Below are positions 1 through 64,000 of a stretch of 64,000 bases of DNA, piece by piece (position 1 is the stretch's first letter; each line of letters opens with the position of its first letter). The translations under genes were made by a program, and so were the position numbers. Source of the stretch: Antedon mediterranea (Eukaryota > Echinodermata > Crinoidea > Comatulida > Antedonidae); the NCBI RefSeq assembly GCF_964355755.1, contig NC_092674.1, forward strand, positions 17,117,001-17,181,000, read 5' to 3'. The notes beneath the pieces are model-generated. The model was not told the origin of the DNA. It ran no database searches and saw only the letters and a list, made by a program, of their open reading frames with translations.

Positions 1-1793
1 GGTGTTGGTTTAACACAAGTAGGTAAAGTTATGAACCCTTGGGGAATAAACTTAAAACTGAGATATTGCAAGACTTTTACATTATTGTAAATACGTATTA
101 ACCATTTTTGGTCGCCATTTGAATCGAAACTTTCTTACGGTGAATGTGGTTACTGTTAGATATATAAACACATATACAAAGAACATGTATTACTGTTACC
201 GTGGGTATGCTCTACTGCTGGATATATAAACACATAATATACAAATAAGAAACGGCATTACTGACAGCTGCTTCTCAACGTTTATATTAATAATTAATTA
301 TAAACAATATAAACTTCGTAGTGGTGTATCGTTACATGTACTTTACTATTTTAATCGACAGGGACAGTTTTAAAGAAGTACTAAAATGTAAATGTTTTAC
401 TGTATCTAGTGGTATAAGTATTATTGATAGGCCAAAACATTAAAAAATATTTCGTTACTGAAGGGATAAAGGATATATATTAAAAAAAATGTTCTTCCCA
501 TCCTCTTCCCTATCCCTCAACTCTAATGTTATATACAAAACACAAATTGGGTTTGTTTAAATGAGTTCAAATAAAAAAGTTTCTCCTTCTTCGGAAGTAG
601 GTCTAATTACCATGGTGCTAATTTTAGTTGACTACATAAATCATCGTGTCTATTTATTCGTTTCTGTAAACGACAATGTTCTATAGTCCTGCGGTACGTA
701 CATTTGAAATCGCCAGTTTTTCGTAGTTTTTTTTTCACGCTGAAATTACTGTGTATTCGAGAACCATCCGTGGACACGACCATCTAGTTTAATTAATTAC
801 AATAAATTCAGTTTTAAAAATAATCTGTTTTCATTTTTAAAAATAAATATTAACTGAAGAAAATGCAAACATAGATTTCTATAGCAGTACTAACAGTTTT
901 AAAAATAATCTGTTTTCATTTTTAAAAATAAATATTAACTGAAGAAAATGCAAACATAGATTTCTATAGCAGTACTAACAGTTTTAAATTAATCAATTAA
1001 AACTAAAAACCTACAAAATATGATTCCTTTCATACTTTATATATATATATATCCAATGGCAAATTTATATATATATAAATAATCCTCAATCAATAATAAT
1101 CAAAGAATATCCCTCGAAAATAAGTGGACCTGTCCATAAAGTATTTAACTTTCATGGTACGGACGATTCCATTTACTATAATAGGGATGTTGCGCATTTC
1201 TAACTAATATGTTTTAAAATACTTCAAAATAATTAAGTACCTATTATTAATACTTCGGAACGTTAGGAATGGCAAATATATTAATCATAATTATAATCAA
1301 TGTTGGTTAAATACAATATATAGAAAATTTAACCTCCGTTAAGCCAAACTGCTACTGACAGTCACAGGTTAGCCTCACTCAGCCCGAGACAATGGAACTA
1401 ATGGACCGTGGCTTGAGAATCGAAAAACATGTGCCTACTCTTTTTTTTTTCCGTTCATCAATTCTCAACCAATCACTTTAATATTTTAACAATATGTATT
1501 TTAAACATTATCTTTTTATTTTATATGTGTCTTTGATTTAAATATTGGATCAACCTACCGAAAAACCGAAGACAATTTTTGAAAGTTCACCAATTCTGTT
1601 CTAGACATCGTCCACAACTCTATTCATTTCCAACTCAACATTTCAAAGATAGTTTGTTTTACTTGTTTACAACTGTATATATTTTTATTGTATTGTATTG
1701 ATATTTTTAATGTTTTATATATTGTATGTGTTTTTAAGCATCAAGGAAAACCAATTTCATGCTCGCCTTGTTGTGTTCATGACAATAAAGATT
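1..1793. other. AT-rich sequence without a recognisable gene
   Basis: No coding region, RNA gene or mobile-element signature is visible on either strand. The stretch contains A/T homopolymers, a short TA run near 1040-1075, and the tandem duplication listed separately. The only open frame in its right part (from 1698) is a low-complexity hydrophobic translation without similarity to a known family, so I do not call it. Confidence 0.6.
809..983. repeat. 85-bp tandem duplication
   Basis: An 85-bp AT-rich segment beginning CAGTTTTAAAAATAATC occurs twice head to tail with no difference that I can see. The first eleven or so bases start a third time before the sequence diverges. The near-identity suggests a recent slippage or unequal-exchange event. 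No function is apparent. Confidence 0.85.
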
Positions 1794-2066
1794 TATCTTA
1801 TCATTTATTTATTTATTTATTTATTTCGGTATATGAAACATTACAAAAAGCAGAACAAGTCTGAAATTATTGTAGCACATTATATAAAAAATTTACATTA
1901 CAGATAAAAAATACAAAACAATTTACAATATGCATAAGAAAAATAAATATACTGTACATTAATCATTAAAATTTATCAAGGTTTTAATTTATTTTAAGCA
2001 ATAAATACAATAGTATTAATTTAAATGAATTTATTTATTTTCTTATAAAAATCCTATATAAAAAAA

Positions 2067-2994
2067 TTATTTCGAGTTAAGCAGATTAACAATATACGGT
2101 ACAGCAGACCGTTTATATCTGTCGGTTTTGCATTTAGGCACTTCCAGATTTCCACCATTGGATCTAAGGTTTAATTTTCGCTTGCGGCAAGGAGGGAGCA
2201 TATCCCTGTGCAAAGTCGATTTTATGAGACCCTGACCAAAGGAAAGCACCAGACTTTCCCTCCTTGCCGCAAGCGAAAGGAGTTGCGTCTCCTCTAAAGC
2301 TAAATCGTACGATATATAATTTTTTCCCAGGATAGTTCTTAGAGCTCTTTTTTGAACAGCTTCAATTTTTATGTGCTAATTTTTTAGTAATTGCACCATG
2401 CCACACAGGGCATGCATACTCAAGAATAGGTCTAATATAGCAACAGAACACCTTGATCAGGTCATTCACAGACGCGCGAGACCTCCTCATCACAAATAAA
2501 GCAAACATCTTTCGAGATGCCTTAGAGACTATGTCTGTGACATGCATGTCCCATTTCATATTATCTTGAATAGTAACCCCTAACAATTTGAGGTTGCCAA
2601 CACATTCAAGGATAGTATTGTTGAGGGTGAATGGCTGGAACTCACTAGCATTACGCAAAAAATTAATTGTCATAACATGGCATTTAGACGGTTTAGGCAA
2701 CATATTGTTAGCTTTACACCAGTCATCCAAATCATCAAGGGAGACCTGTAAATGGGAATTATTGTTTTTTTTCACGACTTCACCTAGAGTGAGATCATCC
2801 ACATACTTCCATCTTCTGCAGCTTCCTAGACTGGCATCATTAATTAGGACCAGAAATAAAACTGGGCCCAATTTAGTGCCCTGGGGCACGCCGCAGGTGA
2901 TCTTTCTTGTACCCGAGATGGTCTTACCCACTCTGGTATTGATGCCTCTATTAGTAAGGAAGCTGCAGATGATGGGTATTATGGATGATCTCAC
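2067..2994 (-). pseudogene. LINE reverse transcriptase, C-terminal half, frameshifted
   Basis: The first part (2362-2994, 210 residues) contains the RT signature GVPQGTKLGPVLF near residue 35 and the catalytic YVDD at residues 64-67. These are followed by the palm/thumb blocks KLLGVTIQDNMKWD and RPILEYACPVWH, typical of non-LTR RTs. The frame ends in a TGA at about 2362-2364. The next family-like block, KIEAVQKRALRTILG, lies in another frame, so an indel has broken the gene. The C-terminal block (2067-2249) resumes with LSFGQGL...LPPCRKR...RYKRSAVPYIVNLLN and then a stop, which matches the usual LINE ORF2 end. The start is created by 5' truncation and is not a real initiation site. The + strand frame over 2588-3043 is its shadow. 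Confidence 0.85.
2176..2278. repeat. Perfect 22-bp inverted repeat inside the LINE
   Basis: The arms 2176-2197 and 2257-2278 are exact reverse complements over 22 bp and are separated by 59 bases. Both arms lie in LINE coding sequence. On the coding strand one arm reads through LAARRESL and the other through PPCRKRK. Many retrotransposon copies would not carry such an exact palindrome by chance, so local inverted gene conversion or template switching is possible. Confidence 0.85.
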
Positions 2995-3006
2995 TCATAT
3001 CTTATC

Positions 3007-3608
3007 TTATCTTAACCTGGGACATGCTTTGTTGACAACCTAAAGCCCTTGGCAATCTAATTGACAATCACATCAGGTTGTTACGGAAACTCCAATCAAA
3101 AAGCATCATACTTTTAGATCTCCAAATGGGCGGTCATAAACTGTAACAGGGATTTTCCTCATCATGTTCAAGAGGTGGCCAGCTGTATTGTTGTATTTCA
3201 TTGAATAATTTATATTTCTGCGAATTTTCAACAACATAATAAAAATCTACATTTACATTATAACTCACATCCATGCGTTTTTGTTTTTTTTTCTGTCAGT
3301 ATTGTTTATTGGCGATGTGTTAGTACAACTTTGCTCCCATTGCAGTGCACGGTAGTGGAGCCCTTGGATTAGCCTTGGGTGGAAGGTGCTGATGCTCAAC
3401 ATACTGCCATGAAGTATCTGCGTATATTTTCATGGGGAGCATCGTTGTATTAATGGTGATTTTTGTACCTATCAGTCTCTTTGAAGACTCTTCCAGGGAG
3501 TCCTGGTTGTTTTTTTTTTATCTCAGTTTCATGCGGGTAAGTGAACATTCTTCCTTTTTTCCTGCACTTTGGTGGGCTGCTCTTGGCGGTGCCTTGGCAC
3601 CTGCCGTG
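3007..3608. other. Unassigned sequence, probably 3' part of a decayed Ngaro-like element
   Basis: No coding region is recognised. The right end (about 3570-3608) resembles the sequence just upstream of the B repeats in the better preserved Ngaro element at 51-57 kb: both have GGGCTGCT, then TTGG, then a GAGCATCCC block. I infer that part of this stretch is the 3' non-coding region of the element whose terminal repeats follow. The left boundary cannot be placed. Confidence 0.4.
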
Positions 3609-4187
3609 GGCTATTTTTCTCTGAGCATCCCTGTTGTGCTTACTTAGAATTGGAAAATTATTGCTATATAACTTCTATTTGCTTATGACTTTTATGTGCA
3701 GTTTTACATGGGTGAATGTTCATTTACTAATTAAACTATTTAAGCCAGAACTTATGTTGTATGCGTCTTTATTTATTATTCTATGAGTTTGTTAATTGCC
3801 GCAGTTTCCGAGTAGCAAAAATCAAGAATTGGGTTGGAAACACAATTTTATTTTGAGAACGGAGAGGGCGGGTTTTCGACCTCTTTGATCAAGCATCCTC
3901 TCTGTTAACACGATTACATTAAGTTGAAGACAATTTTCCCTCCCTCCCGCCCAATATTATGACACTTATGGCAATAAGGCTATTTTTCTCTGAGCATCCC
4001 TGTTGTGCTTACTTAGAATTGGAAAATTATTGCTATATAACTTATATTTGCTTATGACTTTTATGTGCAGTTTTACATGGGTGAATGTTCATTTACTAAT
4101 TAAACTATTTAAGCCAGAACTTGTTGTATGCGTCTTTATTTATTATTCTATGAGTTTGTTAATTGCCGCAGTCTCCGAGTAGCAAAA
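3609..4187 (+). mobile_element. Ngaro-like 3' terminus: B1-A2-B2 repeats
   Basis: Two direct repeats, 3609-3820 (212 bp) and 3978-4187 (210 bp), are nearly identical and flank a 157-bp unique spacer. Each begins GGCTATTTTTCTCTGAGCAT and ends CGAGTAGCAAAA. The same order, with a related GAGCATCCC block near the start and CAAAA at the end, occurs at 57181-57656. There the spacer matches the element's 5' end, giving the A1...B1-A2-B2 split-repeat layout of Ngaro-type tyrosine-recombinase retrotransposons. By analogy the spacer here would be A2. No RT, RNase H or recombinase is left nearby, so this is a terminal remnant. A simple duplication is the alternative. Confidence 0.55.
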
Positions 4188-4495
4188 GAATATTTACAAC
4201 TGTAATAACAATATATTTGGAATCCTCAGTATCACAAACATCACATAGAAACTATTTTTAACTTGCTATGTTAATTAAAAGTCAAGTTATAAGCCAAAAT
4301 ACGTTTAAAATGGCGGCCATCTTGGATTTCAACATGGCGGCTGAAATAGAATATTTTCAACTTTAATAATATAGTTGGAATCTTCACTATCATAAACATA
4401 GGTATAGACACCATTTTTAACTTGCTACATCACTTAAAAGTCAAGTTATAAGCCAAAATAAGTCTGAAATGGCGGCCATTTTGTTTTTCACATTT
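4188..4495. repeat. Diverged tandem repeat, two ~150-bp units
   Basis: Two diverged units follow each other (about 4188-4346 and 4347-4495). Both contain a TTTTTAACTTGCTA block, then AAAAGTCAAGTTATAAGCC, then ATGGCGGCCAT. The first unit has an extra ATGGCGGC-containing segment at its end. No coding or RNA signature is seen. Confidence 0.75.
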
Positions 4496-4624
4496 TAAGG
4501 GTGAAGATCTAAAAATTGAGCCAGGTAAACAGCAAATTTGAATTCAGCACCCCAAAATTACCCTAAAACACATGTTTATTCGCTTTTAACACGAAATGCC
4601 TACAGCATTTCATTTTTCTCAAAT

Positions 4625-4812
4625 CTGGACTAGTCTATGTCAAATAATAAAAGCGTCGCAATTTTGACATTTTTGGAAAATTTTCCTGCGTGGGAATTTT
4701 TTTCGAAAAATGGACAAAATTTCCACTTTTTAAAATTCGAAAATTATGCTAGAATATTGCCATTATGCAAATATATTGTGCAAACATCATCTTATAGAGC
4801 CATAGTAACTAT
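4625..4812 (+). repeat. Satellite A, single monomer left of the 5.2-kb triplication
   Basis: The segment reads as one satellite A unit: AATAAAAGCGTCG, a foldback centre TTTTCCTGCG, TTTTTCGAAAAATGG, AATATTGCC, then CATCTTATAGAGCCATAG. It stops abruptly at AACTAT where the 5,206-bp tandem unit begins. Satellite A resumes at 20435 in the opposite orientation, so the triplication sits between inverted satellite copies. Confidence 0.8.
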
Positions 4813-4879
4813 TGCGCTACAAATAACTCAATGTGTGCTGTAGAATTGGAACATGAGTTGTTCAATTCAATGGCCTAAT

Positions 4880-4965
4880 TTGACCAATCAGAGCACTGAG
4901 AGCACTGATGACGTCACTACAGTGTTCAAATTGTTGAACAATCAGAGCACTGGAAAGTGACGTAA
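4880..4965 (+). promoter_or_regulatory. CCAAT + CRE promoter-like module, unit 1
   Basis: Two related submodules lie in tandem: CCAATCAGAGCACTG followed by the perfect CRE palindrome TGACGTCA (4909-4916), then ACAATCAGAGCACTGG followed by the half-CRE TGACGTAA near 4957. CCAAT (NF-Y) next to CRE/ATF sites is a common metazoan promoter arrangement. They lie in the first 150 bases of the unit, upstream of the broken gene on the same strand. A possible first non-coding exon would end near 5130 at a GTAGGA donor. Promoter function is inferred. Confidence 0.45.
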
Positions 4966-6700
4966 TTAATATCTGACTTCTCCACACATGTTTCACACAT
5001 TCACAACAATGATAAGATTTTGCCAACAGACAACATCTTTTTACAAATTCTCTCGACTTAGTATTAAATTCATTTGAAAAAGATCTTCTAGTAGTAGCTG
5101 TATTTATGTCGAACGTGTGCTTGCATTTAAGGTAGGAGAAGAAGTTTATTTTATGCTATAAATCAGCATTTAAAAGTTTTGAAAATTGTTTGGCCTAGCT
5201 AGCCTAGCCAATGTCATGTTATGTATGGCATATGTGGTAAGCCCCATGCCAGCCCCGCGAAACCAGTTGGCCTGCTCGTATTTGTCGTTATATGGTAGGC
5301 CTTTTTTTATTAGTAACAATAGGCCTAGAGATGCATTTGTTAGCCCATTCTACTATGGTGTTGTTATTTACATTGTTTGCACACTATGCTATAGGCCCTA
5401 AAAAATGATGATAATTTATATTATTAATATTATTACAGTAGTATTAATATTATCATTTATTAGTTAGGCCTAGCTAAGCTATGTAAGGTACTACTATATA
5501 GTATAGTTACTTTAGTACTACTACTAGCCTAGTAGTTTAGTATTATTAGCCCCTACTAGGCCTAGCTATATTAATTATTATTAACAAACAAAGGTAGGAT
5601 TTTCTCTGTGCCACTCTTTTAGTTAGCCTAGATCTTTGTTTTCCAATGGGCCTGCTGCTAGTGCTAGTATATTTTTAGGGCTCCCTTTTGGCCTAGACTT
5701 TTTTATTTATTTAATATTTTAACAATCCTACTACTACTACTAGTAGTAAGTAGGCCTAGTTAGTAATTGTAATAGATGAATTTTTCGTTTAAAGTGAGCT
5801 ATTCTTCAAAATTTAATTTTGATGCAAAAAATGTTAATATTAATTTTTTTAAATAGATTTTAACCCTAAATTTAAACAATATAAAACAATTAATCACCGT
5901 GGTATGACAAAACAAACTAAATAAAGCTATGTCTACCCTTCTATGATATAGAAAAACAATTTAACTTTTATAATGATTGTTTATTGTATTATTATTTGTA
6001 AGTGTAGGCTTCAACTCTTTGATCCAAATCATTCGTTTAATTAGACAATCAATTGTATTTGTGGATTTAGATAAGATTCTCAAATAACTTGATTGCATAA
6101 AAGGAAATGCTCTGAATCAAAGAGTATACATTAATAAACAAAGACTATTCAATTACATCAAATTTATGTTGTAATGCTGCCTTTGTAAATTGTTTTTAAT
6201 TTCGTAAAACAAAAAAACATTATTTATAATTCATAAAAGTGTGTATAATAATATTTTCTTAATTCTTAATTCAGATAAGAAAATTAATTTGTTCTTAGTA
6301 GATATGTTTTAATGCTACATTTGATTCATTTTATTGATATTTTATTTACATTTAAAGTCTTGGTCTACTATTAATTATCACTTGAGAAATTTCAACCCAC
6401 CGATATTTTATTTAGATCTAATTTTCTTATAACTACAGCCATTTACTACAACTGCATGGTGCACAGTGGCATTATACGGTAACATTTTGTTTTATCATAT
6501 ATTTTAATTTACATTATATTCTTGCCTTTGATCAGTTTCTTTAGTTTTCTTAAGACCAACCTTTCAGCGGAGTGAAGATACACACCTGCTGCAGTAATAT
6601 TATTTAACAAGACCAACCACAAGTGTCTAAATCTTGATGCTGTACTTCAAGATGCCTTGAAGGAGGTGTGAAAGGTGGACGGAAACACCAACAATGAATG
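4966..6700. other. AT-rich non-coding part of unit 1 (intron-like)
   Basis: No protein family is recognised. The stretch is rich in TAGGCCTAG-type palindromes (about 5200-5760) and in A/T tracts. If the upstream module is a promoter, most of this would be 5' UTR plus a long first intron: a candidate donor lies near 5130 (AAG then GTAGGA) and pyrimidine-rich acceptors lie near 6555-6570. The 71-residue frame at 5186 has no recognisable feature. The same content recurs in units 2 (10172-11906) and 3 (15378-17112). Confidence 0.5.
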
Positions 6701-6783
6701 TGATGTCTTGGGCTCTCTGGACACATCGCCTGCATACAGAACCCAGAAAAAACCAGTGCTAGATGATTAAGGTTAGAGTAGTT

Positions 6784-8771
6784 ACCTTGCCAAGAGACTC
6801 CACTTCTTCTTTGGAATTTATTCGCCTTTACCTTAACAGGTTCAATCCAGGTATTACTGTTTATTTGGTATCCACTTAATCTTTAAACCTATCTATTTAT
6901 TTTTTGAATTATTTAATCATTATGAATGTTTTTTTTTTCTCTCAGGTGAGCGTGTTAGCAACTTACATTTCCAGGCTTACATGATTTTAATGGACTTGTT
7001 CGATGGAACGCAAACCGGGCACTAGATGCTACCCAGTCTGGAGCACCCATCCTCCAGTACATATAGTGGGCTGCACCAGCGTGCTCTCAACAAACTAGCA
7101 AAGCAAATGATTGGAAAAAAAGTGTACAAAAGTTTTATCATCCCAAAAAAGTACACCGGAGGACTCATCGGAGTGGAGTACCTGTACAACCAGTCGAACA
7201 AAGTGCTCGAAACTCAATTTCCTGTCAAAACAGATACCATTTATGATGAAGACTTTGATGAAGAAATTTACACTTTTGATGTTGATGAAGGGTATGATGA
7301 CAAGACTCAACCAGACTACAAACCACCTAAGCGTTGTTTTAAACCTCGAAATGCTAAAGAACCCTCACCACCCCAGCTGGAGCCCTTGCCTTCATGTGAC
7401 GATAATGATGATGATGATGGTGAAGGAAAAGCAGCCCTTTTATGACACAGTGAGTTAAATTTGTATCATTAGCTTCTACCTCACGAATTTTGTTTCTGTT
7501 TTGAAATACAATGCACGAGTCTGATTATATATTTTGTTTTCATATTTTACAATTTAGGAACTTGAGGATTCCACTGGACCGGACAGCATTCCAGGCTACG
7601 CCAAAGTTGAAGCCCTGGCAGACTACCTTATGCAGTTTAAGGAAGACAGTGGAGTGATAAGTCAAAGTCATGCTGAACATGTCGCAAAGTTGTAGAACAA
7701 CCTGGATGCTTATGACAAAACCATTAAGCGCAAAGCACGGCATCAAGATTACCTGACGAAAGGCAGGTTCAAGAAAAGTAAAACTACTTCCGTAATACCT
7801 GGTGTTGAAAGCACTCGACGGTAAGGCAGTTTCCAGCGTTTTTTACTTTGTTGCATGATGTGTCTTAAATCTAACTTGTTTCTTTGGTTTTTTTTAAAAA
7901 GATGCTTCTTAGGTCAGAACACCGGGCCAGCTCAGTGGCCGGACTGCAATCGATATATGGAGTGCATTATTACAAAACTATGTGAAGCGTATCCATCTAC
8001 CGTATCTATCGAAGGTAAACGTTTCCAGCGCTGGCCGCTCATTACCAAAGGCTACAAGAACATTCGTCGGAAAGTGCTATCGAATGGACACCTGATGTTG
8101 TTTGCTAAGCTTCAGTTGATGGAGATAAATCGTACGACACTCATCCAGTGGTGAGTTTTTACTTGTTATTGATTGTTATTTTACGCTACAGTAAATACAT
8201 TAAAGTTTTTAAATACTGTGTTTGATTTATTTTCAACAGGTACAACAGAACGTCAAAGAAGCAAGAGCGGCAAGTGTTGGAATCTGGCATCTCAGCAACA
8301 ATACCCAAACTTGTCTCTGATAAAACCCTACTTGAACCTTTAACCAAGCCAGCGGTGCTAAACGTTCATACAAGCGCTCCATCTTTCACATTTGTCCTAC
8401 CGAAAAACACTTCCGGCCTAGCGACTCTAGGAAACAGACCGTCGATCCCAGTTCCAGGCGAGATAGCAAAACCACCACCATCAGTCCCTGAGGCTAGCAG
8501 TACTCGGATTCTTAGAACTACCCTCTTGTACAGAAAACGAGTGGCTAAAGACATATCGGAAGGGAAACCGATCAAAATATACAAACCAAGAACGTCTGCG
8601 ATTGTGTGCTCAAAGTGTAAGCAACCAAGATTAAATAAGAACTACACTCAGTACTATGGAAATTGGTATTGTGCTGCAACATCTGATGTGACTTTTAAAG
8701 AATGGAAATCGGCTATGGTTGCCATCCGTCGCCTTCGTCAAGAGAGGGAAAAAAAGCAGCAAAAAGAATGA
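6784..8771 (+). pseudogene. Spliced gene of a dispersed transposon-like family, unit 1, inactivated
   Basis: Five exons are supported by phase-compatible GT-AG sites: ~6784-6850, 6946-7449, 7558-7820, 7902-8150 and 8240-8771 (introns of 81-108 bp). The joined frames give RFNPGERVSNLHFQAYM, KVYKSFIIPKKYTGGLIGVE, ESTRRCFLGQ, PAQWPDC and an HTH-like LMEINRTTLIQWYNR. A C-terminal zinc-ribbon-like block has Cys 112, 115 and 133 counted from the Met at 8274 (CSKC...YYGNWYC), followed by a basic tail. From memory this matches uncharacterised proteins that occur in many copies in fish and cnidarian genomes, some annotated with DUF6729. Function is unknown. Damage: TAG at 7023-7025, a frameshift in the acidic end of exon 2, and TAG at 7693-7695 where relatives have Trp. 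Upstream exons exist only as fragments. A poly(A) signal lies at 8951-8956. Confidence 0.7.
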
Positions 8772-8950
8772 TTCCAAATGATTGTTGTAGCCATGGATAG
8801 TTTTTATACTGTTTCGTATATCTTCAATTTTTCTTTGTTCTGTGATTTTATATTCACTTTTTACAAAATATTTGTATTTTATGCAATTTGGCCATTGGGC
8901 CACCATATCTAATGGTATTCTGAATGTGCAGTAAAGTTAAGAAGAATAAT

Positions 8951-8956
8951 AATAAA
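8951..8956 (+). terminator. Poly(A) signal AATAAA after the unit 1 pseudogene
   Basis: AATAAA lies 180 bases after the TGA of the last exon, followed by T-rich sequence. It is at the expected place for 3' end formation. The same site recurs at +5,206 and +10,412. Confidence 0.5.
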
Positions 8957-8959
8957 AAA

Positions 8960-10018
8960 AAGTTTTTAATGCTGCCAAATCCAAAGAGCAATGATTAATG
9001 TTGTAAATTATTTTGTAATTTTTATAAATTACATTCAGTTTTAATTATTACATTATAATTTACATTATATCATTCATTGCACTTTGTATTTGAAGGTCCC
9101 AAGCCCTTACAAAAAAGCAGAGGGGAAACTTTTGCAGTTGAGTGTACATTAAAAGGTGAATTCTATATTCTTGTCAAGACTATTTCCTTAGTAGTGTAAA
9201 TTCTCAAATATTTTATATTTATTTCAAGAGCAATTCCACTACAATTCATTTTGATGTGAATCAAATAATTCATTCCACCAATTCTAATAATATATTTTGA
9301 TAATAACTCATACTATAGAGGTTATTATCCAGTAACCTTTAGTGTTACTCCTCTTACAGTTACACATATCCTATGATAGGCTACAGTACCATGTGGCCTA
9401 GAAAAAAAGCCCCAGACAAAGTTAACGGTAATTTTGTCTCAATTTTTTAAAAAGGCTAACTTATCAAACTACTTGGAATATGGTTGGCCAATCAGAAGTC
9501 AGGGTGGGTTTTTTAAATAGTTACATAGTAACATAATTATATATACAATTTTGATTGACAATTGTTCACACCCTAAAAACACAACAAAAAACGTCTCGTC
9601 ATATTAAAAGAACTAACAATTAATACAACATACATATTGTAGTCGAATTTACCGTGTTTTAAAAAACAAAATTCATGTACTGTAGTACAAGGATTTTTTT
9701 CGAAAATTGGATAAAAAAATGTCGACTTTCTCAACTTTTAACAAAAAATTTAAGTCTTATTATTCTATTATTTAATATTGTTATTCATTTAATACATCTA
9801 TCATGTGATAAACCCCTAAAATTGACAGTTTTTAGTATGCCGGTATTCAAAACAACCTCCTAGATTCTTGGGTCCCATTGGCCAATTGTCTAGTTTCCTC
9901 ATTATCTAATGACCCAGTCCAATTCAGTTTTAATGACCCCACATGGCTCTGTCCATTTCTTGTCCATTTATTTTTGCGTTCTTTACCGTTTCGAGTGAGA
10001 AGATTGAGTTGTACCCTT
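8960..10018. other. 3' non-coding part of unit 1
   Basis: AT-rich sequence with no gene recognised. The last 25 bases include ATTGAGTTGTA, which can pair with TACAAATAACTCAAT at the start of the next unit, so each head-to-tail junction is an imperfect palindrome. The same content is present at 14166-15224 and 19372-20430. Confidence 0.5.
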
Positions 10019-10085
10019 TGCGCTACAAATAACTCAATGTGTGCTGTAGAATTGGAACATGAGTTGTTCAATTCAATGGCCTAAT

Positions 10086-10171
10086 TTGACCAATCAGAGC
10101 ACTGAGAGCACTGATGACGTCACTACAGTGTTCAAATTGTTGAACAATCAGAGCACTGGAAAGTGACGTAA
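10086..10171 (+). promoter_or_regulatory. CCAAT + CRE promoter-like module, unit 2
   Basis: Same bases as the module at 4880-4965, shifted by 5,206, with the CRE palindrome at 10115-10122. Function inferred only. Confidence 0.45.
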
Positions 10172-11989
10172 TTAATATCTGACTTCTCCACACATGTTTC
10201 ACACATTCACAACAATGATAAGATTTTGCCAACAGACAACATCTTTTTACAAATTCTCTCGACTTAGTATTAAATTCATTTGAAAAAGATCTTCTAGTAG
10301 TAGCTGTATTTATGTCGAACGTGTGCTTGCATTTAAGGTAGGAGAAGAAGTTTATTTTATGCTATAAATCAGCATTTAAAAGTTTTGAAAATTGTTTGGC
10401 CTAGCTAGCCTAGCCAATGTCATGTTATGTATGGCATATGTGGTAAGCCCCATGCCAGCCCCGCGAAACCAGTTGGCCTGCTCGTATTTGTCGTTATATG
10501 GTAGGCCTTTTTTTATTAGTAACAATAGGCCTAGAGATGCATTTGTTAGCCCATTCTACTATGGTGTTGTTATTTACATTGTTTGCACACTATGCTATAG
10601 GCCCTAAAAAATGATGATAATTTATATTATTAATATTATTACAGTAGTATTAATATTATCATTTATTAGTTAGGCCTAGCTAAGCTATGTAAGGTACTAC
10701 TATATAGTATAGTTACTTTAGTACTACTACTAGCCTAGTAGTTTAGTATTATTAGCCCCTACTAGGCCTAGCTATATTAATTATTATTAACAAACAAAGG
10801 TAGGATTTTCTCTGTGCCACTCTTTTAGTTAGCCTAGATCTTTGTTTTCCAATGGGCCTGCTGCTAGTGCTAGTATATTTTTAGGGCTCCCTTTTGGCCT
10901 AGACTTTTTTATTTATTTAATATTTTAACAATCCTACTACTACTACTAGTAGTAAGTAGGCCTAGTTAGTAATTGTAATAGATGAATTTTTCGTTTAAAG
11001 TGAGCTATTCTTCAAAATTTAATTTTGATGCAAAAAATGTTAATATTAATTTTTTTAAATAGATTTTAACCCTAAATTTAAACAATATAAAACAATTAAT
11101 CACCGTGGTATGACAAAACAAACTAAATAAAGCTATGTCTACCCTTCTATGATATAGAAAAACAATTTAACTTTTATAATGATTGTTTATTGTATTATTA
11201 TTTGTAAGTGTAGGCTTCAACTCTTTGATCCAAATCATTCGTTTAATTAGACAATCAATTGTATTTGTGGATTTAGATAAGATTCTCAAATAACTTGATT
11301 GCATAAAAGGAAATGCTCTGAATCAAAGAGTATACATTAATAAACAAAGACTATTCAATTACATCAAATTTATGTTGTAATGCTGCCTTTGTAAATTGTT
11401 TTTAATTTCGTAAAACAAAAAAACATTATTTATAATTCATAAAAGTGTGTATAATAATATTTTCTTAATTCTTAATTCAGATAAGAAAATTAATTTGTTC
11501 TTAGTAGATATGTTTTAATGCTACATTTGATTCATTTTATTGATATTTTATTTACATTTAAAGTCTTGGTCTACTATTAATTATCACTTGAGAAATTTCA
11601 ACCCACCGATATTTTATTTAGATCTAATTTTCTTATAACTACAGCCATTTACTACAACTGCATGGTGCACAGTGGCATTATACGGTAACATTTTGTTTTA
11701 TCATATATTTTAATTTACATTATATTCTTGCCTTTGATCAGTTTCTTTAGTTTTCTTAAGACCAACCTTTCAGCGGAGTGAAGATACACACCTGCTGCAG
11801 TAATATTATTTAACAAGACCAACCACAAGTGTCTAAATCTTGATGCTGTACTTCAAGATGCCTTGAAGGAGGTGTGAAAGGTGGACGGAAACACCAACAA
11901 TGAATGTGATGTCTTGGGCTCTCTGGACACATCGCCTGCATACAGAACCCAGAAAAAACCAGTGCTAGATGATTAAGGTTAGAGTAGTT

Positions 11990-13977
11990 ACCTTGCCAAG
12001 AGACTCCACTTCTTCTTTGGAATTTATTCGCCTTTACCTTAACAGGTTCAATCCAGGTATTACTGTTTATTTGGTATCCACTTAATCTTTAAACCTATCT
12101 ATTTATTTTTTGAATTATTTAATCATTATGAATGTTTTTTTTTTCTCTCAGGTGAGCGTGTTAGCAACTTACATTTCCAGGCTTACATGATTTTAATGGA
12201 CTTGTTCGATGGAACGCAAACCGGGCACTAGATGCTACCCAGTCTGGAGCACCCATCCTCCAGTACATATAGTGGGCTGCACCAGCGTGCTCTCAACAAA
12301 CTAGCAAAGCAAATGATTGGAAAAAAAGTGTACAAAAGTTTTATCATCCCAAAAAAGTACACCGGAGGACTCATCGGAGTGGAGTACCTGTACAACCAGT
12401 CGAACAAAGTGCTCGAAACTCAATTTCCTGTCAAAACAGATACCATTTATGATGAAGACTTTGATGAAGAAATTTACACTTTTGATGTTGATGAAGGGTA
12501 TGATGACAAGACTCAACCAGACTACAAACCACCTAAGCGTTGTTTTAAACCTCGAAATGCTAAAGAACCCTCACCACCCCAGCTGGAGCCCTTGCCTTCA
12601 TGTGACGATAATGATGATGATGATGGTGAAGGAAAAGCAGCCCTTTTATGACACAGTGAGTTAAATTTGTATCATTAGCTTCTACCTCACGAATTTTGTT
12701 TCTGTTTTGAAATACAATGCACGAGTCTGATTATATATTTTGTTTTCATATTTTACAATTTAGGAACTTGAGGATTCCACTGGACCGGACAGCATTCCAG
12801 GCTACGCCAAAGTTGAAGCCCTGGCAGACTACCTTATGCAGTTTAAGGAAGACAGTGGAGTGATAAGTCAAAGTCATGCTGAACATGTCGCAAAGTTGTA
12901 GAACAACCTGGATGCTTATGACAAAACCATTAAGCGCAAAGCACGGCATCAAGATTACCTGACGAAAGGCAGGTTCAAGAAAAGTAAAACTACTTCCGTA
13001 ATACCTGGTGTTGAAAGCACTCGACGGTAAGGCAGTTTCCAGCGTTTTTTACTTTGTTGCATGATGTGTCTTAAATCTAACTTGTTTCTTTGGTTTTTTT
13101 TAAAAAGATGCTTCTTAGGTCAGAACACCGGGCCAGCTCAGTGGCCGGACTGCAATCGATATATGGAGTGCATTATTACAAAACTATGTGAAGCGTATCC
13201 ATCTACCGTATCTATCGAAGGTAAACGTTTCCAGCGCTGGCCGCTCATTACCAAAGGCTACAAGAACATTCGTCGGAAAGTGCTATCGAATGGACACCTG
13301 ATGTTGTTTGCTAAGCTTCAGTTGATGGAGATAAATCGTACGACACTCATCCAGTGGTGAGTTTTTACTTGTTATTGATTGTTATTTTACGCTACAGTAA
13401 ATACATTAAAGTTTTTAAATACTGTGTTTGATTTATTTTCAACAGGTACAACAGAACGTCAAAGAAGCAAGAGCGGCAAGTGTTGGAATCTGGCATCTCA
13501 GCAACAATACCCAAACTTGTCTCTGATAAAACCCTACTTGAACCTTTAACCAAGCCAGCGGTGCTAAACGTTCATACAAGCGCTCCATCTTTCACATTTG
13601 TCCTACCGAAAAACACTTCCGGCCTAGCGACTCTAGGAAACAGACCGTCGATCCCAGTTCCAGGCGAGATAGCAAAACCACCACCATCAGTCCCTGAGGC
13701 TAGCAGTACTCGGATTCTTAGAACTACCCTCTTGTACAGAAAACGAGTGGCTAAAGACATATCGGAAGGGAAACCGATCAAAATATACAAACCAAGAACG
13801 TCTGCGATTGTGTGCTCAAAGTGTAAGCAACCAAGATTAAATAAGAACTACACTCAGTACTATGGAAATTGGTATTGTGCTGCAACATCTGATGTGACTT
13901 TTAAAGAATGGAAATCGGCTATGGTTGCCATCCGTCGCCTTCGTCAAGAGAGGGAAAAAAAGCAGCAAAAAGAATGA
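11990..13977 (+). pseudogene. Same spliced transposon-like pseudogene, unit 2
   Basis: Exons fall at ~11990-12056, 12152-12655, 12764-13026, 13108-13356 and 13446-13977. Stops, frameshift and splice sites are identical to unit 1, so the gene was already dead when the unit was amplified. The poly(A) signal is at 14157-14162. Confidence 0.7.
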
Positions 13978-15291
13978 TTCCAAATGATTGTTGTAGCCAT
14001 GGATAGTTTTTATACTGTTTCGTATATCTTCAATTTTTCTTTGTTCTGTGATTTTATATTCACTTTTTACAAAATATTTGTATTTTATGCAATTTGGCCA
14101 TTGGGCCACCATATCTAATGGTATTCTGAATGTGCAGTAAAGTTAAGAAGAATAATAATAAAAAAAAGTTTTTAATGCTGCCAAATCCAAAGAGCAATGA
14201 TTAATGTTGTAAATTATTTTGTAATTTTTATAAATTACATTCAGTTTTAATTATTACATTATAATTTACATTATATCATTCATTGCACTTTGTATTTGAA
14301 GGTCCCAAGCCCTTACAAAAAAGCAGAGGGGAAACTTTTGCAGTTGAGTGTACATTAAAAGGTGAATTCTATATTCTTGTCAAGACTATTTCCTTAGTAG
14401 TGTAAATTCTCAAATATTTTATATTTATTTCAAGAGCAATTCCACTACAATTCATTTTGATGTGAATCAAATAATTCATTCCACCAATTCTAATAATATA
14501 TTTTGATAATAACTCATACTATAGAGGTTATTATCCAGTAACCTTTAGTGTTACTCCTCTTACAGTTACACATATCCTATGATAGGCTACAGTACCATGT
14601 GGCCTAGAAAAAAAGCCCCAGACAAAGTTAACGGTAATTTTGTCTCAATTTTTTAAAAAGGCTAACTTATCAAACTACTTGGAATATGGTTGGCCAATCA
14701 GAAGTCAGGGTGGGTTTTTTAAATAGTTACATAGTAACATAATTATATATACAATTTTGATTGACAATTGTTCACACCCTAAAAACACAACAAAAAACGT
14801 CTCGTCATATTAAAAGAACTAACAATTAATACAACATACATATTGTAGTCGAATTTACCGTGTTTTAAAAAACAAAATTCATGTACTGTAGTACAAGGAT
14901 TTTTTTCGAAAATTGGATAAAAAAATGTCGACTTTCTCAACTTTTAACAAAAAATTTAAGTCTTATTATTCTATTATTTAATATTGTTATTCATTTAATA
15001 CATCTATCATGTGATAAACCCCTAAAATTGACAGTTTTTAGTATGCCGGTATTCAAAACAACCTCCTAGATTCTTGGGTCCCATTGGCCAATTGTCTAGT
15101 TTCCTCATTATCTAATGACCCAGTCCAATTCAGTTTTAATGACCCCACATGGCTCTGTCCATTTCTTGTCCATTTATTTTTGCGTTCTTTACCGTTTCGA
15201 GTGAGAAGATTGAGTTGTACCCTTTGCGCTACAAATAACTCAATGTGTGCTGTAGAATTGGAACATGAGTTGTTCAATTCAATGGCCTAAT

Positions 15292-15377
15292 TTGACCAAT
15301 CAGAGCACTGAGAGCACTGATGACGTCACTACAGTGTTCAAATTGTTGAACAATCAGAGCACTGGAAAGTGACGTAA
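15292..15377 (+). promoter_or_regulatory. CCAAT + CRE promoter-like module, unit 3
   Basis: Same bases as the module at 4880-4965, shifted by 10,412, with the CRE palindrome at 15321-15328. Function inferred only. Confidence 0.45.
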
Positions 15378-17195
15378 TTAATATCTGACTTCTCCACACA
15401 TGTTTCACACATTCACAACAATGATAAGATTTTGCCAACAGACAACATCTTTTTACAAATTCTCTCGACTTAGTATTAAATTCATTTGAAAAAGATCTTC
15501 TAGTAGTAGCTGTATTTATGTCGAACGTGTGCTTGCATTTAAGGTAGGAGAAGAAGTTTATTTTATGCTATAAATCAGCATTTAAAAGTTTTGAAAATTG
15601 TTTGGCCTAGCTAGCCTAGCCAATGTCATGTTATGTATGGCATATGTGGTAAGCCCCATGCCAGCCCCGCGAAACCAGTTGGCCTGCTCGTATTTGTCGT
15701 TATATGGTAGGCCTTTTTTTATTAGTAACAATAGGCCTAGAGATGCATTTGTTAGCCCATTCTACTATGGTGTTGTTATTTACATTGTTTGCACACTATG
15801 CTATAGGCCCTAAAAAATGATGATAATTTATATTATTAATATTATTACAGTAGTATTAATATTATCATTTATTAGTTAGGCCTAGCTAAGCTATGTAAGG
15901 TACTACTATATAGTATAGTTACTTTAGTACTACTACTAGCCTAGTAGTTTAGTATTATTAGCCCCTACTAGGCCTAGCTATATTAATTATTATTAACAAA
16001 CAAAGGTAGGATTTTCTCTGTGCCACTCTTTTAGTTAGCCTAGATCTTTGTTTTCCAATGGGCCTGCTGCTAGTGCTAGTATATTTTTAGGGCTCCCTTT
16101 TGGCCTAGACTTTTTTATTTATTTAATATTTTAACAATCCTACTACTACTACTAGTAGTAAGTAGGCCTAGTTAGTAATTGTAATAGATGAATTTTTCGT
16201 TTAAAGTGAGCTATTCTTCAAAATTTAATTTTGATGCAAAAAATGTTAATATTAATTTTTTTAAATAGATTTTAACCCTAAATTTAAACAATATAAAACA
16301 ATTAATCACCGTGGTATGACAAAACAAACTAAATAAAGCTATGTCTACCCTTCTATGATATAGAAAAACAATTTAACTTTTATAATGATTGTTTATTGTA
16401 TTATTATTTGTAAGTGTAGGCTTCAACTCTTTGATCCAAATCATTCGTTTAATTAGACAATCAATTGTATTTGTGGATTTAGATAAGATTCTCAAATAAC
16501 TTGATTGCATAAAAGGAAATGCTCTGAATCAAAGAGTATACATTAATAAACAAAGACTATTCAATTACATCAAATTTATGTTGTAATGCTGCCTTTGTAA
16601 ATTGTTTTTAATTTCGTAAAACAAAAAAACATTATTTATAATTCATAAAAGTGTGTATAATAATATTTTCTTAATTCTTAATTCAGATAAGAAAATTAAT
16701 TTGTTCTTAGTAGATATGTTTTAATGCTACATTTGATTCATTTTATTGATATTTTATTTACATTTAAAGTCTTGGTCTACTATTAATTATCACTTGAGAA
16801 ATTTCAACCCACCGATATTTTATTTAGATCTAATTTTCTTATAACTACAGCCATTTACTACAACTGCATGGTGCACAGTGGCATTATACGGTAACATTTT
16901 GTTTTATCATATATTTTAATTTACATTATATTCTTGCCTTTGATCAGTTTCTTTAGTTTTCTTAAGACCAACCTTTCAGCGGAGTGAAGATACACACCTG
17001 CTGCAGTAATATTATTTAACAAGACCAACCACAAGTGTCTAAATCTTGATGCTGTACTTCAAGATGCCTTGAAGGAGGTGTGAAAGGTGGACGGAAACAC
17101 CAACAATGAATGTGATGTCTTGGGCTCTCTGGACACATCGCCTGCATACAGAACCCAGAAAAAACCAGTGCTAGATGATTAAGGTTAGAGTAGTT

Positions 17196-19183
17196 ACCTT
17201 GCCAAGAGACTCCACTTCTTCTTTGGAATTTATTCGCCTTTACCTTAACAGGTTCAATCCAGGTATTACTGTTTATTTGGTATCCACTTAATCTTTAAAC
17301 CTATCTATTTATTTTTTGAATTATTTAATCATTATGAATGTTTTTTTTTTCTCTCAGGTGAGCGTGTTAGCAACTTACATTTCCAGGCTTACATGATTTT
17401 AATGGACTTGTTCGATGGAACGCAAACCGGGCACTAGATGCTACCCAGTCTGGAGCACCCATCCTCCAGTACATATAGTGGGCTGCACCAGCGTGCTCTC
17501 AACAAACTAGCAAAGCAAATGATTGGAAAAAAAGTGTACAAAAGTTTTATCATCCCAAAAAAGTACACCGGAGGACTCATCGGAGTGGAGTACCTGTACA
17601 ACCAGTCGAACAAAGTGCTCGAAACTCAATTTCCTGTCAAAACAGATACCATTTATGATGAAGACTTTGATGAAGAAATTTACACTTTTGATGTTGATGA
17701 AGGGTATGATGACAAGACTCAACCAGACTACAAACCACCTAAGCGTTGTTTTAAACCTCGAAATGCTAAAGAACCCTCACCACCCCAGCTGGAGCCCTTG
17801 CCTTCATGTGACGATAATGATGATGATGATGGTGAAGGAAAAGCAGCCCTTTTATGACACAGTGAGTTAAATTTGTATCATTAGCTTCTACCTCACGAAT
17901 TTTGTTTCTGTTTTGAAATACAATGCACGAGTCTGATTATATATTTTGTTTTCATATTTTACAATTTAGGAACTTGAGGATTCCACTGGACCGGACAGCA
18001 TTCCAGGCTACGCCAAAGTTGAAGCCCTGGCAGACTACCTTATGCAGTTTAAGGAAGACAGTGGAGTGATAAGTCAAAGTCATGCTGAACATGTCGCAAA
18101 GTTGTAGAACAACCTGGATGCTTATGACAAAACCATTAAGCGCAAAGCACGGCATCAAGATTACCTGACGAAAGGCAGGTTCAAGAAAAGTAAAACTACT
18201 TCCGTAATACCTGGTGTTGAAAGCACTCGACGGTAAGGCAGTTTCCAGCGTTTTTTACTTTGTTGCATGATGTGTCTTAAATCTAACTTGTTTCTTTGGT
18301 TTTTTTTAAAAAGATGCTTCTTAGGTCAGAACACCGGGCCAGCTCAGTGGCCGGACTGCAATCGATATATGGAGTGCATTATTACAAAACTATGTGAAGC
18401 GTATCCATCTACCGTATCTATCGAAGGTAAACGTTTCCAGCGCTGGCCGCTCATTACCAAAGGCTACAAGAACATTCGTCGGAAAGTGCTATCGAATGGA
18501 CACCTGATGTTGTTTGCTAAGCTTCAGTTGATGGAGATAAATCGTACGACACTCATCCAGTGGTGAGTTTTTACTTGTTATTGATTGTTATTTTACGCTA
18601 CAGTAAATACATTAAAGTTTTTAAATACTGTGTTTGATTTATTTTCAACAGGTACAACAGAACGTCAAAGAAGCAAGAGCGGCAAGTGTTGGAATCTGGC
18701 ATCTCAGCAACAATACCCAAACTTGTCTCTGATAAAACCCTACTTGAACCTTTAACCAAGCCAGCGGTGCTAAACGTTCATACAAGCGCTCCATCTTTCA
18801 CATTTGTCCTACCGAAAAACACTTCCGGCCTAGCGACTCTAGGAAACAGACCGTCGATCCCAGTTCCAGGCGAGATAGCAAAACCACCACCATCAGTCCC
18901 TGAGGCTAGCAGTACTCGGATTCTTAGAACTACCCTCTTGTACAGAAAACGAGTGGCTAAAGACATATCGGAAGGGAAACCGATCAAAATATACAAACCA
19001 AGAACGTCTGCGATTGTGTGCTCAAAGTGTAAGCAACCAAGATTAAATAAGAACTACACTCAGTACTATGGAAATTGGTATTGTGCTGCAACATCTGATG
19101 TGACTTTTAAAGAATGGAAATCGGCTATGGTTGCCATCCGTCGCCTTCGTCAAGAGAGGGAAAAAAAGCAGCAAAAAGAATGA
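17196..19183 (+). pseudogene. Same spliced transposon-like pseudogene, unit 3
   Basis: Exons fall at ~17196-17262, 17358-17861, 17970-18232, 18314-18562 and 18652-19183. All lesions are shared with units 1 and 2. The poly(A) signal is at 19363-19368. Confidence 0.7.
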
Positions 19184-20434
19184 TTCCAAATGATTGTTGT
19201 AGCCATGGATAGTTTTTATACTGTTTCGTATATCTTCAATTTTTCTTTGTTCTGTGATTTTATATTCACTTTTTACAAAATATTTGTATTTTATGCAATT
19301 TGGCCATTGGGCCACCATATCTAATGGTATTCTGAATGTGCAGTAAAGTTAAGAAGAATAATAATAAAAAAAAGTTTTTAATGCTGCCAAATCCAAAGAG
19401 CAATGATTAATGTTGTAAATTATTTTGTAATTTTTATAAATTACATTCAGTTTTAATTATTACATTATAATTTACATTATATCATTCATTGCACTTTGTA
19501 TTTGAAGGTCCCAAGCCCTTACAAAAAAGCAGAGGGGAAACTTTTGCAGTTGAGTGTACATTAAAAGGTGAATTCTATATTCTTGTCAAGACTATTTCCT
19601 TAGTAGTGTAAATTCTCAAATATTTTATATTTATTTCAAGAGCAATTCCACTACAATTCATTTTGATGTGAATCAAATAATTCATTCCACCAATTCTAAT
19701 AATATATTTTGATAATAACTCATACTATAGAGGTTATTATCCAGTAACCTTTAGTGTTACTCCTCTTACAGTTACACATATCCTATGATAGGCTACAGTA
19801 CCATGTGGCCTAGAAAAAAAGCCCCAGACAAAGTTAACGGTAATTTTGTCTCAATTTTTTAAAAAGGCTAACTTATCAAACTACTTGGAATATGGTTGGC
19901 CAATCAGAAGTCAGGGTGGGTTTTTTAAATAGTTACATAGTAACATAATTATATATACAATTTTGATTGACAATTGTTCACACCCTAAAAACACAACAAA
20001 AAACGTCTCGTCATATTAAAAGAACTAACAATTAATACAACATACATATTGTAGTCGAATTTACCGTGTTTTAAAAAACAAAATTCATGTACTGTAGTAC
20101 AAGGATTTTTTTCGAAAATTGGATAAAAAAATGTCGACTTTCTCAACTTTTAACAAAAAATTTAAGTCTTATTATTCTATTATTTAATATTGTTATTCAT
20201 TTAATACATCTATCATGTGATAAACCCCTAAAATTGACAGTTTTTAGTATGCCGGTATTCAAAACAACCTCCTAGATTCTTGGGTCCCATTGGCCAATTG
20301 TCTAGTTTCCTCATTATCTAATGACCCAGTCCAATTCAGTTTTAATGACCCCACATGGCTCTGTCCATTTCTTGTCCATTTATTTTTGCGTTCTTTACCG
20401 TTTCGAGTGAGAAGATTGAGTTGTACCCTTTGCG

Positions 20435-21560
20435 CAGGGAAATTTTCGAAAAATGGCCAAATTTTGATCCTTTTATTTTTTGAATTAACTAGTTACTATG
20501 GCTCTATAAGATGATGTTAGCACAATATATTTCCATAAATGGCAATATTATAGCATAATTTTTGAATTTTAAACAAATTTTGACAATTTTTCGAGAAAAA
20601 AAATCCTATAGTCCCCCGCTGGGAAATTTTTAGAAAAATGGCCAAATTTCGACCCTTTTATTTCTTGACATAACTAGTTAACTAGGCTCCATAAGATGAT
20701 GTTAACACAATATATGCGCATAAATGGCAATATTATAGCCTAATTATAGAATTTTGAAAATTGGAAATTTTTGCCATTTTTCGAAAAAATTCCTATGGTC
20801 CCCCGCAGGGAAATTTTCGCAAAAATGGGCAAACTTCAAACCTTTTATTAATCGCGTGGACGCAACTCTACAGGTCACTATGTCGGTCGGTCTGTCGGTC
20901 TGTCTGTCGGTCCGGTATCACTTTGCGTTTTGTCGCTTTTCTGTACCTTTTGAACTGTTTTGATGTACAGAAAAGTTTTAAATTACATTACTTTTTGAAA
21001 GTTCATTTATTTCTGAGAGCATGCAACTTATTGTTGTTGGCCTTGTTTTTTGACACAACGAGTTACTATGGCTCTAGATGATGTTAACACAATATATGTG
21101 CATAAATGGCAATATTATAGCCTAATTATAGAATTTAAAAAGGTGTAAATTTGGGTCGTTTTCCAAAAAAATCGTATGGTCCCCCGTAGGGAAATTGTCG
21201 CAAAAATGGCGAAATTTCAAACCTTTTATTTTTTGACATAACTAGTTTCTATGGCTCTATAAGTTGATATTTCCACAACATATGTGCATAAATGGCAATA
21301 TTATAGTCTAATTATTGAATTTTAAAAGGTGGAAATTTTGGTCATTTTGCGAAAAAAATTCCTATGGTCCGCCGCAGGGAAATTTTCGCAAAAACGGCGA
21401 AAGTTCAAACCTTTTATTTTTGACATAACTAGTTACTATATCTCTATAAGATGATGTTAACACAACATATGTGCATAAATGGCAATATTATAGTCTAATT
21501 ATTGAATTTAAAAAAGTGTAAATTTTCGCAATTTTTCGAAAAAAAAATCTTATATTCCTA
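20435..21560 (-). repeat. Satellite A array, inverted orientation
   Basis: About five ~200-bp units read on the minus strand, each with the CAGGGAAATTTTCG foldback centre, ACTAGTTACTATGGCTCTAT and AATGGCAATATTATAG. They begin directly at the end of the 5.2-kb triplication. One unit is interrupted by the insertion at about 20850-21050. Confidence 0.85.
20850..21050. repeat. Insertion with a GGTC/TGTC microsatellite inside satellite A
   Basis: Within one satellite A monomer, ~200 bases of unrelated sequence appear: CGCGTGGACGCAACTCTACA, then a GTC-rich run (20880-20915) of mixed GGTC/TGTC units, then AT-rich DNA up to the point where ACGAGTTACTATGGCTC resumes. The two frames that read through it reflect only its lack of stops. 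It may be the end of a small DNA transposon, but I see no clear terminal repeats. Confidence 0.55.
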
Positions 21561-21760
21561 ATAATATAATTTCCACTTTCTAAAATTCAAAAATTATGCC
21601 ATAATATTGCCATTTATTCAAATATATTGTGCTAACATCATTTTATAGAGCCATACGTAACTAGTTATGTAAAAAAATAAAAGGGTCGAAATTTGGACAT
21701 TTTTCGAAAATTTTCTCCATTTTTTCAAAAAATTTCAACAACAAGACTACACACAATATA
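21561..21760 (+). repeat. Satellite A, one monomer, forward orientation
   Basis: TTTCCACTTTCTAAAATTC, ATAATATTGCCATTTATTC and CATTTTATAGAGCCATACG run in the opposite direction to the preceding array, so the orientation switches near 21550. The right end is degenerate. Confidence 0.75.
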
Positions 21761-22565
21761 CTGCTTATTCCTTATTTTTATTTCCTCTTTTAAGCTGTCA
21801 AACCTGTGATGCATGTAGCTTGTGGCGTTTCTAGTAAGAAACAGACAAATATAAATGCCTATGTTAACATACAGCAGTACCATGTTATAACGAATCATGC
21901 AAATAACAACAATTTAAAGACGATCCCTGTCGTCTTAGTAACGTCAAAACTCTCAATGTACAGCCCTCTATCGGCTTACACAGAACAACGTATATGTGTA
22001 ATAAATCACAATACTGTATATATAAACACTTAAATAATTCTCTGTAAATTACACTTGAGATGCTGATTACATAATATAAATGCCTCCCTTACTGTACAAG
22101 ACAGATATGGCCTACAATTGTTATATCAACATTAACACATTGAAATTAATGAACGTCTTGACCAGCCTCGTGACAACAATGATGTAGTACTGTAGGCTAT
22201 CTGGCCTAACCTCCTAGCCTAGCTGTTCATATCATCATAGGCAACGAGTAGGAGAAGGCTTAGGGCCTTTCCAACTACTATAAATCAACTCATTAATATC
22301 ATTCTAAAGTTAATAATAAACCAGATGCTCAACCTAAAACCTATGGTCTTTCTTCGCATAACAATTTTATAATAGTATATTATCAGACGCCTATGACAGA
22401 TGGTCTCATCCTTGCGACCATTTTATGTCTCCTCCTAAAACAACCTTTGGCGCGCACATGTCTTATTCCCAAAAAACAGGGATCATCTAAAAAACTTGCA
22501 CATGAACGAAAAACAATGTTGAAATGAAATGCGCCCTCTATATAAATATACATATAGGACCTTAC
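21761..22565. other. Non-satellite spacer between satellite A blocks
   Basis: No repeat unit, RNA gene or protein family is recognised. The 75-residue frame at 21806 and the minus frame at 22383 show no domain or codon signal. The region contains ordinary AT-rich DNA with a few AGGCCT words. Confidence 0.5.
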
Positions 22566-24634
22566 AATGGACATATATTGTGTTAACATCATCTTATAGA
22601 ACCATAGTAACTAGTTATGTCAACAAATAAAAGGATCGAAGTTTGGCCATTTTTCGAAAATTTTCCTGCGGGGACCACAGGATTTTTTTCAAAAAAATAA
22701 CCAAACTTTCCACCTTTTCAAATTCAATAATTATGCTATAATATTGCCATTTATACACATATATTGTTAACATCATCTTATAGAGCCATCGTAACTAGTT
22801 ATTTCAAAAAAATAAAAGGGTCGAAAAATGGCAACATTTGCCAATTTAAAAATTAAATAATTATGCTAAAATATTTCCATTTATACAGATATATTTTGCT
22901 AGCATCATCTTATAGGGCCATAGTAAGGAATTATATCAAAAAATAAAAGGCTTGAAATTTGGAAATTTTTCGAAAATTTTCCTGCGGGGAACCTTAGGAA
23001 TTTTTTCGAAAAATGGAAAAAATTTCCATTTTTCTAAATTCGAAAATTATGCTATAATGTTGCCATTTATACAGATATATTTTGCTAACATTAACCAAAA
23101 TGTCCACCATTTAAAATTCAATAATTAGGCTATAATATTGCCATTTATGCACCTATATTGTGTTAACATCATCTTATAATGCCATAGTAACGAGTTATGT
23201 CAAAAAATATAAGGGTCGAAATTTGGCCATTTTTTGAAAATTTCCCTGCGGGGGACTATATGAATTTTTTCGAAAAATGGCAAAATTTTCCACTTTTTCA
23301 AATTCAATAATTATGTTATAATATTGCCTTTTATGCACATATATTGTGTTAACATCATCTTATAGAGCCATCGTAACTAGTTATGTCAAAAAAATAAAAG
23401 GGTCAAAAAATGGCAACATTTGCCACTTTAAAAATTAAATAATTATGCTAAAATATTTCCATTTATACAGATATATTTTGCTAACATCATCTTATAGGGC
23501 CATAGTAAGGAATTATATCAAAAAATAAAAGGCTTGAAATTTGGCAATTTTTCGAAAATTTTCCTGCGGGGAACCTTAGGAATTTTTTCGAAAAATGGAA
23601 AAAATTTCCACTTTTCAAAATTCGAAAATTATGCTATAATGTTGCCATTTATACAGATATATTTTGCTAACATTAACCAAAATGTCCACCATTTAAAATT
23701 CAATAATTAGGCTATAATATTGCCATTTATGCACCTATATTGTGTTAACATCATCTTATAATGCCATAGTAACGAGTTATGTCCAAAAATATAAGGGTCG
23801 AAATTTGGCCATTTTTTGAAAATATCCCTGCGGAGGACTATATGAATTTTTTCGAAAAATGGCAAAATTTTCCACTTTTTCAAATTCAATAATTATGTTA
23901 TAATATTGCCTTTTATGCACATATATTGTGTTAACATCATCTTATAGAGCCATCGTAACTAGTTATGTTAAAAAAATAAAAGGGTCAAAAAATGGCAACA
24001 TTTGCCACTTTAAAAATTAAATAATTATGCTGTAATATTTCCATTTATACAGATATATTTTGCTAACATCATCTTATAGAGCCATAGTAAGGAATTATAT
24101 CAAAAAATAAAAGGCTTGAAATTTGGCAATTTTTCGAACATTTTCCTGCGGGCACCAAAGGAATTTTTTTCGAAAAATGGCCAAAATTTCTATTTTCTAA
24201 CATTCGAAAATTATGCCATAATATTGCCATTTATTTAAATATATTGGGTTAACATCATCTTATAGAGCCATAAGTAACTAGTTATGTAAAAAAAATAAAA
24301 GGGTCGAAATTTTGACATTTTTCGAAAATTTTCCTCCATTTTTTCAAAAAATAACCAAAATTTCCACCTTTTAAAATTCAATAATTATGCTATAATATTG
24401 CGATTTATGCACATATATTGTGTTAACATCATCTTATAGAGCCATAGTAACTAGTTTTGTCAAAAAATAAAAGGGTCGAAATTTGGACATTTTTCGAAAA
24501 TTTTCCTCCATTTTTTCCAAAAATAACCAAAATTTCAACCTTTTAAAATTCAATAATTAGGCTATAATATTGCCATTTATACACATATATTGTGTTAACA
24601 TCATCTTATAGAGCCATAGTAACGAGTTATGTTA
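22566..24634 (+). repeat. Satellite A array with 582-bp higher-order repeat
   Basis: Tandem ~130-200-bp monomers share CATCTTATAGAGCCAT, AAAAGGGTCGAAATTTGG, a foldback around CCTGCGGGG with TTTTTCGAAAA on both sides, and ATAATATTGCC. A three-monomer block repeats with a period of 582 bases: the CTTATAGAGCCATCGTAACT landmark is at 22777, 23359 and 23941. The final monomers (24170-24634) follow a different variant, and the array then meets satellite B. Confidence 0.9.
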
Positions 24635-27600
24635 ATTCGAAACCACTATTGAGAGCACTCAAACCTGAGCATTACCCGTTACGCCACAAACCAGTAGATG
24701 ACTGAAGAGCTGATAATAGTCTATTTATATGAATGGATGATCAATCAATGAAAAATAATGCTATGTAACTTTATTTCTGATTTTTAAAAAGGTCCACTTG
24801 GTTAGGCATGACATTTACAACCATAAAAATATCTCACTTTCAAAAACAATATTTATTTTCAATTAAAAAAAAAAAGAAAAAAATAATCCTAGAGGTTCGA
24901 ACCCACTACTGAGAGAACTCAAACCTGAGCATTACCGGTTACGCCACAACCAAGTAGCTTAGTGAAGAGCTGATATTAGTCTATTTATATGAAATGAATG
25001 ATCAACCAATGAAAAATAATGTTATGCAACTTTGTTTCTGATTTTAAAAAAGGTCCACTTGTTTAGGCCTGACAGTTGCAACCCTCAAAATATCTCACTT
25101 TCAAAAACAATATTTATTTTCAATAAAAAAAAGAAAGAAAAAAAATACCCGTATAGGTTCGAACCCACTGCTTAGAGCACTCAAACCTGAGCATTAACCG
25201 TTACGCCACAAACCAGTAGATGACTGAAGAGCTGATAATAGTCTATTTATATGAAATGAATGATCAATCAATGAAAAATAATGCCATGCAACTTTGTTTC
25301 TGATTTTAAAAAAGGTCCACTTGTTTAGGCCTGACATTTACAACCCTCAAAATATCTCACTTTCAAAAACCATATTTATTTTCAATTTAAAAAAAAAGAA
25401 AAAAAATACCCCTAGAGGTTCGACCTACTACTCAGAGCACTCAAACCTAAGCATTACCGATTACGCCACAAACAAGTAGATGACTGAAGAGCTGATAATA
25501 GTCTATTTATATGAAATGAATGATCAATCGATGAAAAATAATGCCATGCAACTTTGTTTCTGATTTTAAAAAAGATCCATTTGTTTTGGCCTGACATTTA
25601 CAACCCTCAAAATATCTCATTTTCAAAAAAAATATTTATTTTCAATAAGAAAAAAAAAGCAATATCCCTAGAGGTTGGAACCTGCTACTGAGAGCACTCA
25701 AACCTGGATATTACCCGTTACGCCACAAACCAGTAGACGACTGAAGAGCTGATAATATGAAATTAATGATCAATCAATGAAAAATAATGCCATGCAACTT
25801 TGTTTATGATTTTAAAAAAGGTCCACTTCTTTAGGCCTGACATTTACAACCCTCAAAATATCTCATTTTCAAACAAAATATTTATTTTCAATTTAATAAA
25901 ATAAAAATAAAAATATCCCAAGAGGTTCAAACCCACTACTGAGAGAACTCAAACCTGAGCATTACCGGTTACACCACAAACCAGCAGATGACTGAAGAGA
26001 TCATAATAGTCTATTTATATGAAATGAATGATCAATGAATGTAAAATGATGTTATGCAACTTTGTTTCTGATTTTTTAAAAGGTCCACTTGGTTAGGCAT
26101 GACATTTACAACCATAAAAATATCTCACTTTCAAAAACAATATTTATTTTCAATTAAAAAAAAAAAGAAAAAAATAATCCTAGAGGTTCGAACCCACTAC
26201 TGAGAGAACTCAAACCTGAGCATTACCGGTTACGCCACAACCCAGTAGCTGAGTGAAGAGCTGATATTAGTCTATTTATATGAAATGAATGATCAACCAA
26301 TGAAAAATAATGTTATGCAACTTTGTTTCTGATTTTAAAAAAGGTCCACTTGTTTAGGCCTGACAGTTGCAACCCTCAAAATATCTCACTTTCAAAAACA
26401 ATATTTATTTTCAATAAAAAAAAGAAAGAAAAAAATACCCGTATAGGTTCGAACCCACTGCTGAGAGCACTCAAACCTGAGCATTAACCGTTACACTACA
26501 AACCAGTAGATGACTGAAGAGCTGATAATAGTCTATTTATATGAAATGAATGATCAATCAATGAAAAATAATGCCATGCAACTTTGTTTCTGATTTTAAA
26601 AAAGGTCCACTTGTTTAGGCCTGACATTTACAACCCTCAAAATATCTCACATTCAAAAACCATATTTATTTTCAATTTAAAAAAAAAGAAAAAAAATATC
26701 CCTAGAGATTCGACCCACTACTCTGAGCACTCAAACCTGAGCATTACCCGTTACGCCACAAACCAGTAGATGACTTAGGAGCTCATAATAGTCTATTTAT
26801 ATGAAATTAATGATCAATCAATGAAAAATAATGCCATGCAACTTTGTTTCTGATTTTAAAAAAGGTCCACTTGTTTAGGCCTGACATTTACAACCCTCAA
26901 AATATCTCACATTCAAAAACCATATTTATTTTCAATTTAAAAAAAAAGAAAAAAAATATCCCTAGAGATTCGACCCACTACTCTGAGCACTCAAACCTGA
27001 GCATTACCCGTTACGCCACAAACCAGTAGCTGAGTGAAGAGCTGATATTAGTCTATTTATATGAAATGAATGATCAACCAATGAAAAATAATGTTATGCA
27101 ACTTTGTTTCTGATTTTAAAAAAGGTCCACTTGTTTAGGCCTGACAGTTGCAACCCTCAAAATATCTCACTTTCAAAAACAATATTTATTTTCAATAAAA
27201 AAAAGAAAGAAAAAAATACCCGTATAGGTTCGAACCCACTGCTGAGAGCACTCAAACCTGAGCATTAACCGTTACACTACAAACCAGTAGATGACTGAAG
27301 AGCTGATAATAGTCTATTTATATGAAATGAATGATCAATCAATGAAAAATAATGCCATGCAACTTTGTTTCTGATTTTAAAAAAGGTCCACTTGTTTAGG
27401 CCTGACATTTACAACCCTCAAAATATCTCACATTCAAAAACCATATTTATTTTCAATTTAAAAAAAAAGAAAAAAAATATCCCTAGAGATTCGACCCACT
27501 ACTCTGAGCACTCAAACCTGAGCATTACCCGTTACGCCACAAACCAGTAGATGACTTAGGAGCTCATAATAGTCTATTTATATGAAATTAATGATCAATC

Positions 27601-30175
27601 AATGAAAAATAATGCCATGCAACTTTGTTTCTGATTTTAAAAAAGGTCCACTTATTTAGGCCTGACATTTACAACCCTCAAAATATCTCACTTTCAAAAA
27701 CCATATTTATTTTCAATTTTAAAAAAAGAAAAAAAATACCCCTAGAGGTTCGACCCACTACTCAGAGCACTCAAACCTAAGCATTACCGATTACGCCACA
27801 AACCAGTAGATGACTGAAGAGCTGATGATAATAGTCTATTTATATGAAATGAATGATCAATCGATGAAAAATAATGCCATGCAACTTTGTTTCTGATTTT
27901 AAAAAAGATCCATTTGTTTTGGCCTGACATTTACAACCCTCAAAATATCTCATTTTCAAAAAAAATATTTATTTTCAATAAGAAAAAAAAAGCAATATCC
28001 CTAGAGGTTGGAACCCGCTACTGAGAGCACTCAAACCTGGGTATTACCCGTTACGCCACAAACCAGTAGACGACTGAAGAGCTGATAATATGAAATTAAT
28101 GATCAATCAATGAAAAATAATGCCATGCAACTTTGTTTATGATTTTAAAAAAGGTCCACTTCTTCAGGCCTGACATTTACAACCCTCAAAATATCTCATT
28201 TTCAAACGAAATATTTATTTTCAATTTAATAAAATAAAAATAAAAATATCCCAAGAGGTTCAAACCCACTACTGAGAGAACTCAAACCTGAGCATTACCG
28301 GTTACACCACAAACCAGCAGATGACTGAAGAGATCATAATAGTCTATTTATATGAAATGAATGATCAATGAATGTAAAATGATGTTATGCAACTTTGTTT
28401 CTGATTTTTTAAAAGGTCCACTTGGTTAGGCATGACATTTACAACCATAAAAATATCTCACTTTCAAAAACAATATTTATTTTCAATTAAAAAAGAAAAG
28501 AAAAAAATAATCCTAGAGGTTCGAACCCACTACTGAGAGAACTCAAACCTGAGCATTACCGGTTACGCCACAACCCAGTAGCTGAGTGAAGAGCTGATAT
28601 TAGTCTATTTATATGAAATGAATGATCAACCAATGAAAAATAATGTTATGCAACTTTGTTTCTGATTTTAAAAAAGGTCCACTTGTTTAGGCCTGACATT
28701 TACAACTATAACAATATCTCACTTTCAAAAACAATATTTATTTTCAAATAAAAAAAAAAGAAAAAAAATATCCCTAGAAGTTCGAACCCACTATTGAAAT
28801 CACTCAAACCTGAGCATTACCCGTTACGCCGCAAACCAGTAGATGACTGAAGAGCTGATAATAGTCTATTTATATGAAATAGATGATCAATCAATGAAAA
28901 ATAATGCCATGCAACTTTGTTTCTGATTTTAAAAAAGGTTCACTTGTTTAGGCCTGACAGTTGCAACCCTCAAAATATCTCACTTTTAAAAACAATATTT
29001 ATTTTCAATAAAAAAAAAAAAAAAAAAAATACCAGTATAGGTTCGAACCCACTGCTGAGAGCACTCAAACCTGAGCATTACCCGTTACGCCACAAACCAG
29101 TAGATGACTGAAGAGCTGATAATAGTCTATTTATATGAAATGAATGATCAATCAATGAAAAATAATGCCATGCAACTTTGTTTCTGATTTTAAAAAAGGT
29201 CCACTTGTTTAGGCCTGACATTTACAACCCTCAAAATATCTCACATTCAAAAACCATATTTATTTTCAATTTAAAAAAAATGAAAAAAAATATCCCTAGA
29301 GGTTCGACCCACTACTCAGAGCACTCAAACCTGAGCATCACCCGTTACGCCACAAACCAGTAGATGACTGAGGAGCTGATAATAGTCTATTTATATGAAA
29401 TGAATGATCAATCGATGAAAAATAATGCCATGCACCTTTGTTTCTGATTTTAAAAAAGATCCATTTGTTTTGGCCTGACATTTACAACCCTCAAAATATC
29501 TCATTTTCAAAAAAAATATTTATTTTCAATAAGAAAAAAAAAGCAATATCCCTAGAGGTTTGGAATCAGCTACTGGCAGCACTCAAACCTGGGTATTACC
29601 CGTTACACCACAAACCAGTAGATGACTGAAGTGCTGATAATATGAAATTAATGATCAATCAATGAAAAATAATGCCATGCAACTTTGTTTCTGATTTTAA
29701 AAAAGGTCCACTTCTTTAGGCCTGACATTTACAACCCTCAAAATATCTCATTAAAAAAAATATATTTATTTTCAATTAAAAAAAAAAAAGAAAAAAAGAA
29801 ATATCCCTAGAGGTTCGAACCCACTACTGAGAGCACTCAGACCTGAATATTACTCGTTACGCCACAAACCAGTACATGTCTGAGGAGCTGATAATAGTCT
29901 ATTTATATGAAATTAATGATCAATCAATGAAAAATAATGTTATGCCACTTTGTTTCTGATTTTAAAAAAGGTTCACTTGTTTAGGCTTGACAGTTGCAAC
30001 CCTCAAAATATCTCACTTTCAAAAACAATATTTATTTTCAATAAAAAAAAAAGAAGTAATAAAATACCCGCATAGGTTCGAACCCACTGCTGAGAGCACT
30101 CAAACCTGAGCATTACCCGTTACGCCACAAACCAGTAGATGACTGAAGAGCTGATAATACTCTATTTATATGAAA
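24635..30175. repeat. Satellite B array 1 (~260-bp tRNA-derived units)
   Basis: About 21 head-to-tail units of ~258-261 bp. Plus-strand order in a unit is GGTTCGAACCC, a TGAGAGCACTCAAACC segment, CCGTTACGCCACAAACCAG, AGCTGATAATAGTCTATTTA, GCAACTTTGTTTCTGATTTT, GGTCCACTTGTTTAGGCCTG, CAATATTTATTTTCAA, then an A-run. The minus strand holds the pol III boxes described at 47540-47625. Larger blocks recur: the CTTGGTTAGGC variant is at 24797, 26088 and 28421, giving blocks of 1,291 and 2,333 bases (five and nine units). Confidence 0.95.
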
Positions 30176-30540
30176 TAAATAATACTAGATACTAGAATAC
30201 AGCTACTACTAGAATATACAGGGGTTTAGAGACTAGTAATTAGGCCTAATAGTATCAATAGAAACTATAATTTTAACACGTAATTCTTTAGTAATAAACT
30301 ATATTAAAAACACCATAAACTAAAGGCTGATTATTTCGACAATCCACACAAAACTCCGCTATTCTATTATGAAATCAGCGGAGATAGGCCTAGAATCGTA
30401 CCGCACTTGTGTAATCACTTCTTGTTGCTATACGCTTGGGTGCACACGGAACAAGAAAATTTAACTGATGAATTATTCATGTTTATTTTGTGACGTTTCA
30501 TGATGGGGTCCCCAACTTATGTACGAAAAAAAAAATCGCT
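30176..30540. other. Unassigned sequence between satellite B and Ngaro copy 1
   Basis: Satellite B ends near 30175 at ATGAAATAAATAATAC. The next 365 bases have no counterpart in Ngaro copy 2 and no recognised gene. They contain AGGCCT words and an inverted pair around AACTCCGCT / AGCGGAG (about 30352-30383). Confidence 0.5.
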
Positions 30541-30660
30541 GCCCGGCCTAAAGATAAACGACCTAACTAATTTTGTAAATCAAGTGGCAACATTCAAGCC
30601 AGATTTTTGATAATCGACCTCGGATCGAATGACCCAGTTAAAAAGTAAGGTCTGCTTTCA
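30541..30660 (+). pseudogene. SGNH-hydrolase-like fragment, copy 1
   Basis: Reads PGLKINDLTNFVNQV, then, after a one-base frameshift in a T run, LIIDLGSND. GxND is block III of SGNH/GDSL hydrolases. The N-terminal part seen in copy 2 is missing because the block starts here. Confidence 0.55.
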
Positions 30661-30954
30661 GGCTAACTTATGCCATTAAATAACAACAATCTTATTATCT
30701 GTTTCTACTACTGCGTCACTGTGGACAATCCGGAACCGGATTTTAGAGGAAAATAAATACATAATTAAACAGAGTAAACAAAACAAAATGCCAGGCAATA
30801 CACTGTTGACACCATTTATTATTTTCCCATTGTTTTACATCCAAAAGAAATAAATAATAACTTGTTTTTTTTTTTGTTTGTTTTTTTTTCTTTCTTGATG
30901 CTACGCTAAACTGGCAAATATTTTGCACAAATCTGAATGGTTTATAGTTAGTAT

Positions 30955-32380
30955 AGCATTCATCTTATGACTCATGCTGGTTCCCCAAGTACATCATCAT
31001 TATATTAAGACTCATGCTGGTTTCCAAAGTACAGCATTCATTATGACTCATGCCGGTTTCCCAAGTACAGCATTCTCATGCTCCTAAGTACAGCATTCAT
31101 TATATGACTCATGCTGGTTCCCCTTCTACCACCACATAATTACTTATGCTGGTTCATAAACTACCCCCACATATGGCGGTGTTTTATTACTCATGCTCTT
31201 AAGTACAGCATTCATTATATGACTCATGCTGGTTTCCCTACTACCACCACATAATTTTTTTTGCTGGTTCATTATATTACTCATGCTCTTAAGTACAGCA
31301 TTCATTATATGACTCATGCTGGTTTCCCTACTACCACCACATAATTTCTTATGCTGGTTCATTATATTACTCATGCTCTTAAAGTACAGCATTCATTATA
31401 TGACTCATGCTGGTTTCCCTACTACCACCACATAATTTCGTATGCTGGTTCATTACCTACCCCCACATACGGCGGTGTTTTATCACTCATGCTCTTAAGT
31501 ACAGCATTCATTATATGACTCATGCTGGTTTCACTACTACCACCACATAATTTCTTACGCTGGTTCATTACCTACCTCCACATACGGTGGTGTTTTATCA
31601 CTCATGTTCTTAAGTACAGCATTCATTATATGACTCATGCTGGTTTCCCTACTACCACCACATAATTTCTTATGCTGGTTCATTAACCCTACTACCACCA
31701 CATAATTTCTTATGCTGGTTATTACCCACCCCCACATACGGCGGTGTTTTTATCACTCATGCTCTTAAGTACAGCATTCATTATATGACTCATGCTGGTT
31801 TCCCTACTACCACCACATAATTACTTATGCTGGTTCATTAACCCTACTACCACCACATAATTTCTTATGCTGGTTCACCATTATATGACTACTACCACCA
31901 CATAATTTCTTATGCTGGTTCATTCATTATATTATGACTCATGCTGGTTCCCCTATTACCACCACATAATTACTTATGCTGGTTCATTTACCCTACTACC
32001 ACCACATAATTTCTTATGCTGGTTCATTACCCACCCCCACATACGGCGGTGTTTTTATCACTCATGCTCTTAAGTACAGCATTCATTATATGACTGATGC
32101 TGGTTTCCCTACTACCACCACCACATAATTACTTATGCTGGTTCATTAACCCTACTACCACCACATAATTTCTTATGCTGGTTCACCATTATATGACTAC
32201 TACCACCACATAATTTCTTATGCTGGTTCATTCATTATATTATGACTCATGCTGATTCCCCTATTACCACCACATAATTACTTATGCTGGTTCATTTACC
32301 CTATTACCACCACATAATTACTTATGCTGGTTCATTTACCCTACTACCACCACATAATTTCTCATGCTGGTTCATTCTCT
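30955..32380. repeat. Minisatellite within Ngaro copy 1 (diverged 115-bp and shorter units)
   Basis: Repeats combine three words: GTACAGCATTCATTATATGA, TGCTGGTT followed by CTACTACCACCACATAATT, and CCCCCACATACGGCGGTGTT. Full 115-bp units are few, and many units are shortened or rearranged compared with copy 2. It lies between the SGNH-like and gag-like parts. Long minus-strand frames here are translations of the repeat and not genes. Confidence 0.9.
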
Positions 32381-32676
32381 ACCCCAATGCTGACTTTTGT
32401 CTCCAATCTTTTATTCACTCCTTTAACATGGTTGCAGGGCCCTTTTCCCCTGCAACTTGATGATATCTGTCCTCACACATTTTTCTTTCCGTCTTAATTG
32501 CACAAAGATTTTCTGACAGATACACCATGTCAGGACGGAAAAGAACTAACAAGAGGTAAAAAATACGGCACCAAAAAAAAAAGAAAAAAAAAAGAACCGT
32601 GCCAGTACCTGAATTTGACATAAATAAGAATTAAAGGACATGAGGCATATCGTCGAAACCCTGGTAACTTCTGTGG

Positions 32677-33060
32677 TTGAGATTAATGTCGGTAAGCCGA
32701 CCCTACCGGCAGCTCTCTTCCTCAAATCCCCTACCTTGTCAAAAACTTAAAGAGAAAATAATCTCCCACAAATTCATCGAGCTGCACAATCTGCTCGACT
32801 TCAACAGCGAAGCGGAAGCTTTGACGCTAACGCTCACTGGTACCTTTGAACTTGTGCCTAAGCCCAAATGCCGCATCTTAAACGAACACAACTGGCACTA
32901 GGCCTTTCACGACTTTGCCACAATTTTATTTAAGCAAATATACGCAGGACATCTTAAATTATTTTAAGTATATTAAATACCTCATGCGCAGTCATCCAAA
33001 TTAATGGTACTTTTACGACTGATAATTTCGAATGGCTACTGAGTACACACTTTGCTCTTG
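32677..33060 (+). pseudogene. Ngaro gag-like ORF1, copy 1, broken
   Basis: The first 75 residues (32677-32901) contain LKEKIISHKFIELHNLLDF and CRILNEHNWH, a stop, then AFHDFATILFKQIYAGH in the same frame. In a second frame, after further lesions, W.FYD..FRMA follows. The L..KI..G.FI.L..LL, W..AFH.FA and W..YD..FR pattern is what I remember of Ngaro/DIRS ORF1 proteins, which act as capsid/nucleic-acid-binding proteins. At least four stops or shifts are present. It lies directly upstream of RT, the family order. Confidence 0.6.
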
Positions 33061-33109
33061 GTCAAGCCGACCTCCTGCATAAACTAGACGCAACGACCTA
33101 ACCATAAAC

Positions 33110-34675
33110 CTCGAACCCATCCAACCGTGGAGCGTCCACTCGGCTTCTCCTACCATAACAGATTCAATAGATGTGTCCAGACAAACTGTCAGTATCGCCA
33201 CTCGTTTTTCAGTGCTCGGGATCCCAATAATTCCCACTAGAATAAGCGCACTCCTATCTGGTTACAAACACCACGCTTACTTAACCCAATGTTTCGCTCA
33301 TGGCTTCTACCTTACATGGGGCTGTTTTTACAGCAACTAACTCCCAAGCTATCATCAACAACCTTCCGGAAATTCCGTACCTGAAAAATGTCGTATCCTC
33401 CACAACCTCTCCTATCCCTACGACTCAAACGCTGTCAATCACAACATCCCTGGGTTTTGCATAACAGTTCATTACGAAACAATATCCAACGCAATAGACA
33501 TAATTGACATACACAATCACCCGGCATTCATGGCTAAGACGGACACCAGTGACGCATACAGACTAATACATTTACATCCCACTCAATATCACCTCACAGG
33601 TTTCACGTGGTTAGGCCAGTATTACTACGATAAAACGCTTCCCCAAGGCGGCGGATCTTCGTGTCAAATATTCAATAAGTTTTCTGACGGAGTGAAATTT
33701 TTCCTTATAAAAATGTTAAAACAGCCCAATAACGTGAAAATATTAGACGACATCCTCGTCATTGAAGACACACACCAACTGTGTGCGAACTCCTTGAAGA
33801 TATCCAAGACGCTTGCTGACCGCGGTGGCATACCTCTAGCACCGCACAAAACAATTTCACCCACCACCACCATTTCCTTCCTGGGTATTGAACTTGATTT
33901 ACAGAAAATGTAAGACAGGCTTCCATCTGAGATAATAAAATTACGTTACTCCCTTTAAAGTTCAAAACTTCACTCAACTACATTGAGAGCCCTCCAATCT
34001 CTTTGAAAAGCTACAATTTGCCACCTGGGTTATACCCTCTGGGCGGCGTTCCTAAGAAGGCTTAATGCCCTAACGGCCGGTCTAACTAACCCCCTTTTCA
34101 ACTATTCACCTTTCTGACTCAGCAAAGGAGGATCTCCAAATTTGGGCCGACTTTCTTAGCAAACACAATGGCGTTACCATTTTTCAACCCCACAAAAATT
34201 TGACTCGCAGCGTTTACATTTCTCCTCTGATGCCTCAAAAACCGCACTTGGTGCGACCTTCCAAAAGTTCTGGATTCAAGGCCGCTGGCCGGAATCTTGG
34301 AAAATGTTCGACATCATGGTTCTCGAAATTTACCCCATCTATGTCATGCTTTCGATTTTTGCAAAACAGCTAGCCAACACCCATGTAGTTTTCCACTGTG
34401 ATAACCTAGCTGATGTATATGTGCTTAACAAAAAATCGTCATCAAACGAAAAGCGCTATCGTCCTTTTGTTACTACTAAACAACATTCAGTTTACAGCCA
34501 GGCACATCCCTGGTAAGCAAAACAGGATATGTGACGCTCTTTCTCGTTTTCAGGAAACGGAGGCCATGCTAGAGGAGCACAGTATGAACCGCACACCGCT
34601 AAAGTCACCAAAGCACTTACAACCAATCTACTTCGAACCACTAAACAACTCAAGATCCTCACACGAGAGCTAATG
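33110..34675 (+). pseudogene. Ngaro/DIRS reverse transcriptase-RNase H, copy 1, broken
   Basis: The N-terminal part (about 33240-33520, several frames) keeps ISALLSGYKHHAYLTQCF and RILHNLSYPYDSNAVN. The open part 33530-33913 has KTDTSDAYRLIHLHP (motif A Asp), LPQGG (motif B region), and ILDD at residues 71-74 in place of the usual YxDD. FLGIELD follows. RNase H/connection blocks come next in changing frames: DLQIWADFLSKHNG, FSSDASKTALGATF, VVFHCDNLADV and HIPGKQNRICDALSRF (34304-34673). A 17-base deletion after 34453, relative to copy 2, breaks the RNase H frame. Copy 1 retains the 142 bases (33348-33489) that copy 2 has lost. Confidence 0.85.
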
Positions 34676-35308
34676 TGGAACTCATTAAGCAAATGAACCG
34701 CTAGTAACTATAAAAGCAAATGGCACCATTTTAACCAATTCAGGAAATTACTAAGCCTTCCGCTACCAGCGACTCCATAGACAATTGTTCTCTATGTAAG
34801 TAAGCTGACTAAAAATGCACTGGCGATTTCCACGATTCGAAACTACCTTAGCCCAGTATCATTCGTGCACAGGGTATCATTTATGGAAGACCTTACCGCA
34901 AATCCAGCAGTCAGCAATTTATGCAGAGGAGTAACGAAACAAAAAACGAACTCTCCATCCAAACCGATCAGACCGCCGGTCACCTCCGACATTCTTGTAA
35001 CGCTAATTGGACATATGCGAGGTAGCATGAAATTCAAATACGAATTCATCCTATACAGAGCCTTGTTCATAATATGTTACTTCGCATGCCTCGGAGCCAG
35101 TGAAGCAGTAGTCTCCAAGGCCGCAGAACACACACTAATGCTATAAACAATTAGCTCGCCATGCTAGTCTGGAACATACACAGTTTAACACTCATTCTTT
35201 CAGAATCGGTCGAGCTACCGACCTTCACCAACTTGGACACTCTCACCAAGACATTATGATTTTTGGACGATGGTCGAACCACATAACTTTGTCAAATACA
35301 GCGTTGTA
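34672..35308 (+). pseudogene. Ngaro/DIRS tyrosine recombinase, copy 1, broken
   Basis: The SAM-like N-terminal domain is seen as NYKSKWHHFNQF and ISTIRNYLSPVSFVH. The longest open part is 34865-35146. The catalytic core follows as RALFIICYFACLGASEAVV, where the catalytic Arg of box I is replaced (LGASE instead of the usual LRxxE). After a stop, HSFRIGRATDLHQLGH gives the H-x-x-R of box II, then IFGRWSNH, then a frameshift before the nucleophile candidate FVKYSVV. The enzyme would join circular cDNA to the genome by recombination. Both copies share the missing Arg, so loss preceded the duplication. Confidence 0.8.
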
Positions 35309-35433
35309 AATATGGGTGCTGGCTGGTTGGCATATTTCCTAAGCATGACTGGGTATTAAGCGTCAAGCTTAAACAAAGTTTGATACTTATTTTTCCTGTA
35401 TATCGTTTTACTTATTTCATTTTTGTTTTCTTT

Positions 35434-35878
35434 CGGTGACAGCATAGGTTGCACCGCCAATTATAATCATATGTTCAATCGGAGTCAACACGTTGCTCCA
35501 GGTAGACTAATAAGTTATTTATATGTTTTCGGTGTCAACATGGTTGCACCGTTTATTAAACTCAATTCTCAAACGCGTGCTGGAGTCAACACATGTTGCC
35601 CCAGGCAGACTAATGTAGATTGTTTCTATACGTTTTTCGGTGCCAACATTTGGTTGCACTGCCTACCTAATTAAAATGTTTAAACATGTACTGGAGTCAA
35701 TACATGTTGCTCCAGGTAGACTAATGTAGGTGTTTCTATACGTTTTTCGATGTCAATATTTGGTTGCTCCACCTATCAGGCGCTAATGGTCAACCGGGTA
35801 CTGGAGTCAACACATGCTGCTCCAGGTAGACTATGTAGATAGTTTCTATACGTTCTGGGTGTCAACATATGTTGCACC
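35434..35878. repeat. Array of nine alternating palindromes in the Ngaro 3' region, copy 1
   Basis: Two palindrome types alternate every 47-57 bases: type 1 GGTGTCAACATGGTTGCACC and type 2 GGAGTCAACACATGTTGCTCC (21 bases, arms GGAG-CAACA/TGTTG-CTCC). Starts are near 35434, 35481, 35531, 35582, 35639, 35693, 35750, 35803 and 35858. Linkers also repeat (CAGGTAGACTAATGTAG, TTTCTATACGTTTT). They lie between the recombinase and the B repeats. They could be protein sites or RNA hairpins; role unknown. Confidence 0.85.
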
Positions 35879-35952
35879 GTCATCTGAATGGCTGTTCATC
35901 GGTTCTACCTGCACTTAATTTGGGCTGCTTCGTTGGCCCCTTCGTTGCCAAC

Positions 35953-36105
35953 TGTGTTTTGGCCCTTTCAGAGCATCCCAATGTTCCTTTATTATGTTTT
36001 CCTTTTACGTACATGCTGCAACGATGACTTGCCATTCATATTAAATAACTTTACAACCAATATTTGTTTCCTTGTTTTTGTTTATCGGGCTCACATGTGT
36101 CAAAA
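35953..36105 (+). repeat. Ngaro terminal repeat B, copy 1
   Basis: Runs from TGTGTTTTGGCCC to CATGTGTCAAAA and matches both B1 and B2 of copy 2. It is followed at once by satellite B (GTCTATTTATATGAAATG). The A2 segment and the second B are absent, consistent with recombination between B1 and B2. Confidence 0.85.
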
Positions 36106-36365
36106 GTCTATTTATATGAAATGAATGATCAATCATTGAAAAATAATGCTATGCAACTTTGTTTCTTATTTTAAAAAAGGTCCACTTGTTTAGGCCTGAC
36201 ATTTACAACCCTCAAAATATCTCACTTTCAAAAACAATATTTATTTTCAAATAAAAAAAAAATATCCTTACAGGTTCGAACCCACTACTGGGAGCACTCA
36301 AAACTGAGCATTACCCGTTATGCCATAAAGTAGTACACGACAGAACAGTTTGTAATAGTCTATTT
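36106..36365. repeat. Single satellite B unit 3' of Ngaro copy 1
   Basis: One complete unit with a shortened A-run (~9 A) and with ATGCCATAAAGTAG in place of the usual A-box complement, so its pol III A box is lost. The same unit lies at 57657-57916, proof that both Ngaro copies share one insertion site. Confidence 0.9.
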
Positions 36366-37315
36366 ATAAGTGTATTACGTAATTCATCATTACGTCATAA
36401 AAATCATATTAACCTTGTTAAAACCAAAATGGCCAGTTAACTAAGACGACTGAGCGTCGTGTTGACAACACGTATGTCGTGGGTTCGATTCCAACGCTGG
36501 TCGGTGGAATAGAGTTAAAGGTATGTGACCAACTGTGTTTGGGGTTCACAGAAGTTACGTCCCCCTTTCCACCACACATCTTGAGAAGGCACTAGCAATG
36601 CATCTGGTGATGATGTGGTGGAAACGACCCCAAGGCTGTGGCAGGGCCTTGGCTTTCGCTACATGTATTTGATCTCGTAAATTTTATGTTTAGCGCCCTC
36701 AATTTAATGTAAAAAGATATTAATTTATCTTCGTTACGTGTTTAAAAGAGAATGTATGTCTCATCGTAGTTTGGGATGCCGTTTGTTATTATGCAAATGA
36801 GTTTTGCAGGTGTAGTGGGAAAGATGGTATTGTTAGTAATTCGTGGTCAACACACCACACTGTCACGCCACACTGTTGAATTTTGATTTTGTTAATCAAT
36901 GTTGCTACATTGGTAGCGAAATGTCCGATTCATGCAAGATATTGTATTGTAATATGTTATAAATAAACATTTATGGATGGTAGTTGGTGTGTATGGCCGC
37001 ACCGTCCCAGAATAAACATGTTTTAAAGAGATAGTTTGTCTCCGATGATTTTTGTATGGGGTTAATGGAGAGTGAAATAGATCAAATATAGAACATTTGC
37101 AAAGATGCCGATTTCCAGACCGATTTCGAAACTTAGACTAATTCCGCCGCCGGGCTAGGCCTTAGGCATATACGAAGTCGAAATTTTAAAGTAGAAAACT
37201 CTACCTAAACTTTTGAATTCGCATCTGGATAGTTGAATTTTTAACAAATATCATAAATATCATAGGTGATTATGTATGGTAAAAAGTATAAGTATAAGTG
37301 CAATTCTTTAAAAAG
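36366..37315. other. Unique flank shared by both duplicated blocks, with SINE-like content
   Basis: About 950 non-satellite bases, nearly the same as at 57917-58826. It includes the tRNA-like head at 36431-36503, an 11-bp inverted repeat (36566-36576 with 36614-36624), and no open reading frame of note. The part after the tRNA-like head (to perhaps 36700) may be the body of a SINE of unassigned family. AATAAA occurs twice near 36960-37015. Confidence 0.55.
36431..36503 (+). ncRNA. tRNA-Val(GAC)-like SINE head or tRNA pseudogene
   Basis: The 73 bases fit standard tRNA numbering without gaps. The acceptor stem GGCCAGT/GCTGGTC forms 7 pairs, two of them G-U. The D stem is 2-3 pairs because A10 replaces G. 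The anticodon arm is CGTG/CACG with loop TTGACAA, giving anticodon GAC after T33, and the variable loop is ATGTC. The T arm has loop TTCGATT and 4 of 5 pairs. The B box GGTTCGATTCC is perfect. The A box TAACTAAGACG has one change from consensus, and the D loop has GA instead of GG. These flaws and the non-tRNA 3' continuation favour a SINE head over a functional tRNA. Confidence 0.7.
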
Positions 37316-40300
37316 GTCCACTTGGTTAGGCATGACATTTACAAACATAAAAATATCTCACTATCAAAAACAAAATTTATTTTCAAATAAAAAAAAAGAA
37401 AAAAAATATACCTAGAAGTTCGAACCCACTATTGAAATCACTCAAACCTGAGCATTACCCGTTACGCCCTCAAACCAGTAGATGACTGAAGAACTGATAA
37501 TAGTCTATTTATATGAAATAGATGATCAATCAATGAAAAATAATGCCATGCAACTTTGTTTCTGATTTAAAAAAAGATTCACTTGTTCAGGCTTGACAGT
37601 TGCAACCCTCAAAATATCTCGCTTTCAAAAACAATATTTATTTTCAATAAAGAAAAAGAAAAGAAAAAAATACCCGTATAGGTTAGAACCCACTGCTGAG
37701 AGCACTCAAACCTGAGCATTACCCGTTACGCCACAAACCAGTAGATGACTGAGGAGCTGATAATAGTCTATTTATATGAAATTAATGACCAATCAATGAA
37801 AAATAATGCCATGCAACTTTGTTTCTGATTTTAAAAAAGGTCCACTTGTTTAGGCCTGACATTTACAAACATAAAAATATCTCACTATCAAAAACAAAAT
37901 TTATTTTCAATTAAAAAAAAAAAGAAAAAAGAAATTTCCCTAGAGGTTCGACCCACTACTCAGAGCACTCAAACCTGAGCATTACCCGTTACGCCACAAA
38001 CAAGTAGATGACTGAAGAGCTGATAATAGTCTATTTATATGAAATAAATAATAAATCAATGAAAAATAATGCCATGCAACTTTGTTTCTGATTTTACAAA
38101 AGGTCCACTTGTTTAGGCCTGACATTTACAACCCTCAAAATATCTCACTTTCAAAAACAATATTTATTTTCAATTTAAAAAAAAAAGAAAAAATATATCC
38201 CTAGAAGTTCGAACCCACTATTGAAATCACTCAAGCCTGAGCATTACCCGTTACGCCGCAAATCAGTAGATGACTGAAGAGCTGATAATAGTCTATTTAT
38301 ATGAAATAGATGATCAATCAATGAAAAATAATGCCATGCAACTTTGTTTCTGATTTTTAAAAAGGTCCACTTGTTTAGGCCTGACATTTACAACGCTCAA
38401 AATATCTCACTTTCAAAAACAATATTTATTTTCAATGAAAAAAAAAGAAGAAATAAAATACCCGTATAGGTTCGAACCCACTGCTGAGAGAACGCAAACC
38501 TGAGCATTACCCGTTACGCCACAAACCAGTAGATGACTGAAGAGCTGATAATACTCTATTTATATGAAATAAATAATAAATCAATGAAAAATAATGCCAT
38601 GCAACTTTGTTTCTGATTTTAAAAAAGGTCCACTTGTTTAGGCCTGATATTTACAACCCTCAAAATATCTCACTTTCAAAAACAATATTTATTTTCAATT
38701 AAAAAAAAAAACAAAAAAAACGTAGAGGTTCGAACACACTACTGAGTGCACTCAAACCTGAGTATTAACCGTTACGACACAAACCAGTAGATAATTGAGG
38801 AGCTGATAATAGTCTATTTATATGAAATTAATGATCAATCAATGAAAAATAATGCTATGCAACTTTGTTTCTGATTTTAAAAAAGGTCCACTTGTTTAGG
38901 CCTGACATTTACAATCTCACTTTCAAAAACAATATTTATTTTCAATTTAAAAAATAAATAAATAAAAATATTCTTAGAGGGGCGAATCCAATACTGCGAG
39001 CACCCAAACTTGAGCATTACCCGCTACGCCACAAACCAGTAGATGACTAAAAAGCTGATAATAGTCTATTTATATGAAATGAATGATCAATCAATGAAAA
39101 ATAATGCCATGCAACTTTGTTTCTGATTGAAAAAAAGATCCGTTTGTTTAGGCCTGACATTTACAACTATAACAATATCTCACTTTCAAAAACAATATTT
39201 ATTTTCAAAAAAAAAAGAGAAAAAAAGCAATATCCCTAGAAGTTGGAACCCGCTACTGAGAACACTCAAACCTGGGTATTACCCGTTACGCCACAAACCA
39301 GTAGATGACTGAAGAGCTGATAATATGAAATTAATGATCAATCAATGAAAAATAATGCCATGCAACTTTGTTTCTGATTTTAAAAAAGGTCCACTTGTTT
39401 AGGCCTGACATTTACAATCATCAAAATAACTCACTTTCAAAAACAATATTTATTTTCAATTAAAAAAAAAAGAAAAAATTTCTTAGAGGTTCGAACCCAC
39501 TACTGCGAGAACTCAAACATGAGCATTACCGGTTACGCCACAACCCAGTAGATGAGTGAAGAGCTGATAATAGTCTACTTATATGAAATAAATGATTAAT
39601 CAATGAAAAATAATGTTATGCAACTTTGTTTCTGATTTTAAAAAAAGGTCCACTTCTTTAGGCCTGACATTTACAACCCTCAAAATATCTCATTTTCAAA
39701 AAAAATATTTATTTTCCATTTAAAAAAAAAGAAAAAAGAAATATCCCTAGAGGTTCGAACCCACTACTGAGAGCACTCAAACCTGAGCATTACCCGTTAC
39801 GCCGCAAAACCAGTAGATGACTGAAGAGCTGATAATAGTCTATTTATATGAAGTAGATGATCAATCAATGAAAAATAATGCCATGCAACTTTGTTTCTGA
39901 TTTTAAAAAAGGTCCACTTGTTTAGGCCTGACATTTACAACCCTCAAAATATCTCACTTTCAAAAACAATATTTATTTTCAATTTAAAAAAAAAAGAAAA
40001 AATATATCCCTAGAAGTTCGAACCCACTATTGAAATCACTCAAGCCTGAGCATTACCCGTTACGCCGCAAATCAGTAGATGACTGAAGAGCTGATAATAG
40101 TCTATTTATATGAAATAGATGATCAATCAATGAAAAATAATGCCATGCAACTTTGTTTCTGATTTTTAAAAAGGTCCACTTGTTTAGGCCTGACATTTAC
40201 AACGCTCAAAATATCTCACTTTCAAAAACAATATTTATTTTCAATGAAAAAAAAGAAGAAATAAAATACCCGTATTGGTTCGAACCCACTGCTGAGAGCA

Positions 40301-41129
40301 CGCAAACCTGAGCATTACCCGTTACGCCACAAACCAGTAGATGACTGAAGAGCTGATAATACTCTATTTATATGAAATAAATAATAAATCAATGAAAAAT
40401 AATGCCATGCAACTTTGTTTCTGATTTTTAAAAAGGTCCACTTGTTTAGGCCTGATATTTACAACCCTCAAAATATCTCACTTTCAAAAACAATATTTAT
40501 TTTCAATCAAAAAAAAAAGAAAAAAAAAATCCCGTGTAGGTTCGAACCCACTGCTGAGAGCACTCAAACATGAGCATTACCCGTTACGCCACAAACCAGT
40601 AGATGACTGAAGAGCTGATAATAGTCTATTTATATGAAATGAATGATCAATCAATGAAAAATAATGCTATGCAACTTTGTTTCTGATTGAAAAAAGATCC
40701 GTTTGTTTAGGCCTGACATTTACAACCCTCAAAATATCTCATTTTCAAACAAAATATTTATTTTCAATAAAAAAAAAAAAAAAGAAATATCCCTAGAGGT
40801 TCGAACACCGCTACTGAGAGCACTCAACCCTGGGTATTACCCGTTACGCCACAAACAAGTAGATGGCTGAAGAGCTGATAATATGAAATGAATGATCAAT
40901 AAATGAAAAATAATGTTATGCAACTTTGTTTCTGATTTTAAAAAAGGTCCACTTGTTTAGGCCTGACATTTACAACTATAACAATATCTCACTTTCAAAA
41001 ACAATATTTATTTTCAAATACAAAAAAAAGAAAAAAAAAATCCCTAGAAGTTCGAACCCACTATTGAAATCATTCAAGCCTGAGCATTACCCGTTACGCC
41101 ACAAATCAGTAGATGACTGAAGAGCTGAT

Positions 41130-41472
41130 AATAGTGAGTGAGTGAGTGAGTGAGTGGCCGAGCGGTTAAGACAGTGGAACCGTAATCACGTAGCCATAAC
41201 ATCGGCAGGGGTTCGGGGCTCACTCACTCCATGGTTCTGGTGGTAGAACGAGTCTTCTCGGATAAGGACTATAAACCGTAGGTCCAGTGTACACAACTTG
41301 CTCGTGTGCACTTTAAAGAACCTAGTACATCTTTCGAGACGAGTAGGGGGTTACCCCGGTGTACTAGTACATCACAGCCACTGATCACCAACAGGGCCCT
41401 CTGGGAGATCAGTCTTTGACTGAAGAGGTCACCCAGTATAAAGATAAAACAAACAAACAAACAAACAATAGT
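41130..41472 (+). mobile_element. tRNA-Leu/Ser-type SINE inserted in satellite B
   Basis: The body is 41136-41466. A perfect A box TGGCCGAGCGG lies at 41155-41165 and a near-consensus B box GGTTCGGGGCT at 41210-41220, 44 bases apart as in long-variable-arm (Leu/Ser) tRNAs. The flanking GTGAGTGAG/CTCACTCAC can form an acceptor-like stem. A ~200-base body and a tail ATAAAACAAACAAACAAA follow. The element splits a satellite B unit and is flanked by the 6-bp duplication AATAGT (41130-41135 and 41467-41472), as expected from target-primed insertion. It encodes no protein and would depend on a partner LINE, not seen here. Confidence 0.88.
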
Positions 41473-44400
41473 CTATTTATATGAAATAGATGATCAATCA
41501 ATGAAAAATAATGCCATGCAACTTTGTTTCTGATTTTAAAAAAGATCCGTTTGTTTACAATCTCACTTTCAAAAACAATATTTATTTTCAATTTAAAAAA
41601 AAAATTAATAAAAATAACCTTAGAGGTGCGAACACACTACTGCGAGCACTCAAACTTGAGCATTACCCGCTACGCCACAAACCAGTAGATGACTGAAGAG
41701 CTAATAATACTCTATTTATATGAAATGAATAATAAATCAATGAAAAATAATGCCATGCAACTTTGTTTCTGATTGAAAAAAAGATCCGTTTGTTTAGGCC
41801 TGACATTTACAACCCTCAAAATATCTCATTTAAAAAAAAATATTTATCTTCAATTAAAAAAAAAAAGAAAAAAGAAATATCCCTAGAGGTTCGAACCCAC
41901 TACTGAGAGCACTCAGACCTGAGTATTACACGTTACGCCACAAACCAGTAGATTACTGAGGAGCTGATAATAGTCTATTTATATGAAATTAATGATCAAT
42001 CAATGAAAAATAATGTTATGCAACTTTGTTTCTGATTTTAAAAAAGGTCCACTTGTTTAGGCCTGACATTTACAACTATAACAATATCTCACTTTCAAAA
42101 ACAATATTTATTTTCAAATAAAAAAAAAAGAAAATAAATATCCCTAGAAGTTCGAACCCACTATTGAAATCACTCAAACCTGAGCATTACCCGTTACGCC
42201 GCAAACCAGTAGATGACTGACGAGCTGATAATAGTCTATTTATATGAGATAGATGATAAATCAATGAAAAATAATGCCATGCAACTTTGTTTCTGATTTT
42301 AAAAAAGGTCCACTTGTTTAGGCCTGACATTTACAACCCTCAAAATATCTCACTTTCAAAAACAATATTTATTTTCAATTAAAAAAAAAAGAAAAAAAAA
42401 TTCCCGTTTAGGTTCGAACCCACTGCTGAGAGCACTCAAACCTGAGCATTACCCGTTACGCCACAAACCAGTAGATGACTGAAGAGCTGATAATAGTCTA
42501 TTTATATGAAATGAATGATCAATCAATGAAAAATAATGCCATGCAACTTTGTTTCTGATTGAAAAAAAGATCCGTTTGTTTAGGCCTGACATTTACAACC
42601 CTCAAAATATCTCATTTAAAAAAAAAATATTTATCTTCAATTAAAAAAAAAAGAAAAAAGAAATATCCCTAGAGGTTCGAACCCACTATTGAGAGCACTC
42701 AGACCTGAGTATTACACGTTACGCCACAAACCAGTAGATGAATGATGAGCTGATAATAGTCTATTTATATGAAATTAATTATCAATCAATGAAAAATAAT
42801 GTTATGCAACTTTATTTCTGATTTTAAAAAAGGTCCACTTGTTTAGGCCTGACATTTACAATCTCACTTTCAAAAACAATATTTATTTTCAATTTAAAAA
42901 AAAAAATAAATAAAAATAACCTTAGAGGTGCGAACCCACTACTGCGAGCACTCAAACTTGAGCATTACCCGCTACGCCACAAACCAGCAGATGACTGGAG
43001 AGCTAATAATACTCTATTTATATGAAATGAATAATAAATCAATGAAAAATAATGCCATGCAACTTTGTTTCTGATTGAAAAAAAGATCCGTTTGTTTAGG
43101 CCTGACATTTACAACCCTCAAAATATCTCATTTTCAAACAAAATATTTATTTTCAATAAAAAAAAAAAGAAATATCCCTAGAGGTTCGAACACCGCTACT
43201 GAGAGCACTCAAACCTGGGTATTACCCGTTACGCCACAAACCAGTAGATGACTGAAGAGCTGATAATAGTCTATTTATATGAAATGAATGATCAATCAAT
43301 GAAAAATAATGCCATGCAACTTTGTTTCTGATTGAAAAAAAGATCCGTTTGTTTAGGCCTGACATTTACAACCCTCAAAATATCTCATTTAAAAAAAAAA
43401 TATTTATCTTCAATTAAAAAAAAAAGAAAAAAGAAATATCCCTAGAGGTTCGAACACCGCTACTGAGAGCACTCAAACCTGGGTATTACCCGTTACGCCA
43501 CAAACCAGTAGATGACTGAAGAGCTGATAATATGAAATGAATGAACAATCAATGAAAAATAATGTTATGCAACTTTGTTGCTGATTTTAAAAAAGGTCCA
43601 TTTGTTTAGGCCTGACATTTACAACTATAACAATATCTCACTTTCAAAAACAATATTTATTTTCAAATACAAAAAAAAGAAAAAAAATATCCCTAGAAGT
43701 TCGAACCCACTATTGAAATCACTCAAGCCTGAGCATTACCCGTTACACCGCAAACCAGTAGATGACTGAAGAGCTGACCTAATAGTCTATTTATATGAAA
43801 TGAATGATCAATCAATGAAAAATAATGCCATGCAACTTTGTTTCTGATTGAAAAAAAGATCCGTTTGTTTAGGCCTGACATTTACAACCCTCAAAATATC
43901 TCATTTTCAAACAAAATATTTATTTTCAATAAAAAAAAAAAAAAGAAATATCCCTAGAGGTTCGAACACCGCTACTGAGAGCACTCAAACCTGGGTATAC
44001 CCGTTACGCCACAAACCAGTACATGACTGAAGAGCTGATAATATGAAATGAATGAACAATCAATGAAAAATAATGTTATGCAACTTTGTTTCTGATTTTA
44101 AAAAAGGTCCACTTGTTTAGGCCTGACATTTACAACTATAACAATATCTCACTTTCAAAAACAATATTTATTTTCAAATACAAAAAAAAGAAAAACAATA
44201 TATATAGAAGTTCAAACCCACTATTGAAATCACTCAAACCTGAGCATTACCCGTTACGCCGCAAACCAGTAGTTGACTGACGAGCTGATAATAGTCTATT
44301 TATATGAGATAGATGATAAATCAATGAAAAATAATGCCATTCAACTTTGTTTCTGATTTTAAAAAAGGTCCACTTGTTTAGGCCTGGCATTTACAACCCT

Positions 44401-47400
44401 CAAAATATCTCACTTTCAAAAACAATATTTATTTTCAATTAAAAAAAAAACAAAAAAAAAATCCCGTGTAGGTTCGAACCCACTGCTGATAGCACTCAAA
44501 CATGAGCATTACCCGTTACGCCACAAACCAGTAGATGACTGAAGAGCTGATAATAGTCTATTTATATGAAATGAATGATCAATCAATGAAAAATAATGCC
44601 ATGCAACTTTGTTTCTGATTGAAAAAAAGATCCGTTTGTTTAGGCCTGACATTTACAACCCTCAAAATATCTCATTTTCAAACAAAATATTTATTTTCAA
44701 TAAAAAAAAAACGAAATATCCCTAGAGGTTCGAACACCGCTACTGAGAGCACTCAAACCTGGGTATTAACCGTTACGCCACAAACCAGCAGATGACTGAA
44801 GAGCTGATAATATGAAATGAATGATCAATCAATGAAAAATAATGTTATGCAACTTTGTTTCTGATTTTAAAAAAGGTCCACTTGTTTAGGCCTGACATTT
44901 ACAACCCTCAAAATATCTCACTTTCAAAAACAATATTTATTTTCAATTAAAAAAAAAATAAAAAAAAATCAGGTGTAGGTTCGAACCCACTGTTGAGAGC
45001 ACTCAAACATGAGCATTACCCGTTACGCCACAAGCCAGTAGATGACTGAAGAGCTGATAATATGAAATGAATGAACAATCAATGAAAAATAATATTATGC
45101 AGCTTTGTTTCTGATTTTAAAAAAGGTCCACTTGTTTAGGCCTGACATTTACAACTATAACAATATCTCACTTTCAAAAACAATATTTGTTTTCAAATAC
45201 AAAAAAAAGAAAAACAATATATATAGAAGTTCGAACCTACTATTGAAATCACTCAAACCTGAGCATTACCCGTTACGCCGCAAACCAGTAGATGACTGAC
45301 GAGCTGATAATAGTCTATTTATATGAGATAGATGATAAATCAATGAAAAATAATGCCATGCAACTTTGTTTCTGATTTTAAAAAAGGTCCACTTGTTTAG
45401 GCCTGGCATTTACAACCCTCAAAATATCTCACTTTCAAAAACAATATTTATTTTCAATTAAAAAAAAAAGAAAAAAAAATCCCGTGTAGGTTCGAACCCA
45501 CTGCTGAGAGCACTCAAACATGAGCATTACCCGTTACGCCACAAACCAGTAGATGACTGAAGAGCTGATAATAGTCTATTTATATGAAATGAATGATCAA
45601 TCAATGAAAAATAATGCCATGCAAATTTGTTTCTGATTGAAAAAAAGATCCGTTTGTTTAGGCCTGACATTTACAACCCTCAAAATATCTCATTTTCAAA
45701 CAAAATATTTATTTTCAATAAAAAAAGAAAAAAGAAATATCCCTACTAGAGGTTCGAACACCGCTACTGAGAGCACTCAAACCTGGGTATTACCCGTTAC
45801 GCCACAAACCAGTAGATGACTGAAGAGCTGATAATATGAAATGAATGATCAATCAATGAAAAATAATGTTATGCAACTTTGTTTCTGATTTTAAAAAAGG
45901 TCCACTTGTTTAGGCCTGACATTTACAACTATAACAATATCTCACTTTCAAAAACAATATTTATTTTCAAATACAAAAAAAAGAAAAAAAATATCCCTAG
46001 AAGTTCGAACCCACTATTGAAATCACTCAAGCCTGAGCATTACCCGTTACGCCGCAAACCAGTAGATGACTGAAGAGCTGATAATAGTCTATTTATATGA
46101 AATAGATGATCAATCAATGAAAAATAATGCCATGCAACTTTGTTTCTGATTAAAAAAAATTTCCACTTGTTTAGGCCTGACATTTACAACCCTCAAAATA
46201 TCTCACTTTCAAAAACAATATTTATTTTCAATTAAAAAAAGAAAAGAAAAAAAATACCCGTATAGGTTCGAACCCACTGCTGCGAATACTCAAACCTGAG
46301 CATTACCCGTTACGCCACAAACCAGTAGATGACTGAAGAGCTGATAATAGTCTATTTATATGAAATAAATTATCAATCAATGAAAAATAATGCCATGCAA
46401 CTTTGTTTCTGATTTTAAAAAAGGTCCACTTGTTTAGGCCTGGCATTTACAACCCTCAAAATATCTCACTTTCAAAAACAATATTTATTTTCAATTAAAA
46501 AAAAAAGAAAAAAAAATTCCCGTGTAGGTTCGAACCCACTACTGAGAGCACTCAAACATGAGCATTACCCGTTACGCCACAAACCAGTAGATGACTGAAG
46601 AGCTGATAATACTCTATTTATATGAAATGAATGATCAATCAATGAAAAATAATGCATGCAACTTTGTTTCTGATTGAAAAAAAGATCCGTTTGTTTAGGC
46701 CTGACATTTACAACCCCAAAAATATCTCATTTTCAAACAAAATAGTTATTTTCAATTAAAAAAAAAAGAAATATCCCTAGAGGTTCGAACACCGCTATTG
46801 AGAGCACTCAAACCTGGGTATTACCCGTTACTCCACAAACCAGTAGATGACTGAAGAGCTGATAATATGAAATGAATGATCAATCAATGAAAAATAATGT
46901 TATGCAACTTTGTTTCTGATTTTAAAAAAGGTCCACTTGTTTAGGCCTGACATTTACAACTATAACAATATCTCACTTTCAAAAACAATATTTATTTTCA
47001 AATACAAAAAAAAGAAAAAAAATATCCCTAGAATTTCGAACCCACTATTGAAATCACTCAAGCCTGAGCATTACCCGTTACGCCGCAAACCAGTAGATGA
47101 CTGAAGAGCTGATAATAGTCTATTTATATGAAATAGATGATCAATAAATGAAAAATAATGCCATGCAACTTTGTTTCTGATTTAAAAAAATTTCCACTTG
47201 TTTAGGCCTGACATTTACAACCCTCAAAATATCTCACTTTCAAAAACAATATTTATTTTCAATTAAAAAAAAAAAGAAAAAAAATACCCGTATAGGTTCG
47301 AACCCACTGCTGAGAGCACTCAAACCAGAGCATTACCCGTTACGCCGCAACCCAGTAGATGACTGAAGAGCTGATAATAGTCTATTTATATGAAATAGAT

Positions 47401-47539
47401 GATCAATCAATGAAAAATAATGCCATGCAACTTTGTTTCTGATTTAAAAAAATGTCCACTTGTTTAGGCCTGACATTTACAACCCTCAAAATATCTCACT
47501 TTCAAAAACAATATTTATTTTCAATTAAAAAAAAAAGAA

Positions 47540-47625
47540 AAAAAATACCCGTATAGGTTCGAACCCACTGCTGAGAGCACTCAAACCTGAGCATTACCCG
47601 TTACGCCACAAACCAGTAGATGACT
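47540..47625 (-). promoter_or_regulatory. Representative tRNA-like pol III unit of satellite B
   Basis: On the minus strand the A box TGGCGTAACGG (47598-47608) fits TRGYNNARNNG perfectly. The D arm can form GCGT/ATGC around loop AACGGGTA. The B box GGTTCGAACCT (47555-47565) differs from GGTTCGANNCC at one base, and 32 bases separate the boxes. Nine bases past the B box a T-run (47526-47545) begins, which would stop RNA polymerase III. Predicted RNA is ~75-80 nt. Acceptor, anticodon and T stems are poor, so this is tRNA-derived and not a working tRNA. Most satellite B units in the window have the same layout. Confidence 0.65.
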
Positions 47626-50536
47626 GAAGAGCTGATAATAGTCTATTTATATGAAATGAATGATCAATCAATGAAAAATAATGCCATGCAACTTTGTTTC
47701 TGATTGAAAAAAAGATCCGTTTGTTTAGGCCTGACATTTACAACCCTCAAAATATCTCATTTTCAAACAAAATATTTATTTTCAATAAAAAAAAAAAAAA
47801 AAAATATCCCTAGAGGTTCGAACACCGCTACTGAGAGCACTCAAACCTGGGTATTACCCTTTACGCCACAAACCAGTACATGACTGAAGAGCTGATAATA
47901 TGAAATGAATGAACAATCAATGAAAAATAATGTTATGCAACTTTGTTTCTGATTTTAAAAAAGGTCCACTTGTTTAGGCCTGGCATTTACAACCCTCAAA
48001 ATATCTCACTTTCAAAAACAATATTTATTTTTCAATTAAAAAAAAAAGAAAAAAAAATTCCCGTGTAGGTTCGAACCCACTGCTGAGAGCACTCAAACAT
48101 GAGCATTACCCGTTACGCCACAAACCAGTAGATGACTGAAGAGCTGATAATAGTCTATTTATATGAAATGAATGATCAATCAATGAAAAATAATGCCATG
48201 CAACTTTGTTTCTGATTGAAAAAAAGATCCGTTTGTTTAGGCCTGACATTTACAACCCTCAAAATATCTCATTTTCAAACAAAATATTTATTTTCAATAA
48301 AAAAAAAAGAAATATCCCTAGAGGTTCGAACACCGCTACTGAGAGCACTCAAACCTGGGTATTACCCGTTACGCCACAAACCAGTAGATGACTGACGAGC
48401 TGATAATATGAAATGAATGATCAATCAATGAAAAATAATGTTATGCAACTTTGTTTCTGATTTTAAAAAAGGTCCACTTGTTTAGGCCTGACATTTACAA
48501 CTATAACAATATCTCACTTTCAAAAACAATATTTATTTTCAAATACAAAAAAAAGAAAATAAATATCCCTAGAATTTCGAACCCACTATTGAAATCACTC
48601 AAACCTGAGCATTACCCGTTACGCCGCAAACCAGTAGATGACTGACGAGCTGATAATAGTCTATTTATATGAGATAGATGATAAATCCATGAAAAATAAT
48701 GCCATGCAACTTTGTTTCTGATTTTAAAAAAGGTCCGTTTGTTTAGGCCTGACATTTACAACCCTCAAAATATCTCATTTAAAAAAAAAATATTCATCTT
48801 CAATTAAAAAAAAAAAGAAAAAAGAAATATCCCTAGAGGTTCGAACCCACTACTAAGACCACTCAGACCTGAGTATTACACGTTACGCCACAAACCAGTA
48901 GATTACTGAGGAGCTGATAATAGTCTATTTATATGAAATTAATGATCAATCAATGAAAAATAATGTTATGCAACTTTGTTTCTGATTTTAAAAAAGGTCC
49001 ACTTGTTTAGGGCTGATATTTACAACCCTCAAAATATCTCACTTTCAAAAACAATATTTATTTTCAATTTAAAAAAAAAATAAAAATCCCTAGAGTTTCG
49101 AACCCACTACTGAGAGCACTCAAACCTGAGTATTACCCGTTACGCTACAAACCAGTAGATGACTGAGGAGCTGATAATAGTCTATTTATATGAAATTAAT
49201 GATCAATCAATGAAAAATAATGCCATGCAACTTTGTTTCTGATTTTAAAAAAGATCTATTTGTTAAGGCCTGACATTTACAACCCTCAAAATATCTCATT
49301 TTCAAAAAAAATATTTATTTTCAATAAGAAAAAAAGAAGCAATGTCCCTAGAGGTTGGAACCCACTACTGAGAGCACTCAAACCTGGGTATTACCCGTTA
49401 CGCCACAAACCAGTAGATGACTGGAGAGCTGATAATATGAAATTAATCATCAATCAATGAAAAATAATGCCATGCAATTTTGTTTCTGATTTTTAAAAAG
49501 GTCCACTTCTTTAGGCCTGACATTTACAACCCTCAAAATATCTCATTTTCAAAAACAATATCTATTTTCAATTAAAAAAAAAAATAAAAATATCCCTAGA
49601 GGTTCGTCCCACTACTCAGAGCACTCAAACCTGTGCATTACCCGTTACGCCACAAACCAGTAGGTGACTGAAGAGCTGATAATAGTCTATTTATATGAAA
49701 TGAATGATCAATCAATGAAAAATAATGTCATGCAACTTTGTTTTTGATTTTAAAAAAGGTCCACTTGTTTAGGCCTGGCATTTACAACCCTCAAAATATC
49801 TCACTTTCAAAAACAATATTTACATTCAATTAAAAAAAAAAGAAAACAAATATCCCAAGAGGTTCAAACCTACTACTGAGAGAACTCAAACATGAGCATT
49901 ACCGGTTACGCCACAAACCAGTAGATGACTGAAGAGATCATAATAGTCTATTTATATGAAATGAATGATCAATATATCAACGTCAAATGATTTTATGCAA
50001 CTTTGTTTCTGATTTTTAAAAAGGTCCACTTGGTTAGGCATGACATTTACAACCATAAAAATATCTCACTATCAAAAACAATATTTATTTTCAATAAAAA
50101 AAAAAAGAAAAAAATATTCCTAGAGGTTCGAACCCACTACTGAGAGAACTCAAACCTGAGCATTACCGGTTAACGCCACAACCCATTAGATGAATGAAGA
50201 GCTAATAATAGTCTATTTATATGAAATAAATGATCAATCAATGAAAAATAATGTTATGCAACTTTGTTTCTGATTTTAAAAAAGGTCCACTTGTTTAGGC
50301 CTGACATTTACAACCCTCAAAATATATCATTTTCACAAACAATATTTATTTTCAATAAAAAAAAAAGAAAAAAAATACCCGTATAGGATCGAACCCACTG
50401 CTGAGAGCACTCAAACCTGAGCATTACCCTTTACGCCACAAACCAGTAGATGACTAAAGAGCTGATAATAGTCTATTTATATGAAATGAATGATCAATCA
50501 ATGAAAAATAATGCCATGCAACTTTGTTTCTGATTG

Positions 50537-50894
50537 AAACAAGCACGAATGTGCAATACTCGGGGTACAGCGAAAGAAGCTGTAATGACGTCATAAGACC
50601 GGATGTAACGTCACATACACATCAAAAACCGCGCTACCAAATACGGCTATACGATACCATCTTCGAGACGTCATATGGCTGCATCCGGTATGAAATTAAA
50701 AAATCCGGCTCTCTATAGCTTTGAGGACATGTCCCTGTAGTATATTCATGCTAAATCCGAGCTCAATACTACAACGAATAAGGGAGGAGTAGTACTTTAT
50801 AAATTGCACTTTTTGCTCAATAGTGTCCGGATGGAAGAAGAAGAGGAAAAGATGAGAGAGTCCTAGACTCAGGTACCCCGACTAATAAAACGAT
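50537..50894. other. Unassigned sequence between satellite B and Ngaro A1
   Basis: Satellite B breaks off at TTTCTGATTGAAACAAGCAC. The following ~350 bases carry several CCGGA/TCCGG words and two GACGTCAT palindromes, with no protein family. They could be extra 5' sequence of the element or another small insertion. The 64-residue frame at 50524 begins in satellite sequence and is not credible. Confidence 0.45.
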
Positions 50895-51017
50895 ATCACG
50901 TGATTGCGGGGCGCCCTCGCAATCATCTTTTGACAACGTGAGCATCTCATCCTCTTCACCTCACGCTGTCAACAGATTACCACGCCAGTTTTTGGCTAAG
51001 TAAAATAATTTTCACTT
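50895..51017 (+). repeat. Ngaro split direct repeat A1
   Basis: 123 bases from ATCACGTGATTGCGGGGCGC to about TTCACTT. They match 57331-57453 with only a few differences. The segment contains inverted words: GATTGCG / CGCAATC, and GTGAGCATC with a partial CTCACGCTG partner. Confidence 0.9.
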
Positions 51018-51200
51018 TTACATTTACCAGTTCATTTTATCCTCATACACTTATAGGCTGTGTGAACTCACACAATATACTTTGACTGGAATTTATCTAA
51101 CACCTTATCTTACCCCCATTCTGTCCGATTTTTCGTACTTTACTGTAATTATGTTGTCTGGTTATGCCCTAGCCCTAGGCTCAACTCATTCGTTTCCGGT

Positions 51201-51440
51201 TTGAGCGAAAGCCTCGCTTTCCATCACGGCTTGGGTAATTCGTCCGACTCCATACTTGGTTCACATCGACCTTTGCCTGACTTCCGAATCAGTCATCACT
51301 ATGATAATACTGTTCTTTGGGGGGTGCCCGGCCTAAAGATAAACGACCTAACTAATTTTGTAAATCAAGTGGCAACATTCAAGCCAGATTTTTGATAATC
51401 GACCTCGGATCGAATGACCTAGTTAAAAAGTAAGGTCTGC
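51201..51440 (+). pseudogene. SGNH-hydrolase-like ORF, copy 2, frameshifted
   Basis: The frame 51201-51395 ends ...LPDFRISHHYDNTVLWG, VPGLKINDLTNFVNQVATF, KPDF-stop. One base missing from a T run restores LIIDLGSNDL, with GSND at 51407-51418, the block III GxND motif of SGNH/GDSL hydrolases. Some Ngaro and CR1-like elements are known to carry such esterase-like domains; their role in retrotransposition is unresolved. The Ser block I (GDS) and the C-terminal D..H were not found, so the assignment rests on block III and its context. The ORF lies upstream of the minisatellite. Confidence 0.55.
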
Positions 51441-51733
51441 TTTCATGCACGGAGCCTCTTATGCTAACTTATGCCATTAAATAACAACAATCTTATTATC
51501 TGTTTCTACTACTGCGTCACTGTGGACAATCCGGAACCGGATTTTAGAGGAAAATAAATACATAATTAAACAGAATAAACAAAATAAAATGCCAGGCAAT
51601 ACACTGTTGACACCATTTTTTTTTTTCCCATTGTTTTACATCCAAAAGAAATAAATAATAACTTGTTTTTTTTTTTCTTGATGCTACGCTAAACTGGCAA
51701 ATATTTTGCACAAACCTGAATGGTTTATAGTTA

Positions 51734-53525
51734 GTACAGCATTCATTATATGACTCATGCTGGTTCCCCTTCTACCACCACATAATTACTTATGCTGGTT
51801 CATAAACTACCCCCAAATACGGCGGTGTTTTATTACTCATGCTCTTAAGTACAGCATTCATTATATGACTCATGCTGTTTTCACTACTACCACCACATAA
51901 TTACTTATGCTGGTTCATAAACTACCCCCACATACGGCGGTGTTTTATTACTCATGCTCTTAAGTACAGCATTCATTATATGACTCATGCTGTTTTCACT
52001 AATACCACCACATAATTACTTATGCTGGTTCATAAACTACCCCCACATACGGCGGTGTTTTATTACTCATGCTCTTAAGTACAGCATTCATTATATGACT
52101 CATGCTGGTTCCCCTTCTACCACCACATAATTACTTATGCTGGTTCATAAACTACCCCCACATACGGCGGTGTTTTATTACTCATGCTCTTAAGTACAGC
52201 ACTCATTATATGACTCATGCTGGTTCCCCTTCTACCACCACATAATTACTTATGCTGGTTCATAAACTACCCCCACATACGGCGGTGTTTTATTACTCAT
52301 GCTCTTAAGTACAGCATTCATTATATGACTCATGCTGTTTTCACTACTACCACCACATAATTACTTATGCTGGTTCATAAACTACCCCCACATACGGCGG
52401 TGTTTTATTACTCATGCTCTTAAGTACAGCATTCATTATATGACTCATGCTGGTTCCCCTTCTACCACCACATAATTACTTATGCTGGTTCATAAACTAC
52501 CCCCACATACGGCGGTGTTTTATTACTCATGCTCTTAAGTACAGCACTCATTATATGACTCATGCTGGTTTCCCTACTACCACCACATAATTTCTTATGC
52601 TGGTTCATTATATTACTCATGCTCTTAAGTGCAGCATTCATTATATGACTCATGCTGGTTTCCCTACTACCACCACATAATTTCTTATGCTGGTTCATTA
52701 ACTACCCCCACATACGGCGGTGTTTTATCACTCATGCTCTTAAGTACAGCATTCATTATATGACTCATGCTGTTTTCACTACTACCACCACATAATTTCT
52801 TATGCTGGTTTATTACCTACCTCCACATACGGCGGTGTTTTATCACTCATGCCCTAAGTACAGCATTCATTATATGACTCATGCTGGTTTCCCTACTACC
52901 ACCACATAATTTCTTATGCTGGTTCATTAACCCTACTACCACCACATAATTTCTTATGCTGGTTCACCATTATATGACTACTACCACCACATAATGTCTT
53001 ATGCTGGTTCACCATTATATGACTACTACCACCACATAATTTCTTATGCTGGTTCACCATTATATGACTACTACCACCACATAATTTCTTATGCTGGTTC
53101 ACCATTATATGACTACTACCACCACATAATTTCTTATGCTGGTTCATTAACCCTACTACCACCACATAATTTCTTATGCTGGTTCACCATTATATGACTA
53201 CTACCACCACATAATTTCTTATGCTGGTTCATTCATTATATTATGACTCATGCTGGTTCCCCTATTACCACCACATAATTACTTATGCTGGTTCATTAAC
53301 CCTACTACCACCACATAATTTCTTATGCTGGTTCATTACCCACCCCCACATACGGCGGTGTTTTATCACTCATGCTCTTAAGTACAGCATTCACTATATG
53401 ACTCATGCTGGTTATATGACTCATGCTGGTCCCCCTACTATCACCCCATACGGCGGTGGTGTCTTATCACCCTCCTCTAAGTACAGCATTTCATTAAATG
53501 ACTCATGCTGGTTTCATTCTCTACC
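51734..53525. repeat. 115-bp minisatellite within Ngaro copy 2
   Basis: Regular 115-bp units start GTACAGCATTCATTATATGA at 51734, 51849, 51964, 52079, 52194, 52309 and 52424, with almost no changes. After about 52570 the array turns into shorter modules such as ACCATTATATGACTACTACC plus ACCACATAATTTCTTATGC. Copy 1 has far fewer full units, so the homogeneous part expanded after the two blocks separated, or was lost in copy 1. The plus and minus frames across it are repeat translations. Confidence 0.93.
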
Positions 53526-53800
53526 CCAATGCTGACTTTTGTCTCCAATCTTTTTTTTCACTCCTTTAACATGGTTGCAGGGCCCTTTTCCCCTGCAACT
53601 TGATGATATCTGTCCACACACATTTTTCTTTCCGTCTTAATTGCACAAAGATTTTCTTACAGATACACCATGTCAGGACAGAAAAGAACTAACAAGAGGT
53701 AAAAAATACGGCACCAAGAACCGTGCCAGTACCTGAATTTGACATAAATAAGAATTAAAGGACATGAGGCATATCGTCGAAACCCTGGTAACTTCTGTGG

Positions 53801-54185
53801 TTGAGATTAATGTCAGTAAGCCGAACCTACCGGCAGCTCTCTTCCTCAAACCCCCTACCTTGTCAAAAACTTAAAGAGAAAATAATCTCCCACAAATTCA
53901 TCGAGCTGCACAATCTGCTCGACTTCAACAGCGCAGCGGAAGCTTCGACGCTAACGTTCACTGGTACCTTTGAACTTGTGCCTAAGCCCAAATGCCGCAT
54001 CTTAAACGAACACAACTGGCACTAGGCCTTTCACGACTTTGCCACAATTTTATTTAAGTAAATATACGCAGGACATCTTAAATTATTTGAAGTATATTAA
54101 ATACCTCATGCGCAGTCATCCAAATTAATGTTACTTTTACGACTGATAATTTCGAATGGCTACTGAGTACACACTTTGCTCTTGG
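53801..54185 (+). pseudogene. Ngaro gag-like ORF1, copy 2, broken
   Basis: Closely matches the copy 1 ORF: CQKLKEKIISHKFIELHNLL and CRILNEHNWH, a stop at 54023-54025, then AFHDFATILFK in the same frame. It carries a few amino-acid differences from copy 1 (for example SAAEASTLTFT) and its own further stops. Same role and same uncertainty as copy 1. Confidence 0.6.
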
Positions 54186-54239
54186 TCATCGGTTCGAGCC
54201 GACCTCCTGCATAAACTAGACGCAACGAGCTAACCATAA

Positions 54240-55680
54240 ACCTCTAACCCATCCAACCGTGAAGCGTCCACTCGGCTTCTCCTACCATAACAGATTCAAT
54301 AGATGTATCCAGACAAACTGTCAGTATCGCCACTCGTTTTTCAGTGCTCGGGATCCCAATAATTCCCACTAGAATAAGCGCACTCCTATCTGGTTACAAA
54401 CACCACGCTTACTTAACCCAATGTTTCGCTCATGGCTTCTACCTTACATGGGGCTGCTTTTACAGCAACTAACTCCCAACGCAATAGACATAATTGACAT
54501 ACACAATCACCCGGCATTCATGGCTAAGACGAACACCAGTGACGCATACAGACTAATACATTTACATCCCACTCAATATCACCTCACGGGTTTCACGTGG
54601 TTAGGCCAGTATTACTACGATAAAACGCTTCCCCAAGGCGGCGGATCTTCGTGTCAAATATTCAATAAGTTTTCTGACGGAGTGAAATTTTTCCTTATAA
54701 AAAAGTTAAAACAGCCCAATAACGTGAAAATATTAGACGACATCCTCGTCATTGAAGACACACACCAACTGTGTGCGAACTCCTTGAAGATATCCAAGGC
54801 GCTTGCTGACCGCGGTGGCATACCTCTAGCACCGCACAAAACAATTTCACCCACCACCACCATTTGCTTCCTGGGTATTGAACTTGATTTACAGAAAATG
54901 TAAGACAGGCTTCCATCTGAGATAATAAAATTACGTTACTCCCTTTAAAGTTCAAAACTTCACTCAACTATATTGAGAGCCCCCCAATCTCTTTGAAAAG
55001 CTACAATTTGCCACCTGGGTTATACCCTCTGGACTGGCGTTCCTAAGAAGGCTTAATGCCCTAACGGCCTGTCAACTAACCCCCTTTTCAACTATTCACC
55101 TTTCTGACTCAGCAAAGGAGGATCTCCAAATTTGGGCCGACTTTCTTAGCAAACACAATGGCGTTACCATTTTTCAACCCCACAAAAATTTGACTCGCAG
55201 CGTTTACATTTCTCCTCTGATGCCTCAAAAACCGCACTTGGTGCGACCTTCCAAAAGTTCTGGATTCAAGGCTGCTGGCCGGAATCTTGGAAAATGTTCG
55301 ACATCATGGTTCTCGAAATTTACCCCATCTATGTCATGCTTTCGATTTTTGCAAAACAGCTAGCCAACACCCATGTAGTTTTCCACTGTGATAACCTAGC
55401 TGATGTATATGTGTTTAACAAAAAATCGTCATCAAACGAAAAGGTCATGAGAGTGGTTCGCGCTATCGTCCTTTTGTTATTACTAAACAACATTCAGTTT
55501 ACAGCCAGGCACATCCCTGGTAAGCAAAACAGGATATGTGACGCTCTTTCTCGTTTTCAGGAAACGGAGGCCATGCTAGAGGAGCACAGTATGAACCGCA
55601 CACCGCTAAAGACACCAAAGCACTTACAACCAATCTACTTCGAACCACTAAACAACTCAAGATCCTCACACGAGAGCTAA
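54240..55680 (+). pseudogene. Ngaro/DIRS reverse transcriptase-RNase H, copy 2, broken
   Basis: A 142-base deletion, relative to copy 1, removes the RT fingers region with the HNLSYPYD block and joins CTCCCAA to CGCAATAGA through the shared CCAA. As a result the 160-residue frame at 54421 begins with an out-of-frame peptide before entering RT at AIDIIDIHNHPAFMAKTNTS. KTNTSDAY shows Asp-to-Asn in motif A relative to copy 1. ILDD and FLGIELD remain. The RNase H/connection part is open over 55294-55680 and keeps VVFHCDNLADV, KVMRVVRAIVLLLLL and HIPGKQNRICDALSRF, better than copy 1. Confidence 0.85.
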
Positions 55681-56315
55681 TGTGGAACTCATTAAGCAAA
55701 TGAACCGCTAGTAACTATAAAAGCAAATGGCACCATTTTAACCAATTCAGGAAATTACTAAGCCTTCCGCTACCAGCGACTCCACAGACAATTGTTCTCT
55801 ATGTAAGTAAGCTGACTAAAAATGCACTGGCGATTTCCACGATTCGAAACTACCTTAGCCCAGTATCATTCGTACACAGGGTATCATTTATGGAAGACCT
55901 TACCGCAAATCCAGCAGTCAGCAATTTATGCAGAGGAGTAGCGAAACAAAAAACGAACTCTCCATCCAAACCGATCAGACCGCCGGTCACCTCCGACATT
56001 CTTGTAACGCTAATTGGACATATGCGAGGTAGCATGAAATCCAAATACGAATTCATCCTATACAGAGCCTTGTTCATAATATGTTACTTCGCATGCCTCG
56101 GAGCCAGTGAAGCAGTAGTCTCCAAGGCCGCAGAACACACACTAATGCTATAAACAATTAGCTCGCCATGCTAGTCTGGAACATACACAGTTTAACACTC
56201 ATTCTTTCAGAATCGGTCGAGCTACCAACCTTCACCAACTTGGACACTCTCACCAAGACATTATGATTTTTGGACGATGGTCGAACCACATAACTTTGTC
56301 AAATACAGCGTTGTA
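55679..56315 (+). pseudogene. Ngaro/DIRS tyrosine recombinase, copy 2, broken
   Basis: Same domain order as copy 1. The longest open part is 55890-56153. It keeps RPPVTSDILVTLIGHMRGS and RALFIICYFACLGASE (catalytic Arg of box I missing), a stop, then HSFRIGRAT (H-x-x-R), GRWSNH and, in another frame, the FVKYSVV tyrosine candidate. It follows RNase H directly, the family order. Confidence 0.8.
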
Positions 56316-56439
56316 AATATGGGTGCTGGCTGGTTGGCATATTTCCTAAGCATGACTGGGTATTAAGCGTCAAGCTTAAACAAAGTTTGATACTTATTTT
56401 TCCTGTATATCGTTTTACTTATTTCATTTTTGTTTTCTT

Positions 56440-57108
56440 TCGGTGACAGCATAGGTTGCACCGCCAATTATAATCATATGTTCAATCGGAGTCAACACGT
56501 TGCTCCAGGTAGACTAATAAGTTATTTATATGTTTTCGGTGTCAACATGGTTGCACCGTTTATTAAACTCAATTCTCAAACGCGTACTGGAGTCAACACA
56601 TGTTGCCCCAGGCAGACTAATGTAGATTGTTTCTATACGTTTTTCGGTGCCAACATTTGGTTGCACTGCCTACCTAATTAAAATGTTTAAACATGTACTG
56701 GAGTCAACACATGTTGCTCCAGGTAGACTAATGTAGGTGTTTCTATACGTTTTTCGATGTCAATATTTGGTTGCTCCACCTATCAGGCGCTAATGGTCAA
56801 CCGGGTACTGGAGTCAACACATGTTGCCCCAGGCAGACTAATGTAGATTGTTTCTATACGTTTTTCGGTGCCAACATTTGGTTGCACTGCCTACCTAATT
56901 AAAATGTTTAAACATGTACTGGAGTCAACACATGTTGCTCCAGGTAGACTAATGTAGGTGTTTCTATACGTTTTTCGATGTCAATATTTGGTTGCTCCAC
57001 CTATCAGGCGCTAATGGTCAACCGGGTACTGGAGTCAACACATGTTGCTCCAGGTAGACTATGTAGATAGTTTCTATACGTTCTGGGTGTCAACATATGT
57101 TGCACCAT
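56440..57108. repeat. Array of about 13 alternating palindromes in the Ngaro 3' region, copy 2
   Basis: Same two palindrome types as 35434-35878, strictly alternating. One four-palindrome block of ~220 bases (about 56583-56805) is repeated at about 56810-57030, giving four more palindromes than copy 1. In the repeated units the arms GGAGTCAACA/TGTTGCTCC and the CAACATTTGGTTG core are kept. Confidence 0.85.
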
Positions 57109-57180
57109 CATCTGAATGGCTTGTCATTGGTTCTACCTACACTTAATTTGGGCTGCTTCGTTGGCCCCTTCGTTGCCAAC

Positions 57181-57330
57181 TGTGTTGGCCCTTTCAGAGC
57201 ATCCCAATGTTCTCTTTTTATGTTTTCCTTTTACGTGCATGCTGCAACGATGACTTGCCATTCATATTAAATAACTTTACAATCAATACTTGTTTCCTTG
57301 TTTTTGTTTATCGGGCTCACATGTGTCAAA
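57181..57330 (+). repeat. Ngaro split direct repeat B1
   Basis: TGTGTTGGCCCTTTCAGAGC to CATGTGTCAAA. It is nearly identical to B2 (57504-57656), with a few indels such as TTCTCTTTTTATG for TTCCTTTATTATG. Confidence 0.9.
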
Positions 57331-57453
57331 ATCACGTGATTGCGGGGCGCCCTCGCAATCATCTTTTGACAGCGTGAGCATCTCATCCTCTTCACCTCAC
57401 GCTGTCAACAGATTACCACGCCAGTTTTTGGCTAAGTAAAATAATATTCACTT
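57331..57453 (+). repeat. Ngaro split direct repeat A2
   Basis: 123 bases matching A1 at the element's 5' end and placed between B1 and B2. GACAGCGTGAGC here pairs better with GCTCACGCTGTC-type sequence (CTCACGCTGTC downstream) than the A1 version GACAACGTGAGC. Confidence 0.9.
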
Positions 57454-57503
57454 CCCTCCCTCCACTCCCTCTTTATTTTGTTTTCAATTACGATTTTGAG
57501 ACA

Positions 57504-57656
57504 TGTGTTTTGGCCCTTGCAGAGCATCCCAATGTTCCTTTATTATGTTTTCCTTTTACGTGCATGCTGCAACGATGACTTGCCATTCATATTAAATAAC
57601 TTTACAACCAATACTTGTTTCCTTGTTTTTGTTTATCGGGCTCACATGTGTCAAAA
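57504..57656 (+). repeat. Ngaro split direct repeat B2
   Basis: Second B copy, ending CATGTGTCAAAA, and followed directly by the same satellite B unit as copy 1. Confidence 0.9.
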
Positions 57657-57916
57657 GTCTATTTATATGAAATGAATGATCAATCATTGAAAAATAATGC
57701 TATGCAACTTTGTTTCTGATTTTAAAAAAGGTCCACTTGTTTAGGCCTGACATTTACAACCCTCAAAATATCTCACTTTCAAAAACAATATTTATTTTCA
57801 AATAAAAAAAAAATATCCTAACAGGTTCGAACCCACTACTGGGAGCACTCAAAACTGAGCATTACCCGTTATGCCATAAAGTAGTACACGACAGAACAGT
57901 TTGTAATAGTCTATTT
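57657..57916. repeat. Single satellite B unit 3' of Ngaro copy 2
   Basis: Almost identical to 36106-36365, including the short A-run and the ATGCCATAAAGTAG change. Marks the shared insertion junction. Confidence 0.9.
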
Positions 57917-58826
57917 ATAAGTGTATTACGTAATTCATCATTACGTCATAAAAATCATATTAACCTTGTTAAAACCAAAATGGCCAGTTAGCTAAGACGA
58001 CTGAGCGTCGGTCGGTGGAATAGAGTTACGTCCCCCTTTCCACCACACATCTTGAGAAGGCACTAGCAATGCATCTGGCGATGATGTGGTGGAAACGACC
58101 CCAAGGCTGTGGCAGGGCCTTAGTGCTGAGGCAGGGAGAGCACATTTTTAAATTTTTTTTTGGCTTTCGCTACATGTATTTGATCTCGTAAATTTTATGT
58201 TTAGCGCCCTCAATTTAATGTAAAAAGAAATTAATTTATCTTCGTTACGTGTTTAGAAGAGAATGTATGTCTCATCGTAGTTTGGTATGCCGTTTGTTAT
58301 TATGCAAATGAGTTTTTGCAGGTGTAGTGGGAAAGATGGTATTGTTAGTAATTCGCGGTCAACACACCACACTGTCCCGCCACACTGTTGAATTTTGATT
58401 TTGTTAATCAATGTTGCTACATTGGTAGCGAAATGTCCGATTCATGCAAGATATTGTATTGTAATATGTTATAAATAAACATTTATGGATGGTAGTTGGT
58501 GTGTATGGCCGCACCGTCCCAGAATAAACATGTTTTAAACAGATAGTTTGTCTCCGATTATTTTTGTATTGGGTTAATGGAGAGTGAAATAGATCAAATA
58601 TAGAACATTTGCAAAGATGCCGATTTCCAGACCGATTTCGAAACTTAGACTAATTCCGCCGCCGGGCTAGGCCTTAGGCATATACGAAGTCGAAATTTTA
58701 AAGTAGAAAACTCTACCTAAAATTTTGAATTCGCATCTCGATAGTTGAATTTTTAACAAATATCATAAATATCATAGGTGATTATGTATGGTAATAAGTA
58801 TAAGTATAAGTGCAATTCTTTAAAAA
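57917..58826. other. Second copy of the unique flank, tRNA-like head mostly deleted
   Basis: Corresponds to 36366-37315. The tRNA-like start GGCCAGTTAGCTAAGACG keeps a perfect A box (TAGCTAAGACG), but 41-44 bases from the anticodon arm through the B box are missing, between GAGCGTCG and TCGGTGGAAT. A second deletion removes ~38 bases after GAGTTA. About 40 bases not present in copy 1 (GTGCTGAGGCAGGGAGAGC plus a T-run) follow GGGCCTTA near 58120-58160. No gene is seen. Confidence 0.75.
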
Positions 58827-61800
58827 GGTCCACTTGGTTAGGCATGACATTTACAAACATAAAAATATCTCACTATCAAAAATAAAATTTATTTTCAATT
58901 AAAAAAAAAAAAGAAAAAAAATACCCGTATAGGTTCGAACACACTGCTGAGAGCACTCAAACCTGAGCATTACCCGTTGCGCCACAAACCAGTAGATGAC
59001 TGAAGAGCTGATAATACTCTATTTATATGAAATAAAAAATAAATCAATGAAAAATAATGCCATGCAACTTTGTTTCTGATTTTAAAAAAGGTCCACTTGT
59101 TTAGGGCTGACATTTACAACTATAACAATATCTCACTTTCAAAAACAATATTTATTTTCAAATAAAAAAAAAGAAAAAAAATATACCTAAAAGTTCGAAC
59201 CCACTATTGAAATCACTCAAACCTGAGCATTACCCGTTACACCCCAAACCAGTAGATGACTGAAGAACTGATAATAGTCTATTTATATGAAATAGATGAT
59301 CAATCAATGAAAAATAATGCCATGCAACTTTGTTTCTGATTTTAAAAAAGATTCACTTGTTTAGGCTTGACAGTTGCAACCCTCAAAATATCTCACTTTC
59401 AAAATCAATATTTATTTTCAATAAAGAAAAAAAAAAGAAAAAAATACCCGTATAGGTTAGAAACCAGCTGCTGAGAGCACTCAAACCTGAGCATTACCCG
59501 TTACGCCACAAACCAGTAGATGACTGAGGAGCTGATAATAGTCTATTTATATGAAATTAATGATCAATCAATGAAAAATAATGCCATGCAACTTTGTTTC
59601 TGATTTTAAAAAAGGTCCACTTGTTTAGGCCTGACATTTACTACCCTCAAAATATCTCACTTTCAAAAACAATATTTATTTTCAATAACAAAAAAAGAAA
59701 GAAATAAAATACCCGTATAGGTTCGAACCCACTGCTGAGAGCACTCAAACCTGAGGATTACCCGTTACGCCACAAACCAGTAGATGACTGAAGAGCTGAT
59801 ATTACTCTATTTATATGAAAAAAATAATAAATCAATGAAAAATAATGCCATGCAACTTTGTTTCTGATTTTAAAAAAGGTCCACTTGTTTAGGCCTGATA
59901 TTTACAACCCTCAAAATATCTCACTTTCAAAAACAATATTTATTTTCAATAAAAAAAATATATATATATTCCTAGAGGTTCGAACCCACTACTGAGAGAA
60001 CTCAAACCTGAGCATTACCGGTTACGCCACAACCCAGTATATGAATGGAGAGCTAATAATAGTCTATTTATATGAAATGAATGATCAATCAATGAAAAAT
60101 AATGTTATGCAACTTTGTTTCTGATTTTAAAAAAGGTCCATTTTTTAGGCCTGACATTTACAACCCTCAAAATATATCATTTTCAAAAACAATATTTATT
60201 TTCAATAAAAAAAAAAAAAGAAAAAAATACCCGTATAGGTTCGAACACACTGCTGAGAGCACTCAAACCTGAGCATTACCCGTTACGCCACAAACCAGTA
60301 GATGACTGAAGAGCTGATAATACTTTATTTATATGAAATAAATAATAAATCAATGAAAAATAATGCCATGCAACTTTGTTTCTGATTTTAAAAAAGGTCC
60401 ACTTGTTTAGGGCTGATATTTAAAACCCTTAAAATATCTCACTTTCAAAAACAATATTTATTTTCAATTTAAAAAAAAAAAAAAAATCCCTAGAGGTTCG
60501 AACCCACTACTGAGAGCACTCAAACCTGAGTATTACCCGTTACGCCACAAACCAGTAGATGACTGAGGAGCTGATAATAGTCTATTTATATGAAATTAAT
60601 GATCAATCAATGAAAAATAATGCCATGCAACTTTGTTTCTGATTTTAAAAAAGATCCATTTGTTAAGGCCTGACATTTACAACCCTCAAAATATCTCATT
60701 TTCAAAAAAAAATATTTATTTTCAATAAGAAAAAAAAAAGCAATGTCCCTAGAGGTTGGAACCCACTACCGAGAGCACTCAAACCTGGGTATTACCCGCT
60801 ACGCCACAAACCAGTAGATGACTGGAGAGCTGATAATATGAAATTAATGATCAATCAATGAAAAATAATGCCAAGCAACTTTGTTTCTGATTTTAAAAAA
60901 GGTCCACTTGTTTAGGCCTGACATTTACAACCCTCAAAATATCTCACTTTCAAAAACAATATTTATTTTCAATAACAAAAAAAGAAAGAAATAAAATTCC
61001 CGTATAGGTTCGAACCCACTGCTGAGAGCACTCAAACCTGAGCATTACCCGTTACGCCACAAACCAGTAGATAACTGAAGAGCTGATATTACTCTATTTA
61101 TATGAAATAAATAATAAATCAATGAAAAATAATGCCATGCAACTTTGTTTCTGATTTTAAAAAAGGTCCACTTGTTTAGGCCTGATATTTACAACCCTCA
61201 AAATATCTCACTTTCAAAAACAATATTTATTTTCAATTAAAAAAAAAAAAAAAATATTCCTAGAGGTTCGAACCCACTACTGAGAGAACTCAAACATGAG
61301 CATTACCGGTTACGCCACACCCCAGTATATGAATGGAGAGCTAATAATAGTCTATTTATATGAAATGAATGATCAATCAATGAAAAATAATGTTATGCAA
61401 CTTTGTTTCTGATTTTAAAAAAGGTCCACTTGTTTAGGCCTGACATTTACAACCCTTAAAATATCTCACTTTCAAAAACAATATTTATTTTCAATTAAAA
61501 AAAAAAAAGAAAAAAAATAACCGTATATGTTCGAACCCACTGCTGAGAGCACTCAAACCTGAGCATTACCCGTTACGCCACAAACCAGTAGATAACTGAA
61601 GAGCTGATAATAGTCTATTTATATGAAATGAATGATCAATCAATGAAAAATAATGTCATGCAACTTTGTTTCTGATTTTAAAAAAGGTCCACTTGTTTAG
61701 GCCTGACATTTACAACCCTTAAAATATCTCATTTTCAAAAAAAATATTTATTTTCAATAAGAAAAAAAAGAAATATCCCTAGAGGTTCGAACCCACTACT

Positions 61801-64000
61801 GAGAGCACTCAGACCTGAGTATTACACGTTACGCCACAAACCAGTAGATGCCTGAGGAGCTGATAATAGTCTATTTATATGAAATTAATGATCAATCAAT
61901 GAAAAATAATGCCATGCAACTTTGTTTCTGATTTTAAAAAAGGTCCACTTGTTTAGGCCTGACATTTACAACCCTTAAAATATCTCATTTTCAAAAAAAA
62001 ATATTTATTTTCAATAAGAAAAAAAAAGCAATATACCTAGAAGTTGGAACCCGCTACTGAGAGCACTCAAACCTGGGTATTACCCGTTACGCCACAAACC
62101 AGTAGATGACTGAAGAGCTGATAATATGAAATTAATGATCAATCAATGAAAAATAATGCCATGCAACTTTGTTTCTGATTTTAAAAAAGATCCATTTGTT
62201 AAGGCCTGACATTTACAACCCTCAAAATATCTCATTTTCAAAAAAAAATATTTATTTTCAATAAGAAAAAAAAAAGCAATGTCCCTAGAGGTTGGAACCC
62301 ACTACCGAGAGCACTCAAACCTGGGTATTACCCGCTACGCCACAAACCAGTAGATGACTGGAGAGCTGATAATATGAAATTAATGATCAATCAATGAAAA
62401 ATAATGCCAAGCAACTTTGTTTCTGATTTTAAAAAAGGTCCACTTGTTTAGGCCTGACATTTACAACCCTCAAAATATCTCACTTTCAAAAACAATATTT
62501 ATTTTCAATAACAAAAAAAGAAAGAAATAAAATTCCCGTATAGGTTCGAACCCACTGCTGAGAGCACTCAAACCTGAGCATTACCCGTTACGCCACAAAC
62601 CAGTAGATAACTGAAGAGCTGATATTACTCTATTTATATGAAATAAATAATAAATCAATGAAAAATAATGCCATGCAACTTTGTTTCTGATTTTAAAAAA
62701 GGTCCACTTGTTTAGGCCTGATATTTACAACCCTCAAAATATCTCACTTTCAAAAACAATATTTATTTTCAATTAAAAAAAAAAAAAAAATATTCCTAGA
62801 GGTTCGAACCCACTACTGAGAGAACTCAAACATGAGCATTACCGGTTACGCCACACCCCAGTATATGAATGGAGAGCTAATAATAGTCTATTTATATGAA
62901 ATGAATGATCAATCAATGAAAAATAATGTTATGCAACTTTGTTTCTGATTTTAAAAAAGGTCCACTTGTTTAGGCCTGACATTTACAACCCTTAAAATAT
63001 CTCACTTTCAAAAACAATATTTATTTTCAATTAAAAAAAAAAAAGAAAAAAAATAACCGTATATGTTCGAACCCACTGCTGAGAGCACTCAAACCTGAGC
63101 ATTACCCGTTACGCCACAAACCAGTAGATAACTGAAGAGCTGATAATAGTCTATTTATATGAAATGAATGATCAATCAATGAAAAATAATGTCATGCAAC
63201 TTTGTTTCTGATTTTAAAAAAGGTCCACTTGTTTAGGCCTGACATTTACAACCCTTAAAATATCTCATTTTCAAAAAAAATATTTATTTTCAATAAGAAA
63301 AAAAAGAAATATCCCTAGAGGTTCGAACCCACTACTGAGAGCACTCAGACCTGAGTATTACACGTTACGCCACAAACCAGTAGATGCCTGAGGAGCTGAT
63401 AATAGTCTATTTATATGAAATTAATGATCAATCAATGAAAAATAATGCCATGCAACTTTGTTTCTGATTTTAAAAAAGGTCCACTTGTTTAGGCCTGACA
63501 TTTACAACCCTTAAAATATCTCATTTTCAAAAAAAAATATTTATTTTCAATAAGAAAAAAAAAGCAATATACCTAGAAGTTGGAACCCGCTACTGAGAGC
63601 ACTCAAACCTGGGTATTACCCGTTACGCCACAAACCAGTAGATGACTGAAGAGCTGATAATATGAAATTAATGATCAATCAATGAAAAATAATGCCATGC
63701 AACTTTGTTTCTAATTTTAAAAAAGGTCCACTTGTTTAGGCCTGACATTTACAACCCTCAAAATAACTCACTTTTAAAAACAATATTTATTTTCAATTAA
63801 AAAAAAAAAGAAAAAATTTCCTAGAGGTCCGAACCCACTACTGCGAGAACTCAAACCTGAGCATTACCCGTTACGCCACAAACCAGTAGATGACTGAAGA
63901 GCTGATAATACTCTATTTATATGAAATAAATAATAAATCAATGAAAAATAATGCCATGCAACTTTGTTTCTGATTTTTAAAAAGGTGCACTTGTTTAAGC
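58827..64000. repeat. Satellite B array 3, with 1,536-bp higher-order repeat
   Basis: About 20 units run off the window's right edge. A block of six units (~256 bases each) is repeated almost identically: GTCCCTAGAGGTTGG is at 60745 and 62281, and the private change CCAAGCAACT is at 60871 and 62407, both 1,536 apart. The second block ends near 63710. The pol III boxes are on the minus strand as elsewhere. Confidence 0.95.
60640..63711. repeat. Two copies of a six-unit (1,536-bp) satellite B block
   Basis: Copies 60640-62175 and 62176-63711 share private variants, including GCCAAGCAAC, ACTACCGAGAGC, the AACCGTATATG unit and CAATATACCTAGAAG. The only differences I see are A-run lengths. This marks a recent unequal exchange. 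Confidence 0.85.

Follow-up and report, generated by a model that had tools for sequence, protein, structure and literature searches.

A tandem satellite with pol III promoter elements and its dispersed relative in the crinoid Antedon mediterranea

Satellite B and its pol III signals

The window analyzed here, a 64,000-nucleotide stretch of the Antedon mediterranea genome, contains satellite B (Sat B), a satellite with a unit of ~258-260 bp. Across the window, an nhmmer model of 258 positions, made from the array itself, finds 97 unit matches, none of them on the plus strand, and the units form long head-to-tail arrays on the minus strand with a period of ~260 bp (Table 1). With nhmmer, the stretches 30184-36097 and 50536-57648 of the window are not Sat B. 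An earlier note on this DNA described tandem minus-strand units with an A box, a B box and a T-run, and the 97 matches confirm this description. The order of satellite A, Sat B and a block of the putative parent element recurs on chromosome C1 (locus L047).

Table 1 Satellites and related features of the window
Feature	Position	Strand	Remarks
Neighbouring satellite A	20433..24632		Adjoins Sat B
Sat B array 1	24636..30183	-	22 unit matches, ~260 bp each
Example Sat B unit	25155..25251	-	TATA 25244-25251, A box 25198-25208, B box 25155-25165, T-run 25138-25145
Sat B fragments	36098-36371 and 57649-57922	-	Two matches each
Degenerate Sat B unit (body piece and TATA-A-B-T-run module)	36098..36371	-	Still attached to putative parent-element sequence
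Promoter region common to two divergent pol III-type units	36372..36430
Val(AAC)-like tRNA head, divergent second unit	36431..36503	+	Rfam tRNA 30.4 bits; anticodon by eye
Body of Val-headed unit	36504..36690	+	Window copy degraded; end approximate
Additional remnant of putative parent element	36977..37307	+	87% to L023 4915-5243; stops 5 bases before array 2
Sat B array 2	37313..50535	-	51 unit matches; disturbed stretch near 41164-41547
Second copy, more deleted: module, Val unit and remnant	57649..58819		Stops 5 bases before array 3
Sat B array 3	58825..63977	-	20 unit matches; reaches window end

Among 89 near-full units of the window, the A box is perfect in 42/89 and has one mismatch in 39/89, while the B box is perfect in 43/89 and has one mismatch in 33/89. 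Both boxes have at most one mismatch in 68/89 units and are both perfect in 23/89. In most units, the B box comes ~32 bases after the A box (32 bases separate them in the example unit, as read from the sequence), and a T-run follows ~9 bases after the B box. In a larger set of 233 near-full units, taken from the window and nine other stretches that were selected around well-kept units, a T-run of at least four follows the B box by no more than 50 nt in 233/233 and by no more than 20 nt in 232/233 (median, 9). The B box is perfect in 106/233 of these satellite units, and its core bases C56 and A58 are kept in 96% and 98%, respectively.

Upstream of the A box by 43 bases begins TATAAATA, a TATA box that is perfect in 69/88 units and absent from 18/88. 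This upstream motif was overlooked in the earlier note, as was the palindromic nature of the B box, which the A box accompanies on the minus strand only. Because an A and B pair arose in 2/20,000 circular dinucleotide-shuffled monomers, chance is excluded, and the claim that most units carry pol III type-2 boxes with a T-run stands. TATA box, A box, B box and T-run are referred to below as the Sat B module.

In its tandem units, with both boxes at a tRNA-like distance, Sat B has the makeup of tRNA-like pol III satellites and resembles OAX and PolIII/TAN. According to PMC10702118, PolIII/TAN of the newt Cynops pyrrhogaster is, like Sat B, a tandem repeat with a tRNA-like sequence, ~360 nt long and transcribed in vitro. 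According to the same paper, no similar SINE is known for PolIII/TAN, whereas for Sat B there is a dispersed relative, which has a second, divergent unit; moreover, the covariance model does not recognise the Sat B module as a tRNA. OAX, or satellite I, of Xenopus is likewise tandemly repeated and contains a tRNA-derived segment. By the title of a paper cited there, Xenopus oocytes transcribe OAX DNA. Its unit is deemed too long for a proper satellite in PMC10702118, whereas Sat B has units of ~260 bp, a TATA box and a T-run shortly after the B box. Rana/polIII, a frog family described in the same paper as ~250-nt tandem repeats, is like Sat B in unit size and in having a tRNA-like region within a tandem array.

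tRNA likeness, chromosomal placement and box variation

According to the earlier note, a tRNA origin is seen directly in Sat B, and pairing remnants do exist. Among 115 non-redundant units, all pairs of the D stem can form in 87, and of the acceptor stem's seven pairs, four are possible in 93-97% of units and the remaining three in 1%, 10% and 30%. All five pairs of the T stem form together in 0/115 units (three pairs in 71-94%, two in 1-3%). A directly visible origin, on the other hand, is not supported. Covariance search, a check proposed in the earlier note, recognised no tRNA at E ≤ 10 across 24600-30200, 5.6 kb with 22 Sat B unit matches. ARAGORN found 0 tRNAs, and the only tRNA match of gathering score in the window is the Val-like head of Table 1, outside Sat B units. 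Nor does any Rfam tRNA match fall on the Sat B module in dispersed locus L027 (E ≤ 1) or in 15 further dispersed loci (E ≤ 5). In contrast to Sat B, a tRNA-Lys array of the same genome scores 66.8-74.9 bits as tRNA. Of the traits of tRNA genes, Sat B thus lacks recognition by the covariance model and pairing of the acceptor, D and T stems together. By RNAalifold, no conserved structure appeared in the 115 satellite units or in 60 dispersed modules, gaps weakening the test.

One Sat B variant, with 73 matches in a complete listing, occupies a single internal region on each of chromosomes C1, C2, C4, C5, C8, C9 and C10, and it forms two blocks on five of these seven. Samples of 3 kb between the Sat B blocks consist of an 88-bp satellite on C1, C8, C9 and C10, but not on C4. 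On C5, matches to the 88-bp satellite lie on either side of the window, among the matches listed. This abundant satellite near Sat B is a candidate centromeric satellite, and the Sat B block is probably near the centromere, the position of which we infer from these sequences.

The boxes were expected, following the earlier note, to vary less than the rest of the unit, but they do not detectably do so in the satellite, an outcome that the note itself had named as counting against its reading. Divergence is 0.054 in the boxes and 0.045 in the body (rank 88 of 204 placements), and box changes corrected for context are 0.86 of expectation (p = 0.135). Fixed box positions have 3.56 changes per site versus 3.70 in the remaining module (p = 0.46), and within the A box, fixed positions have 3.62 and free positions 2.00. 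The TATA box is quieter than average, at 0.63 of expectation. There is no detectable box constraint in the satellite, where concerted evolution homogenises the units and weakens any per-site selection test. Because the boxes and the remaining unit vary at similar rates, most Sat B units are probably fossil promoters, although many units with intact boxes could bind TFIIIC or give some short RNA.

In line with the earlier note, Sat B could instead be an active pol III satellite, in which many units would yield ~75-95-nt RNA ending at the built-in T-run. The well-kept boxes, the close T-runs and the TATA boxes agree with this, as do the reported in vitro transcription of PolIII/TAN (PMC10702118) and the title on OAX. 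However, the lack of detectable constraint on the satellite boxes argues against it, together with the missing tRNA match and the absence of conserved structure by RNAalifold, a weak test, and the location near a candidate centromere would suggest silence. We consider such an active satellite unlikely.

Alternatively, the boxes may act as DNA, so that TFIIIC, alone or together with pol III, would bind the arrays and separate the core of the centromere from the chromatin beside it, and tRNA genes do mark centromere borders in fission yeast. In favour of such a role, Sat B blocks flank the 88-bp samples on four chromosomes and the B-box core is kept. Still, box constraint is no greater than that on the rest of the unit, and the 88-bp matches on both sides of the window on C5 indicate that the blocks are not clean borders there, leaving this role very improbable.

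A dispersed relative with two divergent units

Dispersed copies align with Sat B from the TATA box to beyond the T-run. In the dispersed repeat, the TATA-A-B-T-run module faces away from another unit of pol III type, which has a Val(AAC)-like tRNA head, the two lying head to head. The Val-like heads score up to 50 bits as tRNA; Rfam found them in L027 and in 10/15 further loci (29.4-50.4 bits), and did not recognise them in L028, L029, L030, L041 and L055 among these 15 loci (E ≤ 5). Two intermediates in the window, 36098-37307 and 57649-58819, keep the module joined to the Val unit, and locus L023 also matches the rest of the Sat B monomer 2.4 kb farther along (3306-3433 and 5804-5892). RNAalifold on the Val unit gave the T-arm helix alone, gaps making the test weak. 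From sequence, the predicted RNA of the dispersed module is ~75-95 nt, and that of the Val-headed unit (head, body and T-run) is ~250 nt. Open frames in the block-bearing copies are short pieces, one of which resembles, by eye, the end of a non-LTR reverse transcriptase.

Vault RNA and EBER type pol III genes have an upstream TATA box, internal A and B boxes and a T-run. The Sat B module is like them in this layout, but the parent element is unlike them in having two such units on one divergent promoter.

For comparison with the satellite, 62 dispersed copies were located via flanking sequence; the dispersed loci had been chosen by near-perfect promoter match and are thus well-kept copies. In 57/62, a T-run follows the B box by no more than 20 nt, so the built-in T-run is not peculiar to the satellite. 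The B box is perfect in 40/62. Fixed positions of the A box have 2.62 changes per site versus 8.00 at its three free positions, and fixed positions of both boxes have 3.00 versus 4.15 in the remaining module (p = 0.023), while all 22 box positions versus the rest give p = 0.19. In the B box, fixed positions are not quieter than free ones (3.38 versus 2.67). These values point modestly to promoter-critical bases being quieter than free ones in the dispersed copies, a difference carried by the A box.

The dispersed element is associated with a foldback DNA transposon that has arms of a 97-bp minisatellite. Arm sequence is found within 1.5 kb in 13/24 block loci and was not seen nearby in 11/24, and the arms are inverted on either side of the block in six loci (L022, L023, L027/L021, L029, L033 and L043). 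L091 has the structure of a foldback element, with 95-933 and 3482-2647 inverted at 90% and tandem repeats in both arms. The foldback end motif has 121 matches; among the 100 matches listed, no fewer than 16 pairs in inverted orientation, with a spacing of 3.2-5.9 kb, were counted by eye. Putative target-site duplications were also noted by eye, as GTTCGCG flanks both ends of L092 and CACTGTG lies near both ends of L093; none was seen by eye at L091. Because 11/24 loci have no arm nearby and three complete foldback elements lack the Sat B module, the link is an association, not proof of carriage. In PMC4079207, the Tetris foldback transposon of Drosophila virilis is similarly tied to the birth of a satellite, TIR-220. 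TIR-220 comes from tandem repeats within the inverted arms of Tetris, whereas Sat B would come from a pol III module between or near the arms, not from the 97-bp arm repeat.

An ordinary SINE origin, by which a retroposed tRNA-headed SINE turned tandem, would account for the A and B boxes and the dispersed relative, and it has precedents in scaled reptiles (PMC10702118). Yet the T-run ends the module soon after the B box in most dispersed copies, and homology continues beyond it to cover the promoter and the Val unit on its other side, reaching the foldback arms in some copies. A satellite of this sort would be a piece of a dispersed SINE with head, body, LINE-like part and tail; the dispersed relative seen here is a composite of two divergent units, with foldback arms near about half of the loci and a module ending at the T-run. 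In addition, matches to the Val-body pattern (109) are no more than those to the promoter pattern (205), and an ordinary SINE origin is very improbable. The Val unit was also considered as an abundant free SINE and set aside on copy number, as thousands of solo copies are not seen at 3 mismatches.

Origin of satellite B

We consider it likely that Sat B is a pericentromeric satellite that arose from the dispersed element by deletion and amplification and that carries mostly fossil pol III promoters. In the dispersed copies, the Sat B module and the Val-headed unit stand head to head over a common promoter of ~100 bp, some of these copies lying between foldback arms and others next to them. A piece with the module and a ~90-bp body segment may then have lost the intervening ~1 kb or more. 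The resulting ~260-bp piece would have been joined head to tail, and its amplification would have taken place near the 88-bp satellite that is the candidate for the centromere. Boxes and terminator would thus be inherited from the parent, and their present rate of change is close to that of the remaining unit.

In PMC10702118, the published SINE-satellite cases examined there, including tRNA-like ones, are judged inconclusive, the link to a dispersed element being missing or doubtful. In the open-licence literature, judged by title, we found no publication on Sat B, nor any on pol III units in a foldback element.

It is improbable that the dispersed element carries a conserved bidirectional pol III promoter for two divergent small RNAs, the Val-headed one of ~250 nt and that of the Sat B module, and that pericentromeric Sat B at the same time still binds TFIIIC or gives rise to RNA in bulk. 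If so, a transposon-linked pol III gene would have become a component of the pericentromere on most chromosomes. Sat B also serves as a warning: even when almost all units of a satellite contain an A box and a B box, this does not establish the satellite as a pol III gene under selection. Because this one genome contains a dispersed relative, a pair of intermediates and the completed satellite, the steps that lead from a dispersed pol III unit to a tandem array can be traced in sequence.

Sat B units and their likeness to tRNA

A profile built from the array and searched against the window (C5:17117001-17181000, in a genome of 354 Mb and 18 contigs) gave 97 Sat B matches, all 97 on the minus strand, held in three arrays and two fragments. 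Across 88 near-full units, pairwise identity averages 0.905. Along the minus strand, a unit has TATA, A box, B box and T-run, in this order, the T-run at a median of 9 bases past the B box. The A and B boxes each have at most one mismatch in 68 of 89 near-full window units, and both are perfect in 23 of the 89. Shuffled monomers contain the pair in 2 of 20,000 cases, and the real monomer contains it only in the minus-strand reading. The A box, B box and T-run described in the earlier note are sound.

That note also took a tRNA origin to be directly visible. A covariance search of window positions 24600-30200, which hold 22 unit matches, gave zero tRNA matches at E ≤ 10, and the single match at gathering score in the whole window lies outside Sat B units. 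A complete D stem is possible in 87 of 115 non-redundant units. None of them can form a complete T stem, three of its pairs being possible in 71-94% and two in 1-3%. Four of the seven acceptor-stem pairs are possible in 93-97%, and the remaining three in 1%, 10% and 30%. Because some tRNA pairing is left, a tRNA-related origin would fit, while no searched unit is recognised as a tRNA. Sat B is tRNA-like mainly in its promoter.

As a positive control with the same Rfam tRNA family, a genome-wide search (63 candidates scored) placed 58 of 62 listed matches at C8:23.58-23.67 Mb, with 66.8-74.9 bits. This is a true tandem tRNA-Lys(TTT) array with at least 58 covariance matches, seven genes in a 1.5-kb sample and a repeat unit of ~175-176 bp. 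Chromosome C8 also hosts Sat B blocks.

Features of Sat B, its relatives and surroundings (window positions unless a chromosome, locus or model is named)
Feature	Position	Strand
Sat B TATA, TATAAATA	model position 57	minus
Sat B A box, TGGCGTAACGG	model position 100	minus
Sat B B box, GGTTCGAACCT	model position 143	minus
tRNA match at gathering score	36431-36503	plus
Divergent pol III-type pair with short common promoter	36372-36690; loci L025-L046, L051-L090	
Module attached to Val unit and more of the parent	36098-37307; 57649-58819	
Duplicated segment	30184-37312; 51300-58824	
~5.2-kb unit, three times	7026-19180; same frames at 7026, 12232, 17438 and 8226, 13432, 18638	
Sat A	20433-24632; locus L047, 1-967	
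88-bp satellite	G000:C1 27.46, C2 21.2-21.8, C3 16.6, C5 17.1-17.6, C6 12.36 Mb; loci L001-L004	
Block-promoter cluster	G000:C6:20244747-20394767	
tRNA-Lys(TTT) array	G000:C8:23582228-23673161 (locus L094)	

Dispersed copies and a divergent second unit

An exact pattern has 787 genome matches, dispersed ones counted in. Some of the 100 listed are solitary on C1, far from arrays, and match Sat B from the TATA box through the T-run and past it; at locus L023, the remainder of the monomer is also present, 2.4 kb farther along. Dispersed copies were retrieved via a flanking promoter pattern that is blind to the boxes (≤3 mismatches, 205 matches; of the 100 listed, roughly one in four falls in Sat B regions by position). 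From 24 and 40 more fetched loci, two in satellite blocks (L047, L048) were dropped, leaving 62 copies, among which L057 was retained although it is possibly near a satellite block.

In these copies the module is one of two divergent units of a block. The other begins with a tRNA head like that of Val(AAC), its anticodon being read by eye, and continues with a body of ~180 nt and a T-run. Its head matches the Rfam tRNA family in L027 and in 10 of another 15 loci (29.4-50.4 bits), and the predicted ~250-nt RNA of L027 has zero Rfam matches beyond this head at E ≤ 1. The units are separated by an inverted TTACGTAA...TTACGTCA motif accompanied by TATA-like sites that, as read from the sequences, face both directions; the two units form a pol III-type pair sharing this short promoter.

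Pair and promoter are better kept than the flanks. In the first 22 copies, a ~430-bp block is conserved (consensus divergence 0.005-0.125 per 40-base window), its sides diverging to 0.19-0.37, where the alignment is perhaps partly forced between unlike sequences. Over all 62, the shared promoter diverges least, at 0.029 (low partly from the pattern choice). Divergence rises to 0.055 for the Val head and 0.089 for the Val-unit body, is 0.12-0.13 between the module's boxes and in the spacer ahead of them, and reaches 0.32 past the module. In 57 copies a T-run follows at most 20 nt from the B box, and 40 copies have a perfect B box. Of the 36 copies where a script recognised both boxes, 23 show an A-to-B spacing of 31 and 13 one of 38-45. 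Five same-orientation block-promoter matches fall within 150 kb on C6, far from the 88-bp satellite matches listed there.

Five block-bearing copies start abruptly, with flanks that differ between copies, and in L021 this sharp end recurs as an inverted repeat on the opposite side. The end motif has 121 genome matches; the 100 listed include at least 16 pairs in inverted orientation, spaced 3.2-5.9 kb (counted by eye). Loci L091, L092 and L093 are foldback elements of 3.4-3.9 kb with 97-bp minisatellite repeats in both arms; read whole, they are without the Sat B module. Of 24 block loci, 13 have arm sequence nearby, and in six of these it flanks the block on either side in inverted orientation. 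The block is associated with foldback elements and may travel with them.

Change at the boxes

Sat B boxes vary about as much as the rest of the unit, which is the part concerning the boxes of what the earlier note named as refuting its reading. In the window, box divergence is 0.054 versus 0.045 in the body, and box placement ranks 88 of 204. With nine further stretches on C1, C2, C4, C8, C9 and C10, which were picked around pattern hits and hence are biased to well-kept units, 233 near-full units were combined (115 at ≤97% identity). In a parsimony count with base-context correction, the boxes change at 0.86 of expectation (p = 0.135) and the quieter TATA at 0.63, and the T-run region changes most. 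Fixed box positions have 3.56 changes per site versus 3.70 in the remaining module (p = 0.46). Concerted evolution limits such per-site tests on Sat B. Most likely, its boxes are inherited and drifting.

In the 62 dispersed copies, fixed A-box positions have 2.62 changes per site versus 8.00 at three free positions, whereas fixed B-box positions (3.38) are no quieter than free ones (2.67). Fixed positions of both boxes have 3.00 changes versus 4.15 in the remaining module (p = 0.023); for all 22 box positions p = 0.19. These counts give modest support for the dispersed copies having a working promoter, in contrast to the satellite.

Placement and formation of the satellite

For one Sat B variant all 73 matches were listed; they fall in a single internal region on each of C1, C2, C4, C5, C8, C9 and C10. 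An 88-bp satellite fills four of five samples from between Sat B blocks. It has 50,179 pattern matches at ≤1 mismatch, and the 100 exact ones listed cluster in a single main region on each chromosome represented, apart from two stray matches on C1 at 2.5 Mb. On C5, a gap of 3.3 kb separates the last listed match ahead of the window from its start, and further matches lie beyond the window, with zero matches inside it at ≤3 mismatches. This satellite is the best candidate for a centromeric one.

Sat A adjoins Sat B both in the window and on C1, so that the junction is common to both chromosomes. A segment with minisatellites and remnants of DIRS-like retroelements (recognised by eye) is duplicated ~21 kb apart at 95-98% identity in the best stretches; thus the region also grew by large segmental copying. 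The ~5.2-kb repeated unit is possibly a gene.

The window retains two copies whose module has kept its connection to the Val unit and to more of the parent, each stopping 5 bases short of an array. On the simplest path, a parent segment would have been the starting piece, would have shrunk to ~260 bp by internal deletion, and would then have been amplified head-to-tail.

In its anatomy, Sat B is like the other tRNA-like pol III satellites described in PMC10702118. For the earlier cases that paper finds a dispersed relative missing or doubtful; for Sat B one is visible.
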